The position numbers and the translations under genes are program-made. Of a DNA stretch of 64,000 bases, positions 1-64,000 are shown in pieces. The stretch comes from Loxodes magnus. Its lineage: Eukaryota; Ciliophora; Karyorelictea; Loxodida; Loxodidae. The stretch is from assembly GCA_946699065.1 (NCBI GenBank), contig CAMPDV010000006.1, positions 372,001-436,000 of the forward strand, read 5' to 3'. The first letter of the stretch is position 1; the number at the start of each line of letters is the position of its first letter. The notes under the pieces were generated by a model. That model saw only the letters and a program-made list of their open reading frames with translations. It had not been told where the DNA came from and ran no database searches.

Positions 1-1458
1 GCAGTGAAAGAAAAATATTAATTTTGTTGAGTATAAAAATAAAAATTTGAATATAAAATTATTCATAAAAATGACTTAACATTATCTTAATAAAGATATA
101 AAAAATATTCTCAAAATTATAGAGTATATATCTTTATTATAAAGATATATACTCTAAAATGGATGTAATGTTAAATTTTCTAATCCAAACTTATTTATCG
201 AAATACATATTTTTCCTTCTGCATAGAAATGAATTCATATTTGTTTTACTATTTTCAATAGATAATTTATATTTATCTCATTCATGGATAAATCTATTAT
301 AGTACTGGAAACCGACGTTTTATATGTTTCATAAATTAAAGATTAAATTATTTATAATGCTTAAGAATCTCATCATTTCTTCTTTAATTTAGTTAAAATA
401 ATCTCTGATTAATGATATAAAACTAATTATTTCAAAATAAATATCTCACTAATATTATAAATTTATCTTCATATTAATGATATTAGTAAACAAATTTTTA
501 TCCATTCTGGTGATTTATAAAGATACTAACTAATACTCCATATATTGGCAATCTGCATATTTTCAACTACTTTATTATATGTACTTTTATAATAGCATCA
601 TATTTTTATTTTAAGTAGTTATACTTTTATATTTAAAAAGCTAATTTAGCGTGCTTTCTGTTTTATTTTTGTATATTATATAATATATTTTGAATCTCTA
701 AATTTTATTTAAATGAATCATAAAAATTTTTAACTAAAATCTTTAGAAATAAAAGTATGCCCATCCTTATTTTTTAAATTCTTTAAATTTTAGTGCAAAT
801 ATAACGCAAGAGTAGTTACTCATAGATTATCACAATCTTATGATATTTTTCTTCTTCATTATGACCAACAAAAGTAAATAAGAATAATTTTATCTTGGTA
901 GTCACTAAAAAATGAAATTGATTTATAAATAAAGCAATGTTGTTAATTTAGTTTCTTAAGTTGATGTTAAAAATTAAATAAACTTTGATGATTTTCTTCT
1001 CTTTAGTTATTAAAATAGTATTTTAAATTCATAAGCATTCTTATTCCAACTGTATAATTTTTATTAACTTTTGCTTTAACAAATTCTAAAACCTTTGCTT
1101 ATAGCTCTTTTTAAGATATCAGAAAAAGAGCGCAGCTAGTGAATAAGCAAAATTAGCTTATGGATTTGAAAGCTTTAACTTAGAAGGTTTTATTTTTAGT
1201 TTGTTTTATATATTTATTTTCGTTCTATATGGCAACTAAAATATTGGTTAGCTATAAATAAATGTGACTATTTCCAAGTTTGTTTATTTAAGGTTAAATT
1301 AACTAATTTTATTTAATAAATAATATAGATCATATGGAAGTATGATTGTTGGAAGTAAAGAAGAAATGAAAGATAGAATTTATACTATATATCAGAGAAA
1401 TTTTTTTGGTGTAATTAAGTTAGTTTAATTGCAAATAATTATTATATATATTATTAAA
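1..1458. other. AT-rich region, no supported gene
   Basis: This stretch is very AT-rich and shows no recognisable protein motif, tRNA or repeat shared with the rest of the window. Because TAA, TAG and TGA can all be sense codons here, open frames are uninformative, and I saw no frame with clear coding bias. It may be intergenic or hold a gene I cannot detect by eye. Confidence 0.3.
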
Positions 1459-1955
1459 TCGCCGTAATTGTTCGAAGGTGAACAACAAGGGACGGCTTCA
1501 TCAGAGGTTGGGGAAGCTAAGTACCCATAATCGACTTTATGTCTTCCTCTACTTCGGCTTGACCTCTAGACATCTGCTAGTTTGACCTTTGGCACTGGCT
1601 TATTTTAGTTTTTAATTCTGGAAATAAAAGGAAATTATTTTTGCGAGCTTCATCAGAGGTGGGGAATTTAAATACCCATAATTGATACATGTCATCTGCT
1701 TTGGTGATACAGTGAGACGCAACCCGCCATGTCCTTGAACCTCCAACAAGTATTAAATATTACGAGTATTCTAAAATTATATCAGTATTGAACATTTTTA
1801 TCAGTACTGAATAATTATACCAGTATTGAACAAGGTTTATCAGTATCTGATAATTTTATTAGTAGCAAACATTCTTGTCAGTATGAAACAATTTTTAAAG
1901 AGCTGCGCACCAATGAGAGTACTTCGCGCTCTATAATCAAATTTATTTATTTATT
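1459..1955 (+). mobile_element. SINE-like element, family B, copy 1
   Basis: A dispersed element of about 500 bp, also present in reverse orientation at about 51411-51890. It is more GC-rich than its surroundings. It contains an imperfect internal duplication: a motif beginning GCTTCATCAGAGGT and running through TACCCATAAT occurs at about 1496 and again at about 1646. A run of degenerate TATCAGTACTGA-like units follows at about 1775-1890. The 3' end is a GC-rich hairpin (AGAGC paired with GCTCT) followed by an ATTT-repeat tail. This last module is shared with family A, which suggests mobilisation by the same LINE-type machinery (inference). No protein is encoded. Confidence 0.7.
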
Positions 1956-1964
1956 ATGTATAAA

Positions 1965-2180
1965 AAATAAGGATGATGATCAATGCTAATAGCACTTTCT
2001 AACTGGATGCCACCATGGAAAAGGAGAAGAGGTATAAAGGAAGATACCTAATTTATTCGAGGGTTTTCAATAGAGTGAATGTTCTACTGAAAGCAACTCT
2101 TAACCAAGGTTTCTGAAACCAGTTCATATATCTACCTTTTCATGTCAATTGCGATTCGCCAAATTCAAGATGAAGAAAAA
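1965..2180 (+). repeat. Degenerate SINE family A-like fragment
   Basis: This GC-richer island has an order of short motifs like the 5' half of family A (CTGGATGCCACCATGG against CTAGATGCCATCACGG, then a CCTAA...GAGG...TTCTC-type stretch). It has no recognisable tail and lies just after the tail of the family B element. I read it as an old, truncated family A copy. The similarity is by eye and weak. Confidence 0.35.
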
Positions 2181-3431
2181 TGGTTTGAAGAACTCCCTTT
2201 ATTATTTTTTATTATGTTATCTAATTTTAGAGATTGCTGATATTAGATCAAGATTCAAGAATTTAGGATATACTAGAAATAAACATTTGGTAATTATTTT
2301 ATCTCAAGAATAGCTAAAAAATAATTATCAATAGACACTTTTTAGATATTTTAAACTTATTTCGTGACAAAACTATTAACTGTGAAATCAAATAAATATA
2401 TTATGTAATGCTATCAGATCTTTTTCATTGGTCTGGCAAATTTATTACTTTATATACCTATATATCATATCATTATATTCTAATTATAATTGAATGGTTC
2501 CTTTTTATTAATAAATAACCTACTAAATTATTGAAATTATATATACTCTTATTGGTGTATCGAGAAATATCTCTACAATATTCACAAATTGCGCATTCAA
2601 ACTGCTAGGTAGCGTACTGGTTCTGTCAAGCAAACTTTTACGGCTCTCTGTATATTTATAAAACCCTTCTAAGATAAGTAAATATTCTGAGGAATATTAG
2701 GCGCCAATGGAGGGTGAGAGTTGCTCTGACTAAGAATAACCTATTTAGGATTAGATGAGCTTGAAAATTGAAATCAAAATATCTTAGCATGAAGTAATCA
2801 TAAACCAAAAATAAGTTGTGCTGGAAGGTAATTGAAGAAAAAATTCTGCTGATAGGCGATTAGTCACTAAATATTTCGCAAGCAAACTGATTAATCTTTA
2901 ATTTCATACTTTAATTAAATTTAATTGACATTCATATCCAATATACTCAGATAACCTTATAAAAGGAATGAGCAAATTTAGCACATACTCTATAATACTC
3001 GGCTATTTGTTATAGAATTAATTATGTATAAAAATATTTAATTACGATACAATTTATATCAGTTTTCATTTCTTGTTACATTTTTATATAAAATTTAAAA
3101 AAAGTGATTCTAAGAAGGAATAAGATTGTCCTGTTTTATCTTATTAAAAGATAACTTAGAAGCAACTTTAAGCAAATAATTTAAAAATATATACTAAAGC
3201 AAAATAATTTTGATTTTTAAAACAGAAAGATATTTCCAAAGAAATTATAGATTGTAATAAATTATCATGATTCTCCTTACTAAAATAAATTAAATTTTAA
3301 TCAGTTAGATTACTGTCAATAAAATTCTGTATTTGATTCCAAATTTACAGTTTCATATTACATTTCGTGTACTTCTTTTAAGTCTTATTCCATAAGATCT
3401 AATATTTATTAACTTAAAAATATAAAATGTA
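2181..3431. other. AT-rich region, no supported gene
   Basis: AT-rich with one GC-richer patch at about 2580-2740 that I could not match to another repeat or to a protein. Nothing else is supported. Confidence 0.3.
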
Positions 3432-3859
3432 TATAGGCCGCGTCAGAAAAACTAGTAGGTAATCTGGTGCAGTGTACTGCATTTCAAGTAACCTCGCACT
3501 AGATGCCAGCTCGAGAAAGGTGGATAAGCTCCGTTGAAACATGCCTAACTTGCCCCGAGGATTCTCTCTAGCAGTATGAAAATTTGACTGAAGAGCCTTC
3601 TAATTAATGACTTAATAACTAATTCTTATTTGGACCTTATTCAAGAATACTGAAGCATTTGACTCAAGATTTAAGAATAATTTTTAATAAGAAGATTCCA
3701 CATTTAGAGAAGCTGAAATGATTCAATGGACTTCTAGAATTTTAACGAGAAACATGAGAACACTTTTTTTAATATTAAATATTAATATTAATATTGAAAG
3801 AGCTGTGCGCCAATGAGGTGCTACGCGCTCTATAATAATTTTTATTTATTTATTTATTC
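3432..3859 (+). mobile_element. SINE-like element, family A, copy 1
   Basis: One of three clear copies in the window (the others at about 12716 and 48541, all on this strand). Shared blocks include GTAGGTAATCTGGTGC, the CTAGATGCCA block, GAGGATTCTCTCTAGCAGTA and a long stretch around TTGGACCTTATTCAAGA. The 3' end has the hairpin module AGAGCTG...GCGCTCT followed by (ATTT)n, the same tail seen in family B. At about 420 bp, with no coding capacity and an A/T-repeat tail, it fits a SINE. I did not find convincing RNA polymerase III A and B boxes. Confidence 0.75.
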
Positions 3860-5486
3860 AACTTGGCAAATTTATGTCTATTTATCTAAAAATAGTAGTT
3901 TGATTAGAAAAGTATTTCGTTATAAAAGTTAATTAAAATTAAATTATTCAAGCAACCTCTAATTCTTTAATAATGTTTTAAGGTTGACATTCTATCGTTT
4001 ATATTTTTTCTAATTCATCAATAAAAATTTTTACAATATTATACAAAATTGCAGATCTTATATATTCTATTAAGAATTCCTTAGCTATGCTTATTTTTTC
4101 TATAACTAAAAATTATATGAACCTCCATTGATAAAATGATAATATATCATTCAACTTTAAAAATGAATTTTTAAGCTAATATTAGCTATTAAAAAGATCA
4201 CTTTAACAATCCAACAATTCAATTATCTAATTACTGAAGAGATTTTATAAATGTTTTTATTTTTTTGTAGTTAAAAAGCTTCAAATATGCATTTTCTTAT
4301 TACAGTTAATCTTTTTTTTTCTTTTTTTTCTATAAATTTAACTTTTTTGAAATATTCAAAAGTAAACTATTAATGAATATTTTGACTATATGAAGAAAAA
4401 TTAATTGCCTTTTTACTTTTTATTTTAAAGTTATTTGAAAAGTAGATATAAATCTTAGCCTGCATATTACAGTATTTAACCATATGGCTCTTATAATGCT
4501 GTTTTAATACTTTCCTTTACAAAAAAACAACTATATAGATTATAAAGCGCTCAAAAGCACTCTCCTTCAATTTTTCTTTTACTAGGAAATTAAAATTTTA
4601 TAATCATTTTGCTGACTTTTATATAATTTAACTTTTTCACTTAGAAACTAAATATAATCCATACTTTAGAATCATAGAGATTAGTATTAAAACAGCTGCT
4701 TTTTAAAATAGAATGTGAGAGATTATAGAATCTATCTAGAGTGCTCTAAAAGCACTAGCTTATAATAGCTATATGTTAAATAAACTTAATTGCATGATAA
4801 TTTGGTACTATATTTGAAAGTTGAAAAAGATATACTCATCAATTTGAAAAAACATTGAACTTTTAAAAAATTAAGTTTTTACTACAAAATAGATGATCCT
4901 AGTGTAATATGTTTGTAGTAGAAAATTAGAAAATAGATTATATTTTACTTCAAGTAATTGGGAAAATATTTTAAACGAAGAATCTTTTGTTTAGTAAAGA
5001 TCAAAACATAATGATATAATTTTAACTAAAAAAGGCGAATTTAACTATTTTATTACTCAAAATCCTTCCTCAATTGGATAGATAATAAAAAACTTTCATC
5101 TCATAATTATAATTAGTACATTAGAAAGCCTTTATTAGGTTAAGTTTCCGCAGAAAAAATGTAAAGCAAGAATTATAAGAATGTAGCGATAGAGAAGTTG
5201 ATAGAGAGTTAAATATCATCTAAATACAATTTTTATTTAATATGATAATCAAAACAAACCTTCACTAGCTATACTTCATTATTTCTAAATATAAAAATTT
5301 ATATTAAATTAATCACTAAATTTTATGTTCTTTGGTGAGAATAAATTTCTCTAAATCAACATTTACCAGTTTGAAAACGCATAATATTACTAAGAATATA
5401 CTATTTATTATAACTTTGAGATTAAAGTTTTATAATTGATTGCTAGTTTTTTATTTTATTTTTTATTCTTAAAAATAAACTAAAAA
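3860..5486. other. AT-rich region, no supported gene
   Basis: About 1.6 kb of very AT-rich DNA between a SINE and tRNA-Ala, including a T-rich patch near 4310-4330. I see no recognisable gene or repeat. Confidence 0.3.
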
Positions 5487-5559
5487 TGGAGAACACGGAT
5501 ATCGATCCCGTTGCCTCTCGCATGCAAAGCGAGTGCTCTACCATTTGAGCTAGTTCCCC
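5487..5559 (-). tRNA. tRNA-Ala (anticodon UGC)
   Basis: On the minus strand the sequence folds as a cloverleaf: acceptor stem GGGGAAC paired with GTTCTCC and discriminator A; anticodon stem CTCGC/GCGAG with loop TTTGCAT, giving anticodon TGC; T stem ACGGG/TCCGT closed by one G-U pair. There is no intron and no encoded CCA. Two further copies lie at 33216 and 54914; both have a perfect T stem (ACGGG/CCCGT), so this is the slightly diverged copy. The T-loop starts with A instead of the usual T in all copies. Confidence 0.93.
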
Positions 5560-6095
5560 TTATATATATCTTTATTGTATTTCCTAAATATAATTTTTCT
5601 TATGAAATTAAGAGTTTTTTTAATTAATATCTTACTCTAATAAAAAGCTATTTATATATTAAATTGAATAAATTTTTAGGTAGATTCAATTAATTAAATG
5701 AAATGAATAAAGTTAATAAGTGAAAAAACGAAAATATCCTTTTAAACTACTTTGGTGCACTAAAATGAGCTTTACCTATTATCCACTTTCCAGATATATT
5801 TTTAAAGCAGAAAATTATCCTTAGTTAATTATTTATTAATCATAAAATTATTAAATTAGTTGATTTTAATTCTTTTACCCTAAGTTAAAGATGAATCATA
5901 AACAGAATTCTAGTTTATTTTCCTTGTAATTTAAGTATGCTTATCTACTAAAAATTCAATATTTTTGCTTATATTTAATGGATTTAGTTTTATTATTTGG
6001 CGAAGTTCCATTTTTGTTCTAATTTATTGAGATCCTGACTTTAAATAATTCGATCATTTTTAAAGTACTAAAATATTTTAAATCCTATATATAAA
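5560..6095. other. Intergenic region upstream of methyltransferase
   Basis: AT-rich spacer between two divergent genes. The last 120 bases before the methyltransferase ATG, including a GGCGAAGTTCCATTTTTGTT block, are conserved in the inverted copy at about 31910-32030, so they may hold the promoter and 5' leader. No canonical promoter motif can be assigned. Confidence 0.4.
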
Positions 6096-7115
6096 ATGCT
6101 TTCACCTGTTGAGTAACTTCAAAGGATGATAATAGGAAACTGAAATACACAAATAGTAGGCACCTTTGCTTCCTTAAAACTAGCTGATTTCATTGATAAT
6201 GATGATCTTACCGTTGAGGAAATCAATAGCAGGTTGACTCCTCCTTGTAACTAGGAATTTTTAGAAAGATACCTAAGATCTGCTGAAATACTAAATCTAG
6301 TTAAATCTAATGAAGAAGCGCCTATCAAGTATTAAGTTACTGACTTAGGAAAGCTATTGAAGTCTAACGGGCCGTTTTGGCATCGAGCAGTGTATTTTTC
6401 CAGTGAATTTCCTTAAAAAAGTTGGTAAAATCTAACTCTCTCACTATAAAAGGGACAATCAGGAGCCTCGTTAGCATTTGGATAAAACTGGGTTTCATAC
6501 TGGAATGAGACATAAGAAAAAGCAGAGTTTTTCTCTGGTTTTATGTCTAATTTCACTAAAAGCATTGCTTAAGAATAGAATTGGGAACCAAATAAAGATT
6601 TGTTTTCTAATATTAATACTCTCGTAGATGTTGGAGGATCAGAAGGGATCCTTTTATGCTCGATTTTGAAGTAAAATCCTCATTTAAAAGGAGTAGTTTT
6701 TGAACTTGAGAAGCTAGAACCAATTGCAACTAAATACATATAAGATTAAAACTTAGCTGATAGAGCTAGGTTCTAGTCAGGAGATTTCTTCAAACCTGAA
6801 ACGATAGTAAGTGCAGATTGCTATATGATGAAGTCAGTACTTCATGATTGGAATGATGAAGAATGCATCTAAATATTAGGAAATATTGCAAAAGCAGCTC
6901 CTTAAGGAAGCAAGTTTTACAATGTTGACGCGATAATTGACATTAATAATTAGTCTAGTGTTTTAGCAGATATTCATATGATGATGGTAACAGGAGGAAG
7001 AGAAAGAACCTTAGAATCATTTATCAGCATTTTCGAAAAGTCAGGGTGGAAATTCACTGAAGCAAGAAAAGTAGGAAAAACTCCTCTTAGTCTTATTTGT
7101 GCAGCAAGAGTTTGA
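6096..7115 (+). CDS. O-methyltransferase (COMT/HIOMT-like), copy A
   Basis: Encodes 339 residues with TAA/TAG read as Gln and one in-frame TGA as Trp near the start (MIIGNW). It ends at TGA followed at once by TAA. The fold matches the SAM-dependent O-methyltransferase family 2 (caffeate/acetylserotonin type). A helical N-terminal dimerisation region comes first; the SAM-binding glycine loop DVGGSEG lies at about residues 178-184; LHDWNDEE at about 249-256 carries the family's catalytic His (His250); the TGGRERT motif lies near residue 299. Length is normal for the family. It should transfer a methyl group to a hydroxyl of a small molecule; the substrate cannot be inferred. A second intact copy of identical length lies inverted at 30887-31906, and the LRR gene follows 450 bases downstream. 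Confidence 0.93.
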
Positions 7116-7563
7116 TAACAGATTGATTATCCTTAAAATCTTAACTTATATCAATATTATCCATCAATCAAAGGAAAATAAATCTACTCTATAAAATAAA
7201 TTTCATTTGCTTTCAAAAGAAAACATCTTAGTCATTTAATAAGCATTCACAGTTATTTCAAATAGAATAAGTAAAAGTTATTAAACTATCTGACCTGAAA
7301 TCAGGATTTGATTATGAGTATTATTTTTATAAAAATATCATAATTAAAATTATGAAAATAAAAGTTAGATATGAATAGAGGGATTTAAAAGCTTTATCAT
7401 ACTCTTTAATTTAAATAAATAAACCTAATTTTAACTTTATGAATATAAACTGATAAAGTAACTAGTCATGTCAATAATCACTAAATAGTAATTAAGAGAT
7501 GAAGCTAGTTAAATCAAATTATACTTATTTTATTAAATTATTTTATATTTAGCTATTAAATAA
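7116..7563. other. Conserved intergenic spacer and LRR gene leader
   Basis: Spacer between the methyltransferase and the LRR gene. Its last 230 bases recur inverted at about 28333-28560 before the second LRR copy, and again as an orphan at about 54080-54320 with no LRR gene beside it. Conservation in three places fits a promoter/leader, but duplication of the whole block explains it equally well. Confidence 0.5.
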
Positions 7564-10092
7564 ATGAAGGGATGTAGCTAACACGATTTTTGTTAATAAG
7601 CTTTTGTAATCTAGGAAGAAAAGAAAGAAATGAAAAATGAAAAAAGTTGAATTTAGGTTCAAGAAGGAAATATACTGAAATCATTTTGGAGGTATAAGAA
7701 TTTAGTCAGCTTGATGACTTAATTCCTAACTTTGAAGGAAGTTTGCAGACTATAACTAGTGGATAAGAATTTAAACTAGTTCTAATATCAATTTAATTCA
7801 ATCTAATTAATAAACAAAGATAACTATGATTGACTACCTTCAAATAACGAAGTATAGCAATAATCTGCGAACCGCTATATTGAGTGAATTTTTTGATAGC
7901 TAATGAGATAAAAAATTAGGAAATTTATTTTTGATGAATATACAATATCATGGAATTCAGCTTAGAATTAGCTTAAATGATTTAATCTATAATGCTAACA
8001 AATCAAGAGCTTACCAAACGTTTAAGAAGCCTCAATTTCGCATTTTACTAAAAACTAGCTGCTAGATTTATAAATTTTCATAAATCTAAAAAAGCTAGAA
8101 CTGTAAGATAGTGATCTGCATGATAAAAATCTCTTTTTTCTATAGAAATTAGTGAACTTAGAATTTTTCAATTTGGAAGGTTAAGAAATTTCAGGAGAAT
8201 TTTTAAACTTATACTGCTAAAACCTTAAATTAGAAGTTCTGAAAATAAAAAGTGAAGCATTTGACTATTCCTATCTTTTATAGTTTTTACTAGTTAAAGG
8301 TCATTTAATTACTGAGATAGTAGTTAATTTAAATGATGAAATAGATTAGTTCATAAACTTCTGCCCTAATTTAAGAAAGATACATTTCTAGTCTGATATG
8401 CCTTAAACAATGTTAAAAGATATCAACCATAAAACTTTAAAATGCTTGAAAATTGAATCCGATCTACCTAGAAAAGATTTTACTCATTTCTTGTCGGTAA
8501 ATTTACCCAATCTTGTTATATTAGAAATCGAATGTTGTCCTAACTTTTGCAACAAGCATTTAATACTGATGATGAAAAACTCTCCTAACTTAAAAGCAAT
8601 AAAATTGATATAGCTAGAGTAGCTTTAAGATACTGCAATAAGAGAGATAGGTAATTATGGTCAAAATTTCGAGAAAATCATCATTGAAGAAGTAGAAACG
8701 ACAAATGAAGCTCTAAGGTATATTTTTTAAAACTGCTCCAAACTGAAATGTATATAGCTTTAAGTGGAATGCCTCTTAAGTTTTGAGCTTCTAGACATAA
8801 TTAACAAAAATTGCTATCAAATAAGGATATTAAATTTAGAGAGCTGCTAGTTTGACGATGTTGAATACAAAATTAAAGAAATGATATACTTCAAATAACT
8901 GGTATTTTTAAGCTTAAATTACTAAGAATGGTAAACAACTGAAGATATAAAGTAACTTATAACAAATCTTAAGAATATTCGATAGCTAGATATAGCTATA
9001 AACAGTAAGGTAACCTCAGATGCTTTTCCTTTAGTTGATGAAAATGGAGTTGATCTTAAGATCTGAGAAACTTTGAGAAGTTTTACTCTAAAGCATCCAT
9101 CCAGCTTTGAAATAAAATGATTAAACAATCTAAAGGCGAAGTTTAAGTAACTTGACATATTTACAAATGAAATCTGAGATTATGAGTACAATGAAGTTGA
9201 AATGGTGATGACTTATAACTAAAATTGAAGAATTAAAGTCTTTGAGTATTTAGTCTATTTAACTTTAATCTTTTAGCATAAATAAATATCTTATGCTTAA
9301 ATTACTTTAAATGGTTCTATAAAATCTAATTAAATATGCTATTGACTATACATTTAAGAAGTCATATAGACTCCTTATATATCAGTAAATGAGTAGCTAT
9401 GATTTCTTAGATAATCTTTATTTAAACAACTAAAATTGGAAGCAAAAGGAAAATTTAAGATAGAGTTGAGAAAATTAAAATTCAGTTTATTTTTCATCCT
9501 CAAATGCTCGTAAAAGGGATTTAGCATTTATAAATTAAGACAATCATATGAAAACTAAAAAATGATGAGATTAACTAGCTAAAAATTTAATTTTTATTCA
9601 TTTCCTTAAAAGTTAAAATTTAAGCAAAAACAAGAAAGTTATAGAATAAAGCAAACAATTAGCTAATAAAGTGTTTACATTTGAATTTAAGGTTTAACAA
9701 TGTTTAAAATAATTACCTACAAAGTGATATTATTACTATCTGAAAATGAACTTAGGATGTATAAGGATTTATGCTTACTATTCAAATAAAGTATTAAGCT
9801 CTAAATTTATTATTTAAGCTAAAAATAAATCAAAATTATTTTGTACATTGGGAGATAAACAATTATTTATTCATATTTCTGGCTATAGATTTCCTTATAA
9901 AATCTTAATTGAACATAGTTATAACATGAGATAAGAATATTAAGGTATAAGAAGAATTTTATATTATAATCAAATTTAAGATATTCAATTGAAGAAATAC
10001 TTATTCATAATTAAGAGCTTTATGATTAAATTAGCAAACCAATAATAATATAAATCATTTAGGATTTTAGTCATTCTTAGGATTTTTGCTGA
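7564..10092 (+). CDS. F-box-like / leucine-rich repeat protein, copy A
   Basis: Encodes about 842 residues in one frame using TAA/TAG as Gln and several TGA as Trp. Residues about 40-72 resemble an F-box (hydrophobic residues spaced as in FWRYKNLVSLMTQFL, then VCRLQLVDKNLN). From about residue 155 to 520 there are irregular leucine-rich segments such as LKCLKIESDLP and NLVILEIECCPNFCN, as in substrate-recognition subunits of SCF ubiquitin ligases. Copy B at 25771-28332 keeps the same frame with many substitutions, which supports coding and the code assignment. The C-terminal 140 residues are basic and aromatic-rich; the exact stop is uncertain because copy B carries a one-base indel just before it. 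A decayed relative of the C-terminal part lies at about 46430-46920. Confidence 0.82.
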
Positions 10093-10368
10093 TAAGTTAA
10101 AAGTTAAAAGGTTAAATCTTGATAATTTTAAAAGCTTTCAAAAAATATTACATAAAGATTTCCTATTTTTAAGTTTATACCTAAAGTCTATCTATCGATA
10201 ATTATTTATATTATTATTTACATCTTAACTTCTACTTTCACTTTCTTTTTCTTAATTATATAGTAGTAGTAGATGTGTTTTTAAATGGAGTAAGTGTAAG
10301 TAATTAAGATTACTCTTAGTATTAAGTTTAAAATACTAAATTTAAACTAAAATATTTATCTTCAAAAG

Positions 10369-10440
10369 TGCGCCATCCGGGACTCGAACCCGGGTCAACT
10401 GCTTGGAAGGCAGTTATCCTAACCACTAGACTAATGGCGC
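10369..10440 (-). tRNA. tRNA-Gly (anticodon UCC)
   Basis: The minus strand gives a full cloverleaf: acceptor GCGCCAT/ATGGCGC with discriminator A; anticodon stem ACTGC/GCAGT with loop CTTCCAA (anticodon TCC); T arm CCGGG-TTCGAGT-CCCGG. No intron. It lies about 280 bases downstream of the LRR stop, facing it. An identical gene lies inverted at 24371-24442, and a damaged copy at 48430-48500. Confidence 0.94.
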
Positions 10441-11099
10441 CTATAATTATAAGAGAAAGCTTTTAATTTAAACCTTTAATTATATAGCTAAGAACCATTC
10501 CTATTCTAACTCCAGTTCCTAAATCTTAATACTAGCACTAGTTTATCAATTATCAGATTATTAGAGGTAATAGCAAGCAAATCTATCTAGCTAGAATCTC
10601 TTACAGCAAATTAGTAATTTAAAAGATAAAATTAATTCCAAAGAGTCAAGATGAGTTAGGAATGTAACTTATATAAATGAACTAACTTAGAAATTGATGA
10701 AATAAGGACATCTAACGAGAATAAAAAGCTAATAATAAGAATAATAAAAAGGAACAATATGGAAATATAAAAAGACTATATAAATAAGATTTAAGACAAG
10801 AAATAATAGATAAAATTTGAAATGTGATAGATATGATAACTAGATCATTATTACTAAAGATACTAAGATAAGAAAGAATTTAGAGCATAAGTTAAAGTTA
10901 TAGATCACAACATCATCTTATTAAATTTAAAATTAGTTATTGCTAAATTATTAAACTAAGCTTAAATTCCTATTTTAGGCTGATTTTAGAAATTTTAGTT
11001 TAGACAGATAATATTTTTAAAACTAGGTTAAATTAGGAATGAATGAGACATTCTAAAAGTAAAATGTAAAAGTGCTGATCCTAATTTACCTGATTGCTG
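10441..11099. other. Duplicated spacer next to tRNA-Gly
   Basis: No gene seen. The first 320 bases recur inverted at about 24045-24370, marking the inner end of the large inverted repeat. The whole stretch, including bases beyond the inverted repeat, is recognisable again in diverged form at about 49020-49560. Confidence 0.55.
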
Positions 11100-12418
11100 A
11101 TGATTAAGCTGCTAGAAAAATAAAAGTGATCAAATGAATCCCAATTCATACCCTTAATCAGGAGAGTTATTACAAATGCTTTTATCAAAAAATTTTTTAA
11201 AGGCGAAGCTCTTTAATAGTTTGCTAAAATGAGCTAAGTTACATCTTAAATAATAGACTTAAGCATTTTAGTGTCTAAACAAGAATGATTAACCACTAAT
11301 CATTTTAGTTATTAACCTATTTCTCTATATCTATTACCAAATTATAATATTTGGCTATTTTCTATTTCTTAAAGTTACTCCATTCTGTTAAATTTTTAAG
11401 ATTTAAATCATAGTTATATACCAGGAGAAAAACTAGTTATAGCTTACACCATTTAGGCTAAGAATGGGATTAATATTACCATTCTTAGAACTAGCGTTGA
11501 TTATGAATAGCTTGCTATATCCAAACCTATAAGCAATCCAATCTTAATGCTCTTTAAATTTTTCTTCTCTTATTTTGTATTTTTATATCCAGAGCTGGTT
11601 CAATTAAATAGCTATGGCAGAGAAAAATTATTTTTTATAAGTTTAGATTAAAGTTTAATTTATCTTATTTACTAGAGCTATAAATTCAAGTCTAAACAGC
11701 CATAATAGCAAATAGTAAAGGAAAAGCTTATAAAAATCTAGGGCAGCTTTATAACTTCAATAACTGCTATAAATAATGAGTTTCGAAACAGCTTTAATGA
11801 TCTAGAATCGTGATTAAATCGAGTAAAATCATCATAACAATGAACCTTCCAAAGTAAATCTATCAATACTCTCTATTCCCTGCTTTGATATTAGACATAC
11901 AGAATTTTAATCAGAAGCGAAGGGTTGAAGAATGATACATGCTAAAAGGTGTAACGGGTCTATTATATTACTAAGAGATAAACAGCTAAACTTAATTTGG
12001 TTAACTTTAAAATCTGCAACAGGCTCATTTTATAGTCATAAGAAGAGTATTTAAGATTATAAGTTAGAAACTAGCTAGAAGTTTAAATGCAAAGAAGTTT
12101 CTTATTGTTGAAGCTAAAAAACTAAAGAGTAACTAAAATAAAAATTCATAATCTAGCGAAGATTAGAAGACGGTTAATGGTAATTAGATATAATCTATTG
12201 AAAGCAATAGAAAAGATGTTGCATATTAAAATAAGTTAAATCATAAAATTGAGAAAGAATTAACTTCCAAAAGACAGCAATCGTATTTAAATGTTTAAAC
12301 AAAACCATAAAATTTAATTTTACATAGCTTCCTTTCAAGATTGGTAATTAAACTAAATATAAGAATAAATATTAGCAACTCATCTTCTGAAAGTAAATCA
12401 TGCTAATATATTTTTTGA
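11100..12418 (+). CDS. Unrecognised protein, probable two-exon gene
   Basis: I do not recognise this family. From the ATG at 11100 one frame stays coherent for 300 codons with a clear excess of G at codon position 1. It has one likely membrane segment at about residues 147-166 (hydrophobic, rich in Phe and Leu). At 12000-12022 a 23-base GT...AG stretch, if spliced out, joins this frame in phase 0 to another coherent frame containing a charged Lys/Glu/Asn-rich region. The proposed stop is TGA at 12416-12418, but the frame could continue toward the SINE at 12716. The first ~100 bases upstream recur in the third copy of the duplicated block near 49560, the gene body does not. Confidence 0.45.
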
Positions 12419-12715
12419 GATAACTCAATTCAAATTAAAAATTACAATAAACTCAATATATCTGCTGAAGGTATAATCATACTTAAGCAAAGGACAAGTT
12501 ATTTTTGCTAATTTAAATAGTTCTGAAGGAGAGTTAAAGGTTTTGGTATTATTAATATGTAATCAAATATAATTATAAGGGATAATAATAAAGAAGGAAA
12601 GCGAGAAATTTATAATTCATTTAGAAGAAAGTTTATCTTTATAGGATTTCTGGCTTTATATATATCCTATAATACTCATATAATTCTATCGTTAATATAT
12701 TAAAAAATATATAAA
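12419..12715. other. AT-rich spacer before SINE
   Basis: Possible extension of the preceding reading frame or its 3' region. Nothing distinct is visible. Confidence 0.3.
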
Positions 12716-13134
12716 ATGGATATCGACTGCGTCAGGAGAACAAGTAGGTAATCTGGTGCCGTGTATAATGCATTACGAGTAATCTCGCACTAGATGCCAT
12801 CACGGGGAAGGGTGGACAAACTCCGTTGAGACATGCCTAACTTACCCTGAGGATTCTCTCTAGCAGTATGAAAGTTTGACTGAGGAGCCTTCTAATTAAT
12901 GACTTAATAGCTAATTCTTATTTGGACCTTATTCAAGAAGATTGAAGTATTTGACTCAAGATTAAAGAATAATTTTTAATAAGAAGATTCCCCATTTGGA
13001 GAAGCTGACATGACTCTATGGACGAAAAGAACGAAATCAAGCTTTTGAGAACACTTTTTTAATATTAAATTTTAATCTGAAAGAGCTGCGCGCCAACGAG
13101 GTGCTATACGCTCCGTAATTATTTTTATTTATTA
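12716..13134 (+). mobile_element. SINE-like element, family A, copy 2
   Basis: The best preserved family A copy. It begins near ATGGATATCGACTGCGTC and shares GTAGGTAATCTGGTGC, GCCTAACTTACCCTGAGG and the TTGGACCTTATTCAAGA block with the copies at 3432 and 48541. It ends with the GC-rich hairpin (AGAGCTGCGCGCCAACGAGG...ACGCTC) and an ATTT tail. It lies in the spacer of the large inverted repeat, which has no counterpart in the arms. Confidence 0.78.
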
Positions 13135-13991
13135 TCAAAGAATAAATATGAATGCTCTAAGAGTTTAACTCTATTTCAAGAAATAAACTAATTTCACTTC
13201 TTGTATGTGATGCTATCTTAAAGCTTTCATCTATCGATATACATAGTTTGATTAAACTTTACTTCAATTCTTCTAGCAATTATGCTCTTTACAGTCTTGA
13301 TAATTAGTTTTCTCCCTGCTTTTTGATTTTAAAATCAATTTACTTTATCTATTTTTCCCTAAACTCAGAAATATTCTTATCTCTTAACACTCAAACTAAT
13401 CTAAACAATTTATTTATATGCCTTAGTTTGTAATACTCTTAATACACTTCAGTTAACATTCTCTACTTATATGATTATCTTATGTAGACTATGAAAAATA
13501 AGTTCATAAAATCTAAGTTTAAAACTGCTTTTAACTAATACTGATTTAACCTTTTAAACCATAATTGTGCTTTTTAATCAAGCTTGATAGAGCTGGACTC
13601 ATTAATAGTTCTTGCTGCTAAAGTTTCAGATCGAGTACTTCAATCTGATCGATCTCTTTAAGGCTTAGACTTATTTTGGCTGTTTTTATGATTTTCTGAT
13701 ATGAGATAAATAAATCTTCAAGTAAGCTTTAGTATTTTAATAATAATATAAGCGAAAATAAAAATTAAAGGCAGCTTATTATGGAGTTGTCTAACTTTAA
13801 AAGGTTAAAGTGAAGATTGGCTTAATTGATAGCAAACCTAGGTAATAGAAAAAATTTAAAAGACTCAACTATCATTAAAAGAAAATAGCTCATAAGCCTA
13901 TTAGAAAGTAAGACTAAACTCGCTATATATTATGAGATTTTAACTTACTTTGGGTATTAAAGAATCTCTACTAATGCAAAAAGTTTTAGAG
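13135..13991. other. AT-rich region, no supported gene
   Basis: Lies between a SINE and the 3' end of the histidine kinase gene. I see no recognisable gene or repeat. Confidence 0.3.
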
Positions 13992-16900
13992 TCAAAATAA
14001 TTAAAAAAATACGATTTTTTTCCTTTCAGTTAGAGATTAAAAATAATTTGTTTTAGAGCTATAAATAAAGATGGTACTAATTAGAGAGAGATTAAGTTAA
14101 CTATATTAGAATTTGATAAGTATAGAACCAAAAAAAAGGCTTTGCAATTTTTATAAAAAAGAGAACTTATGGGTAGATAAAAGTAGCTAAGCGTTATTAA
14201 TATCGTTAGGTAAGCTCCAAAATTATGAAGATAAAGACACAAAAATAAATTTAAAATTGAATTAACAATTGAAATTTTAAGTGTTGCTGAGCTCCTAGCA
14301 TATTGTCCTAAAATTCACTAGAGATAGTGGTTTTACAAAGTACTCATCAGCTCCTTAATTTATAATTTCTTGCTCTATTTCTCCTGAATTTCCTGATAAC
14401 ATTATTATCTTTAACTTTCGATCGTTCTAAAATTACTTTTCGAACTCTCTTATTTGTAAGATGCATTCTAGTCCATTCATTTCTGGCATTTCGTTATCAA
14501 TTATTATTGCATCTATTTTATCATAACTGTCTTTTAAAATTTCTAAGGCTTTGATTCCAGAGTCAGCTGTAAAGCAATTCACATCAACCTCTTCAGCGTA
14601 CAAAGACAAAATTTTCAAGTTCTGTTAGTTGTCATCTACGAATAAAAATGTCTTCTACTCTTTTAATTTCTGTTTATTACTTAGATTATTAAGAAATTTC
14701 ATAAGCTACTCCTAACTTATATTTGAGGATATTGCTCCATTTATATTTTAATGAGTTTGCAGGATCCTTTCAGTCTCAGTTCTGTTTCTAGAGATAATAT
14801 ATATCGGAATAGATTTCATTTCTTAAACTACTTCTATTTCTTTTATTCTATTAATAATCACTAGAATAGTTCTATGATCAATATTATTGTTTATCATAAT
14901 CATATCGATTGGATTGCTTTCGCTTATTTGAAGGAAGTTAGCTGTATTTTTTTTTTCAAATTGGATTATTTAAACATCTATTTCCATTATTTTGAGTAAG
15001 TTTATTATTTTATTTTTTTCTGCCTACTCACTGATATACACAACTCTCATTTTCTTTAACAAATTGTATTTTTTATCCTTTTTAAGTGGTCTTGAAACGT
15101 CTAGAGGCAAACTTACTTTAAATACTGTTCCTAATCCAAGCTGGCTTTCTACTTTAATTTAGCCTTTCATTTCTTTAAGTATCGTTTAAGAAATTCATAA
15201 TCCTAACCCAGTTCCTCCGTATTTTTTGCTGACGCTTTTATCAGCTTGCTAAAAAGGCTAGAACAATTTTTTGATATTTTCCTCAGAGATTCCACATCCA
15301 GTGTCCTTAATGATAATATCAAGTATACCCTATTTTTCATAGCCTTTTTCATAAATAATTATATTTTAGTTACTTTACGCTGAACTCTCGTAAAAGTTTA
15401 ATTAGCTAGCTATCTATTACTTTACTTAATCTTCTACTTAGAAATTTTCATTTGTAAAGAACTTAAAAGGTATCTACATCCCTGCATAAGGTGGAGAGGA
15501 AGTGATTTCAGAAATTACTCCAAATTCTTCATTAAAGGACTAAATATTTTCAGTTAGCTATTGAGGATTTGCTTGTTAGTCACTTTATATTTCTGTTTTC
15601 TATTTAGGTTGATATATAAGAGGCTTTCTTTAGAACCACTTCCTTTATAATTAAGTCTATGATTAGCTTAATTGATTTCCTTCATCTTAAGATAGCTATT
15701 ATTATCTTAGATCTACATATGATTTCTATTTTTACTTTTTCTGAGGCTTTTCTGACTAAGTTAATAAAGAACACTCTATCTAACTGGATATTCTAAGACC
15801 CTAGGATAAAGATTGAGTTCTAGATTGATTTTTTGTCTTTATTAATTTTTGTTGAAGGCCAGAGTTTATTAAAGAGCTTTATTCGCTGGTACTAAACTCA
15901 TTACTTTATAAAAGTTAGAGTAGAGTCGATTATCCTTAAGCTTACTTGTCAATACTGGAAGGAAGTTAATAAATTCCGTCTTTTTCAATTAGGTCAAAAG
16001 ATGTGATAGGCCTTATTAGATTTTGCACTTCCATCTAAGATACTGACTAGTTAACAGATTAGCTTTATGTAGTCCTTCTAGACTTCTACTAGCAGATTAT
16101 TTGATATTTCAGTAAATGTTCCTAGTGTTATTTTATATTCTTCACAATTGGCTATTTATTCCTATCTTCCTTATCAATTGAATCCAAGTTAGGTGTTCAT
16201 TTAGTTTTAATGCTCACTTTTCCTTTCTCAGTGAATTTAATTGCATTTCCAATCAAATTCATCAGAACTTGCATTGTTCTTTGCTAATCAATGTTGAGAT
16301 ACTTAGGAACATGTGGATCATTTTTCATTGAGAAGTTAAGTTTTTTCCTTATTGGGTTTGATTTATTAATCTGGAATATCTTAAAAATGAACTTCCTTAT
16401 TTCAGTCGACTCTACTCATAAGTCAAATTTCCCTGACTCTATTTTTGAAGCATCAAGTATATTATTAATCATTCCCTATAAAGCTTCTCCTGAATCCTGC
16501 GCGTTTTTAACAAGCGCAATTTAATCTAAAGATAAATCCTCAAGTTGACATGAAATAATATCCAAATTGCCAAGTACAGAGTTAAGCGGATTTCTTAGCT
16601 CATGAATCATCGCAGCAATGAACTGGTTTTTATTTTTCTTTTCAATCTCATAATTCACTATCCTATTTTTTAGCTTATGAACTAGCATCCTCTTTTGTTT
16701 AATTTTAAGCTTATAGGAGGTATAAGCAGTTTTTGATCCAACTAAAATCCTTTTAAACTTCTTAACCTAAAGTTTAAATTTGCTATACTCTTGCTATTTT
16801 TAGTTAAGAAAGGTGTTTAGTTTAGCGAAGTAATTAATAGTCAGAGCGAAAATTATATTGCAAATGATGTTTATAATTTGTATACTGTTTACCAAGTCCT

Positions 16901-17426
16901 GATATAGCATATCTGAGATTAAACTGCTTCTCTAATCAGATTATCACTTTTGGTATTAAATTCTGGGTTAATTGGCTTCTAAAACAATATGAACCAACAG
17001 TAGCATCAGAAAGAAAACTTTTCTATTCTTTGTCAGCAAAAACGAAATAGCAGGGATGAAAAAAGTCTCTATGTTTATAAAGCTAAAATTCCACTATTTA
17101 AAAATCCAATAGTTGCCTACCATCAAAATTAAAAGAGAAACAAAACTTAGCATTTTTGAGTTACTAGCCAGCTTTATCTGAAGAAAAGGAATTGAAACAA
17201 AATAACTGCTCCAAAGTACTAGTGCAAGCTTATGAACCCCCAAGACCTCTTTCATCTCAAACAGTAAAGCAAGGTTAATGAAATTGAAGATACCGAGCAA
17301 CATAAAAGTAATTCTTATTAAGCGAATATTAGTCTGAGCCATCATAATACCAAATATTTTGCTACCTATATTATTAATCTAGCTTCTAATAGCATCTCTT
17401 ATACTTCTAAATGTACTTGTTTCCAT
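13992..17426 (-). CDS. Hybrid sensor histidine kinase with receiver domain
   Basis: Continuous in one frame from the ATG at 17426 with TAA/TAG as Gln. Order: N-terminal membrane region of several hydrophobic helices (residues about 30-215); HisKA H-box MIHELRNPLN with phospho-acceptor His275; N-box VLMNLIGNAIKFTEKG near residue 395; a Gln/Ser-rich low-complexity insert of about 300 residues; G-boxes DTGCGISEENIKKLF near 710 and YGGTGLGLW near 744; receiver domain FLFVDDNQQNLKIL with phospho-acceptor Asp977 in IIIDNEMPEMNG and the conserved Lys in VKPL. The Trp of GLGLW is encoded by TGA at a position where Trp or Ala is usual, good evidence for the code. The receiver ends near residue 1045; the next in-frame TGA is at 13992-13994, about 95 codons later, so true termination may be at TAA near 14277. 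It acts in membrane-bound two-component phosphorelay signalling. Confidence 0.92.
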
Positions 17427-20339
17427 TTTATTTTCTTCAAAATTAATTTAAATTCTTAATTAATCAAAATAATGCTAAGCATTATACCTTTGATTCTCAA
17501 TAGTTTCAAATACCATAAATGTTAAGGATGCTAATGCAGTTGAATTTTAAGTATATATCCTTTACTTTTTTTTGTTTTCTTTGTATGCAAGAGTTGCTTA
17601 TTTGCATTAGCTTTACCTTTTTAAAAAATGTAGGATAGATAACTACTTTGGAATTTGCTAAATCGGTTTGCTTTGGAAGACTGGTTAAAAGGTTTTATGA
17701 AATGACTAATAAAAACGAGAATGACTGTCAAAAGGAGTGTGGATAGAAGTAGAGATAAATAGTAATTTAAAAGAAAGAAAAGAGACTAAGTATAGAAACC
17801 ATAATAGCTTGGTAGATATATCAATATAAATAAAATTATTAATATCATATATAATATCTCTTTCATACCATCCATCTAACTATTATTTTAACTGATCTGT
17901 TAAACTTAGTTTAATGATATAGATAAAAGGAACAAATAGAAAGGAAAATGACACTTCAGTTTTTTTATAGTGAAAAGAGGAAATTTTAAGTAATTTTTTC
18001 GTTTAGTTATGCTGAGTATATCAAGGATTTGATATAAAAAGAAGCTTTATATTGGTTAAGTAGGAAACATAAAAGTAAATACATGACTGTATATTGTTAT
18101 AAGGTAATAAGATCATATATATTGCTTTTATTTTTAATTAATGATTAAATGATTGAAAAAATACCTGAAAATTGATGTAGCTTAAATATATTCCAATTAT
18201 TAATTCCTCTCTAGTATCTTTTAGCAACGTTTCAAGCCAGGAATATTAGCACTGTCATAGATTATTTTTTCCTTTTGCTATCTAATTATATACTATCTGT
18301 CTGCGTTTAGTAATAGCTATTCATAAGATTAAAAAAATCTGCTCCATAAAGAATTTTATTATAAAATCCTAAATTAATCATATATTTTATAAGCTTATTG
18401 AGTTATATTATCTAATTGATAATTTGATTTTCCCTCTAGTTAGATTATTTATTTCTCCTTGATTATTAATTTTAAAGTCTCCAATCCTCCAATTTATTTT
18501 CAATTAGTTCTGAATCTCAATTAGCTCTTAAGTTATTCATACAATAATAATTTTATTATATCACTGATTTCTGACTTTATTCTCATATTTTTATTAAGAG
18601 AAAGCATTTCTAATCCTTTTTATCCAGTTCCTTTATTTAATTCTTATGAATATGGGGTTATTTGTATCTATATATTTATCATTTTATTCCTTAATTTTCC
18701 TTTACTATAGTTAGAGAATTCTATTCAGTTCAAGAAATCATAAACTTTGTCTGAATTACTAATTTTAATTACCAAGTATAATAGCTTAGACTACCACCCT
18801 TCCACTGTGGATAATTATTTGCTTTTTAAGTCTTTTTGTTCTTTTAGTTTCAGCACTATGATTGATTAATGTCATTTGTTCTTTAGTCATATCTATAATC
18901 CTGGTGTTATTGATATCCTTAATGGAAAAAGTTAGCTTATAAGAGACTCAAAATATAGAAGGATGATGAGTAAGCTAATTTTTAGATTTAGAAAAGGGTA
19001 AAATTTTAATTTAAAGACACAAGCATCTAGGTATCTTTTAGTGCTAATTTGAGTCTAAATTTGAATAACGCATTTTAATACCTAAAGCAAAATCTTAATC
19101 TTAGGACTTGCTAGCATTATCAACTTTAATAATAAACCCAAAATTTATATTTCAGGTATGGATTTAATTATAAGGTGAAAGTGATCACTATCAAAGTTTA
19201 AAATATGGAAGCTTATTATTGATATAATAAGCATATAATAAAATCCTTTTGACTATCTTAGAGTTTTAATATCCTTATTCTTGATTTACCCTTTAATTTA
19301 ATAAGAATGTAGCTCCAAAATTTTCTAGTCTCACTCTTTAATAATTTAGGAATTTAATATTCTAAGTTTCTTTGTATAGACTTAGACTTAAGGAGTTAAT
19401 AGTAATACCAAATTGATTTATATTTAGTTTATAATTTAAAGCTGTTATTTATATACCTTCCTGTTACTTATTATTCACCTTTATTAAATATAGACAGGTT
19501 ATAACTTCAGTACTCATTTCTTACTAAAGACCAAATATCCTGTTTAAATAAATAGAATGGAAATAATCTGCTAGTATTTAAATATAGCAGCTTAGATTCT
19601 TATCCTGTTTTCTCTGGTTAGTTTTCCTTCCTTCTATTTACCATTAGTTAGATGTTTTATTAAAGGTAATCATCTTAATATACTGAGAAGGTATTTAAAT
19701 AAATCTACACCTTTAAAACAAATTAGGCTTTTCATCAACTGCATTCATATTTTTATTATTATGTTATATGTCTAATACCTGTAAATTAAAAGTTGCATAA
19801 CTCTTGAAAAGGCTACCATTAGCTTAAAATAAAAATTTTCAGATAGATCTAAGTAAATTAATAAATATCAATCACTTAGAGAAAAAGAAGCTTAAGGTAT
19901 AAGAAATTTAATACTTGTATCTTCAGATTAATCTCCTATTGCTTAGCACTATCAGATATATCTTTCATTAAGATTCTTAAATTTGCTTTAGATCAATTAA
20001 ATCTATTTTACATTCTTATAGTATATGTATTATATACCATGCTAATTATTTTACCTACATATAGTAGAATTATCTTTTGATATATCCCAATTTATTCCTT
20101 TTTATATACTTATTTAGTTAGTATTTAGTCCTTTTGCTATCTAGAGTAGATAAGTTTAGTGAAGTGTGAAATCTAATTCCACTTTATGCTTTTATATTAT
20201 ATTAAAGAAACCACTATATTGATATATACTTTATAGACAGAAAGCTTTATATCTTTAATATTACTATCCAAATTTTTACCTTATCTTGAAACAAAAGCGT
20301 AGTATACTTATTTTCACTTTGAGCTTCTAGAAAATTAGA
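17427..20339. other. Probable coding region of unresolved strand and structure
   Basis: Lies between the histidine kinase start and a better supported coding region. On the plus strand a frame opening at an ATG at 17628 is coherent for about 150 codons and basic (ending in a Lys/Arg-rich stretch). On the minus strand a frame over about 18200-19140 also shows raised G at codon position 1. The two cannot both be right over their whole length. I cannot decide between a plus-strand gene with short introns, a minus-strand gene, or a decayed gene. Confidence 0.3.
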
Positions 20340-23300
20340 AAGGGATAAGAAATATAATCTGCTAATAGTCTCATTTTTGACTTTCCAGATTTAATCTTTT
20401 CAAATTATTTCTTTTATTAAATCTTTCCATCGTAAGTTTCTTATTCTAGTATCGGAGATGGATAATATAGCTCAGGTTCTAGTCAAAAATAATTGAGACT
20501 AAAATACACATAAATAGCTATATTATGAAATAAAAAGGAAAATGAACAATCTTATTGTCAAAGCTCTAAGTAATAAGCTTTCTAAGATATTAATAATGAA
20601 TGGAGATCACTGCTTGGATAGATATCTTCTATTTGCTTACTCAAAATATTTGGAATAAGGTATCTACAATCACTATATGAGTCTTCAACTTTATTAATAG
20701 AGAGAATATATTGAAGCTCATATAATTTAAATTTATCTATATAAGAATGAAAAATTAAAAGAGACTAAGTATTCAAAATTCAGGTCTTATACTTACTATT
20801 AAGACTAGTTTTACATTTGGTATCTCAGTCTGTGTTGCTATAGGTGCATGAAATTTGTATTTAAGTGATTAATTAGCTTTACTATGAAAGGGTAATATTT
20901 TTCACTATGGAAGGAGATATCTCTGTTTAAATATACTGGTATACTACTAACTTTGATAATTATCCCATTGATTTATTTAAGAATTTCTATAATTAAAGTA
21001 AAAAAGTATCTGGTCTAAACGTTACCACTAAATATAAGCTTTAAACAAAAAAATCGCTTTTTAGGTATATATTTTCAATAAAATATGTACTTTAAAAATT
21101 GTGCTTTGAAGTATCAAAAAAAGGAGGAAAATGTGTTAATAGTGCTTATATAATCAAACTAAAATTACTTAAAGCTTTAAGAAATTATATCCTTTTTTTC
21201 CGAGCAACATAGTGCTTGATTGATTCCATCTAGAAATTAACTAAAAGCATAGTATATACACTAAAACGAAATTGGGATTAAATAGATCTGAAAAATTATC
21301 TAAACCTAAAATTTAAGAAAAAGTTCTATCGCTTTAAAATAGATCTTTAAAAGCTCCTATGAGCAGGAATTTTAGCATGGGTTAAGTTTAATATGCTTTA
21401 AGTGGAGTAGATAATTTCAATCTCACCTTTAAGGTTTAAAGATTTAGAAGATAATTATTGAAAGATATTCGGCTATGAATATAGTCAACATATATAAAAG
21501 GACTTAGTTGCAATACCAAGCTTTAACCATATTAAAGAGCACTATTTAATTAAAAAATCTAAAACTTGCAGTTCATAGAAACATATTGCGAAGCACTATT
21601 TTATACTTAAGAAAATAAAACTTGCCTTTAACTGATAACTTAAGTTGTATTAATAGAGAATTTCCTGAGCCAAGCTACTAAATTAAATTAAGAATTTAAC
21701 TTTTTTGTCAAAGTCACTTATCTAATAATTCTATATATCATGGAAAAATTATATCTTAAGGCTATTTTAAAACGAATCAGAGGAAGAAGAAGGGAAGGGT
21801 GCAGAAAAATTATGGAAATTAATTTGATTCGAAGAAAGAAAAGCATTAGTAATTCCCAATCTGCTTAACTTAATCTGGTAGAAGTCTTCTATTACTGAGT
21901 TAAATACTTTAATTACTATAAGCTTCTTAGTTCCTTCATCAATATATGTTCCAGTTTAGCTGATGAAGCTAACTTTGAAATTCCTGCTAACTAAGCATGA
22001 CTATTTTACATTTCAGCAAAGTGATTGTAATTATCTAGTTTCACTAGAAAGGATTTTGGTTTATTAAGGTGTCAGCATTTTTTCTTTGTGAGCTATATAA
22101 AAAGTAGATGGTACGTTTATATCTAGTTATATAGGAGAAATTATAAGATTGGCTTATTAAGGAATTTATTCAGTAATTTCAAGCATTATGATAAGAAATA
22201 AAGCAGTCAAATCTTTTAGCCAATGATGTGAAATTAAACTAATGATTTTGATAAAAGAGCTTCAACGTTCTTTTACATCATAAAAAGGACTAATTTTAAA
22301 ATTCATTCAAGCTAACAATTAAAAAAATTCTAACTTTGAAAGAAGCAAATAATGTCTAAAAGTAAAGTATCTAAAGGTTAAAATCAAAGAAATTCTCTAA
22401 AATGGTTATAAACTACATTTGGTTTATAATTTTCTAAAGAGTTCATAAGATGTAACAAGTAAATAAGTATTTATAGAGTCCAAATATAACATTCACTATT
22501 TACCATATTAAATTCAAACATAAATATCTCTTTTAAGCAAGTAGAAATAATAAGCTAGATAGGAATAAAATGATGCCACTTCTATAATTATAAATTCAGT
22601 TAATATTTCATAAAGTATATGCTTAAAGCATATAAAAAGAGATAAAACATTAAAAGAGCAGATTAACTTAAAGAAACTCTGATAAAGAAAGATTAATATA
22701 AATAAAATAGACATAACTAATCATTTTCATTTGAGTAACTTAATAAATCATCCTGAGTTTCAAACACTGCAACTCTGAACTTTTAATAAAAACTTAATTG
22801 CTAAGAAGTTTTAGAAATAGGCAATAATATTAAATCTGCGTAAGTAAAAGGATAATACTTAGATCTCTATGCTTTGAAAAACTAATAGCTGATATATTTT
22901 CTAAATATAAGCATATGAATTCTATTTTAATAGCTTTATATAACACATTTACAAGATAGTCCGTTAATGTTTTTTAGTTATACAATTTTTAAAATTGTCT
23001 TCTATTAAAAGCTTAGATTAATAAGCCTTTTATCACATTATTTGAAGCTTATAAGAGCTCCCATCTAATTTCCCATATTTCTTATGAAGATAACCTCCAT
23101 AATATTCTCCTATTTACATTATGATTTAATTCAAGAAGTACTTTAAAAAATTCTGTTTGAGCCTGAAAAAGCATAGCCATTAGTAAAGTATACAAATCTC
23201 AATATAGCTTATACAATAAAAAACAGAAGGAGTATTAGGAGAGAAGATATAAGCTAAAAATAGCTAATGTTTCTATTTCAGTCTAATTAAGAGTTATAAT

Positions 23301-23639
23301 CTTGCCAGTCAGATGAGATTGTATATGAAGTTAATATTGGCATGTAATATGCTGGTGCTATTATCTTAGTTGTAAGAGAAAAGGAAAAAATCATTTTGCA
23401 AAACTGTTTAAGTTTCGGAAGAATTGCACTTTATCTCAAAAATTTATAATTCCTTAAGGTTTTAAATTATTGCATCTATAATCAAAATAGCTCTTGAAAA
23501 TATAGTTGCTTTATTTGAAGACTAAGAATAAGATGCCTTATAAGCTAGTATGAACTCATGAAAGCTATATTAAATAATCTATTATCATTCTCCTGATTTA
23601 ATGTTTAATTTTCTAAATTAAAATTAAATAAAAAAATGA
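20340..23639 (+). CDS. Large unrecognised protein (boundaries approximate)
   Basis: I do not recognise this family. One plus-strand frame (codons starting at positions divisible by 3) is coherent across at least 20.8-23.56 kb. Codons starting with G make up about a quarter of codons at 21.7-22.2 kb and about a fifth near 23.3-23.5 kb, against roughly an eighth to a sixth in the other frames where compared. The predicted protein is largely helical and hydrophobic with charged patches, for example an acidic run (SEEEEGKG) near 21770 and ALFEDQEQDAL near 23500. A short competing frame near 20520-20830 and a frame change near 23600 suggest introns. The stop is uncertain: TGA at 23637-23639 is the first plausible one, with no TGA in this frame between about 23870 and the tRNA at 24371. 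Confidence 0.4.
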
Positions 23640-24370
23640 AATTAAATCTTAAAAAGAAAGGTAATAAGCTATTTAATACTGAGTCAGATATATAAAGGCT
23701 TCGTAATATTATAATGAAGAGAATAGATACAAACATTTGGCAAATTTGCTTCAATTTATAATACAAATTTTAGTCAACAAAAGAGAAGAAAATAGTTATA
23801 TTCATTAAATCATATAATATTAGATTAAAAGCTTCATCATTTTTCATTTTTAACTATTCAAATCATTTATTGAATTTTTAACTATTTCAAGGAGATATGC
23901 TACCATACTCTTGTAGCTTAAAATATAGTAATAATAATTAAAGCCTAGGTATTCAATGTTTACACTATAGGCTTCTTAAGATACTAAAACACTTTAAAGT
24001 TTTAATTTTTAATTTTTAAAGCAGTCTATGAAGTGTAAGGGATAATATAAGGATAAGTCCTTTTCATTATTCTTATTATTAGCTTTTTGTTCTCGTTGGA
24101 TGTCCTTATTTCATCAATTTCTAAGTTAGTTCATTTATATAAGTTACATTCCTAACTCATCTAGACTCTTTGGAATTAATTTTATCTTTTAAATTACTAA
24201 TTTGCTGTAAGAGATTCTAGCTAGATAGATTTGCTTGCTATTACCTCTAATAATCTGATAATTGATAAACTAGTGCTAGTATTAAGATTTAGGAACTGGA
24301 GTTAGAATAGAAATGGTTCTTAGCTATATAATTAAAGGTTTAAATTAAAAGTTTTCTCTTATAATTATAG

Positions 24371-24442
24371 GCGCCATTAGTCTAGTGGTTAGGATAACTG
24401 CCTTCCAAGCAGTTGACCCGGGTTCGAGTCCCGGATGGCGCA
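24371..24442 (+). tRNA. tRNA-Gly (anticodon UCC)
   Basis: Identical in sequence to the gene at 10369-10440, in opposite orientation: acceptor GCGCCAT/ATGGCGC, anticodon loop CTTCCAA, T loop TTCGAGT. The tRNA is unchanged while its flanks and neighbours have diverged, as expected for a gene under selection within an old duplication. Confidence 0.94.
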
Positions 24443-24793
24443 CTTTTGAAGATAAATATTTTAGTTTAAATTTAGTATTTTAAACTTAATACTAAGAGTA
24501 ATCTTAATTACTTACACTTACTCCATTTAAAAACACATCTACTACTACTATATAATTAAGAAAAAGAAAGTGAAAGAAAATCAAATTTAATATATGCAAA
24601 TTAAGTAAAATCAAAGTAAAAAATTACTAAAAGGCAAAGAAAATAGATAATAAATGTAGCTATTAATTTCTTGTTATCTATAATCTAGATTTAGAACAAT
24701 TTCAAGCATTAAGAGTAAATTTCTCAAAATTCTTAAGCAATTGAAGAAAATTAATTCAAATTATATGAAAATATGAGCATAAAATAAATGAAA

Positions 24794-25568
24794 TCAAAGA
24801 TAATTGAGATTAAAAGAAAAAGTAAGTTATAATGATAATAAACTTACGCTAATAAAGCTTTAATTTTCTGGAATTTCAACCAGTTCCTACGGACAGTTTT
24901 TTATGCGGTTGTATTGCACGGCCTTTTTTATAAGTGTGAGGTTACCATTGTAATCGTTCAAGTAGTCTTACGAAGAACTTTTATTTATAAATCTCATTTT
25001 GGGTTATCCATAGTTTGACTTGAACTTTATTTAAGGAATATAAAAAATGAAAAATAAACTATCTTAAAAAAGAACGAAATAAAGACAAAAAAATAAAATC
25101 TAATGATGTTGTAAATAAAATACCCACTTATTAAGAAACTGCTGATGATGAAGGAAAATAAAGAAATAAGAGAACTTGGAGATAACTTAATAATCATTTC
25201 TTTTTCTGGATTTTTTCTATTTTTAAATGGATCGCTGCTTTTTCTACTTTTATTTTCGTTTTATTTTTAAAGTTTTATTGTGACTACGTTCCAAATTGTT
25301 CTTCTGTTATAAGATGCTTTGAATGAGTTTTTTTCTAAGTATCATTAATTCGTTGTTCTACTTCTCAATGCTTTTCATTAGTTCCCATACTTATTCTCTT
25401 TAGTTGTAAATTACTTCTTCATACTTTGAATTAACTTATACATTTAGTATAGTTAGTTTAAAGCTTTTTATCATTTTCGTTCTTAGATTATCTTATCTTT
25501 AAAGAAGCAACCATAACTTTACCTTCTGATAAAGAATTAACTCTTCTTGCTGCTATTTTTCTCTCCAT
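24794..25568 (-). CDS. Unrecognised basic protein, present in right arm only
   Basis: Two coherent minus-strand frames. The first opens at ATG 25568 (MERKIAARRV) and gives 124 residues to TGA at 25194-25196, rich in Lys, Arg, Gln and Glu. The second (24997 to TGA at 24794-24796, 67 residues, beginning MRFINKSSSQDYLND) is in another frame and may be a further exon. Both show clear coding bias with GC-richer DNA at 24880-25030. The region falls in about 1.1 kb with no counterpart in the left arm, where LRR gene and tRNA-Gly are only 280 bases apart. Family and function unknown. Confidence 0.5.
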
Positions 25569-25770
25569 TTCTTTTGCAACTTTTCTCTTAAGGTTTCTAA
25601 GTTAATTCTTTAAAAAACTAAGAGATAAATCTATTTTTTAAGAAAGTAATAAATAAGAAATACTTATAAATAACGATAAATAGAAAGAATTGAAGAGTAC
25701 CTTAAGCAATATAAGTTATTTATGTAATAACTATTTTAAATCTTAAGACTTATCAAAGTTATATCTTTTT

Positions 25771-28332
25771 TCATTTTTAACTTATCAACAAAAATTCTTC
25801 GAATCACTAAAGTCATTAGATCTCTATTAATAATTGCTTCGCTATCATATTCTAAAACTCTTAATCTTCTCCTTTTTAAAGCTGTAAGAATAAGTATTCT
25901 TTCAGTCTTTTATCTAAATTTGATTATTAAACGAAAATATTTCTACTTATAACTTAATATTTTTTCTCATTTTAGGACTAATTTCAATAAACTACCTATA
26001 ACGAAATCTACAACCAGAAATAGGAATAGCAAAATAAAAAATCACTTTGATTTATTTAACTCAACCAATAAGCTTGGAGCTGAATGTTTAATTTGAACAA
26101 TAAACATAAATCATTATATTCATTTTGTTCATTTTCACTTAGTAATCATAACACTTTGTAGGTAGTTATTTTAAACATTGTTAAACATTAAAGATAAGTG
26201 AAATTACTTAGTTGCGTGCTCTATTCTATAACTTTTATATTTTTGCTTGATTTTTAATTTTTTAGCGAATAATTGAAAATTAAATTTTGAGTTAGTTAAT
26301 CTTATCGTTTTTGGTACTCGTTCGATTACCTTAAATTAAAACTGCTTAAGTTACTCTACGAACATTATAGGATGAAAATAAACTGTTTTTTTACTCCTCA
26401 GCTCTTTCACAAATTTTCCTTCTGCTTTGAGATTTAGTTTTTTAAATAAATCATAGTTTCATATTTCCTGATAAATAAGGAGTTTATATAATTTTTTAAT
26501 TGTATAATCAATAGCATACTATATTAGATTTTATAGAACCATTTAAAAAAATTTAAGTGTAAGATATTTGATTATGTTAAAATGTCTAGTTTCTTCATGC
26601 CCTATCTTTCTCAGTTTTCATCAATATCTTCATCACTATATTCATTTTCATTATCCTCTATATCTTAGTTTTCATCAATATCTTCATCACTATATTCACT
26701 TTCATTATCCTCTCAATTTTAGACTTCATTCTCAAATATTTTTATTTACTTATATTTTATTCTTAGATTATCTAATCATTTTATATCGAAGCTAAATGGA
26801 TGTTTTAGGATAAAATTTCTCAAAGTTTCTCAGATCTTAAGATCAACTCCATTTTCATCAACTAAAGGAAAAGCATCTTAAGTTACCTTACTGTTTATTG
26901 CTAGTTCTAGCTATCGAATATTCTTAAGATTTGTTATTAGTTACTTCACATCTTCAGTTGTTTACCACTTTCAGTAATTTAAGTTTAAAAATACCAGTTA
27001 TTTTAAGTATATCATTTCTTAAATTTTGTATTCAACATCGTCAAACTAGCAGCTCTCTAAATTTAGTATCCTTATTTGATAGCAATTTTTGTTAATTATG
27101 TCTAGAAGCTCAAAACTTAAGAGGCATTCCACTTAAAGCTATATACATTTCAGTTTAGAGCAGTTTTAAAAAATATACCTTAGAGCTTCACTTGTAGTGT
27201 CTATTTCTTTAATGTTGATTTACTCTAAGTTTTATCCATAGCTACCTATCTCTCTTATTGCAGTATCTTCAAGCTACTCTAAATCTATCAATTTTATTGC
27301 TCTTAAGTTAGGAGAGTTTTTCATCATCAGTATTAAATGCTAGTTGCAAAAGCTAGGGAAACCTTCGATTTCTATTAAAGCAAGATTGGGTAGATTTTCC
27401 GACAGGAAATGAGTAAAATCTTTACTAGGTAGATCAGCTTCAATTTTCAAGCATCTTAAAGATTTTTGATTGATATTTTTCAAAACTTTCTGGGGTATAT
27501 CAGACATTAAATGTATCTTTCTTAAATTAGGGCAGAAGTTTATGAACTTATCTATTTCTTCGTTTAAATTGATTACTATCTCAGAAATTAAATGACCTTT
27601 CACTAGTAAAAACTATGAGAGGTAGGAATAGTCAAATACTTCACTTTCTATTTTCAGAACTTTTAGGTTATGGTTTTAACAGTATAAATTTAAGAACCCT
27701 CCTGAGATTTCTTAATCCACCAATTCTAAAAATTCCAAGTTAACTAGATTCTCTAGAAAAAAGAGATTTTCATCATACAGTTCATTGAATTTAAGAGTTA
27801 ACTTTGTTAGATTTATGTAAATTTATAATTCTGGAAGTTGATCTTAAGCACAATATCTTATATACACTTCTTATACGTTTGATATGATTTTGATTTGCTA
27901 GCATTATAAGTTAAATTAATTAAACTAATTTGCAACTGATTGTATTATATTTTCTTCTTATCCAAATACCAATTTCCTAGTTTTTTATCTCATTAGTTAT
28001 AGAAAAATTCATTTAACATAGTGCTCTGTAGACTTTTCTTATGGTTCACTATAATAAGTTTCTTAATCATAGATGTCATCGTTAAGTAATTAGATTACAT
28101 TAAACTGATATTAGAACTAGTTTAAGTTCTTATCCACTAGTTAAAGTATGCAAACTTCCTTCAAGGTTAGAAATTAAGTTATCAAGTTAACTAAATTCTT
28201 ATACCTCCAAAATGATTTCAGTATATTTCCTTCTTGAACCTAAATTCAACTTTTTTCATTTTTCATTTCTTTCTTTTCTTCCTAGATTACAAAAGCTTAT
28301 TATAAAAAATCGTGTTAGCTACATCCCTTCAT
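25771..28332 (-). CDS. F-box-like / leucine-rich repeat protein, copy B
   Basis: Paralogue of the gene at 7564-10092, same start context (ATGAAGGGATGTAGC) and same frame over about 2.5 kb, giving about 853 residues. F-box-like segment near residue 40 and leucine-rich segments are kept, with many amino-acid differences. It differs from copy A by an acidic tandem insertion encoded at about 26612-26720: two 18-residue units of the pattern EDNENEYSDEDIDENQDI. A one-base indel near the end shifts the frame relative to copy A, so the stop (TGA at 25771-25773) is provisional. Likely role: substrate-recognition subunit of a ubiquitin ligase (inference from domain order). Confidence 0.8.
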
Positions 28333-28828
28333 TTATTTAATAGCTAAATATAAAATAATTTTATTGATAAGTATAATTTGATCTAACTGGCTTTATCTCT
28401 TAATTACTATTTAGTGGTTATAAACAAAACTAGTTACTTAGTCAGTTTGAATATCATAAAGATAGAATTAAGTTTATTTATTTAAATAATGAGTATGATA
28501 AAGCTTTTAAATCCCTCTATTCATATCTTTGTTTATTTTCATCATTTTACTTAAGATATTTATAAGCACTAAGAAATATTATCAAATCCTAATACTAGGA
28601 TTAGATGAGATGGAACTAAATAACTAGTGCTTATTCTAATTGAAGCAACTGTGATGCTTATTTATTTTATTTAATAGTCAAATTTTTCTTTTTTTATGAG
28701 AGTTGAAATTCATTTTAAGGAGTTAATTTCATTCCCCCAGATGTATGGATTATATAGATCTAAGCTAAACTTGTAAATTATGATTTCATAAGCAAAGAAA
28801 AATCGCTAATCCAAGAATTAGAAACTAA

Positions 28829-29014
28829 ATGAATTTTAGTGCAGAATTAAGATCTAATAAATATAAAAGCCCATTTAATAAATTCCTAATGGAGAATTAC
28901 CTAATCCAGAAGAATAAAGGTAGAATAACTGAAATATGGAAGAAGTTATCTAATTTAATTCTTCCTTCTTTTCTAAGCACTATTTTAAGGTTTGGTAGAT
29001 ACCTCAAGAACTGA
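28829..29014 (+). other. Short open frame upstream of right-arm gene
   Basis: A 61-codon frame free of TAA/TAG (starting MNFSAELRSNKYKSP) ending at TGA. It is in the same frame as the gene at 29405, but the 390 bases between them look poor in coding signal. It could be a first exon or chance. No family recognised. Confidence 0.25.
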
Positions 29015-29404
29015 ATATATTATTATTCCTGCTTTAAAAGTATAAAAGATTGTATGAAAAACTAACATTCCATTTCCTTAATAATACCCTTTTTAAAATA
29101 TATGATAAAGCTCTAATATAAAAACTATATATATTGGTATACGAAATTGTATAAATAGAGCTATAGTATTAATCATAAATATACAATCATTGCATATATG
29201 AGCTATATAGTAAATACTAGATATATTGTATAAATAATTAATAGGAAATACCATATTACTAGATACACTAGTAGATGAGGAAGAATATTAGATTATAATG
29301 AAAAAGTTACTTTTTTAATTATCGCACAAGAATAAAATTACCATTGAGTCTAAGTAAATGCATCTAAATCATTTTTATTAAAAATATCTCTTCTTTTCTT
29401 CTAG

Positions 29405-30562
29405 ATGGAAATAATAATGACTATCTAATTTAAAAAAGGAGTAATGAAAGGAAGCTTACAAGAACCTGATAAAATCTTGCTATATGATATAATAATTCGT
29501 TACTAAGAAAGCATAAATAAAGTTAAATATTTCAATGAAATAAACTTAATAGCAGTGATACTTGTAGAGGATGAGTCAATTATTTATTTCTCATATCTAA
29601 ATCTGAAAAAAATATGTGGAATTTAATGAATGAACTTAATAAATACTGGAATCAGCTAGTTTAAATATTATAATTTCTAAGTTTGAAGCATCTAATTCTT
29701 GGAAAGGAAAGCATTAATAATCTCTTAGAAATTGTACCCACATATTTGGAAGTCTCAATGCATTTAATAAAAAATGTTAAAATAAGTTAAGAAAGCAACT
29801 TATAAATATCTAGCTACCAAGAAACAAGTATTATCTTAGTTAGCGAGATATAAAATGGGACTTCTTGACACATTAAAACCTTTTGCAGGCTTTTATTATT
29901 GCCCAAAGTAATAAACCCCATAATCTATTTATTAAAGAGTAACTTCTATATTAAATAAAATTGAGTCAAGCAATCGTTATATTGTACTAAGGATTTTTAG
30001 ACAATTGAAATATCATTTAATGAGTCAAATTAAATAAACTTTAATTGCCTTCCTTTTAAATATATTAAGGCCCATGAGTTCTTTAAATTCTTTAATAAGA
30101 TCAGGAAAGAAAATATATATTAAGTCAATTAATTAATAGGAAATCTTTTTGCAAATAGCTGAAGAAAATATATAAATGCTACTATAACTTTAGTACAATA
30201 GGAACTTATTATAATATTTACTTAAGAAGCAAAGAAAATAACAACAGTCTTAATGCTTTTAGTAAACATATCAAATAAAGAATAATCATAAGTATTATAA
30301 GAATGTAATTGAAAGAATCAAAAGAATTACCACTGTTTTAGATTATACTTAATAGCTTCTAAATCTATAATAATTCCTATTTATAGCATGGGCAAAGTTT
30401 AATTAATCTAAATAATAAATTATTAGATTTATAAAATTAGAACTTCAATTTAAATCTTTTAAAAATGGTTATAAGTCCATCATTATCTAATTGACATACA
30501 TTATAAGAGGGGAATACGATATTTTCAATAATATAATGAAAGTAAGTATCATAATGATTTGA
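29405..30562 (+). CDS. Unrecognised protein in right-arm insertion
   Basis: A coherent frame of 385 residues ending in TGA. Codons starting with G are about 23% of the first 75. A relative of its 5' half lies inverted at 52250-53110; the two share an in-frame segment (INLIAVILVEDESIIYFSY here, INLIAALLAEEEQIIQFSY there), with conservative replacements that support this frame. The rest is basic and Gln-rich with helical character. It has no counterpart between the methyltransferase and LRR genes of the left arm. Just upstream, TTTTCTTCTAG may be a 3' splice site. Function unknown. Confidence 0.5.
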
Positions 30563-30886
30563 GGTATGATTTCAGAATCAAGTTGGAAGCCAAGATATAA
30601 GTAGGTTGATACTTTGCGATAACTGGGTATTAATAAATATTTTTAAAGTAGTTAGACTCTCAAATCAAATATTTTCATAGATTGCTACTTTCTTTCAAAT
30701 AAAGGGACTTAAACTAGAGAAAATTGTTAATATCGACATATAAAGATGCAGAAATGAGAAGAGAATAGGATTATTTTTTTCTAACAAAATGTCTTTAATT
30801 GAAAGAAGCAATTCTGACAATTAAAGATGAAGCAAGGATTTTAATTTTAAGTTGAAATTAAGTTTTTAAGCATAATTAATATGTTC

Positions 30887-31906
30887 TCATACTCTCGTTG
30901 CGCATATAATACTGAAAGGAGTTTTTCCTACCTTTCTTGTTTCAGTGAATTTCCACCCTGATTTTTCGAAAATATCGACAAATTATTTCAAACTTCTTTC
31001 TCTTCCTCCTGTTACCATCATCATTTAGATATCTAATAAAACGCTAAACTAGTTATTAACATCTAATATCAAGTCAACACTGTAAAACTTGCTTCCTTAA
31101 GGAGCTGCTTTTGCAATATTTCCTAATATTTAGATGCATTCTTCATCATTCCAATCATGAAGTACTGACTTCATCATATAGCAATCTGCACTTACTATCG
31201 TTTCAGGTTTGAAGAAATCTCCTGACTAAAACCTAGCTCTATCAGCTAAGTTTTAATCTTATATATATTTAGTTGCAATTGGTTCTAGCTTCCCAAGATC
31301 AAAAACTACTCCTTTTAAATGAGGATTATACTTCAAAATTGAGCATAAAAGGATTCCTTCTGATCCTCCAACATCTACGAGAGTATTAATATTAGCAAGC
31401 AAATCTTTATTTGGTTCCCAATTCTATTCTTAAGCAATACCTTTAGTAAATTCAGACATATAGGTAGAGAAAAACTCTGCTCTTTCTTATGTTTCATTCC
31501 AGTATGAAACCCAATTTTATCCAAATGCTAACGAGGCTCCTGATTGTCCCTTTTATAGTGAGAGAGTTAGATTTTACCAACTTTTCTGAGTAAATTCGTT
31601 AATAAAATACACTGCTCGATGCCAAAACGGCCCGTTAGACTTCAATAGCTTTCCTAAGTCAGTAACTTAATACTTGATAGGCGCTTCTTCATTAGATTTA
31701 ACTAGATTTAGTATTTCAGCAGACCTTAGGTATCTTTCTAAAAATTCCTAGTTACAAGGAGGAGTCAACCTGCTATTGATTTCCTCAACGGTAAGATCAT
31801 CATTATCAATGAAATCAGCTAGTTTTAAGGAAGCAAAGGTACCTACTATTTGTGTATTTCAGTTTCCCATTATCATCCTTTGAAGTTACTCAACAGGTGA
31901 AAGCAT
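30887..31906 (-). CDS. O-methyltransferase (COMT/HIOMT-like), copy B
   Basis: Same length (339 residues) and domain order as the copy at 6096-7115: DVGGSEG SAM loop, LHDWNDEE with catalytic His, TGGRER motif, TGA stop. The copies differ at scattered residues, more in the last 60 (for example [10 protein letters not shown] here against [10 protein letters not shown]), and both reading frames are intact, which points to selection on both. The leader is conserved for about 120 bases upstream of the ATG. Substrate unknown. Confidence 0.92.
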
Positions 31907-33215
31907 TTTATATATAGGATTTAAAATATTTTAGTACTTTAAAAATGATCGAATTATTTAAAGTCAGGATCTCAATAAATTAGAACAAAAATGGAACTTC
32001 GCCAAATAATAAAACTAAATCCATTAAATAAAAGTGGTAAATCCGCTTTCTAAAGTCAAAATTTATTATTAAATTATAAGGAAAAAGAATATACCATTAT
32101 ACTTATGATTCCTCTAGTTTAACTTAGTGCAAAAGGGATTAATGCCCAATCAAATAAAAATAAAATGAATATAATAAGAAATTTAGTAATTTTATTAAAG
32201 CTTAAGTTTGCTATTTTAAGGATAAATAAATTAAGTAAATTCAAAAAGTAAAGCATTATACATAAAAATTAGAAAATTAGGAAATATATGGTTTAAGCTT
32301 GAATTTTCAAATAATATTGCAAAAATTTAAGATAAATTTGAAATCACAGATTATATCGCTAGATTATTTAGCTAATCTGGAAAATTTAAAATATTTTAGA
32401 CTGCTAAAACCAGATTAGGATAAGGATATATAACTAAGATAAAAAATAAATAGTGGTAGATATAGCAAAGAAATAGTAATGGAAAATACATTAAGTAGAT
32501 TCTTTTTTGCGATAAATAGAGCAAAAGGTAATAATTACTTCCATAATTAGAAATAAAAATCTTTAATAAGCATCAGAACATTGAAAGATTTTTATTAATA
32601 TATTTCAATTTAAATATAATTCATAAGAATAAAATCTCCTAAAATATGAAGAATAAATCAGCAGATTTTAAGATGACAATACAATCAAAGATGCTATTTA
32701 ATCATATTAAAATAATTTATAAATACCTATTTTTTATGTATGCATTTACTATTTACAGTTTGATAATCAAATATAACAATCTGAGATAAATAATAAATTC
32801 TCAACTCTTTTTAACATCTGCTTAGTTATTATTCAGTCATTTATATTTATTTTTCACCATAAATTAATAATTTATTTTTTAGGCCTTTAACTCCTCTTTA
32901 AATGCATTATATAAGCAGAGTGATAGTTATTAAAAGTTCGCTATAGTGTATTAAAGTAGCTAGCTAAGCGATATTTCTTCTTTATCTTATTTAGCTTTAG
33001 TCATTCTCTTCAACTATATATTCTATTCTATTCAGTTTTAAATAATTTAAAGCTTAATTTAGAATACTAAGGTTTATATAAATATGCTAATCTGATTTTT
33101 AGTTTATTCATTAATATAAAATCCACTTAGAAATTAGAGCTAGAAATTATTAAATAAAACTCTAAATTTCATAAGATAAATCTATATTTAGGAGATAGGA
33201 GAGTAATAATTAAAA
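31907..33215. other. Spacer between methyltransferase B and tRNA-Ala
   Basis: After the conserved 120-base leader the sequence no longer matches the left arm. From about 32640 it matches 54350 onward in the same orientation, the upstream edge of the direct repeat. No gene supported. Confidence 0.4.
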
Positions 33216-33288
33216 GGGGAACTAGCTCAAATGGTAGAGCGCTCGCTTTGCATGCGAGAGGCAACGGGATCGATCCCCGTGTTCTCCA
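33216..33288 (+). tRNA. tRNA-Ala (anticodon UGC)
   Basis: Cloverleaf with acceptor GGGGAAC/GTTCTCC, anticodon loop TTTGCAT (anticodon TGC) and a perfect T stem ACGGG/CCCGT. Identical to 54914-54986 and nearly identical to 5487-5559 on the other strand. Flanks are shared with the direct-repeat copy over hundreds of bases. Confidence 0.94.
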
Positions 33289-36200
33289 TTTTTTAATTTA
33301 TTTATAAGAATAAAAAATTAATTTAATACTAACTGACAATTTAAATACTTCAACCTTTTAACAATAATTAATAGGTATGTTGTTACTATTATTATGTGCT
33401 TTCGTATTGGTTTATGCTTATTTAGGTAAATTTATTGAATATAAGATTTGGTGATTTAATTCATTCAAATTTTATTTTTAGAAATTGCCATCTAAGGCTT
33501 GTCTTTTATTATCATTTCACATCTAAAATTTAAATAGATATCATTTAACAATCTACCTCCTTTTATTGCTGCATTTTAATAGTTCTTACAAAAAAAAATG
33601 CTTTCTCTCTAAAAATTAAATGAATAGAGTATCTAAGGTACTACTTTAAATGGGAGCTTAAATTTTTTGATTATTAATCTATTTAAGGAATGATTTAAGC
33701 TAGTAAATTGGCTTATAGCTTTTACTATTCTAAATTTACATCTTCATGTTTTGATCTTTACGAGCAAAAATATTTTTATATCTGAAATATTCTTCAAAGT
33801 ACTAGAAAGAAAGCAAAATAGTAAGAAACTAGAGAACAATGAAAATAAATAAAAACTACTAAAAATCTAGCAGTATTAGGAAAATTTACATATGGAAGCT
33901 TTTATACTATGAAAAATTCATCAAAATGCCTAATATCAAGTAGAAATTTGAAGGACTAGATTGAAAAATTAATCAATAGATCATAAAAGCTAAATTTAAA
34001 AAGTAACTATATATTCTCATTTTATCAAAGGAGCTTCATTTTAAGAATTTTCAACTATAGAATATATAAAATAAAGCTAAAAGATTTTTAAGCAAGTATA
34101 TATAATAACTCTCATTTTATTCAACATTATGAAATTTTTTATTGGCTACATTAATATAAATTATAATGGCAGATGATATAAAGGCTGAAAATGACCTAAT
34201 CAAGCTTTTAAATTAGATATAGTTAAATTTAATCAAATATATAAATACAAGCCCTTTTTATTCTAACTACTAAATCATATTTACTTAGATAAGTTTCAGA
34301 CAAATTTCTTAAAATTTAACTACTAAAATCATTTTGCTTTAGTTTATATTTTAAATATCTTTTGCTTATAATTGTTTTTTATTAAGCTTTAAAGAGATAA
34401 AACTTGAGACTATTATTCTTAATTAAGTTCTTTTTTTTTGAGATTTTGGCTTTAACTGAAAAATTTCAAGAAGGTTGATAATAAAGATATAGTTCTCAAA
34501 TATAATTACTCACAATATATCCTACAACAAATAGCAGAGTAATATGATTATTTATTAATGCTTCTTATTATAAATTATCTTTGAGTATATACATATGAGT
34601 GTCCATATATTCTAAATCTTAATTTATTTGATTTTTGCTTTTCTGAAAAAGCACCACTCATTATATTTGGAAACTAGTATAATTATTTATATCTATATAA
34701 GGCAACAAAAACACCTCAACAAAGGAATCATTTTAGTATGATTTCAGTTAGTAATTAGACTAGCTTAATTATATCAAAGATATTTCCTTTATTGCATTAT
34801 CTAAATTTTGTCTTTCCTTTTTACTTTATTTCGTATATTCATATTCTCTTGTTCTCATTTTAGTTAACTTCGGTTAAAATAGGTAGACTGATGAAAATTA
34901 TAATGGCTTGATGATTATTATTCAATTAAGTTAGTAGAAGAATATTAATAAATTGGAGTTAAGAAATGAGCAAATCAAAAAATTAAAATCTAAACAATAC
35001 TACAAATTTAGAAGCTTCAGCAGATAAAGCTCTACATTCACTTTCTATTATCTGATGAAGATCTATAAGACAAAGAAGTTAGACTTTTCTTAATAAAGGT
35101 ACAAGTTAGATATTAATTATTACAGCTTCTGATATAATGGATTTATGATATTTGAGTAGCTTAATCATATCATATACTTTATATTTTCATAAGCTTAAAA
35201 TATTTACATGCTATTAATAAATCAATGTTATATAAGTAACTCTCTTTAAGATAGTGATTTCTGGCTTTTGAATCCTCTTATATTATAAGTAAATTTATCA
35301 AAAGATCAGTGTCTTATAAAAAGATTCATGCTCTTATTAATTTTTTGATTAAGACGGAAATTTTTCAATTTTTTTAATTTATAAATCGAAGCATATATGC
35401 CACTCAGAAAAGTCCAAATTTGAACATATAAAAAAAGCATAGTAATGATCTATTATGACTAATAAAATAGATAAATATACTAAGAAATTTAGATTTCTAA
35501 AAAGTAAAGAAAAGCTATTCATTTGGAATTATGAATCAAACATGATTGATATAGTGTATTTTAAACTGCTTAAAATATATTTAATAGCTCATAAAAAAAT
35601 TCTTAGTTAGCTTCTTAAAGCTATATAAACTCTAGCTTTATTAGAGCATAATAAAATAGTTAAATTTAACTTAAAACATTGTAAAAAATTGTCTATGTAT
35701 TTAGGTAGTAAGTTGAAATGTATTATTTCTACTATTTTATGAGATTGAAAATTCTTTCAAGCAAATATTAAATATCTTTTAAAATCAAAAGAATTTCATT
35801 TACAAACTGAGTTAATAATCCTAAATGTTTATCTAATTGAAAGCAATCCTCTTTTTTTTCTTATTAGTTATGAATATCTTATATTCCTTTACAGTAATAG
35901 CAAATTAAGCTAACTTTATTGGTACTGTTCTTAAGTTTGAAAATCTAGGAAATTTCAGTTATTATTTTCTCAGCTTTCTGTTAATATCTTCCTTCTTAAT
36001 ATTTTCAGTGAAAATTTTTAAAATTAGAAGTCATTCATTCATATTTTAGTTCAATCTTAGCCTTCTATTTTAATTGATTGGCATACATTCATAGATATAA
36101 TTTCTTGATAATTTTTACCTTAAATTGCCTTGCTGACCTTAGACCATCAAAGTAGAATGCAATTTTATTCTTCATATTCCATACCTTAAAACTTCTTTTA

Positions 36201-37162
36201 GCTAAATCCTCCCATTTGCTAACCATCTTCAAAAAAGATTAGCAGGATAAATACTACCTGAAATAATAAAGGCAATATCTTTACCTGCTTCTTCCTTTTA
36301 TGAATACCAATTTATATTAAAAATTAGCATTACTTCACAGTGCTAGGTAGAGTTAATTTTGATATATGTGAATTAGAACCTAGTTTATCTATATCTAAAC
36401 ATAGTCACATGTCACCTCTTATACTAGCTTTACTTATTTATACCTTTTTTATAATTATTTCTAGTTTCCCATATAAAATTCATTCTTAAGTTAATCCTGC
36501 CTTCTCTAAAACCCAAAGCCCATTTGATATAATTTTAATTTAAGAAACGGCTTATAAGAGCAAAAGTAAGGTTATGCTATCTTCTATGAATTAGGGAACA
36601 TTTATAGGCTAGAAATGTAGATAAAGTATGATTAAGTTCAATTTCTCATGAGAAGTTAAATAAATTAAGCTACTTTCTTTATCATTAATACCTAAGATAT
36701 TTTCAACTGCTTCTAATTCACTTTTTTGGCGCAAGCTAAATAAAATTTAACCCTTTGAAGCTTCAATTTGATAATTTAACTACACTTTCTAAACCTAATT
36801 TTATTATCAATTTCTAGTTAATCTGAAAATCTTGTCGTTACATCTTTCTAGTAGAAAAAGCAGGATTAAGAAGGAAATTTGACGTAAGCTAATAAATAAG
36901 TGAAGCTAAAGATTAGAGGCCAAATAAGAAAGATAGAGGTATCAAGTATTCATTTAAACAGAGAAAACTTCCAAAGAAGTAAAGGAACGCAACTGAATTA
37001 TAATTAGATACTTTTGAGGAAATAGATGAGCATTATTTACAACTTAGTATTAGAATTAAAATAAAGAATAATAAGAGTATTATTCAGAAAATATTTATCA
37101 CTTTACAGAGCACTCTGTGCAAAATTAAAATCTATTATCATTTTTTCGGAAAGCTAATTTTA
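33289..37162. other. AT-rich half of direct repeat copy 1
   Basis: Nearly 3.9 kb of AT-rich DNA recurring at 54987-58782. Relative to that copy it has an extra segment of about 230 bases at 34360-34610 and one of about 225 bases at 36955-37180 flanked by AAACA on both sides, and it lacks two segments found there. A 73-codon minus-strand frame at 36005-36226 (starting MVSKWEDLAKRSFKVW) looks coding, but the other copy has a one-base deletion in it. No gene can be called with confidence. Confidence 0.4.
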
Positions 37163-40100
37163 TCATCTATTAGTAAACATAAAATAAGCAACATTTAATT
37201 AATGTTTCTAAAAATTTTCAGCCGAATAAGGTGACTTATTAATTGAATGATTAAAGAAATATTTTTAAAAATTATATTAGATAGCTTTATTCTCAGTATT
37301 GATATTTTATTTGTTTTAAAACTTTTTTAATTTTAGCTGTCTTTAAGTCTTACTCCTGCTTTATGGCTTTTTGATAGAACGCGTATTTTTATTAAAAGCA
37401 ATTTTATGTGTGTTTAGTTCAAATAAAGAAAATAAGGATAGTTTGATAGTAGTTATTATTTTATGAAGTGTTTTTTTGTTATTTCTTTTAATTTATAAAG
37501 AGTTTGTGTTCTTATGTTTCACTGAACTTTATTTTGAAAAGAACTATCTAAACTATACGAAGAATTGCACACGTTCAACTCTCCTAGTGACTAAATCTTA
37601 TGCTCTTCTACTGTATTATCTAGAATTCTAGCACTTTCTTATATAAAAGATTATGCTACCTTTACTTACTCTTTATTCTAGGTGGTCATTTCTAAACTCG
37701 GTAGATTTATGCCTTTATCTATTATTAAGCAACTTACCTATAAGCTAACTTTCCTTAAAGCTCTAAAAGAAATTTTTATAGATCTTAACATTTTTTTATA
37801 ATTCTTCCTGTTTCATTGTAATTTTTTTCTGTGTAATAAACTTCTTTATCTACTCCTAGCTCATCGTCATAAACTCTGCCTACTTATAAATTTCCTGCTT
37901 TTTAAGTAAGAAAAGATCATCATTAAGCTATATTTATGTCTAAACTATTTAAGCTTCTTACTTCCATTTTTAGTAATTAACATGTGCAGTTAGATATTCT
38001 TCCTTAGGGTTGCACTAAAATGTCCATCTAAATAGTTATTGATTGTCTTTCTGCTAACTTATGATAAATTTCATTTCCTTTCTATAAAAATAGAAGCCTA
38101 TTGAAAATATTATGCCACTTCCTACTATATACAGCACTAAGCTTAATGTCTACCCACTATAGTTTATTATTTGTAATAAGAGTCCAATCAAGCCAAAGTA
38201 TGTGCTGATACAAAGAGAGGAAAGCCAAATAGGATTTAGCTTTTTATAAGCGATAGGTTTCTGCTTATAGGTATAAACTACAAATATCTAGCTGCTTATA
38301 AAGTAAATAGTTGATTAGGCATATTTATTAAAATCTAGCAGCTTGCTACTTAGCACTATGAAGCTTTCAAATAATACTAGAACTATCAAGTATTTCTATT
38401 TTACTCTTATTCTTTAAAGGCTTCCTTGTAGCTCTTACCAAAAGGGAATGAAAAGTAAAGCTGATGGGATGAATAAAAATAGGCTAAGAGAGGATAATGC
38501 TACTATTATAATGTGCTCGCCTTATCAGCAGGATAGTTAGCAATCTTCTTCTCAAAATGAGTCTCTGAAAATGAGATTTCCATCTTTATTAGAGTCATAT
38601 GCTTCGACACAAAAAAATGAGTTAATTTGATTATAAATAATAGGCATTAATAGAATCTGATTCAGTACTGGACTTAAATAGTAGCCGAAATTTCCAAACT
38701 ATCTCTTTAGTAAATTGCTACTGAACTCTCATTTTAGTAAAATTGAAGCTAATAATAAAAGCCAAACTCCAACTATCCCTGATATTATGATTTAAGTTAG
38801 ATATTCATATTTGCTATCTACATTTAAGATTCTAATTATATCTCCCATAGCAAACTCCTTAATCATCTGGAATTTACTTTTGTATACTTCTATAGAAGGT
38901 CCCATAAAAAATAGTTATAAGCTTGCAATAGTTAATATTAAGATTTGAGATAAATCGTATATATTCCCATATACATAGTAATCAAGATACTCAAACTCAG
39001 CTTTTTTTCAAACTTTGAGAGAATTTCATGCTGATAAGAGAGTATAAATGAAAACTATAACTATAACGGAATATTTTATTGCTTTTCCTTTATCGAATTA
39101 TTAAATATCTCTATCCTTGAAAGGACATTTAAGTTCTCAATGATCTAAGTAAGTCCCTGAGGTTTAATCTCCCCACATTATGGGTTTTCAGTAGTCCCAA
39201 ACAATTGCACACTCTATACAAAATTATCCGATGGTTTCTATTTTTCATTGACCTGAATTTGTTTTTCTATAATTCTGTAAGAAAGAAGGAACATTATTTC
39301 GATCATTTGTGTTTTATCTAATATCAATTTTACCAGTAGCTCCAATTACTTTTTGAACCCTCATTTCTTTTATTAATTCTCCAAATTGGAATAAATTCCC
39401 TCCTTGATTTATAATATCGTTCATTGCATAACCTGCTAGCAGAACAATATCAAACTCGAAAGCACTTTACATCGAAGCATTTTATTTCGCCCAAATTTCA
39501 TATTCTTCTTTAAGTTACTATCCAAAATCACCAATTCAAGCATTTGATACTATAATAAAAGATCCTTTAGCTACTTCTGATACTTTATGCGAGTTATTAC
39601 TTACTATGTCTATTTTAGAGTTCCATTCACTTAGTCAATCTATTCCTATTACTTCCATATCTCCTGCTCTAACTCCTAAATCGTATAAATATGCAAGAAC
39701 TATTTCAGCATCTGCTTCATAATGGAAAAGCATTAATATCCTAGACTTTAAGAAGCATTCTTTTATGATTGGTTGTCAATCACTTACATTAGCTACTGTC
39801 AGATCTTCAGGCATTATCATTATTTCATTAACTATGTTTATTTTATATTATTGAGCTGCTTCTAAGTAGCTTTTCATTAATCCTAAACCTCAAGCATGAT
39901 TTCCACAAACAAGACCTACATTTTTTCATCCTTAAATGAAAGAAATTTGAGCAATTTATCGAGCTATGAAATCATCAGGCATAGTAGATCTTACAAAATA
40001 TGGAAATTCTGTAACATTAGAGAGTCGAGAAGCTTTTGTCCCTCCTGATGCAGCTTACATTGGAAAGTTTTATTACTCAAAGAATTAAAGTTAGTATATA

Positions 40101-41404
40101 GTATTTGAACTTACAGCTGGAACAAAATATATTATTCCAAATTTATCCTTCTTTGCACTTCATTCCTTATAAACATAATCGTAATTAAAAATAGTGGATC
40201 CGCTATAAATAGCCTCATTTTTCAGATAATAGTGCTATAATATGCTACTCTATTTATTTATTCAATCGACTGCGAATAATCTACCATTATAATAAGTCTC
40301 TACCCAATCAATTAGATTTCCGTCAGGGTTATATAAGTCTTGATCCATACTAATAGGAATTTAAATATCTTCTTGAACAGGAACTTAAGTTATATTTCCA
40401 GGTCATACTATTTATTTATCCTAAATGAAATGCGTTTCATTCAGGATTCCTACTTCTACTATTTTACTATTCTAGACATTCAATACTTTGAAGAATACTT
40501 CTACTAGCTTTCCTCCAGAATCAACAAATGCTTATATTTTAGCTCTAACAGATTAAAAAATACTCCCTTCTACTTATTTCGAAAGCTATATAATTTTTTT
40601 CAAAGCTAATTCGATACAGTAGGCATTATATTCTTGCTCACTATAAGTGACTCTACTCCCAAAGTTAAACCCTATAAGCCCATCAATTTTATTCTTAATA
40701 TTTCATATCTTTCTTGTTCCTCTGAATGAAGTTATGAAGACAAAACCTTTAGAAAAAAATTGATTTTTGTAAGTATAATTCATAAATCAGGCTATTTGTT
40801 CTTCTAATGCGATTCATAAGAATTTAGTAGCAGTAATTCTCTAAAGGCTAGTTATAAACTCCTCAATGTTCTGATAGTTAAAATTACTTAATACTAGATA
40901 CATTCTTACTGCCTCAAATTTTTCAAACTGCGTATATGCTTCTTAAAACTGATCTACATTTCTGATAAAACCGATTTGAGTCCAATTAAAATATCTGAAA
41001 AACGTGAAAGTACTTTGGATAATTTCATAGTCACTTGGTAAGATATAAAACGTAGAATCTTCCTGCTGAAGTCCTTAGTTTTAAGAAGTAACTAGTAAAA
41101 TTAAGTTAAACTTCTAGCAGATTTCACTTAATACTCAGGTATATTATTCCTAAAAGGTAACATCAACTATGATCTAAACTTCCTTTCTCTTTAGATCTTC
41201 TAGTTGCTGTTCTATCTATAGCAAATCTGAAATTTCTAGCTAATAAATTTTATTTATAGTATCACTATATTCTCTTTCAACAGCTTCTTATAAGTAACTC
41301 ATATATAAATTAGCGTACTAAGTCTCGACACTCGAAATTAAAGCAATATTTTATGATTGAAGGTAAATTACACAGACCGAAAACAAAAGGAGCAACTTCG
41401 ACAT
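37163..41404 (-). CDS. Large receptor: tandem ligand-binding modules and multi-pass membrane domain, copy 1
   Basis: Begins at ATG 41404 with a signal peptide (MSKLLLLFSVCVIYLQ). Residues about 20-430 form a first bilobed ligand-binding-like module. A second module at about 440-770 matches the class C receptor/natriuretic-peptide ectodomain (ANF_receptor) pattern: EFPYFVRSTMPDDF, then GWKNVGLVCGNHAWGLG. A Cys/Trp-rich juxtamembrane stretch follows, then about eight or nine hydrophobic helices (residues about 778-1103) and a Gln/Lys-rich, probably coiled-coil tail. Trp is encoded mostly by TGA. In-frame TGA is reached only at 37163-37165, inside DNA missing from the other copy, so true termination probably lies between there and TAA near 37673. 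Most likely a cell-surface or organelle receptor; ligand unknown. Confidence 0.85.
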
Positions 41405-42461
41405 TTTAAACCAAATAGCTTTGAATTAAAAATTGATGCTAAGAAAGTTATTTTAAATTTAGATTTAACTAAGAGAGAGAAAATAAACTATTTTATAAAT
41501 GGAAAAAAATTATAAGAGAACTTTAAATTCTTAATATGCCTTTTAGGATAATTATGAAAAATCTACTGCTTTAAGAAATTTCTTTGTATAACTTAAGAAA
41601 CTTCTTTTAGTAAAAGCTGACTAAAACTAATAGGACAGAAGATTAGGCATCTTGGAAAAATTGGAAGTATCTTATCATGAATTTTTTCGAAAGCAGAATT
41701 GAAAGTCACCAAAATATTTTCTGTCTGAGAGAGCATTCTAAACAAATTAGTAGACATTAACTAAGAGATAAAATCAGCATAACGATATAAACTTTTTATA
41801 AATTATAAATTGCTATAAAATCAAGCATTCATTCCCACACTTAGATTAGCAATATAAATGACAAAGGGAATGTTAAATAACCTACTGTTGAAATAAAAAC
41901 AGATAAAATTTTATTAATTAATTTGCTATTTCTTTAATAAGAATGGTCTAACTATTAATGAATTTTCATAATATTTGAAGATATGATTTAGTCTAATAGA
42001 TTAACTCAATTTAACTTCCTTATCTCAAATATTTATCTAATAAATTTATTAAAAAAGGATTTTAAATTATCGTTATGATTACAATCCAACTTCTTATTTT
42101 AATAACTTGATCAAATAACTTAATTTATAAGCAGCTATCTAAGTACTATTTCATCTCTTTAGTATTTGTCAAATTACTTTTAATTTTAATCTAAATAAGA
42201 ATTAACTATTCGTCACCTCATACCCTTGTTGATGTATAATTTATTTAAAGAAACTTAAAAATTAATATTTAACCTCTAATTTGCAATCTTTGTTCCACTT
42301 GATAGTTTTGAGTTAGATACAAAACTTGATTATCAATAGGGGACTAATATACTACTGATTTATTAGTTTTAGATGCAGTTAAATAAAAAAGTAAATAGAA
42401 CTAAGGATAATAAATCTAGTAATTAAGTTAAAGACACAAGAGTATATAAACATATCACTAC
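41405..42461. other. Divergent intergenic region
   Basis: Lies between the receptor (minus) and the next gene (plus) and is therefore a probable two-way promoter region. It is conserved in the second copy up to about 42080; there the second copy lacks two stretches (about 42090-42290 and 42400-42450). Confidence 0.4.
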
Positions 42462-43778
42462 ATGCTTTTGTTAGTTTAAATAAGCTTCAGAAAACATTTT
42501 TAATCCTTTATAATTAATACTCTTATTGCTAGTTAGTCACCTCTTTATAGACAGTATCCATTTTAATTTTTACCAATTTATCTTATAATTTTCTTAAGTC
42601 TTTACTAAAAGTACCTAATTGTAGTAGAAGTTTAAGGATACTTAGAACCGCCTAAAAGAATAGAAGATTTAGGAAGGTATAGTGTAATCTTGAAAATAAG
42701 AATAGAAGTGTTTTTCCATATGAGAATGAAATGCATACAAGATGAAAGTATGGTAGATTGAAAGTTTAGAATGCTTATAGTGTTAATAGTTGAATTGTAT
42801 AAATAACAATATTTTTTAAGCTTTATAGGAATATTTTATACTTTTAAATAGAAATAACTAGATAATTATGAAATATTGCTTTAGGAATTTTTGGAGATTC
42901 TATACATAAATGGAAAGGTAAATTGGCAGATATTTATAGTACTGGAGTAAGAAGATATTAGTATTAGAATTAAATAGGGAACCCAATTATTTTAGATATT
43001 ATAAGCAAAATCAGAAAGCAAATTAAGTCTATTCAAGGAAGATTTTTAAATACCAATTTAATCTTCAGAAATTTTTGATTAGGTTGATAAAAAGTAAAAA
43101 ACTGAGCTTAAAAACTATTAGAAGCAAATCAAACGTTTTGTAAGATAAATCTTAAACTGCTAGAAGCACAACAGAAATTAGAAGCTTTAAATTTATTAAA
43201 TTTGGCAGTTAGCAGGAACAATAAAGCACATAAGTTTTAGCAATGCATATAATATTAAATAATCATCTAACAAACTAGTCTTAAGCTCTAATTATCTTGA
43301 TCCTTCTAAATAACTTCTTAATGATCTGTATATTTTCTTTAGTTAACCATCTAATGTAAATTAGATGAGAAATATAGATAATATATTAACTTAATTTAAA
43401 ATAAAAAGGATAATCTATTTTTTGTATGCAAACTTGAAGTTGCGCGCTTTTATTCTCTCTTTAGTTATTTTATAATAGCTTGAATCTAGCATCATTAATT
43501 AATGTATGAGTTTATTATACTAAAGTCTAATTTAATTATCAATGAAATAAACTTTCATAGGATAAACAATAGATACATTCTCTAAGCATTATAACTTAAA
43601 AAAGTCTCTTAAATACTAATTAATACTCTATAAAAATTTAGCTATGAGCTAATTTAATTCTCTAACTTTGTTGAACCCAAAAATGAAACTAATTATTACA
43701 GTTATACAGTTTTCAGCTATTTATATTTTATAAGTTATTAATAAAAGTTAGATATAATTAAAAATAACTAGCAGCTGA
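42462..43778 (+). CDS. Unrecognised protein downstream of receptor, copy 1
   Basis: Coherent frame of 438 residues from ATG 42462 to TGA 43776-43778. Codons beginning with G are about 23% over 42620-43140. The N-terminus (MLLLVQISFRKHF) is hydrophobic; the middle is charged (PPKRIEDLGRYSV) and the C-terminal half mixed. The first 46 codons recur in the second direct-repeat copy with mostly conservative changes. Between about 43600 and 44300 other frames also look coding (for example EGYFIIDNKYITIVRQLEA near 43870), so the gene may continue through short introns past the proposed stop. Function unknown. Confidence 0.45.
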
Positions 43779-44528
43779 TTATATTATCTATGATACTATC
43801 TCATTGATACTAACTTAAAATACAATCAAGTTACTTTTAGTTTATAAGTTTTGATTTGAAGGCTACTTTATAATAGATAATAAATATATCACTATTGTAA
43901 GGTAATTGGAAGCTTTAGAATTATTAAGGGAGTATATCAAAATGGTTATCTATATCTTTAAATAGATGTTATAATGGATCCATGCTACAGTATTTTAATA
44001 TTAATAGCAGAGTAAATTATTATAGTAACTTCGCATTGAATATTACAACTAGTAGAAAAGCATAAAAGAACTTATAGTTGAATTTTATTTAAAGGACTAA
44101 AATAAGATAGAAGGTATTTATTTGAGAATCAATTTTAAGATTAATTGTATATTAGCGAGTAAGCATACAATTAATAGACTTAATTCTTAAGCCTTTTCAA
44201 ACTTTCTTTTGGCTTTAGTCTAAAAATTAGTTAAAATGTAAAATCAATAGATTTTGTCAAAGAAATCTACAAAATTTTTATTTTAGATTTAAAATTTAAA
44301 TATCCCATTTTTGAAGTATATGCTCATTAAGAAAGATCTTTGAAAGCACATGTAATATTATAATTTAAATAAAGCTAAATTATAGAAATCCTTTATATTA
44401 TACCCTTTTTAATTAATTCTAGCAAGTATATTCATATTCATACTAAACAATAATCATTTAGTTATGCAAAGCTTTAATTGAATGAAGCATTAAGTTCTAT
44501 CCTTTCAAAAATTTAATAGTTCTTATTA
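43779..44528 (+). other. Probable continuation of coding sequence, structure unresolved
   Basis: From about 43760 to 44340 a plus-strand frame reads coherently (charged, Gln/Lys-rich, ending LIKKDL at TGA). Upstream it overlaps the end of the previous frame, so it could be a further exon of that gene or a separate small gene. No domain recognised. Confidence 0.35.
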
Positions 44529-45049
44529 TCATTTTTGAATTTAATTATTTAAAGATAAAGAAAATATTATATCGATAATTAAAATCTAACCCAGTATTAA
44601 AAATAATAGCAAGCTATTTAGAAATATATATAGCTGCTTCCTTTTGTACTCTTTTTATAATAATAATAAATAGATTAATGTGGGTCTGCCATTTTTAGAC
44701 TTCCGCAATTTAATGTTTCTTACATAAAAAATTTTTAAGCTTAATTTCTCCTTGTTTTGATTCAAAAATTTGAAACCTTCTTATCTTAAATAGTTATCGT
44801 CGAAAGCCGGAGTTGGAGCTCTTATAGAGTTCTCATTCTTGGGCAAACGAACATTCTTGAGTAGTCTTCTATAATTAAAAAATCTTAGTTAAATTTTGTC
44901 TCAGCTATGCCTTGCCTTTTATACAAGCTCCTATCCAAGTCGCCGTCATAGAGAATAGGAGATTTTCTGAGACGCGGACTACAGAATAAGACTCGCTTGT
45001 TCTGATGTTGATTCTCAAACTAAGAACTAGCTTGAGGCTCACCATCCAT
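44529..45049 (-). CDS. Small unrecognised protein, probable two-exon gene
   Basis: Starts at ATG 45049 in a GC-richer patch (MDGEPQASSQFENQHQNKR). Removing a 56-base GT...AG stretch at 44869-44924 joins the first 125 bases in frame to a second exon reading LLKNVRLPKNENSIRAPTPA and ending at TGA 44529-44531. The product would be about 154 residues, hydrophilic and Pro/Arg-rich in the middle with a hydrophobic tail. The raised GC content and charged composition argue for coding. Family unknown; the intron is a proposal. Confidence 0.42.
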
Positions 45050-46429
45050 ATTTTAATTTTTATATTAAAAGGAATTAAATATTTCTGCTCCAGCTTGTTA
45101 TAATATCACCTTTCTTGCTTTCTTCCTCATCTATGACTTTTTTAAAGAATCTTTTATACTTTTATGATCTTGAAATTTATTTATCTGACTGAAGTAAAAT
45201 AAAGTAATTTATTAGATTTAGGAAATTACTTATTAAAAACACTTCTTTTCTTATAATCATTTTTAGTGTTTGTAAGCAAGTCTATTTTATGTCTAATGTT
45301 TAGTATTTAGATATAAAGCTAAAATCCTACTGATTAAATAGGTTATTATTTTTGGTACTAGCTATGTTAAAAATAAATCTGATGTACTAATGTTGCTGAA
45401 AGTTTAATATTTAGCCTTAATAAACAAGAATCAATTAATTTTTCTATCAAATTATGTTTAAAATCATACTAGCATAAAGTAAAGTAGTGAGTAAATGAGA
45501 TTTCACAATCTATGAGTATTGAAATACAACATTAGCAATAAAAACTTTTACATTCATTGGTACTAAGAAAGTTTTTGATTTTCTTTTAATAAAAAGGATA
45601 AACTTGATGGTTTTCTTAGGAATAGAAAGATTTATTTATCTATTTCCCTTTATCAAATATTTTTACAATAAACAACTAAAAAATGAGGAAAGTATAGTGA
45701 CTTAGCAAATATATCTAAAGTCTCTCAATAAGAATAAATTTCTTAACTATAAGATAAATTTACTATTATTTAAAAGGATAAAAGATATTTATATTCTTTT
45801 ACTTTATTAACTATAAAAGAATCATATAAGTCTAAGAGATAGAGAAGCGTTGGTATAAATTAAAAATGATTATGTTATAATAAATACTTTTTTATTCTGC
45901 GAAGTTTGATATCTAAATTGAAAGAAAACATTTAAAGATCCTTTTATTCATAATAACTTTAATAAAGGTAATTTCTTTGAAGGTTAAGAGATAAAAATTA
46001 TGGTGTTTCTACATCCTTAAAAATTTTTACAAACCTAATGTCTAAAATATATAATGAAAATTTAACTTATCTAGTACTAGGAAAAAAGATAATGAAATAA
46101 TAAAGATCTAGAAACTATTTTAATTAATTTAGAAATCTTTGAAGTTTAATTAAAACCAGATGGATTTTAAGTTTCAACTACTATTTAGATACTAATTAAT
46201 ATATCTTCTTTTGTCTATATAGTGATATCATTTATTGATTAGTTTAGAAATAAATGAACTCATCTATATCTCCTACTATAAGGTATAATCAAGATAGAAT
46301 ATAATCATACTGATATATTATTTTATTATATTTATTTAAATTCTATAAAATAATTACTCTTCAGTTTAGAAGTTAACTATTAGTATTGCAAAAATAAAAT
46401 CAGAACTGTAAACAAATTTTAGGATTTAT
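45050..46429. other. AT-rich region, no supported gene
   Basis: No recognisable gene. The 3' part could hold the decayed 5' half of the third LRR copy, but I could not align it by eye. Confidence 0.3.
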
Positions 46430-46920
46430 GAATTACTAAAGTTATTAGAATTATTAGTTTTAGCTATCCAAAATCCCAATTTATGGATATCTTACTGATT
46501 ATTTAATTTGGTAAATTTTTTGAGAGCTAGGGCAATTAAAACTATTTGATCTAGTTAGAAAAGCATAATTCTTCAAAAATCTAATAAAAAGATTAGATAA
46601 AGCTCTTATTCCTCTACTATTAGAACATCTATATTAGAAGTTACAAAAAAAGATGAGATTAGCTAATAAAAATTTATCTTCGATTATTTCCTCATAAATT
46701 AAAATTTAAGGCAAAATATAAGAGTTATAGAATATTACAAGCAAATAACTGAGAAAAAGCCTAAATTTATATTTAAGGTTTTAGAATTTTTAACATAAAG
46801 ATCTACCAAGTGAAATGATTAGTATATGCAAATGAATTTAGAATATATAATAACTTATATTTGCTATTTAAATAAAACACTCTACTATAAGATTGTTATT
46901 TAAGTTAAACTAATTAATTA
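46430..46920 (+). pseudogene. Third, partial copy of LRR gene C-terminal region
   Basis: Diverged relative of the last part of the LRR genes (compare about 9560-9800). Shared features include KLKFK...SYRI, YIQGF/YIWIQGL and the ENE/ANEF...Y..L.LLFK pattern. The frame changes near 46440, and no F-box or leucine-rich part is recognisable upstream, so this is probably a relic. It has the same orientation relative to the damaged tRNA-Gly at 48430 as the left-arm gene has to its tRNA. Confidence 0.55.
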
Positions 46921-48156
46921 ATGCTTAATTGTAAGTAAGCAAATATCTAGTCAATTTTCTGTTTTTATCTGTTATTGTTAAATTTTAATGCTTAAAGATA
47001 GCTAAGCTCTCTGAGTGCTGCTTTATCTGAATAGACTCTTTATGGATATTACGAAATCACTATGAGTAATGAATGCATACTTCTTAATCATATATTTCAA
47101 ATACCTATCAAGACAGGATAACTTTTCAGATACGTTTCCTTCAATATTTTGAATCCAATCGTGGACCACTCATAGGTTAGAGATATAAACGACAGTTCAA
47201 AATCTTGCTACAGCTGTATTTTTGGTTATTATGGTCCTAATTATAATTTTTGAATTGTTTTACTGAAATTAGTTGGAATACAAAATTTTTAGTAATTAAA
47301 TTTTCGTTAAATAATCAAATTTAAAAAGCTTCCTGAAGTATACCGCAAGATCAAACAGAAGTTTCTAAAACTAACAACATAATCAGACAGAATTAAGAAA
47401 TAGTATTGAAAATTAGTAAAAAATAAGAAAATATTATAAAGACAAATGATACTAAGAAAACAACAAAGTGAAATAATGAAAATAGAAAAAAAATTAGCAA
47501 AATGATACTTAAAATGAATACAAGCTAAGTTTGTAATTCAAAAATACATCTGTAGAGAAGTGCAAAAATCTTATATCTTAAATAAGAATATTTAAAGAAA
47601 TAAAGAAAAAATAATAAAAAGAAGATATAACAACTAATTATAATATGAAGGATTAGAGAGAAATCTTTTATGAACATGCTAGGAGATATTTTCAAGAGAA
47701 AAGAAAAATACGACTGTAAGGACAAGTAAAGTAGGGCTTAGTTAGAGATTTTAAACTTTTATTTAAGTCTCCAGAACAATTCGGAAACTGGTGGATGGAA
47801 GATTGAAAATCTTCTAAGAATATCAAAAAATTAATTTCATATTCATATTAGCTTTAAAAATGAGAGAATTAATAATTTTTAAGTATGCTAGCCTACCTTT
47901 AAGAATCTATTAAATTTTGGTGATTTTTAGTATTTTTTGCAGCGAAATAAATAAAGAAAAGTCTATAATTTTGGTAATTATAATACTTAAAAACGTAAAG
48001 GTTATATATTGCGTGTTTTATCTTAGTCTAATAAGTGATTATTATGAATACCATTTTGCTTATTTATAGTAAAGTTTTTCTTTCATTTCCACATTTTTTA
48101 TTTAATTTATTTATTTCCTTAATTTAATATAATTTGCCTTAAGATACTTCGATTGA
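46921..48156 (+). CDS. Unrecognised protein following LRR relic
   Basis: Coherent frame of 411 residues from ATG 46921 to TGA 48154-48156, in the same frame as the LRR relic just upstream, so the start could lie earlier. Contains a Cys-containing, GC-richer part near 47060-47220 (MSNECILLNHIFQIP, then KSCYSCIFGYYGP), a basic middle (about 47340-47660) and a hydrophobic C-terminal part. G-starting codons are about 17-18%. This part has no counterpart in the two inverted-repeat arms. Function unknown. Confidence 0.42.
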
Positions 48157-48429
48157 CAAAAACATTTAGAAATTTATTCTTTATGCTTCCAATTTTATTT
48201 AAAAAAGACAATAAATAAGAATTTATCAACTACATAACTTATTATCTATTTCTGCTTAGTAGCATCTACTGTTTAAAGTTCACTTAAACTATATATGAAG
48301 CTTAATTCTTTTACATTCTTGTGATTTTAATGTTCCTGATTTTTTATAAATAGAGTAAGTGTAAATAGTTAAGATTATTCTTAGTATTAGGCTTTTAGGG
48401 TTAATTCTAATACTAATTATGAATTCAAA
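48157..48429. other. Spacer with tRNA-Gly-type flank
   Basis: No gene seen. The last 90 bases (ATAGAGTAAGTGTAAA...CTTAGTATTA...) match the flank of tRNA-Gly at 10270-10368, showing that the pseudogene arose by duplication of the block. Confidence 0.5.
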
Positions 48430-48500
48430 AGCGCCATCCGGGACATGAACCCGGGTAACTGCTTGGAAGACAGTTATCCTAACCACTAGACTAATGGTGC
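48430..48500 (-). pseudogene. tRNA-Gly pseudogene
   Basis: Recognisable copy of tRNA-Gly(UCC) with damage: the T-loop reads TTCATGT instead of TTCGAGT, one base is lost between anticodon and T arms, the acceptor stem has C to T (GCACCAT opposite ATGGCGC) and the anticodon stem has one changed base. The anticodon TCC is still present. Loss of the TTCGA core of the T-loop, part of the internal B-box promoter, should prevent normal transcription and folding. Confidence 0.85.
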
Positions 48501-48540
48501 CTATAATTATATTAGAAAGATGCTTATTAAATAACAAAAA

Positions 48541-48956
48541 AATTGATGTCGACTGCGGTCAGAAGAACTTGCAGTAAAATCTGCTGCAGTGTATACTGAA
48601 TTGCAAGTAATCTCGCCCTAGATGCCATCAATGGGGAAGAGTGAACAAACTCGGAAGAAACAAGCCTAACTTGCCCGAGGGTTCTTGCTATCAGTACAAA
48701 AGTATGAATGAAGGCCTTCTAATGACTTAATTACTTCTTATAAGGATCTTATTCAAGAGGACTGAAGCAATTTGTTCAAGATCCGAGAATAATCTTTAAT
48801 AAGTAGATTCCCCATTTGGAGAAGCTGACTTGACTCATTGGATAACTAGAATGACAACATGAAGTATGAGAATACTTTTCTAATATTAAATATTAATATT
48901 GAAAGAGCTACTCCCCAACGAGGTGCAACACGCTATATAATAATATTTATTTATTT
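48541..48956 (+). mobile_element. SINE-like element, family A, copy 3
   Basis: The most diverged clear copy. Shared blocks with 3432 and 12716: GTCGACTGCGG, CTAGATGCCATCA, TCTAATGACTTAAT and CCCCATTTGGAGAAGCTGAC, with the tail hairpin altered (AGAGCTACTCCCCAACGAGG) and an ATTT tail. It sits about 40 bases from the tRNA-Gly pseudogene, inside DNA that is continuous in the left arm, so it inserted after this copy of the block formed. Confidence 0.75.
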
Positions 48957-49401
48957 GATGCCTTTTTTAACATAGCAAGGATCATTTATATACAAACTTC
49001 AGTTTACAAATCTTATTCTATCTTTATATTATCAATTATCAGATTATAGGTTATATTGCTTAAATTTAATAGCCAAAACTACTTTCAAAAACTAGGGATT
49101 ATAAAAGTCTAAATTTTCTTACAAGAATAGTTGAATCAAGAAGATAAATGGTATAAATCGAACTTTCTATAAAATTGATGATTTTGGGATATTTAAAGGA
49201 AATAAAAATTTGATAGAAGAACAATAAAAAAGAGAAATGTGGAAATACATAAGAATAATATAAATTATATCTCAGATAAGAGTAATAGATAGAATTTAAT
49301 AGTAATTAATAAGCTAATTTATTTATTATAGCTAAAGACGTTTAGATAAGAGAGATTAAAGGAAAATTAAAGTTATGAAGCATGACATCAAGTTAAAAAG
49401 A
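48957..49401. other. Diverged duplicate of tRNA-Gly upstream spacer
   Basis: Matches about 10540-10960 of the left arm and spacer in diverged form (shared TATCAATTATCAGATTA, then ATAATAGATA and AGATAAGA motifs). No gene seen. Confidence 0.5.
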
Positions 49402-50904
49402 TCAGATTTGTTATAACTTTAAAAAGTTTACTTTATATAAATTTCTATTTTAAACTTTGATTAGTTGCTTTGACTAAGACAGATAGCCTTTCTAAATCTA
49501 GTCTAAATTAGGAAATATGAACAATTTTAGAAATATATCCTAAAATGCTGATAAAATTTATAAAGTATCAACTTTAATTTGCTCTTTAACTGGCTCCATT
49601 AAATGATTTTTTGACTTAGCATTATAAGATAACTTTTCATATGAATAATTCCATACTTAAATTATGCTTTCTTTTTGGTACAAAACAAATAAAAATTAAA
49701 AAAATTTGCTAGAAAATGAAATGCTAATTTCTGCATTTTTTGATTAAGTTTCATAAATTAATTTAAAATCCTTTATTTATTTATTAATCTTAATTACTTT
49801 AACTTTTAAATAAAAACTTAGTTTGCTGCAGATGCTTACTCCATTTTGCCCTTTCCAAATATATTTTTTAATATTTCTAATTGGATAATTTTTAACTGCT
49901 TCGTTCTTAGATAAACTCTCTTATAGATCTTTTAGAAAAACAATATTTGAAAGTTTAAAATTTTACTTTTATAATTCATTGGTGGAAAGTTAGTTTCCAT
50001 TCAAAATTTTTGTGATTCTCATCGTGTTAACAAAAATTATTGAAAAGTGTATATTAGTTTATAGTATATGAACCTATTGTTTGAGATAAATAATTTGCTA
50101 ATCTTTATTCTAATGGTATCAATCAACTTATTTTATAAAAAAGAAATCTAAGTTATAACAGATCTTTACAATTAAATCCAATCATTAATCAGATTTTCTA
50201 ACAATTTCTATTTACTACGATTGGATAAATAGAGCTAGCAAATAAAGTTTAAGGCCTTAAATAGATAACTTAATCTCTTATTTCATATTACTGTTTTATA
50301 AAATAACTGCCTTAGCCTTTTTACGAATTAATTTTAGACTAAAAGAGTTTTTTGTAATCTATAACTGCAAGAATTGCTTCCTTCAATTATAGACATTAGT
50401 AAATGTTTTTAATTCTTTTTAATTATAATCTTGATCTCATTAATTTTTGATTACTCTTGCTATAGTCTCATCTTTTAGCTCTTCCTTTTTGCTTTTTCCA
50501 TTTCTAATAATTCTAGTCTTCTTACATAAGTTTCTTGTGAAATATTTTTATTTATAAATCTAAATATATCAAATAAGACTTCGGAAACGATAGTCAATCT
50601 CTTATATTAGAATAGTATGTAAATTTAAAAATTTTCTCGAATGTTATTATACTCTCCATACATACAGTAGGGATTATCAATAGGATAATGATGATCTTAG
50701 ATATCTTTTAGAAATTATAGGATTGAGTTCTAAGTTTATATATACTGATAATTTATTGTCTAAATTCTTTGTTCAACTTAGTGTAAGTAATTACTGGGAA
50801 ATTGTTTAAGATTACTAAACTGCTCAGTATATATTTTAGCTGCTTTCCTTCTCTTAAACTTTTGAGTAGCTTTATTATATAAATAAAGTAAAAATTATTA
50901 ACAT
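49402..50904 (-). CDS. Unrecognised 500-residue protein
   Basis: Coherent single frame from ATG 50904 to TGA 49402-49404 with a quarter of codons starting with G in the best part (50340-50520). The N-terminus is hydrophobic and may be a signal sequence (MLIIFTLFIQQSYSKVQ). The middle is basic and charged (NGKSKKEELKDETIARVI; KLIRKKAKAVILQNSNMK). Eight Trp are encoded by TGA and three by TGG. It diverges from the next gene with only 87 bases between the two ATGs, suggesting a shared promoter. Its last ~50 codons overlap the diverged duplicate of the left-arm spacer, so that end may be recent. No known domain recognised. Confidence 0.55.
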
Positions 50905-50991
50905 AAAATGGCTTCTAAGAAATAATAGAACTTTGAACAAAATATTTAAACAGGAAAATTATCTAAAAAATAAAAAAGCAAAATAATTACA

Positions 50992-52182
50992 ATGAGTGAA
51001 AGTGAGAAATATGATTGATATGACGAACATTAACCACTTGGAAATCCAGAATTAAAAAAACTTCCTTCACAAACTCAAATAGAAATATTAACTAAGTCAT
51101 TAAAAGAGTTTATGTTCAAAAATAGATACCTCACTGATAAAGTAGAAAAATTAATAATGTCTTTACTTGAGAAAAAATATTAATCATCATAAGAAATAGA
51201 AAACAAACTGGAGCAAAGAATTTTTTAAATTTAATAATAAATTCAGGTAACTCCATTTTCGTTTTAATAGAATTAATCAGATCTTATGGAAATAGAAAAT
51301 GAAGCCTCAAATTAAAATAAATAGTAAACGTTTATTTAAAATAACTAGTAAATTTAAATTAAGTAAGTGATACAGGAATAAAAGTTTAAAAGAAGAATAA
51401 AATGCTACGTGTATAAATAAATAAATTTGATTATAGAGCGCGTAGCACTCTCGTTGGTGCGCAGCTCTTTAAAAAAAAATGTTTCATACTGACAAGAATG
51501 TTTGTTACTGATAAAATTATCAGATACTGATAAACCTTGTCCAATACTGGTATAATTTTATAATACTCGTAATCTTTAATACTTGCTGGAGGTCCAAGGA
51601 TATGGCAGGATTGTGTCTCATTGCATCACCAAAGCAGAGGACGACATGTGTCAATTATGGGTACTTAAATTCCTCACCTCTGATGAAGCTCACAATATTA
51701 TTTCTTTTTCGTTCCAGTATTAAAAATAAACGAAACCAAGTCAAGCCAACGTCGAAGGCCTAAGAATCTTATGTCTCGAGGTCAAACCAAAGCAGAGGAA
51801 GACATAAAGTCGATTATGGGTACTTAACTTCCCCAACCTCTGATGAAGATGACCTTGTTGTTCACCTTCGAACAACTATGGCGGTTTTAAAAATTATATA
51901 ATAAATAACATCAATGAAAATACTGCTAAAAACTAAGCGAAATTTAAAGAAAGAATAAATAAGATATTTTTAGAAAACTATTTAGGATATATCCAACATA
52001 AAGCGGAAAAATTTATAGAAAAAATTCTTTAATTCAAATCTTAATCCTTGGATAAATAATTAGGAACGCTACGTGCAAAATCAAAACTATTAAGAATATT
52101 AAAGGATGGTACACTAATGAAGTGCTATATCGCCTAACTAAGCCTAGTAGAAATTCATGACAAACTAATAGAGACAAGCTGA
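50992..52182 (+). CDS. Unrecognised coiled-coil-like protein interrupted in frame by a SINE
   Basis: Begins MSESEKYDWYDEHQPLGN and reads as an acidic, Gln/Glu/Lys-rich, probably coiled-coil protein for 139 codons. The frame then enters the reverse-oriented family B SINE (about 51411-51890). After it the same frame again looks coding, Lys/Glu-rich (KFKERINKIFLENYLGY, KAEKFIEKIL), to TGA at 52180-52182. The insertion preserves the frame. Either the SINE is translated, removed from RNA, or the gene is broken. An alternative end exists if everything between two GCTACGTG repeats (51402 and 52068) is an insertion. Function unknown. Confidence 0.5.
51411..51890 (-). mobile_element. SINE-like element, family B, copy 2
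   Basis: Reverse-oriented copy of the element at 1459-1955 with all its parts: ATTT tail, hairpin AGAGC...GCTCT, the TATCAGTAC-type tandem units, and the duplicated ...CATCAGAGGT...TACCCATAAT... modules. It lies inside the reading frame of the gene that starts at 50992. Confidence 0.78.
52090..52140 (+). repeat. Degenerate SINE tail fragment
   Basis: ACACTAATGAAGTGCTATAT resembles the hairpin module of the SINE tails (GCGCCAATGAGGTGCTACGC). No body is recognisable. Weak, by-eye match. Confidence 0.3.
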
Positions 52183-52249
52183 TAGAATAGATCAGATGGC
52201 TGACTACTAAGGCTTTAACAAAGCTTTTTAACTTGAACTTTAATTTTTT

Positions 52250-53110
52250 TTTAATTTAGATTAATTAAACTTTGCCCATATTATAAATGGGAATTATTAT
52301 AGATTTATAAGTTATTAAGTATAATCTAAAGCAGTGTCCATTCTGTTGATTCTTTCAATTGCATTCTTATAATACTTATGCTATATTCTTTATTTGATGT
52401 GTTTATTAAATCATTAAAGCAGCTGTTATTTTCTTTGCTTCTTGTCAATATTATAAGTTCCTATTTTACTAAAGTTAAAGTAGCATTTATATGTTTTCTT
52501 CTGTTATTTACGAAAAGATTTCCTATTAACAAATTGACTTAATATACATTTTCTTTCCTGATCTTATTAAAGAATTTAAAGAACATATGGACATAATATA
52601 TTTAAAAAGAAGTTAATTAAAGTCTATTTAATTTGGCTTATTAAATGATATTTCCTTTGTTTAAAAGATCCTTAGCACAATAAGACATTTGTAAGCCAAG
52701 AATTAGATGCTTCAATATAGAAATTGTTAAGTTCTTTTATTAAATTCTACATATATTTTTCAGATTTGGATATGAGAATTAAATAATTTGCTCTTCTTCT
52801 GCAAGTAATGCTGCTATTAAATTTATTACACTCTAATTATTTAATTTTAATTTTGCTTTCTTAGTAACGAATTATTATATCATAATATAGCAAGGCTAAG
52901 GTTCATTTGAGCTTCCTTTAATTACTCAGTTTTTAAATTAGATAGTCTTGATTATTTTAATCTAGAAGAAATGATGAGATATTTTTAATAAAAGATCCAT
53001 GCATTTATTATACTCAATGGTAATTTTATTCTTGTGTACTTATTAAGAAGTAACTTTTTCATTATAATCTATTATTTTTCCTCATCTAATAATGTATCTA
53101 GTAATTTGGT
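52250..53110 (-). pseudogene. Truncated relative of the right-arm gene at 29405
   Basis: Inverted relative of about 29280-30420. The frame of that gene is conserved over one segment (INLIAALLAEEEQIIQFSY), but about 290 bases are missing from the middle and other indels follow. It is best read as a decayed partial copy, though the conserved segment shows that it was once coding. Confidence 0.6.
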
Positions 53111-53139
53111 TTTTCCTACTAATTATCTACATTAAAATT

Positions 53140-53420
53140 TTTTTTATTAAAGTGCGTGTAGCACCTCAATGGTGTGCAGCACTATAAGAAGTCAATTTTA
53201 AAGTTTTTAAATTCCCAATATTCCCTTTGTATCTTCTCTTCTAATTATAGGCAAGGTTGCGTTCCAGATCTCCAAAGTACAGGACACCAACAGGCGATTA
53301 AGGTAAATTTCCAACTCATGATGAAGAGATTAGGCTGGTCCAAAATTTAGAGGGTTTTCTGAGCCATTTCATCCTTGGGTAATTCTTCTCGTAACCTTTA
53401 GAGGCAAGGTCCATCCTATT
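53140..53420 (-). mobile_element. Possible SINE-like element, family C
   Basis: On the minus strand the tail hairpin is recognisable (GTGCTGCACACCATTGAGG...CACGCAC). About 100 bases upstream of it on that strand is a CATCATGAGTTGGAAATTTACC stretch like the CATCAGAGGT...TACCC module of family B. It overlaps the 3' end of the minus-strand gene at 53192-54058. Moderate evidence only. Confidence 0.4.
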
Positions 53421-54058
53421 TAAATTAATTTATATTAATAATAAATATTAACATGTCGTTACCTTCGTTTGGTTTACCACGAATTAGAGTTTATTGAGGT
53501 TTGAATAAATCAATATGTTCCGAATTCGTATTCTTCTGGATTTTCTGGATATTAAATCATTATAACTTGATTTTTTTCTCCTCTTGCTATTGCTTGTAAG
53601 TAAAATCAAAATTTTCATCTTAAATGTTGCCTAAATGCATCTTAGATTTTCGGAGCTTATAAGAATGGTTAAAATTTTTGTTTTCTTGTAAAATTTTCTT
53701 CTTGGCGAGCAATAGATCACGAATGGTTTTTAGATTCCTCTTACCGTTACTCGAGATTGTTTCTTCTTAAATTTATAGCCTTAATTACATTAATTAACCT
53801 TGTGTCCATAATTATTGCAGAATCAACATCTAATTTTTCTTTTCTAGTAGAATAAGTTTAGTTCGGATTTCCTACTCCGTTTAATCATGAATCTGATAGT
53901 TAATTCAGTTTGATTTGATCAGTTAACTGATTCTCTAGTAAACATTTTATCTTAAATTCCATTCTATTTGACCAATCTATCTTTCCATCTCTTAGAAAAT
54001 AGTCTATTATTTAATTTCTTACTTTTAGTCTTATCCTTTATCTTTTAATAGTTAACAT
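53192..54058 (-). CDS. Unrecognised 288-residue basic protein
   Basis: Coherent frame from ATG 54058 (MLTIKRQRIRLKVRNQ) to TGA 53192-53194 with strong coding bias: IDYFLRDGKIDWSNRMEF, LDVDSAIIMDTRLINVIKA, GEKNQVIMIQYPENPEEYEF. Charged and Gln-rich throughout with several TGA-encoded Trp. The C-terminal 90 residues fall in the SINE-like stretch 53140-53420, so the original end may have been replaced by repeat sequence, or the real end lies in another frame near 53460. Family unknown. Confidence 0.5.
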
Positions 54059-54349
54059 GAGGGATTAAGTTATCTATTTAAAGTTTTAAACTTATTATTT
54101 TGCATAAATATCATAATTAAAATGATTAAAATAAAGTAAGATATGAATAGATTTAAAAGCTTTATCATACTAATTATTTAAATAAATAACTTAATTCTAT
54201 CTTTATGATATTCAACTGACTAAGTAACTAGTTTAATAGCCACTAAATAGTATCTAAGAGATGAAGCTAGTTAGATCAAATTATACTTATCATTAAAATT
54301 ATTCTATATTTAGCTTCTTCAAAAATCAATTTTAACACTTCATCACCAT
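54059..54349. repeat. Orphan copy of the LRR gene 5' flank
   Basis: About 54080-54320 matches the 230 bases before the LRR start codons at 7330-7563 and, inverted, 28333-28560, but no LRR gene follows; the direct repeat begins instead. A duplication breakpoint therefore lies near 54320-54350. Confidence 0.7.
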
Positions 54350-54913
54350 ATATAGTTAATAAAAATAAGATGAAAGCACAATCAAACTTGTTATTTATTC
54401 ATATTTATAAATCATTAATTGCCTATTTTTATATATACACTTGCTATTTTCAGTTTGATACTTAAATATAACAATTTTAATTTAATAATAAATTGTTATT
54501 TCTTTAGATCTGTTTAGTTATTATTTTAGTCCTTCATATTTATTTTTTATTTTTCACCATGAATAAATAATTGAATGTTTAGGCCTTTAACTGCTTTAAA
54601 TGCATTATATAAGCAGAGTGATAGTTATTAAAAGTTCGCTATAGTGTATTAAAGTAGCTAGCTAAGCGATATTTCTTCTTTTTCTTATTTAGCTTTAGTC
54701 ATTCTCTTCAACTATTTATTCTATTCTATTCAGATTAAAATAATTAAAAGCTTAATTTAGAATACTAAGGTTTATATAAATATGCTAATCTGATTATTAG
54801 TTTATTCATTAATATAAAATCCACTTAGAAATTAGAGCTAGGATTTAGTAAATAAAACTCTAAATTTCATAAGATAAATCTATATTTAGGAGATAGGAGA
54901 GTAATAATTAAAA

Positions 54914-54986
54914 GGGGAACTAGCTCAAATGGTAGAGCGCTCGCTTTGCATGCGAGAGGCAACGGGATCGATCCCCGTGTTCTCCA
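54914..54986 (+). tRNA. tRNA-Ala (anticodon UGC)
   Basis: Identical to 33216-33288, with the same flanks. Acceptor GGGGAAC/GTTCTCC, anticodon loop TTTGCAT, T stem ACGGG/CCCGT. Confidence 0.94.
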
Positions 54987-57900
54987 TTTTTTAATTTATT
55001 TATAAGAATAAAAAATTAATTTAATACTAACTGACAATTTAAATACTTCAACCTTTTAACAATAATTAATAGGTATGTTGTTACTATTATTATGTGCTTT
55101 CGTATTGGTTAATGCTTATTTAGGTAAATTTATTAAATATAAGATTTGGTGATTTAATTCATTCAAATTTTATTTTCAGAAATATGCAATACTGTCCTGG
55201 AAGGATTTTCTTTTATTATCATTTCACAAGCAAAACTTTAAATAGATATTATTTAACCATCTATCTCTTTCTATATTGCATTTTTATTGTTTTTGCAAAA
55301 AATATTTTCTCTACGAAAATTAAATGAATAGAGGATGTCTAAAGGTACTATTTTTAAATGGGAGCTTAAATTTTTTGATTATTAGTCTATTTAAGGAAAT
55401 GATTTAAGCTAGTAAATTGGTTATAGCTTTTGCTATTCTAAATTTACATCTTCATGTTTTGATCTTTACGATAAAAAATCTACATCCGAAATATTCTCCA
55501 AAGTACTAGAAATAAGCATATCAAATTATTAATTTTTTACTATTTAAAGTTGCAAATAGGAAGCTAATATCCCTAGTATAATCATAATAATATCAATAGT
55601 ATAACTTCAAATACTTTTAAAAGAGAATATAATTAAAGCCAAGAAAGAAAAATAGTAAGAAACTAGAGAACAATGAAAATAAATATAATTACTAAAATCT
55701 AGCATTATTAAGAAAATTTACACGTGGAAGTTTTTTATATTATGAAATGTTTGAAAGAACATCAAAACTCAAAAAAGCAAGTAAAAATTTGAAGTACCGG
55801 TTTGAAGAATTAATTAGCAGATCATAAAAGCTAAATCTAAAAAATAACTAAATATTCTCCTTATACCAAAAAAGTTTCTTTATAAGAATTATCGAGTATA
55901 GAATATATAAAATGAAGTTAAAAGATTTTTTAAATAAGTATATATAATAACTCTAACATTTTAAAATTTTTTATTGGTTAAATTTATAAAAATTATAATG
56001 GCAGATGATATAAAGGCTGAAAATAACCTCATCAAGCTTGTTAAATTAGATATAATTAAATTTAATTAAATATATTAATGTAGAACCTTTTTTAATCTAA
56101 CTACTATATCATATTTACTAGATAAACTTCTTAAATATAACTACTATGAATCATTTTGCTTTAGTTTCCCCTTCTATTCTAAAATCTTAATTTATTTTAC
56201 TTTTTTTCTGAAAAAACACCGTTCATTTACATTTGGAAATTAGTATAGTTATTTATATCATTACCAATTAATAAAGATACTTCAGCAAATGAATAATTTT
56301 AGTATGATTTCAGATAACAATTAGACTAGCTTAATTATATCAAAGATATTTCCTTTATTGCATTATCTAAATTTTATCTTTCCTTTTAACTTTATTTCGT
56401 ATATTCACATTCTCTTGTTCTCTATTTTATCCTTTTTAATAAAATTAATTAACTTCTCTTAAAATAGGCATAATGATGAAAATTATAGCGGCTTGATGAT
56501 TATTTTTAATAAAATTAATAGGAGTATATTAATAGGAGTATATTAATAAATTAGGGTGAAAAAGATATAAAACCTAAAAAATATATAAGCAATATATAAA
56601 TTAGAAGCTTCATTTGTATACATACTCTACATTCACTTTCTATCATCCGAAGAAGATTTATAAGACAAAGAAGCTAGACCTTCTAAATAAAGGCTCAAGA
56701 TAGATATTAATTATAATATTTTCTGATATTTATATGGATTTATGATATTTGAATAGCTTAATCATATCATATACTTTGTATCTTTATACGCTTATATGTT
56801 TATATATTATTAATAAACCATTATTAATAAGGAACTCTCATTAAGAAAGTGACTTCTGGTTTTAGAATCTTCTTATATTATAAGTAAATTTATCAAAAAA
56901 TAAGTGTCTTATAAAAAGATTCATTCTCTTATTAACTTTTTATTTAAGACAACATTTTTTCCCTTTTTTTAAATTTATGTATCGAATCATATACACCACT
57001 CAGAAAATTTCAAATTTGCATACATAAAAATAGCATAGTAATGATTTATTATAACTAATAAAATAGATAAATATACTAAGAAATTTCAATTTCTAAAAAT
57101 AAACATAAGCATTTCATAAGAAACTAATGATCAAATATTATTGATATAGTGTATTTTAAACTGCTTTAAATATATTTAATAGCTCATTAAAAAATTCTTA
57201 GTCTTTTTTTAAAGCTATATAACTTTTTAGCTTTATTAGAGCATAATAAGATGGTTTAATTTAACTTAAAACATTGTAAAAAATTGTCTATGTATTTAGG
57301 TAGTAAGTTGAAATATATTGCTTCTAATTATTTTACGAGATTGAAAATTCTTTCAAGCAACTATCACAGTTCATACTTTAAAAACTTGGTTTAATTTTCT
57401 TTTTAAAATTCAAAGTTTTTAATAGCTTATGCAAATGTAAAGTTCAGATAGTTAGTTTGGTTATTTATTCATTTTTCATAACTATTTCAATGGCTTTTCC
57501 AATGTTTCATTCCTATAAATATCTAATCCATAGCTTTTCTTAATCATTTTAAATTTTTTGACACAAAAGTCAACGAAATTGTGCTTAAACTTTCGTGCAA
57601 ATCGTTAAATTAAGTATTCCAAGTTATTTTTGATATCTTTTCAAATCAAAAGAATTTCATCTACAAACTGGGATGTTAATCCTAAATGTTTGTCTAATTG
57701 AAAGCAACCTCCACACTTTCTTGCTAGTTAAGAATATCTCAACTCCTTTACAGAAATAAGAAATTAAACTAGCTTTATTGGTACTATTCTTCGAATTGAA
57801 AGTCTAGGGATTTTCAGTTATTATTTTTTCAGCTTTCAGCGAATATCTTCCTTCTTATAAATAATATTAGAAGTCATTCATTCATACTTTAGTTCAATCT

Positions 57901-58782
57901 TAGCCTTCTATTTAATTGATGGGAAAGCATTCATAAATATAATTTCTTTATAATTTTTACCTTAAATCGCTAGCTGATTTTAGACCATCAAAGTAGAATG
58001 CAATTTTATTTTTTCTATTCCATACCTTAAAACTTCTTTTAACTAAATCCTCCCATTTGCTAACCATCTTCAAAAAAGATTAGCAGGATAAATACTACCT
58101 GAAATAATAAAGGCAATATTTTTACCTACTTCTTCCTTTTATGAATACCTATTTATATTAAATATTATTATTAAATCACAGTGCTAGGTAGAGTTAATTT
58201 TGATATATGTGTATTAGAACCTATTAGTCTATATCTAAGCATAGTCACTTGTTACCTCTTATTCTAGCTTTACTTATTTATACCTTTTTTATAATTATTT
58301 TTATTTTCCCCATATAAAATTCATTCTTAGGTTATCTCTGCCTTCTCTAAAACCCAAAGCCCATTTGATATAATTTTAATTTAAGAAACGGCTTATAAGA
58401 GCAAAAGTAAGGTTATGCTATCTTCTATGAATTAGGGAACATTTATAGGCTAGAAATGTAGATAAAGCATGATTAAGTGCAATTTTTCATGAGAAGTTAA
58501 ATAAATTAAGCTACTTTCTTTATCCTTAATACCTAAGATATTTTCAACTGCTTCTAATTCACTTTTTTGGCTCAAGCTAAACAAAGTTTAACCTTTTTAA
58601 ACTTCAATCTGATAATTTAGCTACATTTTCCGAGCCTAATCTTATTATCAATTTCTAGTTAATTTGAAAATCTTGTCGCTATATCTTTCTAGTAGAAAAA
58701 GCAGGATTAAGAAGGAAACTTGATGTAAGCTAATAAATAAGTGAAGCTAAAAATTGAAGGCCAAATAAGAAAGATAAAGGTA
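54987..58782. other. AT-rich half of direct repeat copy 2
   Basis: Counterpart of 33289-37162. Copy-specific additions here: about 125 bases near 55510-55640 and about 270 bases near 57360-57640. It lacks the two segments found only in copy 1. No gene supported. Confidence 0.4.
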
Positions 58783-61700
58783 TCAAGTATTAATTTAAAC
58801 ATAGAATAAGCAACATTTGATTAATGTTTATAAACATTTAAGCAGAATAAGGTGATTTATTATTTGAAAGATTAAAGAAACATTTAAAAAAATATATTAG
58901 ATAGTTCTATTTCTCAGTATTGATATTTTATTTGTTTTAAAACTTGTTAAATTTTAGCTGACTTTAAGTCTTACTCTGCTTTATGGCTTTTTGATAGAAT
59001 GTATATTGTTATGAAAAGCAATTTTATGTGTGTTTAGTTTAAATTAAGAGAATGAGAATAGTTTGATAGAAGTTATTATTTGCTGAAGTGTTTTTTTTGT
59101 AATTTCTTTTAATTTATAAGTGTTTGTGTTCTTATATTTCACTGAACTTTATTTTGAAAAGAACTATCTAAACTATACGAAGAATTGCACACGTTCAACT
59201 CTCCTAGTGACTAAATCTTATGCTCTTCTACTGTATTATCTAGAATTCTAGCACTTTCTTATATAAAAGATTATGCTACCTTTACTTACTCTTTATTCTA
59301 GGTGGTCATTTCTAAACTCGGTAGATTTATGTCTTTATCTATTATTAAGCAACTTACCTATAAGCTAACTTTCCTTAAAGCTCTAAACGAAGTTTTTATA
59401 GATATTAACATTTTTTTATAATTCTTCCTGTTTCATTATAATTTTTTTCTGTGTAATAAACTTCTTTATCTACTCCTAGCTCATCGTCATAAACTCTACC
59501 TATTTATAAATTTCCTGCTTTTTAAGTAAGAAAAGATCATCATTAAGCTATATTTATGTCTAAACTATTTAAGCTTCTTACTTCCATTTTTAGTAATTAA
59601 CATGGTCAGTTAGATATTCTTCCTTAGGGTTGCACTAAAATGTCCATCTAAATAGTTATTGATTGTCTTTCTGCTAACTTATGATAAATTTCGCTTCCTT
59701 TCTATAAAAATAGAAGCCTAATGTAAATATTATGCCACTTCCTACTATATACAGCACTAAGCTTAATGTCTACCCACTATAGTTTATTATTTGTAATAAG
59801 AGTCCAATCAAACCAAAGTATGTGCTAATGCAAAGAGAAGAAAGCCAAATAGGATTTAGCTTTTTATAAGCGATAGGTTTCTGCTTATAGGTATAAACTA
59901 CAAATATCTAGCTGCTTATAAAGTAAATAGTTGATTAGGCATATTTATTAAAATCTAGCAGCTTGCTACTTAGCACTATGAAGCTTTCAAATAATACTAG
60001 AACTATCAAGTATTTCTATTTTACTCTTATTCTTTAAAGGCTTCCTTGTAGCTCTTACCAAAAGGGAATGAAAAGTAAAGCTGATGGGATGAATAAAAAT
60101 AGGCTAAGAGAGGATAATGCTACTATTATAATGTGCTCGCCTTATCAACAGAATAGTTTGCAATCTTCTTCTCAAAATGAGTCTCTGAAAATGAGATTTC
60201 CATCTTTATTAGAGTCATATGCTTCGACACAAAAAAATGAGTTAATTTGATTATAAATAATAGGCATTAATAGAATCTGATTCAGTACTGGACTTAAATA
60301 ATAGCCAAGATTTCCAAACTATCTCTTTAGTAAATTGCTACTGAACTCTCATTTCAGTAAAATTGAAGCTAATAATAAAAGCCAAACTCCAACTATCCCT
60401 GATATTATGATTTAAGTTAGATATTCATATTTGCTATCTACATTTAAGATTCTAATTATATCTCCCATAGCAAACTCCTTAATCATCTGGAATTTACTTT
60501 TGTATACTTCTATAGAAGGTCCCATAAAAAATAGTTATAAGCTTGCAATAGTTAATATTAAGATTTGAGATAAATCGTATATATTCCCATATACATAGTA
60601 ATCAAGATACTCAAACTCAGCTTTTTTTCAAACTTTGAGAGATTTTCATGCTGATAAGAGAGTATAAATGAAAACTATAACTATAACGGAATATTTTATT
60701 GCTTTTCCTTTATTGAATTATTAAATATCTCTATCCTTGAAAGGACATTTAAGTTCTCAATGATCTAAGTAAGTCCTTGTGGTTTAATCTCCCCACATTA
60801 TGGGTTTTCAGTAGTCCCAAACAATTGCACACTCTATACAAAATTATCCGATGGTTTCTATTTTTCATTGACCTGAATTTGTTTTTCTATAATTCTGTAA
60901 GAAAGAAGGAACATTATTTCGATCATTTGTGTTTTATCTAATATCAATTTTACCAGTAGCTCCAATTACTTTTTGAACCCTCATTTCTTTTATTAATTCT
61001 CCAAATTGGAACAAGTTCCCTCCTTGATTTATAATATCGTTCATTGCATAACCTGCTAGCAGAACAATATCAAACTCGAAAGCACTTTACATCGAAGCAT
61101 TTTATTTCGCCCAAATTTCATATTCTTCTTTAAGTTGCTAACCAAAATCACCAATTCAAGCATTCGATACTATAGCGAAAGATCCTTTAGCTACTTCTGA
61201 CACTTTATGTGAGTTATTACTTACTATGTCTATTCTAGAGTTCCATTCATTCAGCCAATCTATTCCTATTACTTCCATATCTCCTGCTCTAACTCCTAAA
61301 TCGTATAAATATGCAAGAACTATTTCAGCATCTGCTTCATAATGGAAAAGCATTAATATTCTAGACTTTAAGAAGCATTCTTTTATGATTGGTTGTCAAT
61401 CACTTACATTAGCTACTGCCAGATCTTCAGGTATTATCATTATTTGATTAATTATGCTTATCTTATATATTTAAGCTGCTTCTAAGTAGCTTTTCATTAA
61501 TCCTAAACCTCAAGCATGATTTCCACAAACAAGACCTACATTTTTTCATCCTTAATTGAAAGAAATTTGAGCGAGCTATCGAGCTATGAAATCATCAGGC
61601 ATAGTAGATCTTACAAAATATGGAAATTCTGTAACATTAGAGAGTCGAGAAGCTTTTGTCCCTCCTGATGCAGCTTACATTGGAAAGTTTTATTACTCAA

Positions 61701-63024
61701 AGAATTTAAGTTAGTATATAGTATTTGCACTTACAGCTGGAACAAAATATATTATTCCAAATTTATCCTTCTTAGCACTTCATTCCTTATAAACATAATC
61801 ATAGTTAAAAACTGTGGATCCGCTATAAATAGCCTCATTTTTCAGATAATAGTGTTATAATATGCTACTCTATTTATTTATTCAATCGACTGCGAATAAT
61901 CTACCATTATAATAAGTCTCTACCCAATCAACTAGATTTCCATCAGGGTTATATAAGTCTTGATCCATACTAATAGGAATTTAGATATCTTCTTGAACAG
62001 GAACTTAAGTTATATTTCCAGGTCATACTATTTATTTATCCTAAATGAAATGCGTTTCATTCAGGATTCCTACTTCTACTATTTTACTACTCTAGACATT
62101 CAATACTTTGAAGAATACTTCTACTAGCTTTCCCCCAGAATCAACAAATGCTTATATTTTAGCTCTAACAGATTAAAAATTACTCCCTTCTACTTACTTC
62201 GAAAGCTATATAATTTTTTTCAAAGCTAATTCGATACAGTAGGCATTATATTCTTGCTCACTATAAGTGACTCTACTCCCAAAGTTAAACCCTATAAGCC
62301 CATCAATTTTATTCTTAATATTTCATATCTTTCTTGTTCCTCTGAATGAAGTTATGAAGACAAAACCTTTAGAAAAAAATTGATTTTTGTAAGCATAATT
62401 CATAAATCAGGCTATTTGTTCTTCTAATGCGATTCATAAGAATTTAGTAGCAGTAATTCTCTAAAGGCTAGTTATAAACTCCTCAATGTTCTGATAGTTA
62501 AAATTACTTAATACTAGATACATTCTTACTGCCTCAAATTTTTCAAACTGCGCATATGCTTCTTAAAACTGATCTACATTTCTGATAAAACCGATTTGAG
62601 TCCAATTAAAATATCTGAAAAACGTGAAAGTACTTTGGATAATTTCATAGTCACTTGGTAAGATATAAAACGTAGAATCTTCCTGCTGAAGTCCTTAGTT
62701 TTAAGAAGTAACTAGTAAAATTAAGTTAAACTTCTAGCAGATTTCACTTAATACTCAGGTATATTATTCCTAAAAGGTAACATCAACTATGATCTAAACT
62801 TCCTTTCTCTTTAGATCTTCTAGTTGCTGTTCTATCTATAGCAAATCTGACATTTCTAGCTAATAAATTTTATTTATAGTATCACTATATTCTCTTTCAA
62901 CAGCTTCTTATAAGTAACTCATATATAAATTAGCGTACTAAGTCTCGACACTCGAAATTAAAGCAATATTTTATGATTGAAGGTAAATTACACAGATCGA
63001 AAACAAAAGGAACAACTTCGACAT
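58783..63024 (-). CDS. Large receptor: tandem ligand-binding modules and multi-pass membrane domain, copy 2
   Basis: Same architecture and same start as the copy at 37163-41404, with scattered single-base differences and no disruption over the conserved part. Segments identical in both copies include NHAWGLGLMKSYLEAA and EADAEIVLAYLYDLGVRAGD. Differences include SEW to NEW and FIIVSNA to FAIVSNA in the second ligand-binding module. Similarity in frame ends near 59130, equivalent to 37510, where small indels begin; the in-frame TGA at 58783-58785 is not homologous to that of copy 1. Maintenance of both frames suggests both are functional or the duplication is recent. Confidence 0.85.
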
Positions 63025-63861
63025 TTTAAACCAAATAGCTTTGAATTAAAAATTGATGCTAAGAAAGTTATTTTAAATTTAGATTTAACTAAGAGAGAGA
63101 AAATAAACTATTTTATAAATGGAATACCTATATAAGAGAACTTTAAGGGAGTCTTCTTATGCTATTTTAGGATAATCTATGAAAAATCTAATGCTTGAAG
63201 AAATTTCTTATAGTTTAAGCTGACTAAAACTAATAGGACAGAAGATTAGGCATCTTGGAAAAATTGGAAGTATCTTATCATGAATTTCTACGAAAGCAGA
63301 ATTGAAACTCACCAAAATACTTTTGGTCTGCGAGTTCATTCAAAGCAAAATAGTAGACGTTAACTAAGTGATCAAATCAGCATAACGATATAAACTTATT
63401 TTATAAATTATAAATTGCTATACAATCAAGCATTCATTCACACACTTAGATTAGCAATATAAATGACAAAGGGAATGTTAAATAACCAACTTTTGAAATA
63501 AAAATAGATAAAATTTTATAAATTAATTTGCTATTTCTTCAATAAGAATGATCTACATTTATAAATGCCTTTCATATTATTTGAAGTATATGATTTAGTC
63601 TAATAGATTAACTCAATTCAACTTCCTTATCTCAAATATTTATCTAATAAATTTATTAAAAAAGGACTTTAAATTATCGTTATGATTACAATCTAACTTT
63701 TTATTTTAACTTACAATTATAAAGAGATATTTCTCCCTTAAATCCACTTAGTAGTTTTGAGATAGTTACAAAATTTATCAATAGTGGACTAATATACTAC
63801 TGATTTATCATTTTTTAATGAAGTTAAATAAAAAAGTAAATAGAACTAAGCATATCACTGC
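63025..63861. other. Divergent intergenic region, copy 2
   Basis: Counterpart of 41405-42461, shortened by the loss of two stretches. It lies between divergent gene starts and so is probably a promoter region. Confidence 0.4.
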
Positions 63862-64000
63862 ATGCTTTTGTTAGTTTAAATAAGCTTTAGAAAACATTTT
63901 TAATCCTTTATAATTAATACTCTTATTGCTAGTTAGTTACCTCTTTATAGAGAGTTTCCATTTTAATTTTTACCAATTTATCTTATAATTTTCTTAAGTC
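63862..64000 (+). CDS. Unrecognised protein downstream of receptor, copy 2 (partial)
   Basis: First 46 codons of the paralogue of the gene at 42462 (MLLLVQISFRKHFQSFI), cut by the window end. Compared with copy 1 there are synonymous changes and a few replacements (SQSPLYRQYP against SQLPLYREFP), which supports this start and frame. Confidence 0.45.

Follow-up and report, generated by a model that had tools for sequence, protein, structure and literature searches.

Stringent-type LINE/SINE pairs have been described from eumetazoans to green plants, and in the L1-clade pairs of plants the hairpin carries compensatory changes (passages of PMC3747384). In ciliates, putative SINEs and solo-ORF1 elements are described from Paramecium, the solo-ORF1s being thought to be mobilised in trans (passages of PMC5405496). 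SINE-classed short elements have been reported in Paramecium tetraurelia, and SINE-classed elements account for 0.10% of the genome of Cryptocaryon irritans. The parts of the paper on the 706 Mbp MAC assembly of Loxodes that treat retroelements describe abundant elements of 5-6 kbp with RVT_1 and Exo_endo_phos_2 domains; the word 'SINE' is absent from its main text and those passages contain no 3' tail structure. No description of LINE-tail parasitism in a ciliate was found in the literature searched, including passages of PMC11441545, PMC9942856, PMC5182062, PMC8790277, PMC13059789 and PMC5405496. As other ciliates already have SINE-classed elements, the novelty of the elements reported here lies in the shared tail and its LINE, and not in the presence of SINEs.

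Results

Unrelated bodies with a common 3' module

The window (the whole stretch of 64,000 nucleotides of Loxodes magnus DNA that was analysed) contains two copies of family A, three copies of family B and the family C element C1, with lengths of about 290-510 bp (Table 1). The element coordinates of the initial annotation were correct to within a few tens of bases. Its solo tail fragment could not be identified, as a blastn search of the window with the six elements as queries (E 1e-3) placed tails in A1, A2, B1-B3 and C1 only. The three B copies are mutually 77-84% identical (blastn). The ORF1-like repeat lies outside the tail module and yet supplies the empty site for A2.

Table 1. Positions of the short elements, their tails and the neighbouring repeat in the window
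Feature	Position	Strand	Remarks
A1, family A	1444..1955	+	79% identity to A2; AT-rich leader, body with partly duplicated unit, 19-bp tandem units (1765-1887), LINE-type tail
A1 tail, hairpin + (ATTT)n	1897..1955	+	55-59 bp, 88-95% to 29/30 LINE loci
B1, family B	3425..3858	+	84% identity to B2
B1 tail	3797..3858	+	blastn against A tails, E 8e-15
B2, family B	12707..13134	+	blastn to B1
B2 tail	13080..13134	+	genome-search query; 40 candidates scored
B3, family B	48530..48957	+	adjoins tRNA-Gly gene; two empty paralogous sites
B3 tail	48902..48957	+	hairpin degenerate
ORF1-like repeat hosting A2	50894..52247	+	coiled coil + zinc knuckle (by eye)
A2, family A	51413..51890	-	antisense within ORF1-like repeat; empty site in L049
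A2 tail	51413..51477	-	55-58 bp, 93-98% to 29/30 LINE loci
C1, family C	53136..53430	-	second C copy in L090; 3' end = paralogy break at 53129
C1 tail	53136..53187	-	46 bp, 87-89% to LINE-II 3' ends L092, L093

Families A and B had been proposed to be unrelated bodies on one 3' end, and this was confirmed. The blastn similarity between them is confined to the tail region (A1 against B1, 66 bp at 85%; A2 against B1, 61 bp at 87%; E 9e-15 for both), where they have in common a module of about 60 bp consisting of a GC-rich hairpin followed by (ATTT)n. The body alignment of A2 and B2 is at chance level with a score of 22 (shuffled, 20.6 +/- 2.5), while the within-family scores are 447 for A1-A2 and 473 for B1-B2. 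The C1 tail is related to that of B1 (blastn; 40 bp, 80%, E 1.6e-4). A score of 29 between the A and C bodies (shuffled, 18.7 +/- 2.2) lies above all 200 shuffles, the best of which reached 27; this is suggestive of kinship between these bodies at the sequence level, of which we make no claim.

First-look searches of the L. magnus MAC assembly (705,730,643 bp) returned 2392 candidates for the A body and 632 for the B2 tail, neither of these being an exact copy number, and 39 other scored A copies are 95-98% identical to A2. Matches of the tail core in viral contigs (29; GC 0.48-0.71) were taken as chance; around the core, blastn aligned 18-23 bases.

A LINE with the same 3' end

The tail was found downstream of a reverse transcriptase (RT), so that the search for a LINE with a matching 3' end, suggested by the initial annotation, was successful. 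In 29 of 30 RT loci the RVT_1 domain is followed, about 1.3 kb 3' of it, by the same hairpin and (ATTT)n, which have 90.7-98.3% identity (E 1e-16 to 3e-23) to the A2 tail or to a B tail consensus drawn up by eye. The separate set of 30 tail loci is skewed toward B because the genome query was B's own tail. Thirteen further RT loci from other subgroups comprise seven with an A/B-type tail, two with a C-type tail and four with neither within about 1.7 kb. One locus, C67 (L099), has a LINE I RT (92-98% identical) and no tail within 1.7 kb; L064 is also without the LINE I tail.

LINE I contains RVT_1 (124 bits) and Exo_endo_phos_2 (43.6 bits) domains. A single frame in L060 has PF14529 at 105-223 and PF00078 at 501-762, which places an AP endonuclease and the RT in one ORF, and among solved proteins human L1 ORF2p is the nearest (E 4.5e-22). 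LINE I is a very common retrotransposon in the Loxodes genome, and is probably one of the elements published with the MAC assembly. Since the ends of A and B are identical in type to the LINE I end, both families probably borrow the LINE I copying machinery.

The reading frames follow the karyorelict code (table 27), in which UGA is read as tryptophan within genes and UAA and UAG as glutamine. Every RVT_1 match among those listed has TGA, TAG and TAA, and a HATPase_c match extends from profile position 77 to 110 once codon 942, a TGA, is translated and not taken as a stop.

5' junction and SINE features

A leader motif, TTATTATATATA, is common to A, B and LINE I at the 5' junction. The set comprised eight A, 22 B and seven LINE I copies, the LINE start being matched in seven of the 11 fetched LINE I 5' regions and not in the other four. 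The motif was picked from A and B and holds in the seven from LINE I as well (p 1.3e-4 relative to shuffles); in A by itself the support is weak (eight copies, p 0.03).

SINEs were judged here by Pol III box motifs and the T-run rule. The best box A and box B matches in A2, B2 and C1 were no better than those in shuffles (129 to 498 of 500 as good). Ahead of the tail, the longest T run reaches 7 or more in each of the nine A copies scored and 5 or more in 27 of 29 B copies. Rfam searches for a small-RNA origin of the bodies (A1 and B2, E up to 10) gave nothing near the gathering score, and Rfam over the whole window (E up to 1) found tRNA genes only, all outside the elements. The label of SINE is therefore just partly right: the elements are short, dispersed and multicopy and carry a LINE tail, but no Pol III promoter was found in A2, B2 or C1. 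We classify A and B as a stringent-type LINE/SINE-like system, counted as a variant because the bodies have no Pol III-derived look.

Insertion sites and flanks

Neither of the two paralogous sites, 10459/10462 and 24349/24353, contains B3 (local matches), and A2 is absent from the second copy of the ORF1-like repeat in L049, which is 92-93% identical. These empty sites identify A2 and B3 as insertions. The empty site of A2 has GTTATTTATT alone without the hairpin, and no duplication is seen beyond TTATT plus a 2-base difference.

Similarity was observed to end at the tail, and the flanks beyond it are unrelated. In a window of 50 nt beginning 62 nt past the hairpin start, the median identity of the 3' flanks is 42% for LINE (28 of 30 loci), 45% for B (22 of the 30 tail loci) and 40% for A (eight of 12 loci), with pairs above 75% identical numbering 5/378, 0/231 and 0/28 respectively. 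Between families, the B-LINE I medians are 95% in the hairpin and 43% both upstream and downstream, and the A-LINE I medians are 90% in the hairpin, 47% upstream and 42% downstream.

No consistent target-site duplication was found among 36 insertions, where the similarity of an element's own 5' and 3' flanks was 19.5 compared to 18.8 for mismatched flanks (p 0.098). Excluded from this set were, in family A, L106 and L110, whose ends were not located, and L107, L111 and L115; in family B, L058 and L059, where the pattern was not matched, and the array copies L043-L047, L050 and L051; and also L049 and the LINE copy L124 (duplicate of L125). At B3, an apparent 5-bp duplication, GATGC, was set aside, since by eye the alignment with the empty site reaches deeper into the left flank. 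Insertion sites are T/A-rich, with TTATT before many copies. Arrays account for some of the B copies (L042-L047, L050, L051), and two groups of A loci are duplicates of one another (L106/L111/L115 and L107/L110).

Hairpin conservation and a second tail pair

The alignment of 41 distinct tails consisted of the 40 distinct tails minus one odd row (L035), plus L092 and L093. Paired cells make up 93.3% of the hairpin versus 91.4 +/- 0.4 when shuffled, and four of 12 pairs are changed on both sides versus 1.1 in the shuffles, which exceeds the slid controls too. RNAalifold recovered just four outer pairs from the same alignment. The tail is predicted to fold into a conserved stem-loop, and the double changes in its stem reflect few evolutionary events.

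Family C, known from two copies, does carry a related tail as initially annotated, but its partner is a second LINE lineage and not that of A and B. This LINE II, known from two loci (L092 and L093, both with the C-type tail), has an RT that is 64-67% identical to that of LINE I, and a compensatory replacement of A-U by U-A distinguishes its hairpin from that of LINE I. The 3' ends of LINE II and C have no ATTT repeat and show A and T runs after TTTAAT. Mean local scores, taken on a subset of eight A, 12 B, two C, seven LINE I and two LINE II sequences, pair A with LINE I (115 versus 58 with LINE II), B with LINE I (95 versus 45) and C with LINE II (66 versus 44 with LINE I). A piece of zinc-knuckle ORF lies just upstream of C1, which would fit a truncated LINE with C1 at its 3' end; this was rejected as the second C element in L090 (69-71% identity over 156-163 bp of the C1 body) shares the body start, which also puts the start of C1 near 53430.

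Discussion

Families A and B are very probably non-autonomous retroposons in which distinct bodies are fused to the last ~60-75 nt of LINE I, with C carrying the LINE II tail. The reverse transcriptase of each LINE would recognise its own hairpin on the RNA, and the terminal repeat would pair with the nicked target and start copying, so that any transcript gaining the hairpin could be copied in trans. The simplest account of the different bodies would be that a single tail was captured more than once, through template switching for instance.

A relaxed type of recognition, where the LINE reads the terminal (ATTT)n alone and the hairpin came along as a passenger with the captured LINE end, would fit the repeat that ends A, B and LINE I alike, the decayed hairpin of B3 and the weak consensus fold. 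We regard it as unlikely, since LINE II and C retain the hairpin, with a compensatory change, without having ATTT, and both A and B have kept it despite their different bodies. That A and B are instead rearranged or deleted LINE copies, with bodies of LINE sequence and no independent body captured, appears quite improbable: the bodies had no blastn match (E 1e-3) in 45 LINE-region loci (L060-L104) except that of C1 to the C element in L090. What speaks for such half-LINEs is that A, B and LINE I have the 5' motif in common as well as the tail, and that one 19-bp unit of A resembles the LINE I sequence immediately 5' of the hairpin (score 22, reached in 3/2000 shuffles); as L090 was the one locus with a fully read LINE I 5' half, unsampled LINE variants might still supply a source.

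Spread of the tails by recombination or gene conversion, with copy number raised by segmental duplication and not by retroposition, would account for the B arrays, the duplicate A loci and the few LINE pairs with a common 3' flank. It is highly improbable, as unrelated flanks surround most of the A, B and LINE loci sampled and B3 and A2 have empty sites. The T/A-rich sites and the TTATT ahead of many copies could also suggest that the elements insert next to a host repeat or target motif that only looks like their tail, one of the two findings under which the initial annotation would have failed. We give this next to no credence, as the hairpin is missing from the empty site of A2, sits at the LINE's own 3' end and is followed by unrelated flanks.

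Under the retroposon reading, LINE tail parasitism known elsewhere is extended to a ciliate, and several bodies per tail together with two lineages having their own hairpins offer a comparison for what a LINE RT reads on RNA. A broader and tentative view, which we rate below even, is that these are orthogonal RT-RNA keys: the LINE hairpins would have diverged compensatorily, each with its own short Pol II-type parasites that are LINE-like at both ends, in a ciliate keeping such DNA in its working nucleus.

The Paramecium elements resemble those of Loxodes in being ciliate non-autonomous elements alongside LINE 3' ends with short tandem repeats, and the zinc-finger solo-ORF1 elements resemble the repeat hosting A2, whereas no hairpin tail common to LINEs and SINEs is described in those passages (PMC5405496). 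The L1-clade pairs of plants and green algae are similar in that LINE and SINE have a common conserved 3' end (passages of PMC3747384); the likeness of the Loxodes LINE to L1 is one of similarity to ORF2p. A close likeness in layout, a body joined to the partner LINE's 3' end with a stem-loop in the tail, is to eel UnaL2 and its SINEs, which are of the stringent type; the terminal short repeat is TGTAA in UnaL2 and ATTT in Loxodes. As compared to the stringent-type pairs described in the same passages (PMC3747384), the Loxodes system comes from a ciliate, has yielded neither a Pol III box nor a small-RNA body, and combines two LINE lineages, each with SINE-like partners, in one genome.

Elements and their common tail

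Six short, SINE-like elements were found in the window: two of family A, three of family B and one of family C. Copies are 79% identical within family A and 77-84% within family B (blastn), whereas the similarity between A and B is confined to a 3' tail of about 60 bp (blastn, E 9e-15), and their bodies align with a score at the level of shuffled sequences. The initial annotation's description of unrelated A and B bodies joined to one tail is thus borne out. The tail hairpin reads AGAGC-U-GCGC(A/G)CC-AACGA-GGUGCUACGC-GCUCU and is followed by AUAAUCAAAUUUAUUUAUUU or a near variant. One of the 19-bp tandem units of family A resembles the stretch directly 5' of the hairpin in LINE I, the LINE lineage with this tail (score 22; 3 of 2000 shuffles scored at least as high). 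Some B copies (L042-L047, L050, L051; contigs C871, C697 and C52) sit in highly similar repeated units, where AAGCTTAAATAACTAGTTATTTAAGCTT, a palindrome-like sequence, or a near variant of it comes directly 3' of the tail.

Features with coordinates in the window
Feature	Position	Strand	Remarks
19-bp tandem units of family A	1765-1887		within A1
Large inverted and tandem duplications	4916-33811 and 32669-64000		repeated tRNA-Ala, tRNA-Gly and O-methyltransferase genes
Histidine kinase with response-regulator domain	13995-18020	-	in-frame TGA at codons 359, 535, 608 and 942
ORF1-like repeat hosting A2	50894-52247	+	MASKKQQNFE..., coiled coil, CYVCNKQHQWKYC knuckle; also in L049 and at the end of L060
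Zinc-knuckle ORF fragment, C-X2-C-X4-H-X4-C	~53980-53480	-	directly upstream of C1; one position is TGA

In the proposed stem of 12 pairs, 93.3% of the pairs across 41 distinct tails are standard, against 91.4 +/- 0.4 after shuffling, and stem pairs changed on both sides number 4 against 1.1, a value of 4 being reached by 6 of 500 shuffles. The stem also scored above all slid controls, a comparison biased towards it because the structure was derived from single-sequence folds of the same tails. The clearest compensatory change, A-U to U-A, occurs in all four tails of family C and LINE II (the second LINE lineage) and may represent a single event because these tails are related; one C tail has a further G-C to A-U change. 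RNAalifold alone retains just four outer-stem pairs in the same tails.

The A body search gave 40 scored matches, one being the window's own copy and the other 39 being 95-98% identical to it; as the best of 2392 candidates they establish that close copies exist rather than a mean age. Over the 60 nt that precede the hairpin, the median identity among 22 B copies is 69%. Family B looks older than A within this sample, in which the B loci were chosen by tail similarity.

Probable LINE partners

The RVT_1 profile search of the genome (705,730,643 bases, 7843 contigs) yielded 3403 candidates at first look, and 150 matches were scored; the best-scoring 30 of these were examined. Of these 30 loci, 29 have the A/B tail, at a distance of about 1.33 kb on the 3' side of the RT domain, and L064 alone lacks it, so that the proposed LINE ending in the same hairpin and ATTT repeat does exist. 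Identity to the LINE tails is 93-98% over 55-58 bp for the A2 tail and 91-96% over 54 bp for the B tail consensus. The 5' half of LINE I was read at full length in one copy (locus L060 together with L090, which overlaps it on the upstream side). This copy measures about 5.5 kb from 5' start to tail and contains, in addition to the RT, an AP endonuclease domain and an ORF1 frame in which a zinc knuckle was recognised by eye. Of the solved proteins, human L1 ORF2p matches best, a similarity and not a clade assignment. RT domains were also observed in tandem with a 2532-bp period on contigs C5131 and C20 (also 2504 bp on C5131), representing either partial-LINE arrays or an assembly effect.

The LINE II RT domains (L132, L133) share 64-67% identity with LINE I, and the ends downstream of them (L092, L093) carry a hairpin related to, and distinct from, that of A and B. 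Their best match among four tails tested is C1, with 87-89% over 46 bp; the tail scores pair A and B with LINE I, and C with LINE II. For the probable family C, where the evidence consists of two copies, the claim of a related tail stood, but its probable partner is LINE II and not LINE I. No match to the ORF fragment upstream of C1 was found in the paralogous stretch 28563-29231.

A third lineage (L094, L095) has an RT 51-53% identical to LINE I and the hairpin CCGTGGTGATCC...GGTGGTACCACGA with ATTT-type repeats, and a fourth (L101), about 30% identical in its RT, has a different 3' end again. The LINE-like ends at L094, L095, L101 and L091 differ in hairpin and repeat (CCGTGGT...ACCACG with ATTT-type repeats; GTCTCAATATT...AATATTGAAAC with ATTA-type repeats; GCTGCGAGC...GTGCTAGGCGC), and each type could be paired with short elements of its own.

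Insertion sites and proposed mechanism

The large duplications supply paralogous empty sites, and B3 is absent at both paralogous tRNA-Gly regions (10459/10462 and 24349/24353). A2 lies antisense within the ORF1-like repeat, a second copy of which (in L049) is without it. Neither of the two copies of this repeat that were read is joined to an RT, and the 3' end of the repeat differs from the A/B tail. The A2 empty site reads GTTATTTATT-GC-ACACG; the filled site retains GTTATTTATT on the left and has ATTTATTTAT joined to ACACG on the right. Apart from TTATT, then, nothing is duplicated, and the target has two bases lost or changed. Comparing own with mismatched 5' and 3' flanks as a test for target-site duplications gave p 0.098 for 36 insertions, with no clear excess of similarity between the flanks of one insertion.

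In A, B and LINE I alike, the body is directly preceded by the motif TTATTATATATA. The 37 leaders differ from it by 1.6 mismatches on average; the mean is 4.4 for 66 control flanks and 3.1 for shuffled leaders. The result for LINE I leaders (7 copies, p 1.3e-4) is more independent because the motif was picked by inspecting A and B; within A alone the signal is weak (8 copies, p 0.03). At the A2 empty site the motif is split: TTATT is part of the target and ATATAA part of the insert. This suggests a target preference common to the elements.

Separate bodies have thus been inserted with a tail shared with matching LINEs, paired lineage by lineage. The LINE protein would recognise the hairpin, the terminal repeat would pair with the nicked target, and the element RNA would be copied in trans. 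The tail may have been captured through template switching; the LINE I-like 19-bp unit of family A would fit slippage during this capture.

Transcription and genetic code

Pol III usually relies on an internal box A/box B promoter and terminates at T runs. Matches to these boxes in the elements are at chance level, and T runs precede the tail: at least 7 T in 9 of 9 A copies scored and at least 5 T in 27 of 29 B copies. Boxes of ordinary appearance are present in the tRNA genes of the window, and a run of four to six T directly follows five of the six (the remaining one, in its ARAGORN bounds, ends in TT with another TT after it), so the usual rules seem to hold in this genome. The classification of the families as SINEs therefore seems to hold for their behaviour, through the shared LINE tail, but fails on a strict defining feature, and we call them SINE-like retroposons. 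We suspect putative Pol II transcription.

In the histidine kinase, reading through TGA codon 942 extends the HATPase_c match from profile position 77 to 110, and read-through raises the whole-protein kinase score, 35.6 bits without it, to 82.1 bits; a second stretch contributes some of the gain. These in-frame TGAs are sequence evidence for a fit with the karyorelict code, given as table 27 in PMC11441545.

Comparison with known systems

The main text on the 706-Mbp Loxodes magnus MAC assembly names LINE families and does not use the word 'SINE' (PMC11441545), which is also absent from the main texts on Blepharisma and Tetrahymena. The main text on Cryptocaryon gives SINEs as 0.10% of the genome and nothing further, and none were detected in the Paramecium calkinsi MAC. 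Paramecium tetraurelia is reported to have putative SINEs and also solo-ORF1 elements, which our ORF1-like repeat resembles; no shared tail is described in the parts of that paper covered (PMC5405496). A LINE-SINE shared tail was not found described in the main texts of these ciliate papers; the supplements may hold an earlier note. Elsewhere, a survey quoted in PMC3747384 counts 58 SINEs, in hosts ranging from eumetazoans to green plants, whose 3' end is common to them and a partner LINE, and stem-loops are common in the stringent type according to the same source. Judged by their sequences, families A, B and C look as if they act like SINEs of this stringent type.
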